Source of the DNA: Paraescarpia echinospica
Lineage: Eukaryota > Annelida > Polychaeta > Sabellida > Siboglinidae
DNA: 64,000 nt
Direction of reading: 5' to 3'
NCBI GenBank assembly: GCA_020002185.1
Contig: CM034531.1
Coordinates: 88,810,288 to 88,874,287, forward strand
Under the pieces are notes generated by a model. It did no database searches. It was not told where the DNA came from and was given only the letters and a program-made list of their open reading frames with translations. Position numbers and translations under genes: made by a program. This document shows, in pieces, positions 1-64,000 of this stretch (positions are counted from its first letter, which is position 1; each line of letters starts with the position of its first letter).

Positions 1-560
1 TCCTGTCTTCACTCATCCCTCTACTCTCACTCCTGTCTCCATTCATCCCTCTACTCTCACTCCTGTTTCCACTCATCCCTCTAGTCTCACTCCTGTCTCC
101 TCTCATCCCTCTACTCTCACTTCTGTCTTCACTCCTCCCTCTACTCTCACTCCTGTCTCCACTCATCCCTCTACTCTCACTCCTGTCTCCTCTCATCCCT
201 CTACTCTCACTCCTGTCTCCACTCATCCCTCTACTCTCACTCCTGTCTCCTCTCATCCCTCTACTCTCACTCCTGTCTCCACTCATCCCTCTACTCTCAC
301 TCCTGTCTCCTCTCATCCCTCTACTCTCACTCCTGTCTCCACTCATCCCTCTACTCTCACTCCTCTCTCTTCTCATCCCTCTACTCTCACTCCTGTCTCC
401 TCTCATCCCTCTACTCTCACTCTTGTCTCTTCTCATCCCTCTACTCTCACTCCTGTCTCCACTCATTCCTCTACTCTCACTCCTGTCTCTTCTCATCCCT
501 CTACTCTCACTCCTGTCTCCACTCATCCCTCTACTCTCACTCCTGTCTCCTCTCATCCCT
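1..560. repeat. 30-bp minisatellite (upstream DOCK intron)
   Basis: About 19 tandem copies of a 30-bp pyrimidine-rich unit on the + strand, ending in CTCTACTCTCAC. Alternate copies differ (CCACTCATCC versus CCTCTCATCC), giving a 60-bp dimer that aligns exactly with the 60-base lines. The array enters from the left edge, so its true length is unknown. It probably lies in the intron before the first visible DOCK exon. No coding function is supported. Confidence 0.9.
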
Positions 561-582
561 GGGGCTGGGGAAAACATTCCTA

Positions 583-3500
583 TTTCAGCAAGAACAACAA
601 CAACCATTAGTACAATGAGAACAAACAGGAGAAGAAGGACAGTGAGAACAACAAGAATAACAAGAACAGTGAGAACCACAAGAATACAAGAACAGTGAGA
701 TGAACAATAATAACAAGAACAGTGAGATGAACAATAATAACAAGAACAATGAGAACCACAAGAACAGTGAGAACAACAAGAATAACAAGAACAGTGAGAT
801 GAACAATAATAACAAGAACAGTGAGAACAATAACAAGAACAATGAGAACAACAACAATAACAAGAACAGTGAGATGAACAACAAGAACAGTGAGAATAAC
901 AAGAACAGTAAGATGAACAAGGATAACAAGAACAGTGAGAAGAATGATAATAACAAGAACTGTGAGATGAACAAGAATAACAAGAACAGTGAGAAGAACC
1001 AGAATAACAAGAACAGTGAGAAGAATGATAATAACAAGAACAGTGAGATGAACAAGGATAACAAGAACAGTGAGAAGAAGAAGAATAACAAAAATAGTGA
1101 GAACAACAAGAATAACAAGAACAGTGAGATGAACAATAATAACAAGAACAGTGAGAACAATAACAAGAACAATGAGAATAACAAGAACAGTGAGGAAAAC
1201 AAGAATAACAAGAACAGTGAGAACAACAAGAATAACAAGAACAGTAAGAATAACAAGACCAGTGAGAACAACAAGAATAACAAGAACAGTGAGAAGAACA
1301 AGAATAACAAGAACAGTGAGAAGAGCAAGAATAACAAGAACAGTGAGAAGAGCAAGAATAACAAGAACAGTGAGAATAATGATAATAACAAGAACATTGA
1401 GAAGAACAAGGATAACCAGAACAGTGAGAATAACAAGAACAGTGAGATGAAAAATAATAACAAGACCAGTGAGAATAATGATAATAACAAGAACAGTGAG
1501 ATGAACAGGGATAACAAGAATAGTGAGAACAACAAGAATAACAAGAACAGTGAGAACAATAACAATGAGAACAACAAGAATAACAAGGACAGTGAGAACA
1601 ACAAGAATAACAAGAACAGTGAGAACAACAAGAATAACAAGAACAGTGAGAAGAACAAGGATAACAAGAACAGTGAGAAGAGCAAGAATAACAAGAACAG
1701 TGAGAAGAACAAGAATAACAAGAACCGTGAGAATAATGATAATAACAAGAACCGTGAGATGAACAGGGATAACAAGAATAGTGAGAACAACAAGAATAAC
1801 AAGAACAGTGAGAACAATAACAATGAGAACAACAAGAATAACAAGGACAGTGAGAACAACAAGAATAACAAGAACAGTGAGAAGAACAAGGATAACAAGA
1901 ACAGTGAGAAGAGCAAGAATAACAAGAACAGTGAGAATAATGATAATAACAAGAACAGTGAGAAGAGCAAGAATAACAAGAACAGTGATAAGAGCAAGAA
2001 TAACAAGAACAGTGAGAATAATGATAATAACAAGAACATTGAGAAGAACAAGGATAACCAGAACAGTGAGAATAACAAGAACAGTGAGATGAAAAATAAT
2101 AACAAGACCAGTGAGAATAATGATAATAACAAGAACAGTGAGTTGAACAAGGATAACAAGAACAGTGAGAAGAACAAGAATAACAAAAACAGTGAGAAGA
2201 ATGATAATAACAAGAACAGTGAGAAGAACAAGGATAACAAGAACAGTGAGAAGAACAAGAATAACAAGAACAGTGAGAAGAACAAGAATAACAAGAACCG
2301 TGAGAATAATGATAATAACAAGAACAGTGAGATGAACAGGGATAACAAGAATAGTGAGAACAACAAGAATAACAAGAACAGTGAGAACAATAACAATGAG
2401 AACAACAAGAATAACAAGGACAGTGAGAACAACAAGAATAACAAGAACAGTGAGAACAACAAGAACAGTGAGAAGAACAAGGATAACAAGAACAGTGAGA
2501 AGAGCAAGAATAACAAGAACAGTGAGAATAATGATAATAACAAGAACAGTGAGAAGAACAAGGATAACAAGAACAGTGAGAATAACAAGAATAACAAGAA
2601 CAGTGAGATGAAAAATAATAACAAGACCAGTGAGAATAATAATAATAACAAGAACAGTGAGATGAACAAGGATAACAAGAACAGTGAGAAGAACAAAAAT
2701 AACAAGAACAGTGAGAAGAACAAGGATAACAAGAACAGTGAGAAGAACAAGAATAACAAGAACAGTGAGAAGAACAAGAATAACAAGAACAGTGAGAAGA
2801 ACAAGAATAACAAGAACAGTAAGAATAATGATAATAACAAGAACAGTGAGATGAACAGGGATAACAAGAATAGTGAGAACAACAAGAATAACAAGAACAG
2901 TGAGAACAATAATAATGAGAACAACAAGAATAACAAGGACAGTGAGAACAACAAGAATAACAAGAACAGTGAGAAGAACAAGGATAACAAGAACTGTGAG
3001 AACAACAAGAACAGTGAGAAGAGCAAGAATAACAAGAACAGTGAGGATAATGATAATAGCAAGAACAGTGAGATGAACAGGGATAACAAGAATAGTGAGA
3101 ACAACAAGAATAACAAGAACAGTGAGAACAATAACAATGAGAACAACAAGAATAACAAGGACAGTGAGAACAACAAGAATAACAAGAACAGTGAGAACAA
3201 CAAGAACAGTGAGAAGAACAAGGATAACAAGAACAGTGAGAAGAGCAAGAATAACAAGAACAGTGAGAATAATGATAATAACAAGAACAGTGAGAAGAAC
3301 AAGGATAACAAGAACAGTGAGAATAACAAGAATAACAAGAACAGTGAGATGAAAAATAATAACAAGACCAGTGAGAATAATAATAATAACAAGAACAGTG
3401 AGATGAACAAGGATAACAAGAACAGTGAGAAGAACAAAAATAACAAGAACAGTGAGAAGAACAAGGATAACAAGAACAGTGAGAAGAACAAGAATAACAA

Positions 3501-3930
3501 GAACAGTGAGAAGAACAAGAATAACAAGAACAGTGAGAAGAACAAGAATAACAAGAACAGTAAGAATAATGATAATAACAAGAACAGTGAGATGAACAGG
3601 GATAACAAGAATAGTGAGAACAACAAGAATAACAAGAACAGTGAGAACAATAATAATGAGAACAACAAGAATAACAAGGACAGTGAGAACAACAAGAATA
3701 ACAAGAACAGTGAGATGAACAAGGATAACAAGAACTGTGAGAACAACAAGAACAGTGAGAAGAGCAAGAATAACAAGAACAGTGAGGATAATGATAATAG
3801 CAAGAACAGTGAGAAGAACAAGGATAGCAAGAACAGTGAGAAGAATCTAGGAGAGAAAAAATAACAAGAAGAACAAGAACAACCAGAAGAAGAACAAGAA
3901 GAAGAACAACAAGAAGAACTAGACCAGAAG
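583..3930. repeat. 27-bp minisatellite, purine/A-rich, open on both strands
   Basis: Roughly 3.3 kb of tandem units based on a 27-bp core (AACAAGAACAGTGAG plus variants). Length changes are nearly all multiples of 3, so one + frame (700-3864) stays open for about 1054 codons of N, K, S and E, and one - frame for about 1100 codons of L, F and S. Long blocks repeat at higher order: the 2330-2870 segment recurs near 3070-3610. It sits just upstream of a real DOCK exon and is most likely intronic. The long frames follow from a stop-free unit with a period divisible by 3. Confidence 0.9.
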
Positions 3931-4187
3931 AACAACTTACAACTTATACTGCAAGAACAACTACCAGTCAGTTGAAAATAGGATTGATCAGTATTACCTT
4001 TGAGGGCAGAAATATATCATACCATCATAATATTTAATGGGTAAGTAAATTAAACAAAGTTCATTTAAATGTTGCTTAGGCTATACTCTTTCATTTAAAA
4101 TGCTTGTCTATTACATATTTTAATTTAATATTTCAGTTCAGATGTCGTGACAATTTTTATATTGTAAATGTGTGTTTTGTTTTCCAG

Positions 4188-4301
4188 AAACTTGCCCACG
4201 CGTACGACCTCCTGCACCGAGCCTACAGCAAGGTCGTGGAGGTCATGCAGTCAGGTCGCAGGCTGCTTGGCAAGTACTTCCGGGTCGCATTCTTCGGAGC
4301 G
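4188..4301 (+). CDS. DOCK exon A (38 codons)
   Basis: Acceptor TTTTCCAG and donor GCG|GTGAGT, phase 0 at both ends. It encodes the helix [18 protein letters not shown] and the strand KYFRVAFFG of DHR-2, both highly typical of the family. Confidence 0.88.
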
Positions 4302-7300
4302 GTGAGTTTTACTCCATCTCACATTTTGTACACATTCAACTAACAACATCTTAGTTCCACTCTGGGTTTCCTTATCATATATATTTAACAAGCTGCCATG
4401 TCTTGTATAGGCTGGTCACTTTTATAAAACTAGTCTGCTGCATAAAAGCAAGTTACATATAACTGATCAGCAGACCAATTGTGTAACAACCTTAACAGTT
4501 GATTTTTGTCCATCTAACATCTGGTACTAATTTTATACTGTTACAAAATCTGTAATCAAGGGGAAATTCAGAAAAAAATTAAGGCATCAGATTTTGTGTG
4601 CGGGCCTTTGTTCATATTCGACCAATCAGCTTGCAGTGTTTTGGTCAGACCATTGTTCATATTCGATCAATCAGCTTGCAGTGTTTTGGTCAGACCATTG
4701 TTCATATTCGACCAATCAGCTTGCAGTGTTTTGGTCAGACCATTGTTCATATTCGATCAATCAGCTTACAGTGTTTTGGTCAGACCATTGTCCATATTCA
4801 ATCAATCAGCTTGAAGTGTTTTGGCCAGACTGTTGTTCATATTCGACCAATCAGCTTGCAGTGTTTTGGCCAGACCGTTGTTCATATTCGACCAATCAGC
4901 TTGCAGTGTTTTGGCCAGACTGTTGTTCATATTCGACCAATCAGCTTACAGTGTTTTGGCCAGACCTTTGATCATATTCAACCAATCAGCTTGTAGTATT
5001 TTGGCCAGACCGATGTTCATATTCCACCAATCAGCTTGCAGTGTTTGGCCAGACCGTTGTTCATATTCGACCAGTCCGGTTGCCGTGTTTTGGCCAGACC
5101 ATTGTTCATATTCAACCAATCAGCTTGCAGTGTTTTGGCCAGACCATTGTTCATATTCAACCAATCAGCTTACAGTGTTTTTGTCAGACCGTTGTTCCTA
5201 TTGTTCCTATTCGACCAATCAGATTACAGTGGTGTGATTTGTGCAGGCCTTTGTTCATAGTAGACTAATCAGCTCGCAGCGTTTTGGTCAGACCATTGTT
5301 TGTTGTATTCGACCAATCAGCTGTCAGTGTTGTGTTTTGTGCAGGCCTTTGAGGAGGACGATGGCAAGGAGTATGTGTACAAGGAGCCAAAGATCACGGG
5401 TCTGACAGAGATCTGTGAGAGACTGAAGGACTTGTACACGGCCAAGTTTGGCAAGGGACATGTACAGCTGATCATGGACAGCACTCAGGTGGGTGTGTCC
5501 AGCAACTGGAGCAGTGGACATTTGCGGGCAGTGGACACTTGCAGTCAACTTACAGGGCACACTTTGGGAGCAGTTTAATAGCTTTCTGTCAAAACAAAAT
5601 ATTACTACACCCTCCATATAGTTAAAACTAAATATTATTGAACCCTCCCTTGTGTCAATTCATATATGACTATATCATGTTTATCTTTTATGACTGTTGA
5701 CCTTTAATCAAAATCCAAAAAGTATAAATATAGATTGTGTCTTCACAGATTCAAGTTGGAAATGAGTCATAATGTTGTTTGTTTACACATGGGAATAAAT
5801 GCTTCAAATATGTTCTTGTCACATTTAAATGTTCACGTGATATGTTTGTGATATGACATAATTTTCTTCCTTATTTAATAATAATAAGTAAATTTATAAA
5901 ACTCCAAAATCCAGACAAGAGTCTATTCAGAAGTGCTGACACGTTATTAAATTACATTAGTACTAAAATTGATTAGTTAAATTAATTATAATAACTTAAT
6001 TTAAATAAATTATAATTACTTGTTTAATTTAAATAAATGATAATAATTTTTTATCTCTTGTCACATCACCATCCTACCACAGGTGAAAGTGGATGATCTT
6101 GACCAGAAGTTCGCCTACATCCAGGTGACGCATGTCACGCCGTACTTCGACAAGGCAGAGCTGGAACAACGCAAGACAGAGTTTGAGCGGAACAACAACT
6201 TGAAGCAGTTTATGTACGAGACACCGTTCACTCGCAATGGTCGCGCTCACGGACAGATCAACGAACAGCACAAACGACGAGTAGTTCTAACCAGTACGTG
6301 GCATTCAGTCAATGCATTGTCTTGTCATGAACAGTTCTCTCAGCCTTTATTTCTGTAGGTAGTGAAGATGCTGCGCAGTGTCAGGTAGTGTATTCCTTGA
6401 GATCTTGCTAGATGTGCGTTTCTCAAATTCGGAGGGTCTGTTGTTAGATACAAATCTTGGTGTAATCATTTGTTAAGCTTAATACTGTATGCTCAATAGA
6501 ACACATGTGGTATGTATGCATAGTTATATATATATATGTGTATATATATATATATATAGGACAGTATATCATGTTGGATAATATTTTAGTTGATTCAGGT
6601 TAGTTGTTCCATAAACATAACATTCTCACAGAAAGGGAAGGAAAGTTTTATTATCTTTTTCATATCGAGCTTAATTAAAAATAAGTCTGATTCATTTTGA
6701 AGCCCAGATTCTTCCTCCCTTACCCTACACCAAGAAGCGCCCCCTGGTGCTGTTTGTGAGAGTGACAGTTGCGTGTTGTAGCGGACCACTCGTTCCCTTA
6801 CATAAAGAAGCGCCTCCTGGTGTACTACCGCCGCCAGGAGGAGCTGACGCCCATCGAGGTCGCCATCGACGTGATGACAAGTAAAGTGAGTGAGCTCCAT
6901 GAAGTCGTCTCTCAGTCACATACCGACGTCAAGAAACTGCAGCTGAAACTACAGGGCAGCATCAGTGTACAGGTAGGTGACACGGCACCTTGTAGTGACA
7001 CGCAGCACCATGTCAGTGACACGTGTGTATGCAGGCCTTGTCATGTTAGTGACATGTGTCAGCAGTTAGTGTGATGTCATTGATATGTGTCTGCAGGCAT
7101 TGTCATGTTAGTGACATGTGTCAGCAGGTAGTGTGATGTCAGTGACGTGCATAAAATGGTAATGTCATGTCAGTGACACACATATCAGAGGCTCATGTCA
7201 GAGACTCATATCAGTCGTTTATATTTCTGATACCATTTTAGTCGATCTTGGCTATCAGTCATGTATCTCTAATGCCTTGCAGTCAGTCGTAACAGTCAGT

Positions 7301-10300
7301 CACATACATATGATGCCTTGCAGTCAATCTTAGTAATCAATCCTGTATCTCTGATGCCTTGCAGTCAACCTTAGTAATCAATCCTGTATCTCTGATGCCT
7401 TGCAGTCAACCTTAGTAATCAATCCTGTATCTCCGATGCCTTGCAGTCAACCTTAGTAATCAATCCTGTATATCTGATGCCTTGCAGTCAACATTAGTAA
7501 TCAATCCTGTATTTATGATGCCTTGCAGTCAACCTTAGTAATCAATCCTGTATATCTGATGCCTTGCAGTCAAATTTTGTCATCAATCCTGTATCTCTGA
7601 TGCCGTGCAGTCAGTCTTAGTAATCAATCCTGTATCTCTGATGCCTTGCAGTCAATCTTAGTAATCAATCCTGTATCTCTGATGCCTTGCAGTCAACCTT
7701 AGTAATCAATCCTGTATATCTGATGCCTTGCAGTCAACATTAGTAATCAATCCTGTATCTCTGATGCCTTGCAGTCAATCTTTGTAATCAATCCTGTATC
7801 TCTGATGCCTTGCAGTCTATCTTAGTAATCAATCCTGTATCTCTGATGACTTACAGTCAATCTTAGTAATCAGTCCTGTATCTCTGATGCCTTGCAGTCA
7901 ATGTTAGTAATCAATCCTGTATCTCTGATGCCTTGCAGTCAACCTTAGTAACCAATCCTGTATCTCTGATGCCTTGCAGTCAACCTTAGTAATCAATCCT
8001 GTATATCTGATGCCTTGCAGTCAACCTTAGTAACCAATCCTGTATCTCTGATGCCTTGCAGTCAACATTAGTAATCAATCCTGTATATCTGATGCCTTGC
8101 AGTCAACAGTCAACATCAATCCTGTATATCAAGTCAACTTAGTAATCAATCTCTGTATGCCTTGCAGTCAATCTTTGTAATCAATCCTGTATCTCTGATG
8201 CCTTGCAGTCAATCTTTGTAATCAATCCTGTATCTCTGATGCCTTGCAGTCAATCTTTGTAATCAATCCTGTATCTCTGATGCCTTGCAGTCAATCTTTG
8301 TAATCAATCCTGTATCTCTGTGCCTTGCAGTCAATCCAATCCTGTATCTCTGATGCCTTGCAGTCAATCTTTGTAATCAATCCTGTATCTCTGATGCCTT
8401 GCAGTCAATCTTTGTAATCAATCCTGTATCTCTGATGCCTTGCAGTCAATCTTTGTAATCAATCCTGTATCGCTGATGCCTTGCAGTCAACCTTAGTAAC
8501 CAATCCTGTATCTCTGATGCCTTGCAGTCAACATTAGTAATCAATCCTGTATTTCTGATGCCTTGCAGTCAACCTTAGTAATCAATCCTGTATATCTGAT
8601 GCCTTGCAGTCAACATTAGTAATCAATCCTGTATCAATCCTCTGATGCCTTGCAGTCAACCTTAGTAATCAATCCTGTATCTCTGATGCCTTGCAGTCAA
8701 TCTTAGTAATCAATCCTGTATCTCCGATGCCTTGCAGTCAACCTTAGTAATCAATCCTGTATATCTGATGCCTTGCAGTCAATCTTTGTAATCAATCCTG
8801 TATCTCTGATGCCTTGCAGTCAACCTTAGTAATCAATCCTGTATATCTGATGCCTTGCAGTCAACATTAGTAATCAATCCTGTATCTCTGATGCCTTGCA
8901 GTCAACCTTAGTAATCAATCCTGTATCTCCGATGCCTTGCAGTCAACCTTAGTAATCAATCCTGTATCTCTGATGCCTTGCAGTCAATCTTTGTAATCAA
9001 TCCTGTATCTCTGATGCCTTGCAGTCAACCTTAGTAATCAATCCTGTATATCTGATGCCTTGCAGTCAACATTAGTAATCAATCCTGTATCTCTGATGCC
9101 TTGCAGTCAACCTTAGTAATCAATCCTGTATCTCCGATGCCTTGCAGTCAACCTTAGTAATCAATCCTGTATATCTGATGCCTTGCAGTCAACATTAGTA
9201 ATCAATCCTGTATATCTGATGCCTTGCAGTCAACATTAGTAATCAATCCTGTATCTCCGATGCCTTGCAGTCAACCTTAGTAATCAATCCTGTATATCTG
9301 ATGCCTTGCAGTCAACATTAGTAATCAATCCTGTATATCTGATGCCTTGCAGTCAACATTAGTAATCAATCCTGTATATCTGATGCCTTGCAGTCAACAT
9401 TAGTAATCAATCCTGTAACTCTGATGCCTTGCAGTCAATCTTTGTAATCAATCCTGTATCTCTGATGCCTTGCAGTCAATCTTAGTAACCAATCCTGTAT
9501 TTCCGATGCCTTGCAGTCAACCTTAGTAATCAATCCTGTATCTCTGATGCCTTGCAGTCAATTTTAGTAATCAATCCTGTATATCTGATGCCTTGCAATC
9601 AATTTTAGTAATCAATCCTGTATCTCTGATGCCTTGCAGTCAAGTTTAGTAATCAATCCTGTATCTCTGATGCCTTGCAGTCAATCTTAGTAATCAATCC
9701 TGTATCTCTGATGCCTTGCAGTCAATTTTAGTAATCAATCCTGTATATCTGATGCCTTGCAGTCAATTTTAGTAATCAATCCTGTATATCTGATGCCTTG
9801 CAGTCAATTTTAGTAATCAGTCCTGTATCTCTGATGCCTTGCAGTCAATTTTAGTAATCAGTCCTGTATATCTGATGCCTTGCAGTCAATCTTAGTAATC
9901 AATCCTGTATCTCTGATGACTTGCAGTCAATTTTAGTAATCAATCCTGTATCTCTGATGCCTTGCAGTCAATTTTAGTAATCAATCCTGTATCTCTGATG
10001 CCTTGCAGTCAATTTTAGTAATCAGTCCTGTATCTCTGATGCCTTGCAGTCAATTTTAGTAATCAATCATGTATCTCTGATGCCTTGCAGTCAATTTTAG
10101 TAATCAGTCCTGTATCTCTGATGCCTTGCAGTCAATTTTAGTAATCAATCCTGTATCTCTGATGCCTTGCAGTCAATTTTAGTAATCAGTCCTGTATCTC
10201 TGATGCCTTGCAGTCAATTTTAGTAATCAGTCCTGTATCTCTGATGCCTTGCAGTCAATTTTAGTAATCAGTCCTGTATCTCTGATGCCTTGCAGTCAAT

Positions 10301-13300
10301 TTTAGTAATCAATCCTGTATATCTGATGCCTTGCAGCTGCTCCGTGCAGTCAGTCACCGTGTGTTGTGTCCTCAGGTGAATGCTGGGCCTGTGGCATATG
10401 CAGACGTCTTCCTGGATGACGAGAACATTAAGAAGTATCCACGGGACAAAGTCAATGCACTCAAAGACATCTTCCGGTAAGTTCCCTTCACACTGCAACA
10501 TGTGTCACTGAATTGTTGAAGGTTCAGTATTATTTTTTCTTCCAGCGCATTTATGCAGAAGGGAAAAAAATGTGTGATCAGTAACAACATTTCACCAAAT
10601 TGTGGGAAAGCAAAAATACATTGGAAGGAGTCAAAGTATTGATTTTCATTTATTTGCATTTTTAGGGACAACAAACAATTTACTGCCGGTTTGAATAATG
10701 CAATTTATAGATATTATCTTGAAGAAATGTTTTTGTTGCATTAGGTGGGTGCATTGAACCACCAATACCAAGAAAACAAGTTGACATACACGGATGACTC
10801 TAGTGTCATTGTAAAACTGAAACGTTGCCTTTCAACATGATACTTATGACTCCATACCACCAAAATGTACCTTAACCCATTAGACTCCAATCCTGCTGAC
10901 CTACCACCTGGACACCTGCTTACCTTCCACCTGGATCCGTCCTTTTGCTTTGATAATGCATGGAGGTGGCTTCATGGATACTTCCATAACTTGTGTCACT
11001 GGGTTCCTTAGTGTATCTGCTGTGTGCTAGGGGTATTTGTCATATGACTTTGTATTGGAAGGTTTTGAATGAGCTCTGTTTGAAAATATCAGCTAACAGA
11101 GTTTGTAGATATACGTAGAACTCTATGCAAGCACACCCAGATCGGTATCACGTTTTGTACATTTAATTTAAAAGTTGATTTGTTTATTTAGCACCATCTT
11201 GTGTGGAATACAAGTATCTTGAAGAAAAGCACAACTGTACAAAGTACAAGGAAGTTAAATGCAAAAAACTACGTGCACCCATTCTTGTTCATTTTTTGTG
11301 CGTCCTGCGGGGTCTCTGAGCATTGGGTCCTGCGGGGTCTCTGAGCGTTGGGTCCTGCGTGGTCTCTGAGCGTTGGGTCCTGCGGGGTCTCTGAGCGTTG
11401 CATCCTTCGTGGTCTCTGAGCGTTGGGTCCTGCGGGGTCTCTGAGCATTGGGTCCTGCGTGGTCTCTGAGCGTTGGGTCCTGCGGGGTCTCTGAGCATTG
11501 GGTCCTGCGTGGTCTCTGAGCATTGGGTCCTGCGTGGTCTCTGAGCGTTGGGTCCTGCGGGGTCTCTGAGCGTTGGGTCCTGCGGGGTCTCTGAGCATTG
11601 GGTCCTGCGTGGTCTCTGAGCGTTGGGTCCTGCGTGGTCTCTGAGCATTGGGTCCTGCGGGGTCTCTGAGCGTTGGGTCCTGCGGGGTCTCTGAGCGTTG
11701 CATCCTGCGGGGTCTCTGAGCGTTGCATCCTGCGGGGTCTCTGAGCATTGCATCCTGCGGGGTCTCTGAGTGTTGCATCCTGCGGGGTCTCTGAGCATTG
11801 CATCCTGCGGGGTCTCTGAGCGTTGGGTCCTGCGTGGTCTCTGAGCGTTGGGTCCTGCGGGGTCTCTGAGCATTGCATCCTGCGGGGTCTCTGAGCGTTA
11901 GGTCCTGCGGGGTCTCTGAGCGTTGCATCCTGCGGGGTCTCTGAGCATTGCATCCTGCGGGGTCTCTGAGCGTTGCGTCATGCGGGGTCTCTGAGCGTTG
12001 CTTCCTGCGGGGTCTCTGAGCTTGTGTCCTGCGGGGTCTCTGAGCGTTGCGTCCAGCGGGATCTCTGAGGTGGTTCATAAAATGATGTGGGAATCACTGA
12101 ATCACTGGGCTACAGTGTGGGGAACCACTACAAGGGCTAAGGTGTGAACCACTACAACTAAAGGGCTCTAAGGTAGGGTGAACCACTACAGGTGTGAACC
12201 ACTACAACGGTCTAAAGGGCTAAGGTGTGAACCACCACAACATGTGGGGTCTAAAGGGCTAAGGTGTGAACCACTACAACATGTGGGGTCTAAAGGGCTA
12301 AGGTGTGAACCACTACAAGTTGTGGGGTCTAAAGGGCTAAGGTGTGAACCACTACAACGTGTGGGGTCTAAAGGGCTAAGGTGTGAACCACTACAATGTG
12401 TGGGGTCTAAAGGGCTAAGGTGTGAACCACTACAATGTGTGGGGTCTAAAGGGCTAAGGTGTGAACCACTACAACGTGTGGGGTCTAAAGGGCTAAGGTG
12501 TGAATCACTGTGTGGGATCTAAAGGGCTAAGGTGTGAACCACTACAACATGTGGGGTCTAAAGGGCTAAGGTGTGAACCACTACAATGTGTGGGATCTAA
12601 AGGGCTAAGGTGTGAACCACTACAACTTGTGGGGTCTAAAGGGCTAAGGTGTGAACCACTACAACATGTGGGGTCTAAAGGGCTATGGTGTGAACCACTA
12701 CAACGTGTGGGGTCTAAAGGGCTAAGGTGTGAACCACCACAACATGTGGGGTCTAAAGGGCTAAGGTGTGAACCACTACAACGTGTCACACATGTTTTAT
12801 TGATGTTTCAGGGACTTTGTTAATGTGTGTTCTACGGCCTTGGACCTCAATGGACGTCTCATCAGCAACGACCAGCTGGAATACCAGGAGTCACTGCACA
12901 TCAACTTCGGTGAGATGACAGAACGACTCGCAGAGATATTTGGAGAGCCGGTGAGTGTTATGTTAGTGACACAACTCTAATTAACCACTACTGTGGGGTC
13001 TAAAGGGCTAAGGTGTGAACTGTGGGGTCTAAAGGGCTAAGGTGTGAACCTTTTAGTCAAACCTGGACCTCAATGGACGTCTCATCAGCAACGACCAGCT
13101 GGAATACCAGGAGTCACTGCACATCAACTTCGGTGAGATGACAGAACGACTCGCAGAGATATTTGGAGAGCCGGTGAGTGTTATGTTAGTGACACAACTC
13201 AATTATCTATATCTGATACCTTTTAGTCAAACCTGGCAGTCAATTACCTATATCTGATGCCTGTTAGTCAATCTTTGCATTTAGTCACCTGTCACTGATG

Positions 13301-13787
13301 CTTTTTAGTCAATCTTCATGGATAGACAATGACAGAATTAATCTTCTAAAATGCTTTTACTGTTAAAATAATTTACAAACCTAATATTTTGATGTAATTA
13401 TATTTAATTTAGCAACTGCCTGATTAGAAAGAACACTAGAACCACGAACAGCGAGCACATCTTAATGAAAGTCCTCAAATAACTATTCTACTCTGAGCAA
13501 GCGTAATGATACTGGACTGAGACGAGCTCCTTCGGGCAGTGAGTTTGGGGTACTCAGACAATGTGAGGTGTATACTGGGGTAATATGGATTAACCAGAAG
13601 TAGTGACACTGTGACCAGGACACGATGACTCTATACTGCCCACTGTGCTGCTGAACCTTGTATGACTTGTGTGTGTTTGCTGCAGTTGTTGGAGCGAGAC
13701 GAAGACGCTGTGTCAATGTCAGGTCACCGGGGGTCAATGACCGTCTTTAACGTGATCAGTGCCACCGCCAGTGCCAGTGCCATCTAG
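4188..13787 (+). CDS. DOCK9/10/11-like (zizimin) guanine nucleotide exchange factor, C-terminal exons
   Basis: Seven exons (4188-4301, 5345-5488, 6083-6293, 6782-6972, 10376-10476, 12812-12950, 13686-13787) join without frame breaks into 1002 nt, giving 333 residues and a TAG stop. The product matches the C-terminal part of the DHR-2 domain of zizimin DOCK proteins, which load GTP onto Cdc42 (and Rac for some members) at membranes. Visible family blocks include [81 protein letters not shown] and the tail VFNVIS. The order and conserved length match DOCK9-11 better than DOCK1-8. N-terminal parts (DHR-1, PH) lie left of the window. All introns have GT/AG ends and most carry minisatellites. It converges on COASY. 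I cannot choose between DOCK9, 10 and 11; an invertebrate single orthologue is likely. Confidence 0.9.
4596..5335. repeat. 45-bp minisatellite containing the next exon's 3' splice junction
   Basis: About 16 copies of a 45-bp unit (ACCAATCAGCTTGCAGTG, then TTTTGGCCAGACC, then GTTGTTCATATTCG) fill the intron between DOCK exons A and B. The copy at 5236-5265 reads TTTGTGCAGGCCTTTG, the same 16 bases as the authentic acceptor plus the first 7 exon bases at 5336-5351. In the body of the array this has drifted to GGCCAGACCGTTG but keeps the AG. The unit therefore appears to descend from the exon B junction. Confidence 0.9.
5345..5488 (+). CDS. DOCK exon B (48 codons)
   Basis: Acceptor TTTTGTGCAG and donor CAG|GTGGGT, phase 0. 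It encodes [18 protein letters not shown] and QLIMDS, the segment joining two DHR-2 lobes in zizimins. Confidence 0.88.
5489..6082 (+). other. DOCK intron B-C, A/T-rich, no array
   Basis: Ordinary AT-rich intron with repeated TAAATAAATTATAAT-type low complexity near 5980-6050. I see no gene, mobile element or minisatellite in it. Confidence 0.6.
6083..6293 (+). CDS. DOCK exon C (70 codons plus 1 base)
   Basis: Acceptor CTACCACAG. The donor is CCA|GTACGT, so the exon ends in phase 1 and the ACG codon is completed by exon D. It encodes [38 protein letters not shown] and HKRRVVLT, the most conserved stretch of the domain. Confidence 0.88.
6525..6560. repeat. (TA)n microsatellite
   Basis: Alternating TA with one TGTG interruption, in the intron before DOCK exon D. 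The inverted copy at 14527-14545 also begins in a TA run. Confidence 0.8.
6782..6972 (+). CDS. DOCK exon D (64 codons)
   Basis: Acceptor GCGTGTTGTAG is pyrimidine-poor and the donor is CAG|GTAGGT. It encodes [28 protein letters not shown] and [14 protein letters not shown], matching the TPIEVAI and LQLKLQGS signatures of DOCK9-11. Just upstream, 6712-6770 looks like a diverged copy of the exon's own PYIKKR coding region. Confidence 0.88.
6973..7254. repeat. Degenerate short repeat next to DOCK exon D donor
   Basis: Several imperfect copies of GTCATGTTAGTGACATGTG with TCTGCAGG spacers follow the donor directly and lead into the 41-bp array. Period is irregular. Confidence 0.6.
7255..10336. 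repeat. 41-bp minisatellite with acceptor-like motif in every unit
   Basis: About 75 copies of a 41-bp unit: CTGATGCCTTGCAGTCAA, then a variable TCTTAGTAATCAATCC, then TGTAT. Each copy contains CTGATGCCTTGCAG, a plausible 3' splice site. The last copy lies 40 bp before the true acceptor (GTTGTGTCCTCAG at 10363-10375). Variant subfamilies (CAACCTTAG, CAATCTTTG, CAATTTTAG) are clustered, indicating segmental amplification. I see no exon bases in the unit, unlike other arrays here. Confidence 0.92.
10376..10476 (+). CDS. DOCK exon E (33 codons plus 2 bases)
   Basis: Acceptor GTGTCCTCAG and donor CCG|GTAAGT. It encodes [15 protein letters not shown] and [13 protein letters not shown], closely matching the VNAGP block of DOCK9-11. 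Phase 2 end is completed by the first G of exon F. Confidence 0.88.
10477..11295 (+). other. DOCK intron E-F, unique part
   Basis: Non-repetitive intron before the 25-bp array. I find no convincing coding sequence or mobile element. Confidence 0.5.
11296..12072. repeat. 25-bp GC-rich minisatellite
   Basis: About 31 copies of a 25-bp unit (GGGTCTCTGAGCGTTG plus GGTCCTGCG or CATCCTGCG). It is much more G+C rich than its surroundings. All three minus frames stay open because the unit has no stop, giving artefactual R/P/Q/T-rich frames; period 25 shifts the frame at each copy. Confidence 0.9.
12120..12786. repeat. 39-bp minisatellite before DOCK exon F
   Basis: About 16 copies of a 39-bp unit (GTGTGAACCACTACAAC, then TGTGGGGTCTAAAGGGCTAAG). 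Copies of the same unit reappear after the exon (12987-13050), so this family occurs on both sides of exon F. Confidence 0.9.
12812..12950 (+). CDS. DOCK exon F (original copy)
   Basis: Acceptor TTGATGTTTCAG and donor CCG|GTGAGT. It encodes [18 protein letters not shown] and [16 protein letters not shown], the helical segment shortly before the tail in DOCK9-11. It ends in phase 0, so either the duplicate at 13057 or exon G can follow in frame. Confidence 0.87.
12987..13050. repeat. 39-bp minisatellite, copies after exon F
   Basis: Two copies of the GGGGTCTAAAGGGCTAAG unit lie between the two exon F copies. This is the same family as 12120-12786. Confidence 0.85.
13057..13173 (+). CDS. Duplicate DOCK exon F (candidate in-frame alternative exon)
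   Basis: Bases 13065-13200 appear identical to 12842-12977, covering most of exon F and its donor. The copy lacks the original acceptor and first 30 exon bases, but ACCTTTTAG ends at 13056 and can serve as an acceptor. From 13057 the frame is open for 39 codons (starting S N L D L N G R), in phase 0 at both ends. Inclusion after exon F would add a second copy of this helix; replacing exon F would break the phase. Whether it is spliced is unknown. An assembly duplication in this repeat-rich intron is possible. Confidence 0.45.
13200..13320. repeat. Degenerate copies of the 41-bp family
   Basis: Three degenerate units containing CTGATGCCTGTTAGTCAATC or TATCTGATACCTTTTAGTC. They resemble the 41-bp array three introns upstream, so that family is not confined to one intron. 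Confidence 0.6.
13686..13787 (+). CDS. DOCK terminal exon G (33 codons plus stop)
   Basis: Acceptor GTTTGCTGCAG. It encodes [18 protein letters not shown], then [15 protein letters not shown] and TAG. The hydrophobic FNVIS element followed by small residues matches the DOCK9-11 C-terminal tail. Confidence 0.85.
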   Translation: MLERDEDAVSMSGHRGSMTVFNVISATASASAI

Positions 13788-14084
13788 TGAGACTCGTTGG
13801 ATGCGAAGGTGGCTGCTAGACCACCCACAACAGGAAGTGTTAGTTGAGCTACTGACCACAAGAGACAAGTGGTCATCTAATTGACTCTAGATGCATGTCT
13901 ACTAGTTGGGATGGAGGCGGTCTGACAATGAAGGTCAACAACCTATTTGTTTTATCTCGTTTGTAAGTGAATATTTTGCATTTTCTTTAGGTCTGTCATA
14001 TATAATACAATTTATTGTTTGTTTTCAGCTGTTTTTATTTATATTTATTTGGGTTACAGTGCAGGAGGGTATCTGTAGAATTGA

Positions 14085-14265
14085 ACATTTTGTCAGAGGG
14101 AGAAACTTGGTTGTTGTGAGGGCCGACACATTATATGTACATATTATGGTAGGGAGAACCTTGGTTGTTGTGAAGGATGGACTGACTCATTACGTGATCA
14201 TATTATTAAAGGGGAGAACCTTGGTTGTTATGAAGGGTGGGCTGACTCCTATGATCATATGGCGG
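14085..14265. repeat. About 60-bp tandem repeat, continued at 14565-14645
   Basis: Three imperfect copies of a unit with GGGAGAACCTTGGTTGTTG, then GGTGGGCTGACTC and ATGATCATAT. Another copy and a half lies at 14565-14645, so the array seems interrupted by the inverted DOCK segment. Confidence 0.7.
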
Positions 14266-14563
14266 TGGTAGTACACCAGGAGGCGCTTCTTGCTGTAAGG
14301 GAATGAGTGGTCCGCGACAACACGCAACTGTCACTCTCACAAACAACAAGAGGGGGCGCTTCTTGGTGTAGGGTAAGGGAGGAAGAATCTGGGCTTCAAA
14401 AGGAATCAGACTAAAAATTAAGCTTGATATAAAAACGACAATAACATTTTCCTTATCTTTCTGTGAAAATGTTATGTTTATGGAACTACTAACCTGAAAC
14501 AACTAAAGTATTATCCAACATTATATACTGTAATATATATATATAGGAGGAGTTAACGCCCAT
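14263..14563 (-). pseudogene. Inverted copy of DOCK intron/exon D, non-functional
   Basis: The minus strand of 14263-14545 aligns with + strand 6555-6833: intron, acceptor region and the start of exon D. Landmarks such as GAAGCCCAGATTCTTCCTCC and CAAGAAGCGCCCCCT recur. The acceptor TAG has become TCG, and GTTCCC has become ATTCCC. Immediately beyond, at 14546-14568, GGAGGAGTTAACGCCCATCG copies exon D bases 6835-6858 in the opposite, direct orientation. The segment is therefore a two-piece mosaic of one exon inserted in a tandem array downstream of its own gene. Confidence 0.75.
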
Positions 14564-15744
14564 CGAGGTGGGCTGACTCATTATGTGATCATATGGAAAA
14601 CCTTGGTTGTTGTGAAGGGTGGGCCGACTCCTATGATCATATTATCATGATGAGAGGTGTCAGTGGTTGCCATCCGTAAGCCAGCATTGTTATTGGTTGC
14701 TTCTTTTTAATCTGAAACCGTGCAATATTATCATTGTGTTAATTGAATTCTGGGATTTTAGTCATTCTTATGTATATGTGTGGAGAAAATGGGAAAACCT
14801 GACAGAAATCAAAAGTTGGCTACAGTCCAGCCAAGTAGACAAACCACTGAGAGTGGTATACTTGAACCAGCCAAGTAGACCAACCATTGGAAGTTGTGTA
14901 CTTGAATCATGAGTGGTTGACAGTCCAGCCAGGTAGATCATTGCAACCTGGTTTAATTAGTTTATGTACGGTCAACATATTTGGTTATGTGAAAGATATA
15001 CATATGTATGTCAAGTAATTTCAACCTGTGTGCCTTGCATGTCTGTGTGGTAAGGATGCAGTAGGAGCAGCTTTTAGAGCATATTGGTGGTTACAAGTAC
15101 ACTCAAGAGGAAGTATTCAGCCATGCCGGTGAAACTGGTTTCTCATGACGTTTGCTTACCCAACAAATGTCTGTATTACATTTCTGCAAGGCGGGAAAGG
15201 GTAACACTTAAAAATATATGTGTGTGATAATATATAAATGTGTGATAGGTCTAGTTCAATTGTACATTGTGTGTAATTTATAAATCTTGTGATGCATAAC
15301 AAAGAAGATATTGGCTACTTACAAATCACACCAATAATATATTGTACAGACTCGGCTGTAAAACTTTACATTTTGTTTATTCAGTGATTGATTGATGCTG
15401 TAAATGCCTGACTTTTTTTAAGAAGCAAACAATTAAACTATGAAACTGGTGCAACTATTTGCCCTCATTTCAGAGTGTTGTCTTCTCATAGCTGTAACAT
15501 TTGGTTGGTTCTCTGGAGTTGGCACTGTTTTAGCAGATCTAAAAAAATAAACTAAAGGTAAGTTTTTATAAAGCACACTGTCCAGTCCTTCAATCGAAGA
15601 CAATCTTGACGTCTCTGGGAAGCAATTAATGTACAAAGACTGTTCATACAAAAATATCGACCACTGTCTATAACCAAGTACCATTCATACAGGTGAGTGA
15701 ACTTGAGCAATGTAAAGTGTACAAACTTGCGCAAAGTTTGACAC

Positions 15745-15812
15745 AGCAGCAAGCCCGGGTTCTCTCAATTGAGAATTTGATGCTCTAGCCACTGTGCCAC
15801 TGCGCTCCACAT
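15745..15812 (-). mobile_element. tRNA-derived SINE head fragment
   Basis: On the minus strand this reads GGAGCGCAGTGGCACAGTGG, then CTAGAGCATCAAATTCTC and GAGAACCCGGG. The A-box-like TGGCACAGTGG fits RNA polymerase III internal promoters, but the B box is truncated. It matches the + strand element at 33636 and so belongs to the same SINE family. Confidence 0.6.
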
Positions 15813-17100
15813 TATCTGCTCCAGCATCTACATACAATGGAAATTACGAACTCGAGAAGACCACCAGTGACAAAGTGTTAAAATTAACCCTTTCCCAAGA
15901 GACAGCAGAATCTACCTAGAAAAGACCACCAGGCATGAAGGGTTAATGTTAACCATGTCCCTACACAGAGGGGAATCTAACCACACAGGAAGACATTTTA
16001 AATGAAAAAGAAATTTACCAAAAACAGCCAATAAATTTTTTTATGAAATTACCACAAATGTGCCAATAAAATGTTTAATTATGACATCTATTTTATTAAC
16101 AAGTATACAGCAATGCACAGTGTGCTATACACAAACACAGTAATGACTGTGATAAGAAGACACATTTGGCTGTGTGCAGAGTGTCTTCATCTCTCACCAA
16201 CAATCTATCTATTTGCCTGTCTGATCACAGGGTACAGCGGTAGAATCAAATAGATGCAGATTGTTGAGTAATCTCACAAGGTCTAGGCATGCACAAATGA
16301 TTTGCTGAATCTCCCACAACTAACATAGTAGAAACTGTCTGAGTACATACCGCCTGCAAAGTGTCTAAACTTTGTTGGACTTCACTAACACCCAGAAATG
16401 GGCCCAGTCCAGTATTTGGGGGAAGAAGGAGAAGCTCAAGACTAAGCATACTAGGTTCCTTTTATGAGGGCTAGGCCCCTTCTACCTGGTAACTTATCCT
16501 ATGCAAGGCATCTTTACGATGCATGTCATATATGCATAATCAGAGCATTGCTGTACGAACTGGCAAATACTTGTGGCTTGTATTTTGGTTTTAAACTAAC
16601 AATGCCAGCCAAATTCACATTTCTTCTCTCCTGCTGTTTTACCAAGTTGGCATAACAAATATAACTTTTTGTGTAAAATATCTACGATATACATGCAATC
16701 TGAATCACAGATACGTAAAATTAACAGTGTGAACAAAACTGTAAAATCATGAGTAATAAGCTATGTAGATAAGCATACATGTTGTCCTCTCGGTATACAT
16801 GCGTTGTATGACTGATGCAACTCTCGGTATACATGCATTGTATGACAATGCAACATCAAGAATCTTGTATCAAAAATACGTTCAAATAAATTTGCTCCAA
16901 GGCTGACACTAGCACCAGGTCTTTGGCATACAAATTAATACTAATAGGTAACTGAATATAACCCGAGATCTGTTTAATAATACTCTCATGTGAGTAAGCA
17001 TTTCTCTCATATGATTTACTGCTTCAAATTACTAGATTAATGTCAGTTGGACGTTATACATATTACCCTATGGCTACAGTAATGTTGAGTTACTGCGAGT

Positions 17101-17163
17101 CTATTGTTGCTGCGACACTGCCTTTGGTAGTCTTGCCTTCAGCAATGCCCATGCTTTCTCCAC
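17101..17163 (-). CDS. COASY: COASY exon 9 (20 codons plus stop)
   Basis: Acceptor GTTGTCCACAG on the minus strand, then [20 protein letters not shown] and TAG. This continues the TQKQ end of exon 8 and matches the conserved QxQVEKAW tail helix of animal COASY. It was found by requiring that tail, since no long frame covers it. Confidence 0.85.
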   Translation of the reverse strand: MEKAWALLKARLPKAVSQQQ

Positions 17164-20100
17164 CTGTGGACAACACAACATCCTCCATTCTCATCTACAG
17201 CCATTCCAAGGTTTTACAGATTACCACACACATATAAAGAATATAATGCATGACTAGTTTCATTGTGTATTAAGCTTATACAACAATAACTGGAATATAT
17301 ATGTCTTGCTATGCTAGAGTATGACTCCAAGTGGTTGTACACTTTCATGTCTAAACATCAGTATCTACATGGGTGGTACCTACAGGCAAGTACCATAATT
17401 GTATAATTAAGAACATTAAAAAAATCTCCCAAAAAGATCCTAACAAACATTTTGCATGTCCAGGTTCTAAAGAGAGTGACCTTCTAAAATGACCTTTGTA
17501 GGAGAAACTTCATAACACGACTTGTGTAACACTAATATGACCTATATGAATGACCTTATAATATGACCAATGTCAGAATGACCTTTTAACATATGTAGGA
17601 ATGGCCTCATGACATCATCAATGCAGAACTGACCTCACAACAACTTACAAAATAGTGATCTCATAACATATCCTATGTATGAGTGACCTCATGACCTGAC
17701 ATGTTTCTGTGTGACCTCATGACCTGCCCTATTTATGTATGATTCCATGACCTGTTTATGTGTGACCTCATGGTCTGACCTATTTCTGTGTGACCTAAGG
17801 ACCTGACATGGTTCTGTGTGACCTCATGACATGCCCTATTTATGTGTGACCTCATTATCTGACCTGTTTATCTGTGACCTCATGACCTGACATGTTTCTG
17901 TGTGACCTCATGACCTGCCCTATTTATGTATGATTCCATGACCTGTTTATGTGTGACCTCATGGTCTGACCTATTTCTGTGTGACCTAAGGACCTGACAT
18001 GGTTCTGTGTGACCTCATGACATGCCCTATTTATGTGTGACCTCATTATCTGACCTGTTTATCTGTGACCTCATGACCTGACATGTTTATCCTCATCGTG
18101 ACATGTTTCTGTGTGACATCATGGCCTGGCATGATCCTGTGTGACCTCATGACACAACATGTTTATAGGTGACCTCATGACCTGACCTATTTATGTGTGA
18201 CCTCATGACCTGACCTGTTTCTCTATGACTTCATGACCTGTTTCTGTGACCTCATGACCTGGCCTGTTTCTGATTGACCTCAACATGACCTGTTTCTGTG
18301 TGCCCCCATGACCTGACCTGTTTCTTTGTGACCTCATGACCTGACTTGATTATGTGTAACCTCATGACCTGACCTGTTTCTGTGTGACCTCGTACGTCCA
18401 CAGGGTGCAGATGGTGACATTGCTGCGGTTCACTCTGGCCTCATTAGACAGCTGAGACTCGATGCGTCGAGTTGCCTCCTCCTCACTCAGTCTGTTCCTC
18501 TCCATCACTCGCCGCACCGCCTGAAACAGCAGCCACTCACTGCAACTCTACATAGGCTTGTCAGTAGACATGTATGGTAATATCTCGATGGTTCTACAGG
18601 CTGGTCAGAAAGTTGGACTCTACAGGCTAGTTGGCTCCCGGGAGGAGATGTAACTAATCATAATTTAATAATTCCATAGTTAAATTAGATTATATAGCAG
18701 AGAAAACAAAAGAAATCTAAACCAAATAGTTCCACTGAAGGAATCCATGTGCTACCCTCTGACAACGTCAACATTTGTTTGTCAAATATGCTCATTCCAA
18801 GAAGTCAACTACTCCATGAGTGAGACAAATGACAACAGACAGTACAAGTTACAACAACAAATGACACAACAGACAGTATAACTTACAACAACAAATGACA
18901 ACAGACAGTACAAGTTACAACAACAATTGACACAACAGACAGTATAACTTACAACAACAAATGACACAACAGACAGTACAAGTTACAACAACAATTGACA
19001 CAACAGACAGTACAAGTTACAACAACAATTGACACAACAGACAGTATAACTTACAACAACAAATGACATAACAGACAGTATAACTTATAACAAATGACAC
19101 AACAGACAGTACAAGTTACAACAACAAATGACACAACAGATAGTATAACTTATAACAACAAATGACAGAACAGACAGTACAAGTTACAACAACAAATGAC
19201 AGAACAGACAGTATAACTTATAACAACAAATGACATAACAGACAGTATAACTTATAATAACAAATGACACAACAGACAGTACAAGTTACAACAACAAATG
19301 ACACAACAGACAGTATAACTTACAACAACAAATGACACAACAGACAGTACAAGTTACAACAACAAATGACACAACAGACAGTATAACTTGACATACATAA
19401 CAGACAGTATAACTTATAATAACAAATGACACAACAGACAGTACAAGTTACAACAACAAATGACACAACAGACAGTATAACTTATAACAACAAATGACAC
19501 AACAGACAGTACAAGTTACAACAACAAATGACAGAACAGACAGTATAACTTATAACAACAAATGACATAACAGACAGTATAACTTATAATAACAAATGAC
19601 ACAACAGACAGTACAAGTTACAACAACAAATGACACAACAGACAGTATAACTTACAACAACAAATGACACAACAGCCAGTATAACTTATAATAACAAATG
19701 ACACAACAGACAGTACAAGTTACAACAACAAATGACACAACAGACAGTATAACTTACAACAACAATTGACACAACAGACAGTATAACTTACAACAACAAA
19801 TGACACAACAGACAGTACAAGTTACAACAACAATTGACACAACAGACAGTATAACTTACAACAACAAATGACATAACAGACAGTACAAGTTACAACAACA
19901 ATTGAGACAACAAACAGTATAACTTACAACAACAAATGACATAACAGACAGTACAAGTTACAACAACAAATGACACAACTGCCAGTATAACATAATAACA
20001 AATGACACAACAGACAGTACAAGTTACAACAACAAATGACACAACAGACATTATAACTTACAACAACAATTGACACAACAGACAGTATAACTTACAACAA

Positions 20101-23100
20101 CAAATGACACAACAGACAGTACAAGTTACAACAACAATTGACACAACAGACAGTATAACTTACAACAACAAATGACATAACAGACAGTACAAGTTACAAC
20201 AACAATACAAGACACAACAAATGACACAGTATAACTTATAATAACAAATGACACAACAGACAGTACAAGTTACAACAACAAATGACAGAGCAGACAGTAT
20301 AACTTATAACAACAAATGACATAACAGACAGTATAACTTATAATAACAAATGACACAACAGACAGTACAAGTTACAACAACAAATGACACAACAGACAGT
20401 ATAACTTACAACAACAAATGACACAACAGACAGTACAAGTTACAACAACAATTGACACAACAGACAGTATAACTTACAACAACAAATGACATAACAGACA
20501 GTATAACTTATAATAACAAATGACACAACAGACAGTACAAGTTACAACAACAAATGACACAACAGACAGTATAACTTATAACAACAAATGACACAACAGA
20601 CAGTACAAGTTACAACAACAAATGACAGAACAGACAGTATAACTTATAACAACAAATGACATAACAGACAGTATAACTTATAATAACAAATGACACAACA
20701 GACAGTACAAGTTACAACAACAAATGACACAACAGACAGTATAACTTACAACAACAAATGACACAACAGACAGTACAAGTTACAACAACAATTGACACAA
20801 CAGACAGTATAACTTACAACAACAAATGACATAACAGACAGTATAACTTATAATAACAAATGACACAACAGACAGTACAAGTTACAACAACAAATGACAC
20901 AACAGACAGTATAACTTATAACAACAAATGACACAACAGACAGTACAAGTTACAACAACAAATGACAGAACAGACAGTATAACTTATAACAACAAATGAC
21001 ATAACAGACAGTATAACTTATAATAACAAATGACACAACAGACAGTACAAGTTACAACAAGAAATGACACAACAGACAGTATAACTTACAACAACAAATG
21101 ACACAACAGCCAGTATAACTTATAATAACAAATGACACAATAGACAGTACAAGTTACAACAACAAATGACACAACAGACAGTATAACTTACAACAACAAT
21201 TGACATAACAGACAGTATAACTTATAATAACAAATGACACAACAGACAGTATAACTTACAACAACAATTGACATAACAGACAGTATAACTTATAATAACA
21301 AATGACACAACAGACAGTACAAGTTACAACAACAAATGACACAACAGACAGTATAACTTACAACAACAAATGACACAACAGCCAGTATAACTTATAATAA
21401 CAAATGACACAATAGACAGTACAAGTTACAACAACAAATGACACAACAGACAGTATAACTTACAACAACAATTGACATAACAGACAGTATAACTTATAAT
21501 AACAAATGACATAACAGACAGTATAACTTATAACAATATCTATTGTACTGTGAACGATACACAACAAAACTTTAGTCAGCAGTCTAAACAGTATAGTTAA
21601 CAATAGTATGCATAGAATTAAAACCCTACATTTCCATCCTACTTTACTTAACAATAAAAAAAGTCCCACCTCTTAAGCGAACTCTTTCAACATGCCACCA
21701 AGGTCCAGCATACTGTTTTGCCACGAGAAATAATTAAAATACAAAAGGTACCTCATCTTTGGGCACAAAAGTAGTCCAGACTTCATGTACCAAGGAGTCC
21801 CATCCAGCTTCAAGAAGTACCGCAGCTTCCAAGACTACCACATCCTTTCCTTCAAACACAGATCACCATTTTATAACACTAATACGTGCTTCCCTTCAAA
21901 ACCATTTTATAACACTAATACATACTTCTCTTCAACAAGGATCACCTTTCTATAACACTACCACATCCTTGCTTTCAAACACAGATCACAATTCTATAAC
22001 TCTGTAGCATCCGACAGTGTCTTTTTGACATTTTTAATAAGAAACGTAATAAACAACGACGTAATCTAACGAGTCAACATAGGACACATTATTCTTGCCT
22101 TCATTACACTGGTTCAACTGATATCTTACCTTGTTTGGCGAAGGCATCTACTTCTTGCAAGGCTAGTTGCGCTATTGATGGCCAAACTATCTGGTTCAAC
22201 TTCTCCAGTTGCTCCTGAAAGAAAATGAAGAAAGAATTGTAAATATGGTTGCAGGGTTGTTTCACGCTGCATTGTGGCACACGCATCGTCCACACTCAAT
22301 AATAAATGTTGTGTTGTGCGAAAGTCTGTTTTTCAAACAGATACTAACTAATTGCTGAGACGCTGTCAATCATGTGTCTTCCTGTATGGCATCCAGTACT
22401 AGTCCCCTCGGACACTTCTTTGCTAACTAATACCTTAGCTGAGAAAACCTTTGACTCCAGTTATATCTTATATGTCAAGAGATCTGACCCTAGAACACAT
22501 TATCTGCAATGATCTTTGGCCCAAGTAATACCTTATATGTCAAGACCTTTGTCCTCAGTAATACCTTATCAGTGAAGACCTTGGACCCTAGTACTCTGCG
22601 GTCAATATCTCCACTGGCATTGAGGATCTCGTGTCCAAACGCCTTCACAAGGCTGGCCAGAGTCTCTGTTCCTTTCTCATATGCTTTATGTCCTGAAACA
22701 TGGATTAACTATCTGAGGTGCTGCTTCAAATCATAATTATGCAACACTTTGTTTTCTGCTCGCAATATAAGTAATGCAATCTGACAAATAAAGCAGTGGC
22801 ACATGCTTCTATTATTGCAAACAATCAAGGCACAATTTCTTGGGCATTCAATGATAGAAATTCCTGAAAAATCACCACTGAAACACAAAACATAAACAAA
22901 CAAAAATGTACACATATCAACATTTAAACCAAAATGGCTGTGAAACCTATCACATGACAAGTCACATTTATAAATTTACTTATTACTTATTATTAACAGG
23001 TGTCACTGTTTAACAACACATAAAGGAAGGTCAAGGTCATCAATGTTCTCACGACATCATCAAAAGACCACATCTCTATAAATCACCCCCCAGAAAAAAA

Positions 23101-26100
23101 TCAATCTGACAATCCCAACTGCCAGTGGCACCACCTGGAGGGAGATACGCACCAAGTTTGTCACAGTCGACAATCGCTGCTCCCTGCCCTTGGAGTCGGC
23201 GGCAGACAGAAGACTTTCCGCTCCCTATGCCGCCTGTGAAGCCAATGATGTAGGGCACCGCAGGCAACCGTGGGTTGGGCTTCAACAACAAACAATTGCT
23301 GCAAAACTATAATCATTCTAATGGGACAAAATCTGACAGATCTTTCATAAGATATTGCATGTTATATGATTACAATATAAACTACATTTATTCTAAAGTC
23401 ATGACTGCTCTAGTGTGTTTTAATACACTAATATATTAATTTGAAAAAAACAATCGTTATTAAGATTTATATTCTATGTGTGTTAATTGCCACTATTTTT
23501 ATACAGACAAATCTTACTACAATTTTACCAATCTTCATTTTCAAAATCTAATTATTAAGTAAACAAACAGAACTGTAAAGTCCATAATATGCCAACCTTT
23601 GGTTGCCGGAGAAGTGACCCCAATAGTCTTTTCCGCAATGATGATGAGCTGATCTTCACTTCTTCATTAGGAGAATGACAACAGTCCTCCACCAAGTCGA
23701 TAGTTACGACATCAAGACTACTTAAATCCTTCAAAATACATCATGACTTGGATCCATGACAGGTTCTATGAAACGAAATGTTAATAACACAATAGTGTAC
23801 TTTATAACGATCAAAGTGCACTACATTACAATCAGTAGTACTACAATTGAACCTTCCGTTATGGTCACCTTGGTAATACAGCCACCTTGTAAATAAGGTC
23901 ACACCCGGACAGTCCTAAATTGTGTCCATATACAGTAAAAAATAGGAAATTAGTCCCACTAATACGGTCACGTTGCTAATCGGGTCACTTTTGCCCCGAG
24001 GGTGGCCTTAATAGTGAGGTGCCACTGTACATTTGACTGCATTGTTTACTACAACAAACAGTGTAGCAGGGTTGTAACTAATAATACAGCCTAACAACAC
24101 CCTCGTGATACGATACATAACACTAAAAGGGTGCTGGTTGTTATAGCTACTTTCAAAAATAGATTCTATGGTCGTTAGCACCCTCACGGCTTGTACTATC
24201 CCAACGATCTTGGTATCATTTGAAAGGATGCAATTTTTTTTATTCTAGCGTTATCAAGATTTCCCGGTAACTGTTCGGAGAACACTTATGAACGGACCTA
24301 CAATCGTGCTGTTTTCGGTATTCTGTATGGTTCCGAATGATGTTGGCAGTGGGTACTCAGTACATTAATTTTCTGATTGCAGCACTGTTTTCCTTATTTG
24401 TATAGGTTCAGACATGCACACTTCACCATTTCTTGATTTCATGTTATAAGCTCCACTTATTTTTAAACCACATTGAAACTTATGTGCATTGATCATAGCG
24501 AAAACGGTATATCTCTATGTCAGCATGACGCCACAATAAGGTACGCCAACCAGAGGGTCAAAATTTGTTGCATTGGTTGGTTGATATACATGATTGTGAC
24601 ATCACGCCTACTTCGAGTACGTCAGTTTAGCGGCCTTTAAAAATGGGTGGAGCTTATCCCATGAAATTTGCTAATAAACAGTATTCCTTTGGGTAAATTT
24701 ATATTTCAAGTGGTGGGGTCGACATGATAAGTGCTGAAAGTGCAAACATTGTCTGGGAAATGACCTGTCATACTAGCATCAAAGTGGAATATTGTGGTGC
24801 ACGATAGGTAGTTTCAACTTTTCCCCTGATCATAATAATACTAAAGTAACTTCTTTTGTGCCTAAATCCTCAGAAACCAAGCTAAGAGGCGCATCAATAC
24901 AAAAGGGTTAGTCAATATCAGAATCAATACGCCATATTAAAGTAGTCAACAGATGGATCGATATACCAAGGAGCTAAGATGGACACGTAAGGTTATAAAG
25001 TTGTTTTTAAATGACAGCAAAATTGCATAATATTTTCAACTGATCTAATACTAAGAGGGAGGGAGCATATTCCAAAGAGTTGGTGCAGCAACAGAAAATG
25101 CCCTAGTTCCAATATTAGCATTGATTCTAGGAACAAAAAGTAAAAAATAGATAGAGAAATTAATTCTGGCATAAGTGATGCGGAACAACAATGAATCATT
25201 ATTACATTAATAGTTAACACTGTAATTGATTACAATCATCATTACAGTATGTCACAACCAATAGTGTAATATATTACACCCAGCTGAGGCATTCGCTGTA
25301 CTCAACTCTTTCATTCCTCTTGATGTTCACGAGCTGACCACCTCGTGCTGTCTCCTCACTGACCACCAGACACTGTAGTCCAGCATCCACTAGAGTTGGG
25401 CCGTATGGGTCAGTGATGGCCATCACCTTGTACTGTAGGCTGGGCTTGACATCCATCAGGAAGCCCAGGACATCCGTGATCCGTGCATCTGTTGGCCGGA
25501 TCAGTTCACACAGCACTTTGTCTGTGGACACATGACAACAATTTGTGTAGCAGTGCCAGGGGTAATTTACATTGTCAATTGTCATTGTCAGTAATTGCAA
25601 TTAGTCATACAATAATTGTAATATATATGTTCAGTGATGTAATCTTGATCACAATAACCTGTCCAACTATCAATGCATATAAATATGCTTTCTACCCTAG
25701 AGCAGTATCCATATGGAACCGACTACCACCATCTGCTGTTCTACATATCACACCATCATTGCCAGCCTTCCTGTGTGTCGCCATGCCAGCCATCAGGGAA
25801 ATGCAACCCTTGCATATTGTCCACATCCTGTAAAGCTATAAAGTTATGCACATAGTGCACCACTTGTTTTTATACTGTATATCTGCGCGTTTGTTTGTTT
25901 TTCATTGTTTTTCTTTCTTTACTTTGAACATCTGTCTACATGATTTTCCCCCCTTTTGTTCGATTGCCCTGACATTACGCACCACACAAATCCTAGTTTA
26001 GCTGTGAACAGCTGTAAAGGGATTACTATATCAAGCATCAAGTGTTGTGTGTGTGGGGGACTGTGTGCGCACCTGGCTACTATAACAAGTTATATACTAA

Positions 26101-26879
26101 TTAAGATTGGTACTCTTTCAGTAACTTGCTGTGGCAAATGTCTAGTAACAAATATGATACATGTATCAATCATGCCAACTGTCACTTAAACAACATTCAC
26201 AACATGACTCTACAATAAACAACATAACTAATAAGTAACATGACTCACTTGTGTTCATGCATGTGTCAGTCACACCGACTGTGACTGATCTGTTTGCGCG
26301 CAGACACGCCTCTGTCAGCAGTATCTTGTGACCAATGTGAAGATTGTCAAAGGTGCCTCCTACGGCAACGTTGTCATATGTTGTCACAAGGCCTGAATCG
26401 CATGTTGTCATACTGTCACCAGGGTTGTTCAACTGTTCAGGGTGAGCAGTCACCATGGCAACAGTCTCCATGGCAACATTCTCTCTAGTTGGAAAGTTCT
26501 TGGTAATATAATGGAGCAGAGCCCCTCGCCTGTCCTGGGCTGTCTCGTCGGTGATGACAACCTGGCAGGAGGCCTTCAGGGGATGGTGCTGCTCTGCAGC
26601 CGTCGCCGGTTCATTGATGAGATTTCCAAGGAGAAAACAAACGTCTGGCCCTGAACATATCATGCTGGCAGACACGTATGTGTTCAGTACAAACCGCTTC
26701 ACGTTCTCTGTGCATGGAATATTGCCAAGTGCCGCTTTGGACGTTGAGAGTAGATCAGGAACGAGGTGAATGTATAAAGTCTCGTCGACAAGTTGGAATG
26801 CTCCGGACAGCAAGGCAGGAATGTTTAAGGTTAACTTGTGGATAGGCTTAGTAAGTACCAACAGGCCAGTACGAAACAT
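17101..26879 (-). CDS. COASY: Coenzyme A synthase (PPAT-DPCK bifunctional enzyme), nine coding exons
   Basis: Exons in transcript order: 26879-26249, 25521-25307, 23728-23597, 23279-23153, 22692-22565, 22214-22130, 21849-21752, 18520-18374, 17163-17101. They join in frame to about 541 residues and a TAG stop, close to the roughly 560 of vertebrate COASY. The PPAT half has the nucleotidyltransferase motif [11 protein letters not shown] (about residues 170-180) and adenylates 4'-phosphopantetheine. The DPCK half has the P-loop [11 protein letters not shown] and phosphorylates dephospho-CoA. Together they make the last two steps of CoA synthesis; animal COASY is reported at mitochondria and in cytosol. 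The link region VSEETARGG, the DPCK blocks [17 protein letters not shown] and the tail [13 protein letters not shown] are all recognisable. The start ATG follows an acceptor by one base, so an upstream non-coding exon is likely. The exon 2 donor (GTTGAG) is weak and the least certain junction. Confidence 0.92.
17475..18391. repeat. 28-bp minisatellite containing COASY exon 8 end and its 5' splice site
   Basis: About 27 clear copies (17640-18391) and degenerate ones to 17475. On the minus strand a typical unit reads GAGGTCACACAGAAACAG followed by GTCAGGTCAT. The first 18 bases are the last six codons of COASY exon 8 (EVTQKQ, 18391-18374), and the rest begins the intron with donor CAG|GTCAGG. 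The array thus starts inside the exon and repeats the authentic exon-intron junction through the intron. EVTQKQ is conserved in animal COASY, so the exon is ancestral and the array derived. Confidence 0.93.
18374..18520 (-). CDS. COASY: COASY exon 8 (49 codons)
   Basis: Acceptor CTGCTGTTTCAG; donor ACAG|GTCAGG. It encodes [20 protein letters not shown] and the TLW-EVTQKQ segment of DPCK, including the MER-LSEE-A-RRI block characteristic of the kinase lid. Its last 18 bases are also the first unit of the adjoining minisatellite. Retention of the intron would add VRS and stop. Confidence 0.9.
18521..18811 (-). other. COASY intron 7, unique 3' part
   Basis: About 290 bp of non-repetitive intron between the 34-bp array and the exon 8 acceptor. 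Nothing else is seen. Confidence 0.5.
18812..21535. repeat. 34-bp minisatellite, 68-bp dimers, COASY intron 7
   Basis: About 80 copies of a 34-bp A/C-rich unit (AATGACACAACAGACAGTA plus CAAGTTACAACAACA or TAACTTACAACAACA). The two forms often alternate, giving 68-bp dimers, and blocks of several hundred bases recur (for example near 20290-20700 and 20600-21050). I found no copied splice junction in the unit. Confidence 0.93.
21752..21849 (-). CDS. COASY: COASY exon 7 (33 codons)
   Basis: Acceptor GTTTGAAG, weak in pyrimidines; donor GAG|GTACCT. It encodes [20 protein letters not shown] and [12 protein letters not shown], the DPCK core strand and the ExxLLxEAGW motif that contacts the acceptor CoA substrate in this family. 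Confidence 0.88.
21836..22005. repeat. Short array repeating the COASY exon 7 acceptor junction
   Basis: Four degenerate copies of a roughly 45-bp unit start inside exon 7. The real junction on the + strand is TACCACATCCTTTCCTTCAA; the fourth copy near 21957 reads TACCACATCCTTGCTTTCAA followed by the same ACACAGATCAC. So exon bases, acceptor and intron flank are copied together. Confidence 0.8.
22130..22214 (-). CDS. COASY: COASY exon 6 (28 codons plus 1 base)
   Basis: Acceptor TTTTCTTTCAG; donor CAAG|GTAAGA. It encodes [20 protein letters not shown] and EVDAFAKQ, matching the LN-I-WP-I segment of DPCK. Confidence 0.88.
22425..22575. repeat. Short array repeating the COASY exon 5 donor junction
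   Basis: On the minus strand the true junction GGTCTTCACTGATAAG|GTAT (GT at 22564-22563) is followed by GGTCTTGACATATAAG|GTAT (22531), a decayed copy (near 22470) and GGTTTTCTCAGCTAAG|GTAT (22433). Three of four copies keep the AAG|GTATTA donor. The unit includes exon codons, so this is another junction-derived repeat at an early or decayed stage. Confidence 0.8.
22565..22692 (-). CDS. COASY: COASY exon 5 (43 codons)
   Basis: Acceptor ATGTTTCAG; donor AAG|GTATTA. It encodes [20 protein letters not shown], then [19 protein letters not shown] of DPCK. This follows the exon 4 end LG to restore the conserved LGHxAY motif, which fixes the exon 4 donor. Confidence 0.9.
23153..23279 (-). CDS. COASY: COASY exon 4, DPCK P-loop exon (42 codons plus 1 base)
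   Basis: Acceptor TTGTTGAAG; donor CTTG|GTGCGT. It encodes [20 protein letters not shown] and [20 protein letters not shown]. The Walker A loop GxxGxGKSS binds ATP. Reading through the donor gives AYLPPGG, which looks superficially coding but loses the family match. Confidence 0.9.
23597..23728 (-). CDS. COASY: COASY exon 3, inter-domain linker (44 codons)
   Basis: Acceptor GTATTTTGAAG is weak; donor AAAG|GTTGGC. It encodes [20 protein letters not shown] and [20 protein letters not shown]. The SSSxLRxRLLGxLL motif is the conserved linker between PPAT and DPCK of animal COASY. Confidence 0.85.
23729..25306 (-). other. COASY intron 2
   Basis: About 1.6 kb intron. It contains a small pogo-like MITE (listed) and otherwise no gene or array that I can support. 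Confidence 0.6.
23844..24027. mobile_element. pogo/Tigger-like MITE
   Basis: A 184-bp element bounded by TA on both sides (23842-23843 and 24028-24029). Its ends are imperfect inverted repeats: left CAATTGAACCTTCCGTTATG, right (reversed) CAGTGGCACCTCACTATTAA. CAGTGG-ACCTC ends with TA duplication are typical of pogo-superfamily elements. It has no coding capacity. Confidence 0.6.
25307..25521 (-). CDS. COASY: COASY exon 2 (72 codons)
   Basis: Acceptor TGTGTCCACAG. It encodes [20 protein letters not shown], then [23 protein letters not shown] and [15 protein letters not shown], the end of the PPAT domain. VSEET is the hallmark of this nucleotidyltransferase branch. The donor is placed at AGA|GTTGAG because NER then joins DLSSLDVV as in other animals. 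An alternative donor TGG|GTGTAA near 25274 would add 11 residues. Confidence 0.85.
25655..25860 (+). mobile_element. LINE 3'-end relic in COASY intron 1
   Basis: A + strand frame reads [20 protein letters not shown] followed by SLPAFL. The Y-FPR-IxxWNxLPP pattern is the extreme C-terminus of many non-LTR reverse transcriptase ORFs. The upstream ORF is absent, so this is a 5'-truncated copy, antisense to COASY. Confidence 0.6.
26249..26879 (-). CDS. COASY: COASY exon 1, start codon and PPAT core (210 codons plus 1 base)
   Basis: TTTTCTTGCAG|G precedes ATG at 26879-26877, so translation starts one base into a spliced exon. The frame opens [20 protein letters not shown] and reaches the catalytic [12 protein letters not shown] and [18 protein letters not shown]. 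The HxGH motif binds ATP phosphates in this superfamily. Donor is ACAA|GTGAGT. About 160 residues before the motif form the poorly conserved N-terminal region. Confidence 0.9.
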
Positions 26880-26880
26880 C

Positions 26881-28062
26881 CTGCAAGAAAACAAATAATT
26901 GAGCAAAATTCATCTGTCCATGGGCCACAGTCAAATCCTGCCTCACCATCATCACAGTCACTTTACACTAATAGTAATATGAAATTTGTGGGCCGAATTC
27001 ACTATGGGCCGAAATCACCAGTACCTACGCCTAAGGCAATGTCAATGACAATGGCCAAAGTCTAAAGTCAGTAAAGTCTAACGACAGTCACAAAGTCAAG
27101 ACAAAGATGGTCAAAATCTTAAGAACAAAACAACTTTTACTGCTACTGGTACTGCTATTTAAATGAATACACCCGTATGAGTTAGTTTGTTACTCATGTG
27201 GGTTATGACAGTTATGATGTAGGCCTTATGACATTAAATTACATATGATTAAAACACTACGAAGACATTATGAAACGGTTGGGCGATAATATGTGGAACC
27301 AAGATTTGACACGCCCCTTTTGAATGTCACTACATACGTTTAGAAAATCGCCACAAAATATTTAATTTACAATAAATGACTCAATGATACAACGTAACAA
27401 CTATACTGATATGTGCGTACGTGCACTGTGAATTGCATGCGTTTGCCGACCTATCATCCCCTGATTTGGCCATCGCCGTGACCGGAAGGAAGGACGCACA
27501 GACAGACGTCTCAGTTGACATGGCGGTAAAGAAACGATTGGTTTCGTTGCAGCTTGCCTAATGTTTACCCCGTGTAGTTAGCAAACCGTTGCACAGTTAA
27601 AATCATAAGCTGACGCGCTCATAAACTGCAAGATGGTATTGTTACAGTTTCAAGAGCAGGTGGGTATTTTGCAGAACTGTTGATGAGTCGTGGTTTGCCA
27701 GTGTGCTGGAATAGTGAACTTGTCTTGAGAGAATATGAATACTACACTACAGAATAGCATCATAACTGTTGTAACGTGACGATGTCGCTGACACAGTGAC
27801 ACTGACAGGTGTCGTGTTTTACAAATGTACAGCTTCGGCAAAATAAATATGTATTTTGACAGTGGTAAAGATGGGATGACTAATCCATGAGTGACACACT
27901 GTCACATGGCGAAGGTTGGATGATATACAATTATAAATATAATTATAGTGAGTAATGATAATCATGCCGCCACACTGCTCACAGGCACAGTGCACTGTCG
28001 AATAGCTCATTACAATCTCACCGCTAGATATGCTAAGCAATGATTATGAGATGCGAGAGTGC
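26881..28062. other. 5' flank of COASY
   Basis: No protein-coding gene is secure. It should include the COASY non-coding first exon. A candidate + strand initiating exon reads ATG-V-L-L-Q-F-Q-E-Q at 27633-27659, followed by a strong donor CAG|GTGGGT; I cannot connect it to a downstream gene. Confidence 0.4.
27430..27660 (-). promoter_or_regulatory. Putative COASY (possibly bidirectional) promoter
   Basis: This CpG-richer patch has ACCGGAAGGA (ETS/GABP-like) near 27480 and ACATGGCGG (YY1-like) near 27517. Both are usual in housekeeping metazoan promoters. The position, about 600 bp upstream of the COASY start exon, fits. A divergent transcript is possible given the + strand ATG exon at 27633. 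Prediction from motifs only. Confidence 0.35.
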
Positions 28063-28285
28063 ATTTGTACGAGTGTTACTGAACATTCTTCAGGATAGTT
28101 CGTTTTCAAATTAGAAACTTTCATTTTTCATATCCAAGAATCATGTTAAATTACCTGGTAGAGGCTTTCGTTGACGTGTCACGCCGACTTCATCAGTACC
28201 TATGACGCTGAATGACGTCATCGTCATCGTGAGGCAGTTCGTAATTGCCCTCGTCTCTGTTGGTGGGTGTTTTGGTTTTTCTGAT

Positions 28286-29070
28286 TCAGATGGCTTCTTT
28301 GATATGCCGAATTCTTCTGTTGGTTTCTTTGTCTACAATTTTCACTCCCTCCCAGTCTATGATATGGTTTTCAGTTGTCGTATGGTCTGTAAGGGCGGAT
28401 TTATTGATGGTAGACATCAATCTTTTTTTCCCGCTCCTTGTGTATTTCTCATTTTTCGTGTTGTCTACGTCCTTTCTGTGTTCCTCCAGTCTTGTTTTGA
28501 GTAGTCTTCCTGTCTCCCCAATGTATTCCCCACCACAATTCTTGCACGGTATTTGGTACACCAGTTCGCCCTGTTCTTCTAGTTGTACTTTGTCCTTGGG
28601 ATGTACCAACAGGTGCCTGAGGGTGGTGTGGGGACGCATGGCCGTTGCTACTCCATACTTTTTCAGTACTCGATGTACTCTCTCTGAGACCCCCTCTATG
28701 TATGGAATGACTACTTGGCTCCGATAGTTTTTGTCCTTAATCTTTTTGTTGGTCTTTTTCCTCTTACTGCTATCTGTCACCTTTTTCAAGGCCCACGACG
28801 GATAGCCACATACCCTTAGAGCTCCTCTCAGGTGTTCCATCTCTTCTTTCTTGTCTCCCTCCTCCGAAGTTATTGTCTCACACCTGTTCATAAGGGTTCT
28901 GACAACTCCCAACTTCTGATGTTTGGGATGGTGGGATGCAAAATTAAGGTATTGGTCAGTGTGCGTCTTCTTCCTGTACACTGTGGACTTCACACTGCCA
29001 TCTTCCTTTCTGGTGAACTTTGCATCCAAGAAGGGCATGCTGTTGTTCTCTTCGTCTTCCCGCGTGAAAT
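28286..29070 (-). pseudogene. Penelope-like RT C-terminus plus GIY-YIG endonuclease, minus copy
   Basis: The minus frame from about 29070 to 28286 reads FTREDEENNSMPFLDAKFTR, then VYRKKTHTDQYLNFASHHP, the end of a Penelope-like reverse transcriptase. It continues to the GIY-YIG endonuclease: LVYQIPCKNCGGEYIGETGR and LLKTRLEEH. These cut target DNA in the family. The catalytic RT palm (YADD-type box) is missing, so this copy is 5'-truncated and inactive. Residues N-terminal to about CKIHF in the open frame are antisense of the other copy. Confidence 0.8.
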
Positions 29071-29599
29071 GAATTTTGCATCCCACCACCCCAAACATCA
29101 GAAGTTGGGAGTTGTCAGAACCCTTATGAACAGGTGTGAGACAATAACTTCGGAGGAGGGGGACAAGAAAGAAGAGATGGAACACCTGAGAGGAGCTCTA
29201 AGGGTATGTGGCTATCCGTCGTGGGCCTTGAAAAAGGTGACATATAGCAGTAAGAGGAAAAAGACCAACAAAAAGACTAAGGACAAAAACTATCGGAGCC
29301 AAGTAGTCATTCCATACATAGAGGGGGTCTCAGAGAGAGTACATCGAGTACTGAAAAAGTATGGAGTAGCAACGGCCATGCGTCCCCACACCACCCTCAG
29401 GCACCTGTTGGTACATCCCAAGGACAAAGTACAACTAGAAGAACAGGGCGAACTGGTGTACCAAATACCGTGCAAGAATTGTGGTGGGGAATACATTGGG
29501 GAGACAGGAAGACTACTCAAAACAAGACTGGAGGAACACAGAAAGGACGTAGACAACACGAAAAATGAGAAATACACAAGGAGCGAGAAAAAAGATTGA
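29071..29599 (+). pseudogene. Penelope-like GIY-YIG endonuclease fragment, plus copy
   Basis: It begins at NFASHHPKHQ, contains the same YQIPCKNCGGEYIGETGR block (29451-29520) and stops early after EKYTRSEKKD. Compared with the minus copy it has a base loss in the A run near 29587 and lacks about 170 bp after 29640, so it is a deleted derivative. Confidence 0.78.
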
Positions 29600-29923
29600 T
29601 GTCTACCATCAATAAATCCGCCCTTACAGACCATACGACAACGTCATAGGTACTGATGAAGTCGGCGTGACACGTCAACGAAAGCCTCTACCAGGTAATT
29701 TAACATGATTCTTGGATATGAAAAATGAAAGTTTCTAATTTGTACGAGTGATTGCTGGGTGAAGGTCACTTAGTCATAGAACAGTACCTGTTATTCATTG
29801 GCTAATAAGTTATAACCGCGGCCACAGTCGATGTCACTGGAAGTCAAAACATTGTGTTTTCATCATTGATTGTTATAATTTCCTCACTAAGACCAACTGA
29901 GTTAAGCCCTGGGCCGTTTTGTT

Positions 29924-30280
29924 ATGGCTTCAAGAAGTGTCAAAATGGGTACTGTACAGTCCATGTTGGCTTCAAAAAATCTTGAAAAGTCATTTTCAGA
30001 CCTATATGTAAGATGCGACAGCCGACCTAAATATAGCCCAGCCGCTACGGCCTTATCAGCAGTACTAGTGCTGGAGGCCATCACGCCGGCGTTGTTCAGT
30101 GGCAATGCCATTGCGCGTTTATTTTTGGAGTTCCCGGAAAACCCCTTATTAAATGACGTAGATGATATTCTCCCCTGGAGCCTCAAATTCGAATTTGTTT
30201 TGTGCGATTTCTACAAGTTTAAATATTATTCTTCCGAAATTTATGCCCGTCTAAAGTCGCAACATTTCTACCGAAGATGA
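29924..30280 (+). CDS. Unrecognised 118-residue ORF, weak histone-fold resemblance
   Basis: The frame opens MASRSVKMGTVQ and ends YARLKSQHFYRR. The central YSPAATALSAVLVLEAIT, followed by GNA and NDVDDI, loosely recalls the H2A helix (VYLAAVLEYLT, GNA, NDEEL), but the spacing differs and the flanks do not match. Codon use is unremarkable. It could be a divergent histone-fold gene, a mobile-element exon or a chance frame. No function is assigned. Confidence 0.25.
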   Translation: MASRSVKMGTVQSMLASKNLEKSFSDLYVRCDSRPKYSPAATALSAVLVLEAITPALFSGNAIARLFLEFPENPLLNDVDDILPWSLKFEFVLCDFYKFKYYSSEIYARLKSQHFYRR

Positions 30281-30404
30281 TTATCTTTTGGCTTCAAACT
30301 AATAGAAGTGTTACATTATATATTGTTCTATATATGTGCCAAATCTTGTGGTAAAAAGACAATTTTGATGGCTCAGTTTATCCACTCTGTCGTAGCTACA
30401 TCGA

Positions 30405-30450
30405 ACGGATTGGGTCACGTGACCCATTTCCCGCCATGTGATTGGCAGAG
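30405..30450 (+). promoter_or_regulatory. Promoter-like cluster: E-box palindrome, E2F and CCAAT
   Basis: GGGTCACGTGACCC at 30412-30425 is a perfect 14-bp palindrome around CACGTG. It is followed at once by TTTCCCGCC (E2F consensus) and by GATTGG, an inverted CCAAT box (NF-Y). Three spaced cell-cycle promoter motifs within 35 bp are unlikely by chance. It lies 310 bp upstream of the 30736 reading frame. Confidence 0.5.
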
Positions 30451-30735
30451 CCTGGTTTATATTTGTAAACACAATCCACTGTGCTTTGGTTGGTTTGGTG
30501 CCAAAACATATGGATTTTGTGGGTAAATGGTGTAGGCAATATTTTATACCATTCTTTAATAATAATAATAATGTTTTTATTTCAGACAAACAATTAGTAT
30601 GTCCATATATAAAAATACATGTATAAAAACAGTAATCCATATAAATAAATAATTATCTTTATTTACTTGTTTTTACTTTTTGTACAGGTCATGAAATTAT
30701 TCCATTTAATTATAATTTAATTCAGGTAAAAAACG

Positions 30736-32402
30736 ATGTCACCAAAAAAGAAAAGAAAAGTGGTTTTGCCAACAAAGCCTGGCATTATCTGCCAGTACCT
30801 GACTAAAAATTTCAGCCCTGTTCCTGAGGGTGAACTGAAAAATGGACATGTTCTCTTCCTGTTCGTGGAAAATCACTACTTATCTGCCAAAACAATTGAA
30901 GCTGTTAAACAAAAAATGGGTGTGCTCTGTACCATTCTCCCCTACCAGCTGAATACACTTGTGGACAGATCACTTGTGAAAATAAAAAATCCGGCTTTAG
31001 AATCACAAATTATAAAGTTTGATGACACTTGCCGCGAGCCCTTTTCGTTCTATGAACCAAACCCTAACCCAGGTGATTCTCCTTGTCCAAATGCTGCAGC
31101 TCCTAGCCCACGACCAGAAGACGTAGCAGAGCCAGAGGAACCTGTTCAACGTATGCCTAACCACACTAAATTTACACCACGGAAAGTGAAGTTAAAAAGG
31201 AGGCTAGAATTTGTTTCGAAGACAAAAAGCAACATAAAGAAAAAGTACATGGAAAATATGACGGCAATGCGAGAAAGGCTGCGAAAACCAGACAAAGTAA
31301 AGCATCTTAATCAAAGAAATCAAAATCAAAGAAAGCAGGCCACGATTGAAAAATTGCGAAAACAAATTCGGATTCAGAATGGTGATTTGGTGAAGGAACT
31401 GACAGAGACTAAAAAGGAACCGGCAAACATCAGACGAAAACACAGAAGATTGACGCAAGCCAAATAAGACAAACATCAACCGGCTGTCAGTACTAGCACC
31501 TGTACCAGCACTGATGATGACGCTAGAAAACTTGCTGATAAACTGAAATCAAAAAGTGCTGTCATAAGAATTCTACAGAATAAAAAACTAGAGTTGGCAG
31601 AAACTTTAGAGTGTTTACAGGAGACAGGCTCTGCAACCCTGCAGAAGAAAGGGAATAGGTTTTCCCCAGAAATGCGCACGTTTGTTTATGATGCTGTAGT
31701 CAATCATGTGCCAACAAGAAATATTCCAATTTTGTTGGAGAAATTTGCCACACGATCAGGCATGAAATTGGACAGTGTTCCGCATCGTAGCACTGTGGAA
31801 ATGATGACGAAGGAACTTGGAGTCATTTCTGATTACCAAGTTGGAGAGATATTTATGGAGAAGGAGGGCCTAACACTTGGGTTTGACATCCAAAGGAAGC
31901 AGACAGAATCTGCTGCCATAATATTTATGCCGAGGAAATAATGGACATGTTTAGTGCAGCAAAGGAACACGCCCCCAATGTCACTCTCTGTTATCTTTCC
32001 TCTCGAATCCGTGCACAGAAGAACGAGGTTGTGGACTACCTCGGCAGTCAGGAACCTGAAAAGATAAACAAACTGATACAGCAGGCTGTATATTTGGGCA
32101 GGAAACAACGTAAAACGAAATGAAAAAGGTGTCTGCAAATTAAGGAGGAACTTTCAAACAGAATGGCACTTAAACGTGAGAAGAAGCAAACTGCAGAAAG
32201 AAACAAAATCAAAAAGAAAGTTAAGAGTGTTGGCTTGAACATTTCCGTCGAGTTTCCTGATATGTGTCGCAGTGATCAAGAGCAACTTTCCAACATGTTG
32301 GGTGGGAAGGTAGTTGGGCGTTGCGTCTGCCACATTTGGTATGACAGAGAAACCAAGGAGAAAACTCTCTGTCATGGCAAAATTAAAAAACTGAAAAATT
32401 AA
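30736..32402 (+). pseudogene. Degenerate transposase-like gene, internally deleted, family unidentified
   Basis: The first frame (30736-31467) begins MSPKKKRKVVLP, a strong nuclear localisation signal, and is rich in K/R coiled-coil. The same frame continues after a TAA at 31465 to 31941, with NRFSPEMRTFVYDAVVNHVP and VGEIFMEKEGLTLGFD. Another frame then gives AEEIMDMFSAAKEHAPN, a TGA at 32121 and a lysine-rich C-terminus ending in NMLGGKVVGRCVCHIWYD. This resembles a repeated, TE-like family I have seen unnamed in several invertebrates. The part expected between LGFD and EEIMDMF is missing, so this is an internal-deletion derivative with two stops and a frame change. I found no convincing terminal inverted repeats. 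Confidence 0.5.
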
Positions 32403-33635
32403 TCTAAATAATGCTAATATTAAGAAAGTTATGACAGTTTGAAGTACAAAAACTTGATTATTGGTCACACATTTTGTCGATGAGTTTTTGGTTCATGTTT
32501 TTGAACAATCAGTTGGTCAAAATATTGAATGAGCAATCATTTTCAATTATTTTCATTCCTCATCATCTGTCTGAGAGCATACCAAAGTATATGACATCAA
32601 ACATGAAATTGGCTCCTTTCACTAGTTACCAACAATTGAAAATCGTCTTAGCATTCTCATCGCTGACCATGCGCTAGTCAAGTTGCGGTGACAATTATCC
32701 CAGAGGTAAATGCTGCTTGAAAGTATGTATCAAAGTGGGAGGATATTCAATGACAGTGCATCGTCAAAAGTAAACATTGCCCTGTCATAAGTAACTTGTG
32801 TACATGTTGTTCCTGCAAGAATACTTGTCCACCAGGCAGTGAGTCACACACAACAATGACCACAGGACAATGCCAGAAAAACGTGCACATGTTTCAGTTC
32901 ACTCACTTCACTGAATCAAACTGTTTACTTGAACTAGTCAGCTTAACGACAAGTTTATGTATGTGTCATCACAACATGATATACTTGTACACTATAACTG
33001 TTGTAATTTATTGTTGTTCAGCCATAAATTGTGTACACTGCCACTAGGCCTGGGCCGCCCAGCAACGACTGGCATGTCACTGTCATTAATAGTTTCTTAG
33101 TATCTGGAATCATGGTACTCTGCAGTGATAAACAATATAATTTCTTAACCCTTTTGAACTCAGCCATTTTTTTTTAAACTCCCTGTTTCTCTACTTATTT
33201 GATCCAAAACATGAAAATGTGAAGTCCACACCTTCAAACATTGTTTCTGGTGTATTTTCATAACTTTCCACTACATGGCGCCACTGCACAATGCAGCATT
33301 ACTTACAGTTATTTTGGGTTGGTTTTGGCTGTCTTGGAGTGTCAGTCTACAGCAAGGTTTGGCTGACTTGAGGACTAAATGGTTAATGTTTATGATTGAT
33401 CATTGATCGATCATCGATCAGTTCAGTAAACATATAATTGATCATAGAAATTTTAGAAATTCCCAACCAGGGCTCGATTTTTAGACTATTCTGCAATTCC
33501 AAACACACTAGAGTTTGCTATGGAATAGTGGATTTATTTAAACAGTAAACTGTTTGTGTTACTACAATATTGGCTGCCATTTTTTATGGCAATCATCCGA
33601 TGTGGCATAATCTAGGCAATATAAACCCAATGATT
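32403..33635. other. Intergenic, no gene seen
   Basis: No coding frame is convincing. GATC-rich palindromes (GATCGATCATCGATCA) lie at 33405-33420. Confidence 0.5.
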
Positions 33636-33800
33636 GTGGAGCACAGAGGGACAGTAACTAGATAATCAAACTCTCAATGAAGAGAACCTGGGTTTGAATC
33701 TTGTATGGCTAAGTCAAACCTCGGGCAGGTTCGTTCATTCTACATTGCTTCAGTTCACTCAGCTGTATAAATGGCTATAGACAGTGGTGGATATTTGTGT
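33636..33800 (+). mobile_element. tRNA-derived SINE
   Basis: The head reads GGAGCACAGAGGGACAGTAA, then CTCAATGAAGAGAACCTGG and GGTTTGAATCTTG, the last resembling a pol III B box (GGTTCRANTCC). The body has CATTGCTTCAGTTCACTCAG and ends with CTGTATAAATGG. Its head matches the minus-strand fragment at 15745-15812. Confidence 0.6.
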
Positions 33801-34450
33801 ACGAATGATCTTCGTGCATTAATTGCAGCATGGTTGAATGCTTTCCAGAGAAGCATTCACCCATGGCGGGGAATTTCTTCATTCCCTTAACAAGTTCAAC
33901 CTGGTTTGTCTCCAACGACAGTTGAACATAATGGTGGCACTACCTGCCTACTTGGAGACAGATGATCTGACTGGTGCTATCATCTACACAAACGTACTCA
34001 CTAATGCCATATTGTATATGCTTTGCTGCATGAATAACAAATGAATCTGACCTACTGAACATGCAACAAATTGGTATAATCTAGAGGCTACTTTGGCATT
34101 TATCACCCTTTTCCTCCCTAATGTTATGGTCTATTAATTTACAGAATACATGTATATGTTTTGGGAATAACATATTGTGTTGATGAATTAGTGAATTTGG
34201 TATCTTACAAATCTGTCTGGATTACCATACCTTCTCTTGTCAACACTGTTCAAAAGTCTTTGGGAGAAGATAAGCAAGAATCCAATCCAAACTACCTCCG
34301 GGGTAGGCAATGTTTGGGGGACTTCCGGTGGTGAATTGATTTGAATTTGGTGCAGCAAACTTGCAAAAATATAAGGATATTTGATCAAGATAAGTGATAT
34401 TATTGAGCGTATAGCATACATAACGTAATTATAGATATATATTAAGCAAT
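33801..34450. other. Intergenic, no gene seen
   Basis: No supported gene. Short frames here lack family resemblance. Confidence 0.45.
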
Positions 34451-34890
34451 ATTTTTTGTTAAAAGTTAGCTAGAGGGAGTAATCTAGGGTAGATTAAAAT
34501 TAGGCGATTTGCGAGCGATAATTGGGGACGTTAATGTAATCGGAACGTTGTTTACAAAGTAGGTCACTGGCGAAGTTAGCGTACCGTGAACGACAATAGA
34601 ATAGCGTTATTTGAGATAATCGGTGTAGTTAGATGAGTAATTAAAACCTGAAATAACAATCTTTTAAAGTGTATAATAGTACACAGGAAACAGTCTTTGT
34701 AAAGACTACCTTGTATCTAAGCCTAACTTGAATACATTGTCATCGACATCGTAACTAGGTAAGGCACGGTGTGTCACTGTGTGTTAACAAATATAACTAA
34801 CTATAACCTAAACAATCTGGTGTAAATTGTACACAGAAAAGTCTTTTCAAAGACTACATAAAACTACTTTGAACATAAATAAATTCTGAT

Positions 34891-36254
34891 ATGGCACCTT
34901 GCAAGCGGCAACTCAGGGCAAAACGACACCTAGTTTGCAACGACTGCCAGAGCTGGGTGGATTTTGCGTTGTCTGGCTGTCCAAAATCATGGGCAGAGAC
35001 CAAAGATGACGGATTCACCTTTCGGTGTATGGGGTGTTTGAGGGTGGAATGTCTGATGAAGGAGGTGTGTAAGTTGACGGATATAGTGAAGGAGATGGAG
35101 GCGAGACTCAACATAGAGATAGATGGAGCAGAGAGGGATGACGCGGAGAGAGTTGAGAATTCTACAACACAGAAGGAGCAGAGTTGTGACACGGAGACTG
35201 AAGAAAGGAGACTGAGAGGAAGGAAGGTGACCGGTGTGAAGGAACAAGACATTGAGAAAACAGAGGGACGGAGGAAAAGTGTTCGGCAGAGGAAAAGAAA
35301 ACTGGCCAGTGGGGATAGATCAGCAGGCAGTCAGACTGTAGAGAATGAGGAGAGACACGACAGCGATACAGGTGGTGAAGAGGTATATACCACAGAGGCA
35401 GTTGGTAAGACTGTGAGACAGAAGACTGGTGGAAGAAGACAGAGTGTTCAGCAAAAAACAGAAAACATGACAGGCGTGAAGGTGACAGGGGAGAAAGTAA
35501 CCGTAGTGAAGGAGGTAGCCGGGGAAAAGGGACGGGACAAAAGGAAGTGAGAGTAAATGTGCTAGAAGAGAAGATGACAGGAGGAAAGGGGACAAGAGAA
35601 AACGCGACAGGAAAGAAGGGAATGGAAGAGAATGTGACAGGAGAGAAGACGACAAGAGGAAAAGACAACAACCAGACATATGCAAACCGGAGGAGCTACT
35701 CCGAGGCAGTGATTGAGGGGGCAAGGAGAAAAGAGAGAGTGTTTATGGGCGATTCAATTCTGAGAAAAACAGACAAGACTATATGCGAGGGGAAGGACGT
35801 TGTTGTATGTCTACCAGGGGCTAGGATAGAGCATGTGACCGAAAGGGTAGAGAAGGTATTGGGGCATGGCAAGGGAGGGTCTATACTAGTACACGTTGGG
35901 ACAAACAATGCAGACAAGGAGGGAACAACTGGGATAGTTAAGAAGTACAGACATCTAGTGAGGAAGCTAAAGAAGACAAGAGTGGAACAGGTTATTCTCT
36001 CAGGAATTTTGCCAGTAATGGGAGGAAGGGGGGCAAGATACAGAAACTGTAAGAGGATGGCGATCAACGCACTAGTTGAGCAGATGTGTGAGGAAGAGGG
36101 CGTGGGATTCCTAGATTTATGGGGGTACTTTGTTGGAAGAGAAGATATGTACATGAGAGATGGCCTCCATCTAAGTGGAAAGGGGGCAGCAGTATTCTCA
36201 GAGAATCTGCTGCGATCTGTTGACAGTGGGACAGGTTGCATCTATTTAAACTAA
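34891..36254 (+). pseudogene. CR1 ORF1: PHD-like zinc finger plus esterase, frameshifted
   Basis: Part one (34891-35550) starts MAPCKRQLRAKRHLVCND. It has the C-x2-C, C and C-x2-C pattern of a PHD-like finger, then a coiled coil and a K/E/T-rich linker. A frame change near 35547 leads to part two (35547-36254). That part has MGDSIL (SGNH block I), VHVGTNNAD (block III) and RDGLHLSGKG (Asp-His block V), an esterase known in CR1 ORF1 proteins. The linker around the shift is made of short repeats (VTGEK, MTGGK), a likely source of slippage. These proteins bind RNA and lipids in studied elements. Confidence 0.8.
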
Positions 36255-36259
36255 ATTCG

Positions 36260-37311
36260 CAGGGGGGACTCGCAGAGAAGCCTGAAACTGGAGGCATAGA
36301 TAAAGGCAGCAAAAATAATTCAGCAAAGAACAGTCTGGAAAACTGTTCTGAAGCTGGGTATAAATGTGTTTGTTTAAATGCAAGGAGTATAGTAAACAAA
36401 AGAAATGAACTAAACATTATGGTAGAAGATATTGACCCTCACATAATAGGTATAACCGAATCATGGGCAACCACCGATATATCAGATGCCGAATTGGGAC
36501 TGACAGGATATGTAATGTTTAGGAAAGATAGAATAGGAAGAAGGGGAGGTGGAGTTATTTTATATATTAAAGAATCTATCCAGGCTTATGAAATAAAATT
36601 AGAAAGAGAAGCAGATTGCGAAGAAGTTGTTTGGTGTAACATAGTTACAGGAAACTCAACGTTAACAGTTGGGTTAGTTTATCGAAGTCCAAACATAAGC
36701 ATAGAAGAGAATGAAAAAATACAAAACGCTATAAGGAAGTGAGCAAACGGGAATGTGTTATTATGGGGGATTTTAACCATGGGCATATAAAATGGAAATC
36801 TCTACAGAGTATGGGTAGTGAGGACCACAAATTTTTAGTTTTAGTACAAGATAGTTTCCTTTCTCAACATGTGCTAGAACCAACCAGGGGAGAGAATGTG
36901 TTAGACTTAGTTTTGTCCTCACAGAATGAATTAGTTGACAATGTTAAATTATGTGAGCCTCTGGGAAGTAGTGATCACAACCAGATACATTTTACCATCA
37001 AAGTAAAATCAGAAAGAAATAATAAAAAGCAGTTCAGGAGAAATTTCCACAAAGGAAGATATAAGGAAATGAGGAAATATTTAGCAAAGATAGACTGGAA
37101 TAATACACTGAAGAATAAGACAGCAACAGAATGCTGGAATATCTTAAAGAATGAAATAGAGTGCATCGTAGATAAATTTGTTCCCTTCAAAAAACAAGGG
37201 AAACGGACCAGAAAGAAATACTTATCGAAAGAAGCCATTAGAAAAATTAAGTATAAACAAATGATGTGGAAGTCATATAGACGTACTACAACATTTATAA
37301 AGAAGCACTAA
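36260..37311 (+). pseudogene. CR1 ORF2 N-terminal part: APE endonuclease, frameshifted
   Basis: LNARSIVNKRNEL and IIGITESWATTDI carry the endonuclease Asn and Glu; RRGGGVILYIK, LVYRSPN, IMGDFNH and GSSDHNQI follow. The frame changes near 36735, between NAIRK and VSKREC, and again near 37290, where a TAA interrupts before YKEALNQATAEI. This domain nicks target DNA for target-primed reverse transcription. Confidence 0.8.
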
Positions 37312-39062
37312 ACCAAGCTACAGCTGAAATTAGAAATTCAAAGAGAAGCTATGAACATAAATTAGCTTGTAATATAAAACATGACAGCAAGAGTTTTTAT
37401 GCGTATGTTCGAAGCAAACAGAAAGTTCAGGATAAGGTCGGTCCTCTAGAAGATAGTGCTGGAAATATAATATCAGAAGGATTCTTAATGGCAGAAGACC
37501 TAAATGAGTATTTTAGTTCAGTGTTTACCAGAGAAGACACTAGTTCACTGCCAGTACCAGAGGCTAAGTTCAAGGGGGCAGAATCAGACTATTTAAGACA
37601 GTTAATTGTAACCCCAGAAATGGTAGCTAAGAAAATTAGGGCTATGAAGGAAAATAAATCACCTGGAGTGGATGGTATTCCACCCAAACTACTAGTGGAA
37701 ATTGTAGAACAAATTAGCATACCGCTTGCAACAGTTTTCAACTTGTCATTAGAAGAGGGAGTGGTTCCTTTAGAATGGAAAGAAGCAAACATTATACCGT
37801 TATTTAAAAAAGGTTCGAGAAACAAGTCAAATAATTATAGACCAGTTAGTTTAACATCGGTGATTTGTAAATTATTAGAAAGACTAATTAAAGATCACAT
37901 GGTGGATTTTCTTGTTAAACATAACTTGATAAACCCATCTCAACATGGGTTTCTAAAAGCGAGGTCATGCTTAACAAATATGTTATGTTTTTTGGAAGAT
38001 ATCACTAAGTGGGTAGATGATGGATCACCAGTAGATATCATCTACTTAGATTTTCAAAAAGCTTTCGACAAAGTGCCACATCAGAGATTACTACTTAAAC
38101 TAAAAGCCCATGGCATAGGAAATGGTATAATTAACTGGCTGATTGACAGAAGACAACGGGTAGTTGTTGATGGGGAGGCTTCAAACTGGAAATCAGTTTT
38201 GAGTGGGGTTCCACAGGGATCAGTACTGGGACCTATATTATTCTTAATATATGTAAACGATTTGGACGATGATATAGCTAGCAAGGTGTTGAAATTTGCA
38301 GATGATACAAAAGTGTTTAGAAGGATTAAAAGTGATGGGGATAGACAGCATTTACAAGATGATCTTGACAGGTTGATCAAATGGTCTGAAAAGTGGCAAA
38401 TGTTGTTCAATTTTGGGAAATGTAAATGCCTTCACACAGGACATGGGAACGAATATGTAGAATATACAATGGGGGGAACTGTACTAAGTACTACTGTAAA
38501 AGAAAAAGACTTAGGGCTGACAATTAGTGCTGACATGAAGGTTTCAGAGCAGTGTGGAATTGCAGCTTCAAAAGGAAATCAAATCTTTGGATTGATTAGG
38601 CGAAATATAGCATATAAAGAAAAAGAACTAATAATACCGCTGTACAAAACAATAGTTAGGCCTCATTTAGAATATTGTATACAAGCGTGGAGGCCATACC
38701 GCAAGAAGGACATAGATATGCTAGAAAGAGTACAGAGGAGAGCGACTAAAATGATACCAAAACTGAGGGATCTTAGTTATGAAAAATGCCTAAAAGAATG
38801 TGGTTTAACAACACTAGAGACCAGGAGATTGAGAGGAGATCAGATAGAAGTGTTTAAAATATTGAATGGTTATGAAAATATTGATAGAAATATGTTTTTT
38901 TCAGTTAAGAAAGATAGAAAGACTAGAGGACATGAAGTTACGTTAGTAAAGGAGCAGTGTAGATTAGACGTGAGAAAGTTCTCATTTTCACAAAGGACTG
39001 TGAATGAATGGAACAGGTTATCTGATGATTGTGTGGGTGCTAGTAGTGTGAATATGTTTTAA
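37290..39062 (+). pseudogene. CR1 ORF2 C-terminal part: reverse transcriptase
   Basis: A 524-codon open stretch from 37488, extended upstream to about 37290, holds all RT landmarks. These are NKSPGVDGIPPKLL, IIPLFKKGSRNKSNNYRPVS, IIYLDFQKAFDKVPH, GVPQGSVLGPILFLIYVNDL and the catalytic FADDTK (Asp pair at 38301-38306). The C-terminal thumb-like region has YKTIVRPHLEY and RRATKMIPKL. The RT domain itself is uninterrupted; only the upstream shifts separate it from the endonuclease. Confidence 0.88.
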
Positions 39063-39206
39063 AATAAAATCGATACATACCTCAGAAGGGCTGGATATAT
39101 GTAGATAAAAGAGTTGGACTATCGATAAGCCAAAGGGCTTCCTTGTCCACCTGCCATCTAGAATTAATTCTCTGGATGGCAATCTTGTTAAATCTTGTTA
39201 AAATGT

Positions 39207-40104
39207 GAGCATTGTAGCTCTGGTGTTTTTGAGCTATGCCAGTGTGAAATTGAGTTGTCCACCAGATGCCTGTATTGTCAGCATGTTGAGGCTATGTCTA
39301 TTCTTGGAAGAAGAACAACAAATAACACGTAACACTGACTGAAATTACATTACTTCTTGTATTATATTAAACATGATATTAAATATCGTCAAAATTGAGC
39401 TGAAACGTGTGATTTTTGTTATGTGACTTAATAAATTTGTTTTACCATTTGCTGTGTAGGTTAACACATCTACTCCAATTCTCATAGGTGACGCGCCACA
39501 GCAAACTGGGCATTAAGTCACACGGGTCTATTCTCCACTTGAGCCAAAAATAGCTGTCTAGGTCAGGTTCCATCAGTTTTGTTATTTTGGCAGAAATCCA
39601 CACCTTATAACCTTTCAATTTCCAGTTTATTTTTCTCGACAAACAATCCAAAACTAGTGAATAATGCTTTTACGAATGCATATATATATATATATTAACA
39701 AAACGATAGACATGGGTCAAAATGACCTCGTTTCTTAAAACAGTGATTTCTGAAAGTTTGTTTCAATTTTAGCGGTAAATATTGAAGATATTTCAACAAA
39801 TGAGGTATAATTTTAAAGTTCAAAATCTGCGGAATCCATGAAGATACAAAACACAATAAATATTAAAATGTTGTGCTTTAATACCCACGTTGCTGTGGAA
39901 GGTCACATATTATGCTTCATATAATACAAATACATAACATTTCTGCAGGTTTTGTGTTTGGGATAATAAATAAATCGTATCTTTTGTGATGACTGATTAT
40001 ACCACAGTAGTTTGCTAATTGTTATGCTGATGTAGTTGTTACAATGTCAGATAATCATGTGAGTCATGTCCATTATTGGCCAGATAATCATGTGAATCAT
40101 GTCC
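39207..40104. other. Intergenic, no gene seen
   Basis: A short (TA)n run at 39678-39694 and a 35-bp direct duplication of CAGATAATCATGTGA-TCATG at 40048-40115. No gene. Confidence 0.5.
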
Positions 40105-40357
40105 ATTATTGGCCAGTTTACTTTTTAATGACAAACCAGTGTCATTTGAGCCATGTGTGTATTTAATATTGTTCCATTCAGTTCCTTTCACTACCAGTTG
40201 TGCCAATGCTTCCCTCGGTAGTCACTAATATGGGCCCTTGGTCTTGGAACTCTTAGTTAATCTAGTGGTCAGCTGGCCCCCTCTAAATTCCTCCAGTCTT
40301 ATCAGTTGTGATTACCTATTTTGGCCAGTCATCTGCCAGTCTTGAAGACAGACAGAT
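40105..40357 (+). repeat. Long inverted repeat, left arm
   Basis: Pairs, reversed and with moderate divergence, with 41339-41595. Shared landmarks include the block CATCTGCCAGTCTTGAAGAC, the GGTCAGCTGGCC region, CCAGTCTTAT and GACAAACCAGTGTCATTTGA. Confidence 0.75.
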
Positions 40358-41338
40358 GCCTGTATGTGACCTTGACACTTTAGACCGTGTGTATTGTTCT
40401 GTGAAACATGCTCTGAATCCGCACAGTGCATACAATCACTAACTTGTGGGTGCACCTATTTTTTCATTTAACTATTAATTTGTGTACTTCATTTCCTAAC
40501 ATTGCAAGTTGTGCTTATGTTAAAGACAATTGCATTCCACACCAGATGGTGCTAAAGATACTAATCAACTTTTAAAATTATACATGCAAAACACGATGCG
40601 CTGTGCCTGAGTTTGTCTGTAGAATGCTATGTATACCTACGAGTTCTTTGTCAGTTGATATTTTCAAACAGCGCTCATTCAGAAACTTCCAATACAAAAC
40701 CATGTGACAAGTACTCCCAGTGCACAGCAGACACTAAAGAATCCAGTGGCACAAGTTACATAAGTATCCAGAAGATGGCGCCATCTCCAGAATCCTTAAA
40801 TGGACAGGCACAAGACAGTGTTTTTTTTCTTAAATGGTCGGTGTCTCTTTAAATGGACAATTTGAGTCTTAAGTGAACAGTTCAAGTCTTCTTAATCAGG
40901 CAGTGTGACTACTTATATGAACATTCTGTGTTTACTTAAATGCTCTGTGACTTCTATACTGTCTATAATTAAGATAACAGCTGGATGTGTCCTTAAATGG
41001 GCATTATACACAGCTGTATATCTCATAAATATATATCATAAATGTGGAGATACATACCTCATGAAAATAGCCACTTTAAACTTCTAACAAGTATGCCTAT
41101 ATGTGTTTGGAACTATTTTACTCATCCTGTTCACTTATGTTCTTGTTAACAGCTTGTAGCTTTACAATCATTTGGTCCTCTATGGCGTCTGAAAATTTAC
41201 AAAAATATTATTGAGAACCGGCAGGTATTCTCTACCTGATAATTATTAAAAACATTTTATGCTCTAATCCTCTAACTCTGTTTTGATAATTCTTTCTGAT
41301 GTCACAGTAAGGTTACAGCAGGAGCTTAACCGGAGACC

Positions 41339-41595
41339 CATCTGCCAGTCTTGAAGACAGGCAGATAACTAGCCAAGACAGGTAATCACAACAAATAAGA
41401 CTGGGGGATTCAGGGGGAGCCAGCTGGCCACAGGAATTACTAATAGTTCCAAGTCTATGAGCCCACATTTATGACTATCGTTGGTACAACTGATAGTGAA
41501 ACTAATCAAATGATCAGTATTAATTACTATTAATTCAATAAATGGGTCAAATGACACCTGTTTGTCATTGAAAAAACTAAACTGGCCAGTAATGG
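41339..41595 (-). repeat. Long inverted repeat, right arm
   Basis: Mirror arm of 40105-40357, separated by about 980 bp without coding sequence. Both arms end inside in the short palindrome ATCTGCC-AGTCTTGAAGAC-GGCAGAT. The structure suggests a foldback or MITE-type element or two inverted copies of one short element. Confidence 0.75.
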
Positions 41596-42894
41596 CTGAG
41601 GCTGGCTTCCAAGCAAGCTGTTTGCACACTAAAATATATACGCTTTTGATTAATTCAAGACTGGCCAAAAATATTTCTGGCAAAGGGCCTGTGACACAGT
41701 AACAGTGATTTCTTGTGACAAGGGTTATTCTCCAAATGCTACTGTGACAGTTCCCACTAGATGGCAGCAGCTGCACATTAGCATGTAGCAGCCTGAACTG
41801 ACCTCTGCTTAAGGTAGTCCGTCGTGCTTGAGTAAACACACTGACCTCTGACAGTGCTAGCTAGTCATGCTTGAGTAGACATGCCAGTATTAGGTATGTT
41901 TGGAGTGCGCGTATTGATCCGTGACCATCGTATGAGGCAGGCCTTGTTTGAACACTGCAAGAGTTCTGTGTGATTACTTCGGGTCAACAGTAGCACCCGA
42001 CCAATGGGTCATCAACTTCCACAGGAACAGTCTTAGATCCTCTGCTGATAACCACACAGTAAGACAAGAATGCTGTGTGAAGCACTACACGGGCTAAAGG
42101 TTGTAGTTTCAAGCCTGGGCATGCTCCCCAGGATTATGTGTAGCACTAATCTCTGCAGTGGCAATCAGCTGTGAGTGGAGTGTAATTCGACAGTGCACAG
42201 TTAATATTGAACTGTGCCACTATAACCACCTGTGGTCGGTGAAGCGTGATAGTAATGTTGAAAGGAATGTTGTCGATAGTGATCGCCTCAGCACACACGG
42301 ATGTTCCCTGCAGTGGACTGTGGGTGCATTGGTAGAACGGACGGGGTGCATACCTCGCGTTACCTGCCACGCAGCGGGTGGGCCAAACCACAGGGACACA
42401 TGATCTGAGTTGGTTGACACAGTGTTATGATGACACTTACCGTACGGTGATATTGCAACCTGTAACGATATCTCAAGGCCAGACTGTCTGATGTACGGTA
42501 GTACAGGAGCCAAGTCCGGCAGTGCCTTGTATTTTGTGAATGACTTGCGTGACAATTCATTCAGTGTGGCTGTATCGTGTTCGACATATCACTGAGTTGG
42601 TGAACCAGTAGCTTGTGTGTCACTCTGTGTCTCTTGTCACATACCTGTGAGTGCAGTGACAACCAGTACTTAGTTGTCGTTGTCTCTCACAGTCTTCTTG
42701 TCAGTTTCCGTTTACATGTCACTTAGTAATGTGGTTCAACACATCCCTATCGACTACTTGCCATACATGAAGGTCACAGCCAGGTGGCACCACCAAGTGA
42801 TAGCAAAATGGAAACAGCAACTTGCGTTGTTTCTCCGGCGGAATATATTTGATAGTGAACACATTGGTCAGGAAGGTGGTCAGTTGTGTGCACA
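41596..42894 (+). other. 5' flank and probable 5' UTR of the ankyrin-repeat gene
   Basis: No coding gene is supported. Mixed-frame open stretches near 42150-42900 are not conserved-looking. A frame that starts near 42674 overlaps the ankyrin ATG in another phase and could act as an upstream ORF. I cannot place the transcription start. Confidence 0.4.
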
Positions 42895-43077
42895 ATGGCA
42901 CTGCAGCAGTTTCTGAATTATCTCGAGGAGTGGCAAGATGACGATGATGAAGATGACGATGATGACCTGTATGCTGATTGTTTCTCTTCGCAGCCCCCCC
43001 TTGTGCAGGCGTGTTTCCATGGCGACCCGGACGAAGTGCGCAGTCTGCTCTACAAGAAAGAAGACATCAACTTTCAG
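42895..43077 (+). CDS. Ankyrin gene exon 1 (61 codons)
   Basis: ATG in ACAATGG context, then [14 protein letters not shown], ten or so acidic residues, and [20 protein letters not shown] leading to KKEDINFQ. Donor CAG|GTAAGG, phase 0. The start is chosen because it precedes the conserved region in the same frame. Confidence 0.88.
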
Positions 43078-46000
43078 GTAAGGCGGCCATGTAAGGTCAT
43101 TCATAGGAGGGATCATTCGAATTTTTTTAATATCATTCAATGTTTAGTGACTGATCAGTCGTGTTCGCTAGTCATGCCTGGTCTCTGATCACTTCTAATG
43201 CTGCTTTTAGAACTCCTCATAATTAACATAAATACGATATTCCTACTGGGAAATCGCGTTTGGAACTACTTTCAACTGGTGTTTACATTGTAATTACAAG
43301 TCGTGAATTCAAAAAGTATTTTTGATACCTCAGTTAGTGACCTTCACCTTCACTGCAAAACGATGGCAGTGAATAAGAGCGAGATTATTGATAAATAATT
43401 GTTTATTTTTTACTATTCTGCCATTTAGTTACTATATAATAAAACATTTAAGATTTTTGTATTGGTGAAAGCAGTTTGAAAACATGAACATTTAATATAG
43501 TTTGTTTTATGCGCAGCTAAAAGAAATATCACACAGCATGTGTGTCCCGAACGCTCACGGCTCGTTGGCACTCGGATAAACAGTAATTACGAGGAGTTCC
43601 AAATGCAGCATTACTAGTCCTGATTACTGCCCACTGTTGAATGTGTTTAAGTTATGTAGGCTGTGTTCAGGGGTAATACTGTAATGATAATATATGTAAC
43701 AGTACTGATTATACATATTCAAGTAATTGTAATAGTAATATGTTGAACAAAACCCAGTTTAGTTGTAATAGGAAGCAATGAAATAGCAATTAACCTACTA
43801 CTTTTCTATTGTTGCTTGGCCAAAGGGATTCAATGGTGCTTTGAAACCTGTTCTCGTGCTAAATATTATTTTCACATAATCCTATGGGTTTTTCACATAA
43901 TCCTATGGGTTTAGTGGCTGCCTGCACTCTACTGAGCCTAAACTACCACAGGTGTGAATAAACTAGGTGGGAACGATACAAATGTCTTTATACTTGAGCC
44001 AGTAATTAACTGTCTACCAAGAAGCAGTAGATCAGTATGGTTTAATAATCCACCAAGTGAAGTAACAGAGACATTGCTTGTGTCATAAATTCCACATGAT
44101 TCCAGTATGGCACTGAAGTATAAAATTAGAGATACGTTCTATCGTTAGACAGAGTAATTAGATAATGCTAAATATGTAAAATTGTGTGAGTATGTGTTTG
44201 TGTGTGTTATACATTAATCTATGTATGTGTTTTTTATTAGCCTGTGTGTTTGCATTAACTTGGCATGTGTATGTGCGTTAGCTTTACTTGTGTATCAGTA
44301 TGTGGGTATCATGACCTGTGTATGTGTGTTAGCTTGGCCAGGGTATGTGTGTTATCTTTGTATGTATATGTGTGTGTGTGTATGTGTATTAAGTTGGCAT
44401 TTGTATGCGTTTTAACTTGGCCTATGTATGTATGGTAAGTTGGTCTGTGTATGTGTGTTATCCTGGCCTGTGTGTGTGTTATCATGGCCTATGTATGTGT
44501 GTTATCATGGCCTATGTGTGTGTGTGTTAACGTGGCATGTGTATGTGTGTTAAGTTGGTCTGTGTATGTGTGCTATCCTGGCCAGTGTATGTGTGTTAAC
44601 TTGGCATGTGTATGTGTGTTAAGTTGGCCTGTGCATGTGTGTTATCCTGGTCTGTCTATGTGTGTTATCCTGGCCTGTGTGTGTTATCTTGGCCTGTGTA
44701 TATGTGCTATCCTGGCCTGTGTATATGTGTAAAGTTGGCATGTGTATGTGTGTTATCCTGGCCTGTATATATGTGTTATACTGGCCTGTGTATGTGTGTT
44801 ATCCCGGCCTGTGTATGTGAGTTATCCTGGCCTCTGTGTGTATGTGAGTTATCCTGGCCTGTGCGTGTGTTAAATTGGCCTGTGTATGTGTGTTAAGTTG
44901 GCCTATGTATGTGTGTTATCCTGGCCTGGGTATGTGAGTTATCCTGGCCTGTGTACGTGTGTTATCCTGGCCTGTGTATGTGTGTTATCCTGGCCTGGTT
45001 ATGTGTGTTATCCTGGCCTGTGTATGTGTGTTATCCTGGCCTGTGTACGTGTGTTATCCTGGCCTGTGTACGTGTGTTATCCTGGCCTGTGTATGTGTGT
45101 TATCCTGGCCTGTGTGGGTGTGTGTATCTTATCTTGGCCGGCATATTCTTACAATCCTAGTTGAGATTTGTGCATTGTCAAGAGGTTGTGAGCCATGCAT
45201 TGTAAGAAGGCCATGAGGCATGACAGATTCATGCAACGTGCACATTTACCATTTTTTATTCAACAAATAATCACAGTTGTGTAGCAGTTTCAGTTTATGT
45301 CGCAACGTTTCACTAATACTTATCTGTTGTGGTGTTGTCTTTCTGGCCAGGATGCCGAGAAGAGAAGTCCGCTGCATGCGTCAGCCTACTGCGGTGAGGC
45401 CGAGATTGCCGACCTACTCTTGTTGAATGGAGCGAGAGTGAACACAAAGGACAACCGCTGGCTGACGCCAATGCACTGGGCTTGTTGTTCCCGCAGTGAT
45501 GTGAGTGCCCACGTCACAGTCTAACACCTGACATCACAAACTAATACCTGATGTCACCAACTAACACTTAACATTACAGTCTAACACCTGACATCACAGT
45601 CTAACACCAGACATCATAAACTAACACATGACATCACAGTCTAACACCTGACATCACAAACTAATACCTGATGTCACTAACTAACACTTGACACCACAGT
45701 CTAACATCTGACATCACAGTCTAACACCTCGCATCACCAACTAACACATGACATTACAGTCTAACACCTGACATCACAGTCTAACACCTGACATCATAAA
45801 CTAACACCTGACATCACAGTCTTAACACTTGACATCATAAACTTGCACCTAACATCACAATCTAACACATGACATCGCAAACTAACACATCACAGTCTGA
45901 CATAACAAACTAACACATGACATTCCTAACTTCACCAACTAACACCTGATATCACAGTCAAACACCTGACATCACAGTATAAGACTTTACATCACAATTT

Positions 46001-49000
46001 AACACCTGACATCACAGTCTAATAAACACCGGGCATCACAGTCTAACACCTGGCATCACCTCCTAGCAGACCTGTTCATTCGATCACCATCTCAACTTCT
46101 CTGGGAAGTATTCACCATGCAGCAATACCTCGACAAAAGTTACTCGTTCACGATGTTGAATGTTGTCCCTTCTTGTAGTCCATTCTTATCAGTTCTTGTT
46201 GTCCAATCTTATTGTCTAATGATATCCAATCTTATTGTGTAAACTTGTCCAATCTTATTGTTCGTTCTTGTCCATTGTTGACATCCATTCTTGTTGTCAT
46301 CTTTTGCAGGACACCGTCGAAATCTTACTCCGTCACCAGGCGGATGTGAATGCACGGGACAAGAATTGGCAGACACCACTGCATGTGGCCGCCGCTAACA
46401 ACGCTGTCAAGTGTGCCAACTACATCGTCCCTCTGCTCAGCAGTGTGAATGTGTCGGACCGCGCTGGACGCACGAGTCTACACCACGCCGCCTTCAATGG
46501 CCACTTAGAGGTGAGTGATAACAGGGAGGTCAGGAGTGAGTGATAATAGCTAGGTCAAAACGAGTGATAATATGGAGGTCAAACTGCATCAGCCATATGG
46601 CACTTTCAATGGTCACTTAGAGTTAGAGGTGAATGATAATATGTTCTAAATTAATGGTTCTGATAATAGACAAGTGATAGGCAGACACTTCTTGGATGAG
46701 TAATATAAATCATTCCAATCCCCTTGTGTATATCATGAATGCGACTTTGTAACACCTACTGGACACAGTTGCATAATTTTACCAGTGGTAAACTCAGGCT
46801 GCTCCAGAACTTTTGAGTCGTGTTTACGATATAAATGAGCCCATTGGAATGCAGCGTTAGCCCAGAGGTTATGGACAAGCACCTGTTGTTTTTGTGATGA
46901 TACAGAGGTAATGTTATGTGAGTGATAATAGGGAAGTTATCGCCAGGTACCTTCTTTGTGGGTGATAATAGGAAGATCACAGTAACAACAGTGGCTTTAT
47001 GTGACAGATGGTGCAGTTGCTCCTTGACAAGGGTGCAACGATCAATGCATTTGACAAGAAGGACCGTCGGGCAATCCACTGGGCCGCCTTCATGGGTCAC
47101 GTGGACGTTGTACGACTGCTCATAGACTACGGCGCGGAGATCAACTGTAGGGACAAACAGGTGAGGAGAATATGTCGACTATGTTGTCATTATGTGCAGT
47201 TGACACCGTTTGTGGGGTACAGTCAATTTGGATGGCTGGAAACTTAAAGGAGCCTCGTCAGTGTGACTTTTTATTTGTTTTATTTCAAATTCATTTTGCA
47301 AAAAAGCAAACCTACCTGGTATCCACTATGCTAGCTTGTTTGTGCAATATTTTAATATAGTTTCGGTAAAATCACCTGATAAATTAATTTAATCTTTGTC
47401 CTGGTATTAAGTCAAATAATTTACATCTTTGGTATACGGTTATGCAAATGTTTATCAAATGTTGGTGATAACTTCAGTGACTTGAAGGCCTAGAAAATTA
47501 CTTTCACAAAGTACCTTTTAATAAATAAGTAAGCTCTATTTGATTATACTGACTGGATATTACTAATGAAACAGCTGTAATAATAAACTTAATCCACACC
47601 TCAATCTTTGGGTGCAGTTGATGAAGTGAAATAGGTACTGCATAACTGCATAAGCTCAAAGATTTTGTTGTTTGCCACTGTTTTAAAGGGTTATTTGCAC
47701 ACAATTAATGTCACTGAAAGGTATCAGTGTTGTCACAGTTGAAATCACACACTGAAAAATATGTCTTACCTGAAGTTGATCTAATCTATTTGACGGCGTT
47801 TCTCCAGCCATAGTTTGCCAATTGTAGTTGGTTTTGGGGGCAGACCACAGAGTGAAATTAGGGGTATTTTTTAATGATCATGGTGTTACTATTTCAAATG
47901 AATTTGGTGTTATCGTACAGTTTATTTTGCCAGACCGGTCTGCAGTATAGCCGCCCAGGGGGCCAGTTTGGCCTCCAGCCAGGATCCATTGTTGGTGCCG
48001 TGAGTTTTTGTCCCAAATATGAGAAAAACCCAGAGGGCCGTCATCCGTGACGCAACTTTGGCTAATGTACAGGTTTTTAACACGAGTGACTAATACCTTT
48101 CTCAAAATTGAGTCAGCATTATATGAAAATTGCTATTAGTGCTATGTGGTTAAATATTTTTTCTAAGATAGTATTGATCATAGTGCTAATGTTAATATAT
48201 GTGTATAAATGTATTATTATCTGCCAAAATATAATTGTCTATGATAGTATGGCTACTTTGTACCTAAATGTAATGTTATCTGCCAAAATATAATTGTCTA
48301 TGATAGTATGGCTACTTTGTACCTAAATGTAATGTTATCTGCCAAAATATAATTGTCTATGATAGTATGGCTACTTTCTACCTAAATGTAATGTTATCTG
48401 CCAAAATATAATTGTCTATGATAGTATGGCTACTTTGTACCTAAATGTAATGTTATCTGCCAAAATATAATTGTCTATGATAGTATGGCTACTTTCTACC
48501 TAAATGTAATGTTATCTGCCAAAATATAATTGTCTATGATAGTATGGCTACTTTCTACCTAAATGTAATGTTATCTGCCAAAATATAATTGTCTATGATA
48601 GTATGGCTACTTTCTACCTAAATGTAATGTTATCTGCCAAAATATAATTGTCTATGATAGTATGGCTACTTTCTACCTAAATGTAATGTTATCTGCCAAA
48701 ATATAAGTGTCTATGATAGTATGGCTACTTTCTACCTAAATGTAATGTTATCTGCCAAAATATAAGTGTCTATGATAGTATGGCTACTTTCTACCTAAAT
48801 GTAATGTTATCTGCCAAAATATAATTGTCTATGATAGTATGGCTACTTTCTACCTAAATGTAATGTTATCTGCCAAAATATAAGTGTCTATGATAGTATG
48901 GCTACTTTCTACCTAAATGTAATGTTATCTGCCAAAATATAAGTGTCTATGATAGTATGGCTACTTTCTACCTAAATGTAATGTTATCTGCATAATTCTG

Positions 49001-52000
49001 ACATTCTTTGCCAGTTGTTTTGCCTACTGTGTAACAGTATCTGCCTAAATGTAAATGCACCTGTCTATGTACATTCTTCATCTAAATGTCACTTTCTCTG
49101 CCTAAACATAACAATCTGCTTATTTGTAACCTGACTACCTGAATATTATATAAAGTGTCATTAACATGCAATAATTGCCTGACAGCTTAGTTCCTTAGAT
49201 TATTATGTCCTTAAATTCCTTCTCGGTCTAGGAAACCAATAAGGTTTAGACTTTTTCAATTAAAAGTCCTTTCTTTATTCAATTTGATTTCACATCGCAT
49301 TTCAGATGAATTTCAAGAATAATTGAACTTATGTAGTATCTACTACAAACTGATATTTTTTGGCCAAAAATTGTATTTAGTTATTGTGGCATCATCGAAC
49401 AAACTATTTCATTACTTTTGACAGTATATAATAAAAAATTGGCTAAATAAGAAAAGGTAGTCAAACTATTGAAGCCAATGTGATGATAATGATATGATAG
49501 ATTACTATTTATAGTTATCGATAGTACACTAAATATTAATAGTAAATATAGTTGGCAAACAGATCTGCTGGGCTGTTTGTGCCACACCAGATGAATGTTC
49601 GTAAACATGCTTCTTCAATTTTACTTATTTACCAATCTGACTTCAAATATTTTCAACATTAGCAGTGTCATTCGTGGATTCACCAATTTAGGAATTGACT
49701 GCCAATACAGCTATGCAATAATTAGGGGTAGCGCCAATCCTAACACATGAAACTATTGCAATACTATCGCAATAATTCTGAGACTCGTGCACAGTAGTAT
49801 TGCAATAGTAATTACAGCTACCACAATACTATCACATTACTTGAATGATAAAATCATTTAAAAGTATCACTCGTAGACATGACACGCAACCATCTACGTA
49901 TTTAGATATGGTTTCAAAGACATATAAAAATATTATTCCTAATCATAGTGTAGCAAGGCTGTGCCTGTTAGTATTAACATATTTTGATTGCTTATATCTG
50001 TATATGTGTGTTACTTTTAATTGTGAGTATTAGTTTTACTATATAGGTGTAAGATTCACAGAATATAATGTGTGAATGTATGGATCTTCCAAATTTCTAT
50101 TGTGTCTGCCTTTGTTTGACAGTGTCTTTTCCTATATTACATTGTCTTGAACCCTTGAAGTAAAACCATCTCAGAACCATTGAAGTATAACCATCTCGGA
50201 ACCCTTGAAGTATAACCATCTCGGAACCCTTGAAGTATAACCATCTCAGAACCCTTGAAGTATAACCGTCCCAGAACTCTTGAAGTATGTGACTTCTCAA
50301 CCTTGAAGTGTAACCATCCCAGAACCCTGGAAATGTAACCATCTCAGAACCCTTGAAGTATAACCATCCCAGAACCCTTGAAGTATAACCATCTCAGAAC
50401 CCTTGAAGTATAACTGTCCCAGAACCCTTGAAGTATGTGACTTCTCAACCTTGAAGTGTAACCATCCCAGAACCCTTGAAATGTAACCATCTCAGAACCC
50501 TTGAAGTATAACCATCCCAGAACTCTTGAAGTATAACCATCTCAGAACACTTGAAGTATAACCATCCCAGAACTCTTGAAGTATAACCATCTCAGAACAC
50601 TTGAAGTATAACAATCTAAGAACCCTTGAAGTATAACCATCTCAAAACCCTTGAAGTATGACCACCTCAAAACCCCTGAAGTGTGACCTTATCAGAACGT
50701 CTAAATTATAACCACTTCAGAACCCCTGAAGAATGACCACCTTAGAACCCCTGAAGTATGACCACTTAAAAACCCCTGAAGTATGACCATCTCATAACCC
50801 CTAAAGTATGACCACTTAAAAACCCCTGAAGTGTGACCACATCAGAACCCCTGAAGTGTGACCATATCAGAACCCCTTATGTAATAACTAAATATGTATA
50901 TACACACCCTAGACCTTGTCCCTACAGATGTACACACCCCTTGACCTTGTCGCTATAAATGTACATGCCCCTACACCTTGTCCCTACAGATGTACACACC
51001 CCTTGACCTTGTCCCTACAGATGTACATGCCCCTTGATCTTGTCCCTACAGATGTACACACCCTTTGACCATGTCCTATAGATGTACACACTCCTTGACC
51101 TTGTCCAACAGATGTACACGCCCGTTGGCCTTGTCCAATAGATGTACACGCCCGTTGGCCTTGTCCAACAGATGTACACACCCCTTGGCCTTGTCCTACA
51201 GATGCACACACCCCTTGGCCTTGTCCTACAGATGTTCGCACACATTGTCCTTGTGGTACATATATACGCACTCATTGACCTTGTCCTACATATGCAATGC
51301 CCCTTGGCATTGTCCTACTGATGTACGCATCCATTGACCTTGTGCTACATATGTACACACCCCTTGACCTTATCTCTACAGATGTACACACCCCTCGACG
51401 TTGTCCCTACAGATGTACATACCCCTTGACCTTGTGCTACATATGTCCTTGACCTTGTCCTACAGATGTACATGCCCCTTGACCTTGTCCTACAGATGTA
51501 CACACCCCTGCATGCATCCTCAGCCAGTGGTCAGATCAGTGTGGTCAAGCTGCTGCTGGAGATGGGCGTGGAGGTGGACGCGGTCAACAGCTACGGTAAC
51601 ACCAGTCTCCACATCTCCTGTCTCAATGGTCAGGACGTCGTGGTCAGCGAACTGATTGCCTATGGCGCTGGACTCAACACAGCGAACTGCAAGGGCCAGG
51701 TAAGATGGTGTAGCATTTGTGTAACATACATGTAACATGTGTAATACAAGTGTAGCATCAGTGTGACATATATGTGTAACATCAATATAGAATAAATGTA
51801 ACAAATGTACCACAAGTACAGCATGTATGTAATGTACCACAAGTGTAACATGTATGTAATGTACCACAAGTGTAACATGTATGTAATGTACCACAAGTAT
51901 AACATGTCTGTAATGTACCACAAGTGTAACATGTATGTAATGTACCACAAGTGTAGCATGTATGTAATGTACCACAATTGTAACAGGTATGTAATGTACC

Positions 52001-55000
52001 ACAAGTGTAGCATGTATGTAATGTACCACAAGTGTAACATGTATGTAATGTACCACAAGTGTAACATGCATGTAATGTACCACAAGTGTAGCATGTATGT
52101 AATGTACCACAATTGTAACATGTATGTAATGTACTACAAGTGTAACATGTATGTAATGTACCACAAGTGTAACACGTATGTAATGTACCACAAGTGTAAC
52201 ACGTATGTAATGTACCACAAGTGTAACACGTATGTAATGTACACAGAGTTAGATGTTGAAGTCCATTTAAACAAACAAACCAGTTATTCAGATCCTTTAC
52301 AGAAATGTGATAAATACAAACTACTGTTACCATATCAGATGCAGACTATATACCAAGTCAGCACTGCCTAGGGTACACAAAGGATACATCAGTAATAATT
52401 GTTTTTCTTACTATAGAAGCGTCATTATGGTTACAAACTAAAAACAAAAATGTAGCTGTAATAAGATGTTTCCCCAGCGACGTGTCAGTAGGCGTCTCTA
52501 ACTGCTCCATACCTCTGCTCCAGACTCCTGTAATAAGATGTTTCAATAAGCAGTGTGTCTGTAGGTGTCTCCAACTGCTCCATGTAATAAGATGTTTCCT
52601 CAGCGATGTGTCAGTAGGCGTCTCTAACTGCTCCATATCTCTGCTCCAGACTCCTGTAATAAGATGTTTCAATAAGCAGTTTGTCTGTAGGTGTCTCCAA
52701 CTGCTCCGTGTCTCCTCCAGACTCCTGTAATAAGATGTTTCAATGAGCAGTGTGTCTGCAGGTATCTCTAACTGCTCCATGTCTCCTCCAGACTCCTGTA
52801 ATAAGATGTTTCAATGAGCAGTGTGTCTGCAAGTGTCTCTAACTGCTCTATGTCTCCTCCAGACTCCTGTAATAAGATGTTTCATGGAGCAGTGTGTCTG
52901 TAGGTGTCTCTAACTGCTCCATGACTCCTCCAGACTCCTGTAATAAGATGTTTCAATGAGCAGTGTGTCTGTAGGTGTCTCCAACTGCTCCATATCTCTG
53001 CTCCAGACTCCTGTAATAAGATGTGTCATGGAGCAGTGTGTCTGTAGGTGTCTCTAACTGCTCCATGACTCCTCCAGACTCCTGTAATAAGATGTGTCAT
53101 GGAGCAGTGTGTCTGTAGGTGTCTCTAACTGCACCATGACTCCTCCAGACTCCTGTAATAAGATGTTTCATGGAGCAGTGTGTCTGTAGGTGTCTCTAAC
53201 TGCTCCATGTCTCCTCCAGACTCCTGTAATAAGATGTTTCAATGAGCAGTGTGTCTGCAGGTGTCTCTAACTGCTCCATGTCTCCTCCAGACTCCTGTAA
53301 TAAGATGTTTCAATGAGCAGTGTGTCTGTTGGTGTCTCTAACTGCTCTATGTCTCCTCCAGACTCCTGTAATAAGATGATTCATGGAGCAATGTGTCTGT
53401 ATGTGTCTCTAACTGCTCCGTGACTCCTCCAGACTCCTGTAATAAGATGTTTCAATGAGCAGTGTGTCTGCAGGTGTCTCCAACTGCTCCATATATCTGC
53501 TCCAGACTCCTGTAATAAGATGTGTCATGGAGCAGTGTGTCTGTAGGTGTCTCTAACTGCTCCATGACTCCTCCAGACTCCTGTAATAAGATGTGTCATG
53601 GAGCAGTGTGTCTGTAGGTGTCTCTAACTGTACCATGACTCCTCCAGACTCCTGTAATAAGATGTTTCATGGAGCAGTGTGTCTGTAGGTGTCTCTAACT
53701 GCTCCATGTCTCCTCCAGACTCCTGTAATAAGATGTTTCAATGAGCAGTGTGTCTGCAGGTGTCTCTAACTGCTCCATGTCTCCTCCAGACTCCTGTAAT
53801 AAGATGTTTCAATGAGCAGTGTGTCTGTTGGTGTCTCTAACTGCTCCATGACTCCTCCAGACTCCTGTAATAAGATGTTTCATGGAGCAGTGTGTCTGTA
53901 GGTGTCTCTAACTGCTCCATGACTCCTCCAGACTCCTGTAATAAGATGTTTCAATGAGCAGTGTGTCTGTAGGTGTCTCCAACTGCTCCATATCTCTGCT
54001 CCAGACTCCTGTAATAAGATGTTTCATGGAGCAGTGTGTCTGTAGGTGTCTCTAACTGCTCCATGTCTCCTCCAGACTCCTGTAATAAGTTGTTTCAATG
54101 AGCAGTGTGTCTGTAGGTGTCTCTAACTGCTCCATGTCTCCTCCAGACTCCTGTAATAAGATGTTTCATGGAGCAGTGTGTCTGCAAGTGTCTCTAACTG
54201 CTCTATGTCTCCTCCAGATTCCTGTAATAAGATGTTTCATGGAGCAGTGTGTCTGTAGGTGTCTCTAACTGCTCCATGACTCCTCAAGACTCCTGTAATA
54301 AGATGTTTCAATGAGCAGTGTGTCTGTAGGTGTCTCCAACTGCTCCATATCTCTGCTCCAGACTTCTGTAATAAGATGTTTCATGGAGCAGTGTGTCTGT
54401 AGGTGTCTCTAACTGCTCCATGTCTCCTCCAGACTCCTGTAATAATATGTTTCAATGAGCAGTGTGTCTGCAGGTGTCTCTAACTGCTCCATGACTCCTC
54501 CAGACTCCTGTAATAAGACGTTTCATGGAGCAGTGTGTCTGTAGGTGTCTTAACTGCTCCATGACTCCTCCAGACTCCTGTAATAAGACGTTTCATGGAG
54601 CAGTGTGTCTGTAGGTGTCTTAACTGCTCCATGACTCCTCCAGACTCCTGTAATAAGATGTTTCATGGAACAGTGTGTCTGCAGGTGTCTCTAACTGCTC
54701 CATGACTCCTCCAGACTCCTGTAATAAGATGTTTCTATGAGCAGTGTGTCTGTAGGTGTCTCTAACTGCTCCAGACTCCTGAAATAAGATGTTTCAATGA
54801 GCAGTGTGTCTGTAGGTGTCTCTAACTGCTCCATGTCTCCTCCAGACTCCTGTAATAATATGTTTCAATGAGCAGTGTGTCTGCAGGTGTCTCTAACTGC
54901 TCCAGACTCCTGTAGTAAGATGATTCATGGAGCAGTGTGTCTGTATGTGTCTTTAACTGCTCCATGACTCCTCCAGACTCCTGTAATAAGATGTTTCAAC

Positions 55001-58000
55001 GAGCAGTGTGTCTGCAGGTGTCTCCAACTGCTCCATATATCTGCTCCAGACTCCTGTAATAAGATGTTTCATGGAGCAGTGTGTCTAGGTGTCTCTAACT
55101 GGTCCATGTCTCCTCCAGACTCCTGTAATAAGATGTTTCAATGAGCAGTGTGTCTGTAGGTGTCTCTAACTGCTCCAGACTACTGTAATAAGATGTTTCA
55201 ATGAGCAGTGTGTCTGTAAGTGTCTCTAACTGCTCCATGTCTCATCCAGACTCCTGTAGTAAGATGTTTCATGGAGCAGTGTGTCTGTAGGTGTCTCTAA
55301 CTGCACCATGTCTCCTCCAGACTCATGTAGTAAGATGTTTCATGGAGCAGTGTGTCTGTAGGTGTCTCTAACTGCACCATGTCTCCTCCAGACTCCTGTA
55401 ATAAGATGTTTCATGGAGCAGTGTGTCTGTAGGTGTCTCTAACTGCTCCATGACTCCTCCAGACTCCTGTAATAAGATGTTTCAATGAGCAGTGTGTCTG
55501 TAGGTGTCTCTAACTGCACCATGACTCCTCCAGACTCCTGTAATAAGATGTTTCATGGAGCAGTGTGTCTGTATGTGTCTTTAACTGCTCCATGACTCCC
55601 CCAGACTCCTGTAATAAGATGTTTCAATGAGCAGTGTGTCTGCAGGTGTCTCCAACTGCTCCATATATCTGCTCCAGACTCCTGTAATAAGATGTTTCAT
55701 GGAGCAGTGTGTCTAGGTGTCTCTAACTGCTCCATGTCTCCTCCAGACTCCTGTAATAAGATGTTTCAATGAGCAGTGTGTCTGTAGGTGTCTCTAACTG
55801 CTCCAGACTACTGTAATAAGATGTTTCAATGAGCAGTGTGTCTGTAAGTGTCTCTAACTGCTCCATGTCTCATCCAGACTCCTGTAGTAAGATGTTTCAT
55901 GGAGCAGTGTGTCTGTAGGTGTCTCTAACTGCACCATGTCTCCTCCAGACTCCTGTAGTAAGATGTTTCATGGGGCAGTGTGTCTGTAGGTGTCTCTAAC
56001 TGCACCATGTCTCCTCCAGACTCCTGTAATAAGATGTTTCATGGAGCAGTGTGTCTGTTGGTGTCTCTAACTGCTCCATGACTCCTCCAGACTCCTGTAA
56101 TAAGATGTTTCATGGAGCAGTGTGTCTGTAGGTGTCTCTAACTGCACCATGACACCTCCAGTCTCCTGTAATAAGATGTGTCATGGAGCAGTGTGTCTAG
56201 GTGTCTCTAACTGCTCCATGTCTCCTCCAGACTCCTGTAATAAGATGTTTCAATGAGCAGTGTGTCTGTAGGTGTCTCTAACTGCTCCAGACTACTGTAA
56301 TAAGATGTTCAATGAGCAGTGTGTCTGTAAGTGTCTCTAACTGCACCCATGTCTCATCCAGACTCCTGTAGTAAGATGTTTCATGGAGCAGTGTGTCTGT
56401 AGGTGTCTCTAACTGCACCATGTCTCCTCCAGACTCCTGTTGTAAGAGATGTTTCATGGAGCAGTGTGTCTGTAGGTGTCTCTAACTGCACCCATGTCTC
56501 CTCCAGACTCCTGTAATAAGATGTTTCCATGGAGCAGGTGTCTGTTATGTTCCTAACTGCTCCACACTCTCTCCAGACTCCTGTAATAAGATGTTTCAGA
56601 GCAGTGTGTCTGTAGGTGTTCTAACTGCTCCATGACTCTCTCCAGACTCCTGTGTATAAGATGTTTCAATGAGCAGTGTGTCTGTAGGTGTCTCTAACTG
56701 CTCCAGACTACTGTAATAAGATGTTTCAATGAGCAGTGTGTCTGTAAGTGTCTCGAACTGCTCCATGACTCCTCCAGACTCCTGTAATAAGATGATTCAT
56801 GGAGCAATGTGTCTGTATGTGTCTCTAACTGCTCCGTGACTCCTCCAGACTCCTGTAATAAGATGTTTCAATGAGCAGTGTGTCTGCAGGTGTCTCTAAC
56901 TGCTCCAGACTCCTGTAATAAGATGATTCATGGAGCAGTGTGTCTGTATGTGTCTTTAACTGCTCCATGACTCCTCCAGACTCCTGTAATAAGATGTTTC
57001 AATGAGCAGTGTGTCATGGAGCAGTGTGTCTGTAGGTGTCTCTAACTGCACCATGACTCCTCCAGACTCCTGTAATAAGATGTTTCATGGAGCAGTGTGT
57101 CTGTAGGTGTCTCTAACTGCTCCGTTTCTCCTCCAGACTCCTGTAATAAGATGTTTCAATGAGCAGTGTGTCTGCAGGTGTCTCTAACTGCTCCATGTCT
57201 CCTCCAGACTCCTGTAATAAGATGTTTCAATGAGCAGTGTGTCTGTTGGTGTCTCTAACTGCTCTATGTCTCCTCCAGATTCCTGTAATAAGATGTTTCA
57301 TGGAGCAGTGTGTCTGTAGGTGTCTCTAACTGCTCCATGACTCCTCCAGACTCCTGTAATAAGATGTTTCAATGAGCAGTGTGTCTGTAGGTGTCTCCAA
57401 CTGCTCCATATCTCTGCTCCAGACTCCTGTAATAAGATGTTTCATGGAGCAGTGTGTCTGTAGGTGTCTCTAACTGCTCCATGTCTCCTCCAGACTCCTG
57501 TAATAAGTTGTTTCAATGAGCAGTGTGTCTGTAGGTGTCTCTAACTGCTCCATGTCTCCTCCAGACTCCTGTAATAAGATGTTTCATGGAGCAGTGTGTC
57601 TGCAAGTGTCTCTAACTGCTCTATGTCTCCTCCAGATTCCTGTAATAAGATGTTTCATGGAGCAGTGTGTCTGTAGGTGTCTCTAACTGCTCCATGACTC
57701 CTCCAGACTCCTGTAATAAGATGTTTCAATGAGCAGTGTGTCTGTAGGTGTCTCCAACTGCTCCATATCTCTGCTCCAGACTTCTGTAATAAGATGTTTC
57801 ATGGAGCAGTGTGTCTGTAGGTGTCTCTAACTGCTCCATGTCTCCTCCAGACTCCTGTAATAATATGTTTCAATGAACAGTGTGTCTGCAGGTGTCTCTA
57901 ACTGCTCCATGACTCCTCCAGACTCCTGTAATAAGACGTTTCATGGAGCAGTGTGTCTGTATGTGTCTTAACTGCTCCATGACTCCTCCAGACTCCTGTA

Positions 58001-61000
58001 ATAAGATGTTTCATGGAACAGTGTGTCTGTATGGTGTCTCTAACTGCTCCATGACTCCTCCAGACTCCTGTAATAAGATGTTTCTATGAGCAGTGTGTCT
58101 GTAGGTGTCTCTAACTGCTCCAGACTCCTGAAATGAGATGTTTCAATGAGCAGTGTGTCTGTAGGTGTCTCTAACTGCTCCATGTCTCCTCCAGACTCCT
58201 GTAATAATATGTTTCAATGAGCAGTGTGTCTGCAGGTGTCTCTAACTGCTCCAGACTCCTGTAGTAAGATGATTCATGGAGCAGTGTGTCTGTATGTGTC
58301 TTTAACTGCTCCATGACTCCTCCAGACTCCTGTAATAAGATGTTTCAATGAGCAGTGTGTCTGCAGGTGTCTCCAACTGCTCCATATATCTGCTCCAGAC
58401 TCCTGTAATAAGATGTTTCATGGAGCAGTGTGTCTAGGTGTCTCTAACTGCTCCATGTCTCCTCCAGACTCCTGTAATAAGATGTTTCAATGAGCAGTGT
58501 GTCTGTAGGTGTCTCTAACTGCTCCAGACTACTGTAATAAGATGTTTCAATGAGCAGTGTGTCTGTAAGTGTCTCTAACTGCTCCATGTCTCATCCAGAC
58601 TCCTGTAGTAAGATGTTTCATGGAGCAGTGTGTCTGTAGGTGTCTCTAACTGCACCATGTCTCCTCCAGACTCCTGTAGTAAGATGTTTCATGGAGCAGT
58701 GTGTCTGTTGGTGTCTCTAACTGCTCCATGACTCCTCCAGACTCCTGTAATAAGATGTTTCATGGAGCAGTGTGTCTGTAGGTGTCTCTAACTGCACCAT
58801 GACTCCTCCAGACTCCTGTAATAAGATGTGTCATGGAGCAGTGTGTCTAGGTGTCTCTAACTGCTCCATGTCTCCTCCAGACTCCTGTAATAAGATGTTT
58901 CAATGAGCAGTGTGTCTGTAGGTGTCTCTAACTGCTCCAGACTACTGTAATAACATGTTTCAATGAGCAGTGTGTCTGTAAGTGTCTCTAACTGCTCCAT
59001 GTCTCATCCAGACTCCTGTAGTAAGATGTTTCATGGAGCAGTGTGTCTGTAGGTGTCTCTAACTGCACCATGTCTCCTCCAGACTCCTGTTGTAAGATGT
59101 TTCATGGGGCAGTGTGTCTGTAGGTGTCTCTAACTGCACCATGTCTCCTCCAGACTCCTGTAATAAGATGTTTCATGGAGCAGTGTGTCTGTTGGTGTCT
59201 CTAACTGCTCCATGACTCCTCCAGACTCCTGTAATAAGATGTTTCATGGAGCAGTGTGTCTGTAGGTGTCTCTAACTGCTCCATGACTCCTCCAGACTCC
59301 TGTAATAAGATGTTTCAATGAGCAGTGTGTCTGTAGGTGTCTCTAACTGCTCCAGACTACTGTAATAAGATGTTTCAATGAGCAGTGTGTCTGTAAGTGT
59401 CTCGAACTGCTCCATGACTCCTCCAGACTCCTGTAATAAGATGATTCATGGAGCAATGTGTCTGTATGTGTCTCTAACTGCTCCGTGACTCCTCCAGACT
59501 CCTGTAATAAGATGTTTCAATGAGCAGTGTGTCTGCAGGTGTCTCCAACTGCTCCATATATCTGCTCCAGACTCCTGTAATAAGATGTTTCATGGAGCAG
59601 TGTGTCTGTAGGTGTATCTAACTGCTCCATGTCTCCTCCAGACTCCTGTAATAAGATGTTTCAACGAGCAGTGTGTCTGTATGGAGCAGTGTGTCTGTAG
59701 GTGTCTCTAACTGCTTCATGTCTCATCCAGACTCCTGTAGTAAGATGTTTCATGGAGCAGTGTGTCTGTAGGTGTCTCTAACTGCACCATGTCTCCTCCA
59801 GACTCCTGTAGTAAGATGTTTCATGGAGCAGTGTGTCTGTAGGTTTCTCTAACTGCACCATGTCTCCTCCAGACTCCTGTAATAAGATGTTTCATGGAGC
59901 AGTGTGTCTGTTGGTGTCTCTAACTGCTCCATGACTCCTCCAGACTCCTGTAATAAGATGTTTCATGGAGCAGTGTGTCTGTAGGTGTCTCTAACTGCTC
60001 CATGACTCCTCCAGACTCCTGTAATAAGATGTTTCAATGAGCAGTGTGTCTGTAGGTGTCTCTAACTGCACCATGACTCCTCCAGACTCCTGTAATAAGA
60101 TGTTTCATGGAGCAGTGTGTCTGTATGTGTCTTTAACTGCTCCATGACTCCTCCAGACTCCTGTAATAAGATGTTTCAATGAGCAGTGTGTCTGCAGGTG
60201 TCTCCAACTGCTCCATATATCTGCTCCAGACTCCTGTAATAAGATGTTTCATGGAGCAGTGTGTCTAGGTGTCTCTAACTGCTCCATGTCTCCTCCAGAC
60301 TCCTGTAATAAGATGTTTCAATGAGCAGTGTGTCTGTAGGTGTCTCTAACTGCTCCAGACTACTGTAATAAGATGTTTCAATGAGCAGTGTGTCTGTAAG
60401 TGCCTCTAACTGCTCCATGTCTCATCCAGACTCCTGTAGTAAGATGTTTCATGGAGCAGTGTGTCTGTAGGTGTCTCTAACTGCACCATGTCTCCTCCAG
60501 ACTCCTGTAGTAAGATGTTTCATGGAGCAGTGTGTCTGTAGGTGTCTCTAACTGCACCATGTCTCCTCCAGACTCCTGTAATAAGATGTTTCATGGAGCA
60601 GTGTGTCTGTTGGTGTCTCTAACTGCTCCATGACTCCTCCAGACTCCTGTAATAAGATGTTTCATGGAGCAGTGTGTCTGTAGGTGTCTCTAACTGCACC
60701 ATGACTCCTCCAGACTCCTGTAATAAGATGTGTCATGGAGCAGTGTGTCTAGGTGTCTCTAACTGCTCCATGTCTCCTCCAGACTCCTGTAATAAGATGT
60801 TTCAATGAGCAGTGTGTCTGTAGGTGTCTCTAACTGCTCCAGACTACTGTAATAAGATGTTTCAATGAGCAGTGTGTCTGTAAGTGTCTCTAACTGCTCC
60901 ATGTCTCATCCAGACTCCTGTAGTAAGATGTTTCATGGAGCAGTGTGTCTGTAGGTGTCTCTAACTGCACCATGTCTCCTCCAGACTCCTGTAGTAAGAT

Positions 61001-63520
61001 GTTTCATGGAGCAGTGTGTCTGTAGGTGTCTCTAACTGCACCATGTCTCCTCCAGACTCCTGTAATAAGATGTTTCATGGAGCAGTGTGTCTGTTGGTGT
61101 CTCTAACTGCTCCATGACTCCTCCAGACTCCTGTAATAAGATGTTTCATGGAGCAGTGTGTCTGTAGGTGTCTCTAACTGCTCCATGACTCCTCCAGACT
61201 CCTGTAATAAGATGTTTCAATGAGCAGTGTGTCTGTAGGTGTCTCTAACTGCTCCAGACTACTGTAATAAGATGTTTCAATGAGCAGTGTGTCTGTAAGT
61301 GTCTCGAACTGCTCCATGACTCCTCCAGACTCCTGTAATAAGATGATTCATGGAGCAATGTGTCTGTATGTGTCTCTAACTGCTCCGTGACTCCTCCATA
61401 CTCCTGTAATAAGATGTTTCAATGAGCAGTGTGTCTGCAGGTGTCTCCAACTGCTCCATATATCTGCTCCAGACTCCTGTAATAAGATGTTTCATGGAGC
61501 AGTGTGTCTGTAGGTGTATCTAACTGCTCCATGTCTCCTCCAGACTCCTGTAATAAGATGTTTCAACGAGCAGTGTGTCTGTATGGAGCAGTGTGTCTGT
61601 AGGTGTCTCTAACTGCTCCATGTCTCCTCCAGACTCCTGTAATAAGATGTTTCAGTGAGCAGTGTGTCTGTAGGTGTCTCTAACTGCTCCATGACTCCTC
61701 CAGACTCCTGTAATAAGATGTTTCATGGAGCAGTGTGTCTGTAGGTGTCTCTAACTGCTCCATGTCTCCTCCAGACTCCTGTAATAAGATGTTTCAATGA
61801 GCAGTGTGTCTGTAGGTGTCTCTAACTGCTCCAGACTACTGTAATAAGATGTTTCAATGAGCAGTGTGTCTGTAAGTGTCTCGAACTGCTCCATGACTCC
61901 TCCAGACTCCTGTAATAAGATGATTCATGGAGCAATGTGTCTGTATGTGTCTCTAACTGCTCCGTGACTCCTCCAGACTCCTGTAATAAGATGTTTCAAT
62001 GAGCAGTGTGTCTGCAGGTGTCTCCAACTGCTCCATATATCTGCTCCAGACTCCTGTAATAAGATGTTTCATGGAGCAGTGTGTCTGTAGGTGTATCTAA
62101 CTGCTCCATGTCTCCTCCAGACTCCTGTAATAAGATGTTCCAACGAGCAGTGTGTCTGTATGGAGCAGTGTGTCTGTAGGTGTCTCTAACTGCTCCATGT
62201 CTCCTCCAGACTCCTGGAATAAGATGTTTCAGTGAGCAGTGTGTCTGTAGGTGTCTCTAACTGCTCCATGACTCCTCCAGACTCCTGTAATAAGATGTTT
62301 CATGGAGCAGTGTGTCTGTAGGTGTCTCTAACTGCTCCATGTCTCCTCCAGACTTCTGTAATAAGATGTTTGATGGAGCAGTGTGTCTGTAGGTGTCTCT
62401 AAATGCTCCATGTCTCCTCCAGACTCCTGTAATAAGATGTGTCATGGAGCAGTGTGTCTGTAGGTGTCTCTAACTGCTGCATGACTCCTCCAGACTCCTG
62501 TAATAAGATGTTTCAATGAGCAGTGTGTCTGTAGGTGTCTCTAACTGCTCCATGTCTCCTCCAGACTCCTGTAATAAAATGTTTCATGGCGCAGTGTGTC
62601 TGTAGATGTCTCTAATTGCTCCATGTCTCCTCCAGACTCCTGTAATAAGATGTTTCATGGAGCAGTGTGTCTGTAGATGTCTCCAACTGCTTCATTGGGA
62701 TGATTAGCAATTATGTGTTATCCGCCCTCGGATCCTAGCAATGGCCCTTGGCGGGCTATACTCAACAACAGCAAGAAGACGCTTCTATTGCATTCAAATG
62801 AGGGAAACAGTCCACTCCACTATTTTTTCAGCTACACATCTTTGGCCTGTCACCTGAAGATCTTGTGTGTTATTGTCAGGCTTTAAATGTGGCATTATCC
62901 ATCAAAATACCGCAGCAATCGTTAGGGTCCCATGGTAGACAATACATAGCATTCGGTTGTGTATAGCCAAGATGGAGGATCACCATGACTACCGCACACC
63001 AAATAAGGGCAGTGACATACGACTAATGGTCCCAATGTCTCTGCTCCAGACTCCACTCCACTACGCTGCGGCCTCCACACACGGAGCAATGTGCCTGGAG
63101 CTTCTCGTCAATGAAGGAGCAAACTGCCACGTTCAGGTAACAGCAATAGTTTTATAATAATGAAGTTATTACCTTCATAGAATGGCTGATATACACTAGA
63201 AGCTTTAGAGGGTGGATGCTGGTGTCATTGAATAATCCTAAGTATGTAATTACAATCAATTTAATACAAGTTATAAAGTCACTGCAAGCTATTTTGTTAT
63301 TGGTTATTCTAGGTTTTTTAGTTTTCCACACAAGGTAGTGATATTCATTCCTTGAAGATAATAATTCTCTAAAAGCAATTATTGCAAGTCACTGCTCAGT
63401 AAGGGTGAATGTTCTGACATCTGCGGCTGTGTTGTTTGCAGGGACATGACGGCAAGACAGCCCTACACATGACGGCCTTCCACGGACGTTTCTCTCGTGC
63501 CCAGACTCTAATACAGCACG
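42895..63520 (+). CDS. PP6 regulatory ankyrin-repeat subunit (ANKRD28/44/52-like), first seven coding exons, continues right
   Basis: Exons 42895-43077, 45351-45500, 46310-46510, 47008-47160, 51496-51699, 63050-63136 and 63442-63520 join in frame to 352 codons plus one base. The product is about ten ankyrin repeats that align end to end with ANKRD28/44/52, scaffold subunits of protein phosphatase 6. Family landmarks: [104 protein letters not shown] and [14 protein letters not shown]. Vertebrate orthologues are about 1000 residues, so roughly two thirds of the protein lies beyond the window. The N-terminus is unusual: an acidic run of D/E before the first repeat. Introns are large and array-filled; the sixth exon is preceded by an 11.3-kb intron. 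Confidence 0.92.
43078..44189 (+). other. Ankyrin gene intron 1, unique part
   Basis: AT-rich intron. A 22-bp direct duplication of TTTTCACATAATCCTATGGG is at 43869-43911. No gene is seen. Confidence 0.5.
44190..45125. repeat. 23-bp TG-rich minisatellite, ankyrin intron 1
   Basis: About 35 copies of a 23-bp unit, GTGTATGTGTGTTATCC followed by TGGCCT, with AAGTTGGCAT-type variants. Open frames of C, V, L, S, W and P across it come from stop-free repetition. Confidence 0.88.
45351..45500 (+). CDS. Ankyrin gene exon 2 (50 codons)
   Basis: Acceptor TCTTTCTGGCCAG; donor GAT|GTGAGT. It encodes [31 protein letters not shown] and [14 protein letters not shown], two ankyrin repeats. Confidence 0.88.
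45505..46065. repeat. 20-bp minisatellite, ankyrin intron 2
   Basis: About 27 copies of CTAACACCTGACATCACAGT and variants, beginning 5 to 20 bp after the exon 2 donor. The nearby intron start (CACGTCACAGTCTAACACC) is the first unit. I do not see exon bases in the unit. Confidence 0.88.
46310..46510 (+). CDS. Ankyrin gene exon 3 (67 codons)
   Basis: Acceptor CATCTTTTGCAG; donor GAG|GTGAGT. It encodes [40 protein letters not shown] and [25 protein letters not shown] is nearly invariant in ANKRD28/44/52. Confidence 0.9.
47008..47160 (+). CDS. Ankyrin gene exon 4 (51 codons)
   Basis: Acceptor TATGTGACAG, pyrimidine-poor; donor CAG|GTGAGG. It encodes [40 protein letters not shown]. The [11 protein letters not shown] motif identifies the family. 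Confidence 0.9.
47161..48212 (+). other. Ankyrin gene intron 4, 5' unique part
   Basis: No gene or recognised mobile element. AT-rich unique sequence. Confidence 0.5.
48213..48991. repeat. 59-bp minisatellite, highly homogeneous
   Basis: About 13 copies of a 59-bp unit (TCTGCCAAAATATAATTGTC, then TATGATAGTATGGCTACTTT, then CTACCTAAATGTAATGTTA). Copies differ at only two or three positions (TTTG/TTTC, ATAATTG/ATAAGTG), unlike the other arrays here, which suggests recent amplification. Confidence 0.95.
48992..50139 (+). other. Ankyrin gene intron 4, middle unique part
   Basis: No gene is seen. A perfect 14-bp inverted repeat, CTATTGCAATACTA at 49753-49766 with its mirror at 49795-49808, can form a hairpin with a 28-nt loop. 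Confidence 0.5.
50140..50880. repeat. 25-bp minisatellite, ankyrin intron 4
   Basis: About 29 copies of AACCCTTGAAGTATAACCAT plus CTCAG, increasingly degenerate to the right. It directly precedes the 31-bp array. Confidence 0.9.
50900..51495. repeat. 31-bp minisatellite repeating the ankyrin exon 5 acceptor junction
   Basis: About 19 copies of CCTTGACCTTGTCCCTACAG followed by ATGTACACACC. The authentic exon 5 boundary is CCTTGTCCTACAG|ATGTACACACCCCTGC, so each unit carries the real acceptor and the first 14 exon bases. The array ends exactly at, and flows into, the functional exon. Confidence 0.93.
51496..51699 (+). CDS. Ankyrin gene exon 5 (68 codons)
   Basis: Acceptor GTCCTACAG; donor CCAG|GTAAGA. 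It encodes [40 protein letters not shown] and [16 protein letters not shown]. The functional acceptor is the last of a row of about 19 near-identical ones. Confidence 0.9.
51705..52245. repeat. 27-bp minisatellite, ankyrin intron 5 (5' end)
   Basis: About 19 copies of a 27-bp unit, CCACAAGTGTAACATGTATG followed by TAATGTA, beginning just after the exon 5 donor. Open frames on both strands are artefacts. Confidence 0.92.
52246..52465 (+). other. Unique spacer in ankyrin intron 5
   Basis: About 220 bp of unique sequence separating two arrays. Nothing else is seen. Confidence 0.5.
52466..62697. repeat. 10.2-kb, 71-bp minisatellite resembling the ankyrin exon 6 acceptor junction
   Basis: About 140 copies of a 71-bp unit. 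Ordered blocks: AACTGCTCCATGTCTCCTCC, AGACTCCTGTAATAAGATG, TTTCAATGAGCAGTGTGTC, TGTAGGTGTCTC. Many units read ATCTCTGCTCCAGACTCC, matching the real exon 6 boundary TGTCTCTGCTCCAG|ACTCC at 63036-63054. Units with TCATGGAGCAGT can pair with ACTGCTCCATGA in a perfect 12-bp stem. Multi-unit blocks recur at higher order (marker TCCATATATCTGCTCCAG near 53490, 55030, 55660, 58380, 59545, 60210, 61455 and 62030). It ends 352 bp before exon 6. Confidence 0.95.
62698..63049 (+). other. Unique sequence before ankyrin exon 6
   Basis: About 350 bp of unique intron between the 71-bp array and the exon 6 acceptor. No other feature is seen. Confidence 0.5.
63050..63136 (+). CDS. Ankyrin gene exon 6 (29 codons)
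   Basis: Acceptor TGTCTCTGCTCCAG; donor CAG|GTAACA. It encodes [20 protein letters not shown] and NEGANCHVQ, a signature repeat of ANKRD28/44/52. Confidence 0.9.
63137..63441 (+). other. Ankyrin gene intron 6
   Basis: About 300 bp without arrays or other features. Confidence 0.55.
63442..63520 (+). CDS. Ankyrin gene exon 7 (26 codons plus 1 base)
   Basis: Acceptor GTTGTTTGCAG; donor CACG|GTGGGT, phase 1. It encodes [20 protein letters not shown] and QTLIQH. The next exon is not visible before 64000. Confidence 0.88.
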
Positions 63521-64000
63521 GTGGGTCGTCCACATTTACATAACACACTTGAGATTTGTTAATGTTGTTTTTGAACGTATGCACGCTACTAGCATCTAAC
63601 TGTAATTGAGCTAGTGTTTATGTAAGTATGTGGTATTTTAATGTTATGTTATGTTTTCGAGTTTGTACCTGATTATCGTTAATTGATTATTTACAATGGT
63701 TTCCATGTTTTTTTTGCGATTGTTCCAAGGTCTGCTAATTATTAGATTAGGTTTTATATAACTTGTGTGGCAAAAAGCTGACACATTTATGGCATCTCAA
63801 ACCTGTGCAAATACGTCAGGAAACCATCTTCTGTATGAATGTACCATCGGGTAGTGCCATCCGGAAGATGGACATTTTTGCAAGTACACACAATAATCAG
63901 AGAAAATGTTCCATTTTTAGTCCTGTGAAAACAAAAGCACTCTTTTATGTCCAATATACGTAATTCGTACATAACGTGTGTGTGTGTGTGTTTGCAAGCA
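63521..64000 (+). other. Ankyrin gene intron 7, start
   Basis: Intron sequence to the window edge with a short (TG)n at the end. No coding match is found. Confidence 0.5.

What the first reader, a model, noticed from the sequence alone, without database searches (positions are those of the whole stretch)
4596..62697. Minisatellites built from the host gene's own splice junctions, in three neighbouring genes
Six arrays have a unit that includes an authentic splice site plus adjacent exon bases: DOCK intron A-B (3' site), COASY introns 5 (5' site), 6 (3' site) and 8 (5' site), and ankyrin introns 4 and 5 (3' site). Donor and acceptor cases occur, copy numbers range from 4 to about 140, and both strands are affected, so the process appears general. 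Introns thus carry rows of decoy splice sites. I recall exon-boundary minisatellites ('mirages') at amphioxus Adh, unverified. The extent here suggests a genome-wide mechanism of junction duplication.
Basis: partly seen in the sequence, partly recalled or inferred. Interest (0 to 1): 0.88.

Follow-up and report, generated by a model that had tools for sequence, protein, structure and literature searches.

The report
Splice-junction minisatellites in a tubeworm
In a genome that is likely that of a deep-sea tubeworm, several introns hold rows of short repeats that match the gene's own intron-exon border and are likely copies of it, so the real splice site sits beside a few to about a hundred look-alikes; such 'mirages' were known from amphioxus, and here they also occur in unrelated genes of the same genome.

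Summary
Three genes (DOCK family, COASY, ankyrin-repeat) were modelled with 20 GT-AG introns and open frames. In six chaperonin genes elsewhere in the genome 5 of 108 junctions pass, against 0 of 5724; I accept four, in four genes. The kind is known as amphioxus 'mirages', but the host is likely a siboglinid annelid: COASY is 80% identical to Lamellibrachia satsuma, and other listed hits reach at most 52%. Most likely, short tandem duplications arise throughout introns, and those crossing an exon edge are tolerated because the exon-proximal splice site would stay in use. A junction-targeted process is only weakly supported: 11 of 32 arrays against 4.2 expected (P 0.0005), but P 0.03 to 0.09 without weak cases, and paired strong donors show no genome-wide excess. 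RNA evidence is lacking.

The parts
4188..13787 (+). 3' part of a DOCK-family gene, exons 4188-4301, 5345-5488, 6083-6293, 6782-6972, 10376-10476, 12812-12950, 13686-13787 (stop)
   Evidence: open spliced frame, all introns GT-AG; DHR-2 lobes B and C
4608..5331 (+). 45-bp array, 15.7 copies, DOCK intron A-B; carries the acceptor plus 7 exon bases (GCCTTTG); authentic acceptor at 5344/5345
   Evidence: best copy scores 19 over 21 bases across the junction; 10 copies aligned, all with AG
13065..13200 (+). copy of the end of DOCK exon 6 plus its donor and first intron bases (source about 12842-12977), offset 223 bp
17101..26879 (-). COASY (bifunctional CoA synthase), 9 coding exons, 541 aa
   Evidence: CoaE and cytidylyltransferase domains; homologues
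17683..18391 (-). 28-bp array in COASY intron 8, about 26 copies; unit carries 18 exon bases plus the donor; authentic junction is the last unit (exon ends at 18374)
   Evidence: 30 matches at a loose cut, 23 with GT, 26 and 19 at a stricter one; contains a 191-bp block repeated at 100% identity
21865..22000 (-). array of about 36-43 bp in COASY intron 6, 4 copies; acceptor plus about 16 exon bases (exon starts at 21849)
   Evidence: 4 copies, 3 with AG
22428..22593 (-). 33-bp array in COASY intron 5, about 5 copies; donor plus about 15 exon bases (exon ends at 22565)
   Evidence: 3 further copies aligned, 2 with GT
42895..63520 (+). 5' part of an ankyrin-repeat gene resembling ANKRD28/44/52, exons 42895-43077, 45351-45500, 46310-46510, 47008-47160, 51496-51699, 63050-63136, 63442-63520; continues beyond the window
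46511..46640 (+). donor side of ankyrin intron 3: short 24-bp array (3 copies) starting at the donor and, at intron +94, a copy with 18 exon bases
50901..51509 (+). 30-bp array in ankyrin intron 4, about 20 copies; acceptor plus 14 exon bases; authentic acceptor at 51495/51496 lies in the last unit
   Evidence: 19 copies, 13 with AG
52457..62695 (+). 71-bp array in ankyrin intron 5, about 144 copies; acceptor plus 5 exon bases; authentic acceptor at 63049/63050, about 350 bp away
   Evidence: 115 spanning matches, best score 17; 142 matches, 106 with AG; a looser cut gives 180 matches, some units twice, 178 with AG

Best explanation
These arrays are tandem minisatellites whose unit includes a copy of the stretch straddling the host gene's own exon-intron border, likely founded by short tandem duplications (about 20-75 bp) that arise all through the introns of this genome. 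When a duplicated stretch crosses an exon edge, the copy next to the exon would keep working as the splice site, while the outer copies become intron; the change is then predicted to be tolerated, unlike duplications inside exons. Unequal exchange or slippage then likely lengthens and homogenises the row, and the exon-derived bases drift like the rest. Shown here: that the units contain junction sequence, the exon-to-intron direction for COASY cases, drift of exon-derived bases about as fast as, or somewhat faster than, intron-derived ones, and recurrence in unrelated genes. Inferred: the founding event, the tolerance argument and use of the exon-proximal site.
For: Junction copies in the host intron 8 of 40, foreign 0 of 760; chaperonin sample 5 of 108 at >=18, foreign 0 of 5724, four accepted on inspection. 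Exon is the source: the exon residues inside the COASY 5 and 8 units are well conserved in five other animals (EVTQKQ aligns with DVTQKQ and EVTQKQ), those of COASY 6 moderately. Drift: mean exon-part/intron-part identity of copies is 0.87/0.91 (COASY 8), 0.92/0.91 (ankyrin 4), 0.77/0.81 (COASY 5), 0.77/0.92 (COASY 6), 0.75/0.87 (DOCK A-B), 0.81/0.89 (ankyrin 3); GT or AG is lost in 7 of 30 and 6 of 19 copies of COASY 8 and ankyrin 4. Turnover: a 191-bp block in the COASY 8 array is repeated at 100%. Arrays fill introns generally: of 20 arrays that I listed by hand, 18 lie in complete introns, 2 in the stretch before DOCK exon 4188 (taken as intron) and none in 19.3 kb taken as intergenic (one 15-bp row inside a retroelement ORF and two-copy rows were left out).
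Against: Junction arrays exceed random placement (11 of 32, 4.2 expected, P 0.0005), which a purely place-blind process would not give; the excess fades to P 0.03 (8 cases) and 0.09 (7 cases) without weak cases. No RNA, no orthologous introns and no second haplotype were available. Founding breakpoints could not be read.
Confidence: 0.7

Rival explanations
1. A process aimed at splice junctions makes these duplications, for example breakage or replication trouble linked to transcription, RNA-DNA hybrids or nucleosome edges at exon borders.
For: 7 of 18 window arrays against 2.2 expected, P 0.0023; pooled 11 of 32 against 4.2, P 0.0005. None of the 20 listed arrays lies in DNA taken as intergenic. 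The 126-bp array of CCT1 intron 8 starts one base inside the donor.
Against: Excess depends on weak cases; chaperonin sample alone 4 against 2.0, P 0.08; paired CAGGTAAGT genome-wide 513 against 527 for the reversed control, and by separate places in the stretch that both listings cover (contig C1 plus C2 to 12.9 Mb) 8 against 5 (counted by eye).
Confidence: 0.18
2. The matches are chance resemblances: splice consensus plus a few exon bases.
For: Two window cases share only 5 and 7 exon bases and one chaperonin case 7; ankyrin intron 5 scores 17 while foreign junctions reach 16 in that 11-kb intron.
Against: 0 of 760 and 0 of 5724 foreign comparisons reach the host cuts; long exon stretches in others (about 30 in HSPD1, about 38 in CCT3, about 40 in a further ankyrin intron).
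Confidence: 0.03
3. The arrays came first and the exon borders moved into them.
For: None found.
Against: The shared exon bases code for residues well (COASY 5, 8) or moderately (COASY 6) conserved in five other animals. The DOCK, ankyrin and chaperonin edges were not put through this alignment.
Confidence: 0.03
4. The decoy rows are kept by selection, as splicing regulators or as material for new exons and introns.
For: Many ankyrin intron 4 units read open in the frame of the exon ([14 protein letters not shown]), so a nearby decoy could add about 10 residues; intron gain from mirages has been proposed for amphioxus globins.
Against: Copies lose AG or GT and exon-derived bases drift at least about as fast as intron-derived ones; unit lengths 28, 50 and 71 would shift the frame. 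No decoy reaches the authentic score in DOCK A-B (10), HSPD1 (9), CCT1 intron 6 (16) or COASY 6 (3), and 2 of 19 do in COASY 8; but 6 of 13 do in ankyrin 4, 43 of 106 in ankyrin 5, 3 of 5 in CCT5, 2 of 2 in COASY 5 and the one in DOCK exon 6.
Confidence: 0.06

Closest known systems
Amphioxus 'mirages' (Adh3; globins BflGb6 and BflGb9; also troponin C and PGBD5)
   Same: tandem repeats spanning an intron-exon boundary, at 5' or 3' boundaries, many but not all copies with AG/GT; units 10-72 bp in Adh3 and 150-160 bp in globins (passages of PMC3087553 and PMC3902484)
   Different: host here is likely a siboglinid annelid; arrays reach about 144 copies; three neighbouring genes affected; sampled in six further genes. 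Splicing and haplotype instability, described in amphioxus, were not testable here
Intron gain by tandem genomic duplication of AG/GT proto-splice sites
   Same: duplications that copy splice sites within genes (discussed in PMC3087553, passages; a potato case, PMC4974935, seen in the search listing only)
   Different: no gained intron was seen here; the copies sit inside existing introns
Large minisatellite in intron 1 of earthworm metallothionein genes
   Same: an annelid gene with a 10-19 kb repetitive region in an intron (passages of PMC12783039)
   Different: mean monomer about 180 bp; the passages seen do not describe units that include exon bases

Membership tests
amphioxus-type mirage | tandem repeat unit spans an intron-exon boundary of the host gene | tested here: met
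   exon bases 5 to 18 in the window arrays, 7 to about 38 in the accepted chaperonin cases
amphioxus-type mirage | both donor and acceptor boundaries can be affected | tested here: met
   window: 4 donor and 4 acceptor junctions; the four accepted chaperonin cases are all acceptors
amphioxus-type mirage | unit length in the published range (10-160 bp) | tested here: met
   arrays 24-71 bp in the window; the DOCK exon 6 duplication has a 223-bp offset and lies outside the range
amphioxus-type mirage | many but not all copies keep AG/GT | tested here: met
   23 of 30 in COASY 8 and 13 of 19 in ankyrin 4
amphioxus-type mirage | normal mRNA despite the decoys | not testable with these tools
   no RNA data; only the spliced frames are shown to be open
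amphioxus-type mirage | length differences between haplotypes or somatic cells | not testable with these tools
   one assembly only
amphioxus-type mirage | occurrence in cephalochordates (reported range, not a defining trait) | tested here: not met
   COASY best match Lamellibrachia satsuma, 80%; the other hits listed reach at most 52% (120 of 507 listed)

The most novel reading that the evidence does not exclude
Exon-intron borders are hotspots of germline tandem duplication in this annelid, driven by a process tied to transcription or splicing, which keeps seeding introns with spare splice sites and so supplies raw material for new exons and introns; the same process arose, or persisted, independently of amphioxus.
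Probability: 0.15. Interest if true: 0.78.

Novelty: new member of a known kind. Interest (0 to 1): 0.5.

Why it matters
In the papers that my searches reached, exon-boundary minisatellites are described in amphioxus and discussed as possibly general in cephalochordates. Finding them in a likely annelid, at a few percent of junctions in genes not chosen for repeats, suggests a general by-product of minisatellite-rich introns. Each array is also a natural experiment on splice-site choice: one real site beside up to about a hundred near-copies, where exon definition (nearest site wins) and scanning predict different outcomes that long-read RNA could separate.

Tried and rejected
Chance matches: rejected for all but possibly ankyrin intron 5. 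Array-first origin: rejected for the COASY edges. Host = amphioxus: rejected. CCT4 intron 7 passed the score cut but its 21-bp array shows no clear exon bases, so it was dropped. CCT1 intron 8 has a donor-adjacent 126-bp array with no exon bases; not counted. The CCT3 intron 1 acceptor was first set 14 bases too far upstream by my script and was moved, where it again scores 36 (foreign maximum 14); one search used the unmoved one. Eight adjacent-hit pairs gave no resolved intron (two in CCT3, six in the downstream ankyrin gene) and were left out. The seven further downstream ankyrin introns that were resolved gave no case: best of 14 junctions 15. Exon-only 16-mers in the chaperonin sample pass at 2 of 108 edges only. 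Score cuts 17 and 18 were chosen after seeing the scores; at 17 the chaperonin control has 2 of 5724. Ankyrin intron 3 is counted as a junction array although its 18 exon bases lie in a separate copy at intron +94; without it and the three cases with at most 7 exon bases the pooled P is 0.09. The acceptor at 4188 and the last donor gave no junction copy (scores 6 and 7). Rfam: 0 matches at the gathering cut. A retroelement protein search gave no named species in its list.

Full report
What is there. The window holds three genes. Spliced by hand, a DOCK-family gene (7 exons, + strand), COASY (9 coding exons, - strand, 541 aa) and an ankyrin-repeat gene resembling ANKRD28/44/52 (7 exons, + strand) give open frames with every one of 20 introns GT-AG. 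Pfam finds DHR-2 lobes B and C, CoaE with a cytidylyltransferase domain, and ankyrin repeats. The name ANKRD28/44/52 rests on a human sequence recalled from memory. The 20 arrays that I listed take up 27.2 kb of the 64 kb.

The host. COASY matches Lamellibrachia satsuma (a siboglinid tubeworm, Annelida) at 80% over 372 aa, while the other hits listed reach at most 52% (120 of 507 hits are listed). The genome is 1.08 Gb; a published table gives Paraescarpia echinospica 1090.9 Mb and three other tubeworms 561-688 Mb (passage of PMC9921365). That makes a siboglinid likely and the species only a guess.

Junction copies in the window. For each junction I took 24 exon and 14 intron bases and looked for the best copy in the rest of the host intron and in the other 19 introns. 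Eight of 40 junctions score 17 or more in their own intron, 0 of 760 in foreign ones: DOCK A-B acceptor, DOCK exon 6 donor, COASY 5 donor, COASY 6 acceptor, COASY 8 donor, ankyrin 3 donor, ankyrin 4 acceptor, ankyrin 5 acceptor. Exon-only 16-mers agree (6 of 40 against 2 of 760 at 12 or more; permutation mean 0.39, maximum 5 in 20000), and the signal falls off inside the exon. In the COASY 8 and ankyrin 4 arrays the authentic junction is itself the last unit.

State of the copies. Mean exon-part/intron-part identity to the authentic junction is 0.87/0.91 in COASY 8, 0.92/0.91 in ankyrin 4, 0.77/0.81 in COASY 5, 0.77/0.92 in COASY 6, 0.75/0.87 in DOCK A-B and 0.81/0.89 in ankyrin 3, so the exon-derived bases show no sign of being kept. 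GT survives in 23 of 30 COASY 8 copies and AG in 13 of 19 ankyrin 4 copies. With site scores built from 67 other introns, no decoy reaches the authentic site in DOCK A-B (10 decoys), HSPD1 (9), CCT1 intron 6 (16) or COASY 6 (3), and 2 of 19 do in COASY 8; but 6 of 13 do in ankyrin 4, 43 of 106 in ankyrin 5, 3 of 5 in CCT5, 2 of 2 in COASY 5 and 1 of 1 in DOCK exon 6. Score against distance to the junction shows no consistent trend (rho -0.37, P 0.04 in COASY 8; 0.23, 0.07 and 0.18, not significant, in ankyrin 4, ankyrin 5 and DOCK A-B).

Direction. At the COASY 5 and 8 edges the shared exon bases code for residues well conserved in a bivalve, an acorn worm, Owenia, a nemertean and a frog, and at COASY 6 moderately, so the exon is the source and the array the derivative there.

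Rest of the genome. A Pfam Cpn60_TCP1 search of the whole assembly placed chaperonin exons at nine multi-exon genes, one of them doubled. 54 introns were resolved. Five of 108 junctions score 18 or more in the host intron, 0 of 5724 in foreign introns. On inspection four hold: CCT3 intron 1 (54-bp unit, about 38 exon bases, 7 copies), HSPD1 intron 8 (50-bp unit, about 30 exon bases, 10.5 copies), CCT1 intron 6 (35-bp unit, about 13-15 exon bases, 18 copies, array ending about 230 bp before the acceptor) and CCT5 intron 3 (7 exon bases, about 4 copies). The seven downstream ankyrin introns that could be resolved gave none (0 of 14 junctions at 17 or more). In an unresolved downstream ankyrin intron I saw by eye another acceptor array, 70-bp unit, five copies before the authentic acceptor, roughly 40 exon bases; it is in no count. 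So the window (8 of 40) is rich, but the phenomenon is general.

Is it aimed at junctions? If founding units fell at random over each intron and its edges, 2.2 of 18 window arrays and 2.0 of 14 chaperonin arrays would hold at least 5 exon bases; 7 and 4 do. Pooled P is 0.0005; without the three cases with at most 7 exon bases 0.032, without ankyrin 3 as well 0.091. The model treats each array as one founding event and takes the present non-array length as the founding length; the array list was merged by hand. A genome-wide count of two CAGGTAAGT 16-46 bases apart gave 513, the reversed control 527; by separate places over contig C1 and C2 up to 12.9 Mb, 8 against 5, counted by eye from listings that are cut off. 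That test sees only the strongest donors. I therefore favour place-blind tandem duplication in introns, with at most a mild preference for borders.

Introns versus intergenic DNA. Of my 20 listed arrays (about 3 or more copies, merged by hand) 18 lie in complete introns and 2 in the stretch before the DOCK exon at 4188, taken as intron; none lies in 19.3 kb taken as intergenic, P 2e-8 under placement by non-array length. I left out two-copy rows on both sides and one 15-bp row at 35567-35670 inside a retroelement ORF. Untranslated exons and their introns could not be seen. This contrast rests on one window.

What is known. [quoted passage not shown] The Adh paper itself is not held. My searches for mirages or boundary minisatellites in other animals showed none in their listings; they cover open-licence PubMed Central only, and most hits were seen as listings. 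This is the same kind of thing, likely in a different phylum.

How it would work. A short tandem duplication across a border leaves two splice sites. If the exon-proximal one stays in use, the protein is unchanged and the extra copy is free to drift and to expand; unequal exchange then makes a row. Use of the proximal site is inferred from the open frames and conserved protein, not from RNA. In ankyrin intron 4 a decoy 30 bases upstream would add ten residues in frame, so its use cannot be excluded.

Noticed in passing
window 13788-17100 and 26880-42894 versus introns: None of the 20 listed minisatellites sits in these 19.3 kb taken as intergenic, which would fit a transcription-linked origin; one window only, and one short 15-bp row in a retroelement ORF was left out.
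   Followed up: partly
window 12209-12786, 12990-13049 and 7254-10336, 13200-13320: Units of the 39-bp array of DOCK intron 5 recur in intron 6 of the same gene, and relatives of the 41-bp unit of intron 4 appear there too (by eye): array units seem to move between introns of one gene.
   Followed up: no
window 14248-14570: Inverted, diverged copy of the DOCK intron 3/exon 4 region (source about 6600-6860) downstream of the gene's stop codon, by eye.
   Followed up: no
window 6718-6780: Diverged extra copy of the first part of DOCK exon 4 in intron 3, perhaps an old two-copy border duplication (by eye; best exon 18-mer match of that intron scores 15).
   Followed up: no
window 35409-39062: LINE-type retroelement with a GDSL-esterase ORF, endonuclease and reverse transcriptase pieces in several frames; close relatives are numerous in unnamed ENA records.
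   Followed up: partly
window 28286-29599: Two inverted copies of an ORF that looks retroelement-related; one weakly matches GIY-YIG below its cut-off, as in Penelope-like elements (recalled).
   Followed up: no
G000:C1:88876250-88876670 (downstream ankyrin intron, L001): Acceptor array with a 70-bp unit, five copies and roughly 40 exon bases; the short stretch AGGTGTGT occurs both in the exon at the end of the match and at the start of the intron part, a hint of homology-assisted duplication.
   Followed up: partly
G000:C9:12289110-12294972 and 12372211-12377964: CCT6 matches occur twice in the same order 83 kb apart, so the gene may be tandemly duplicated (or an assembly duplicate).
   Followed up: no
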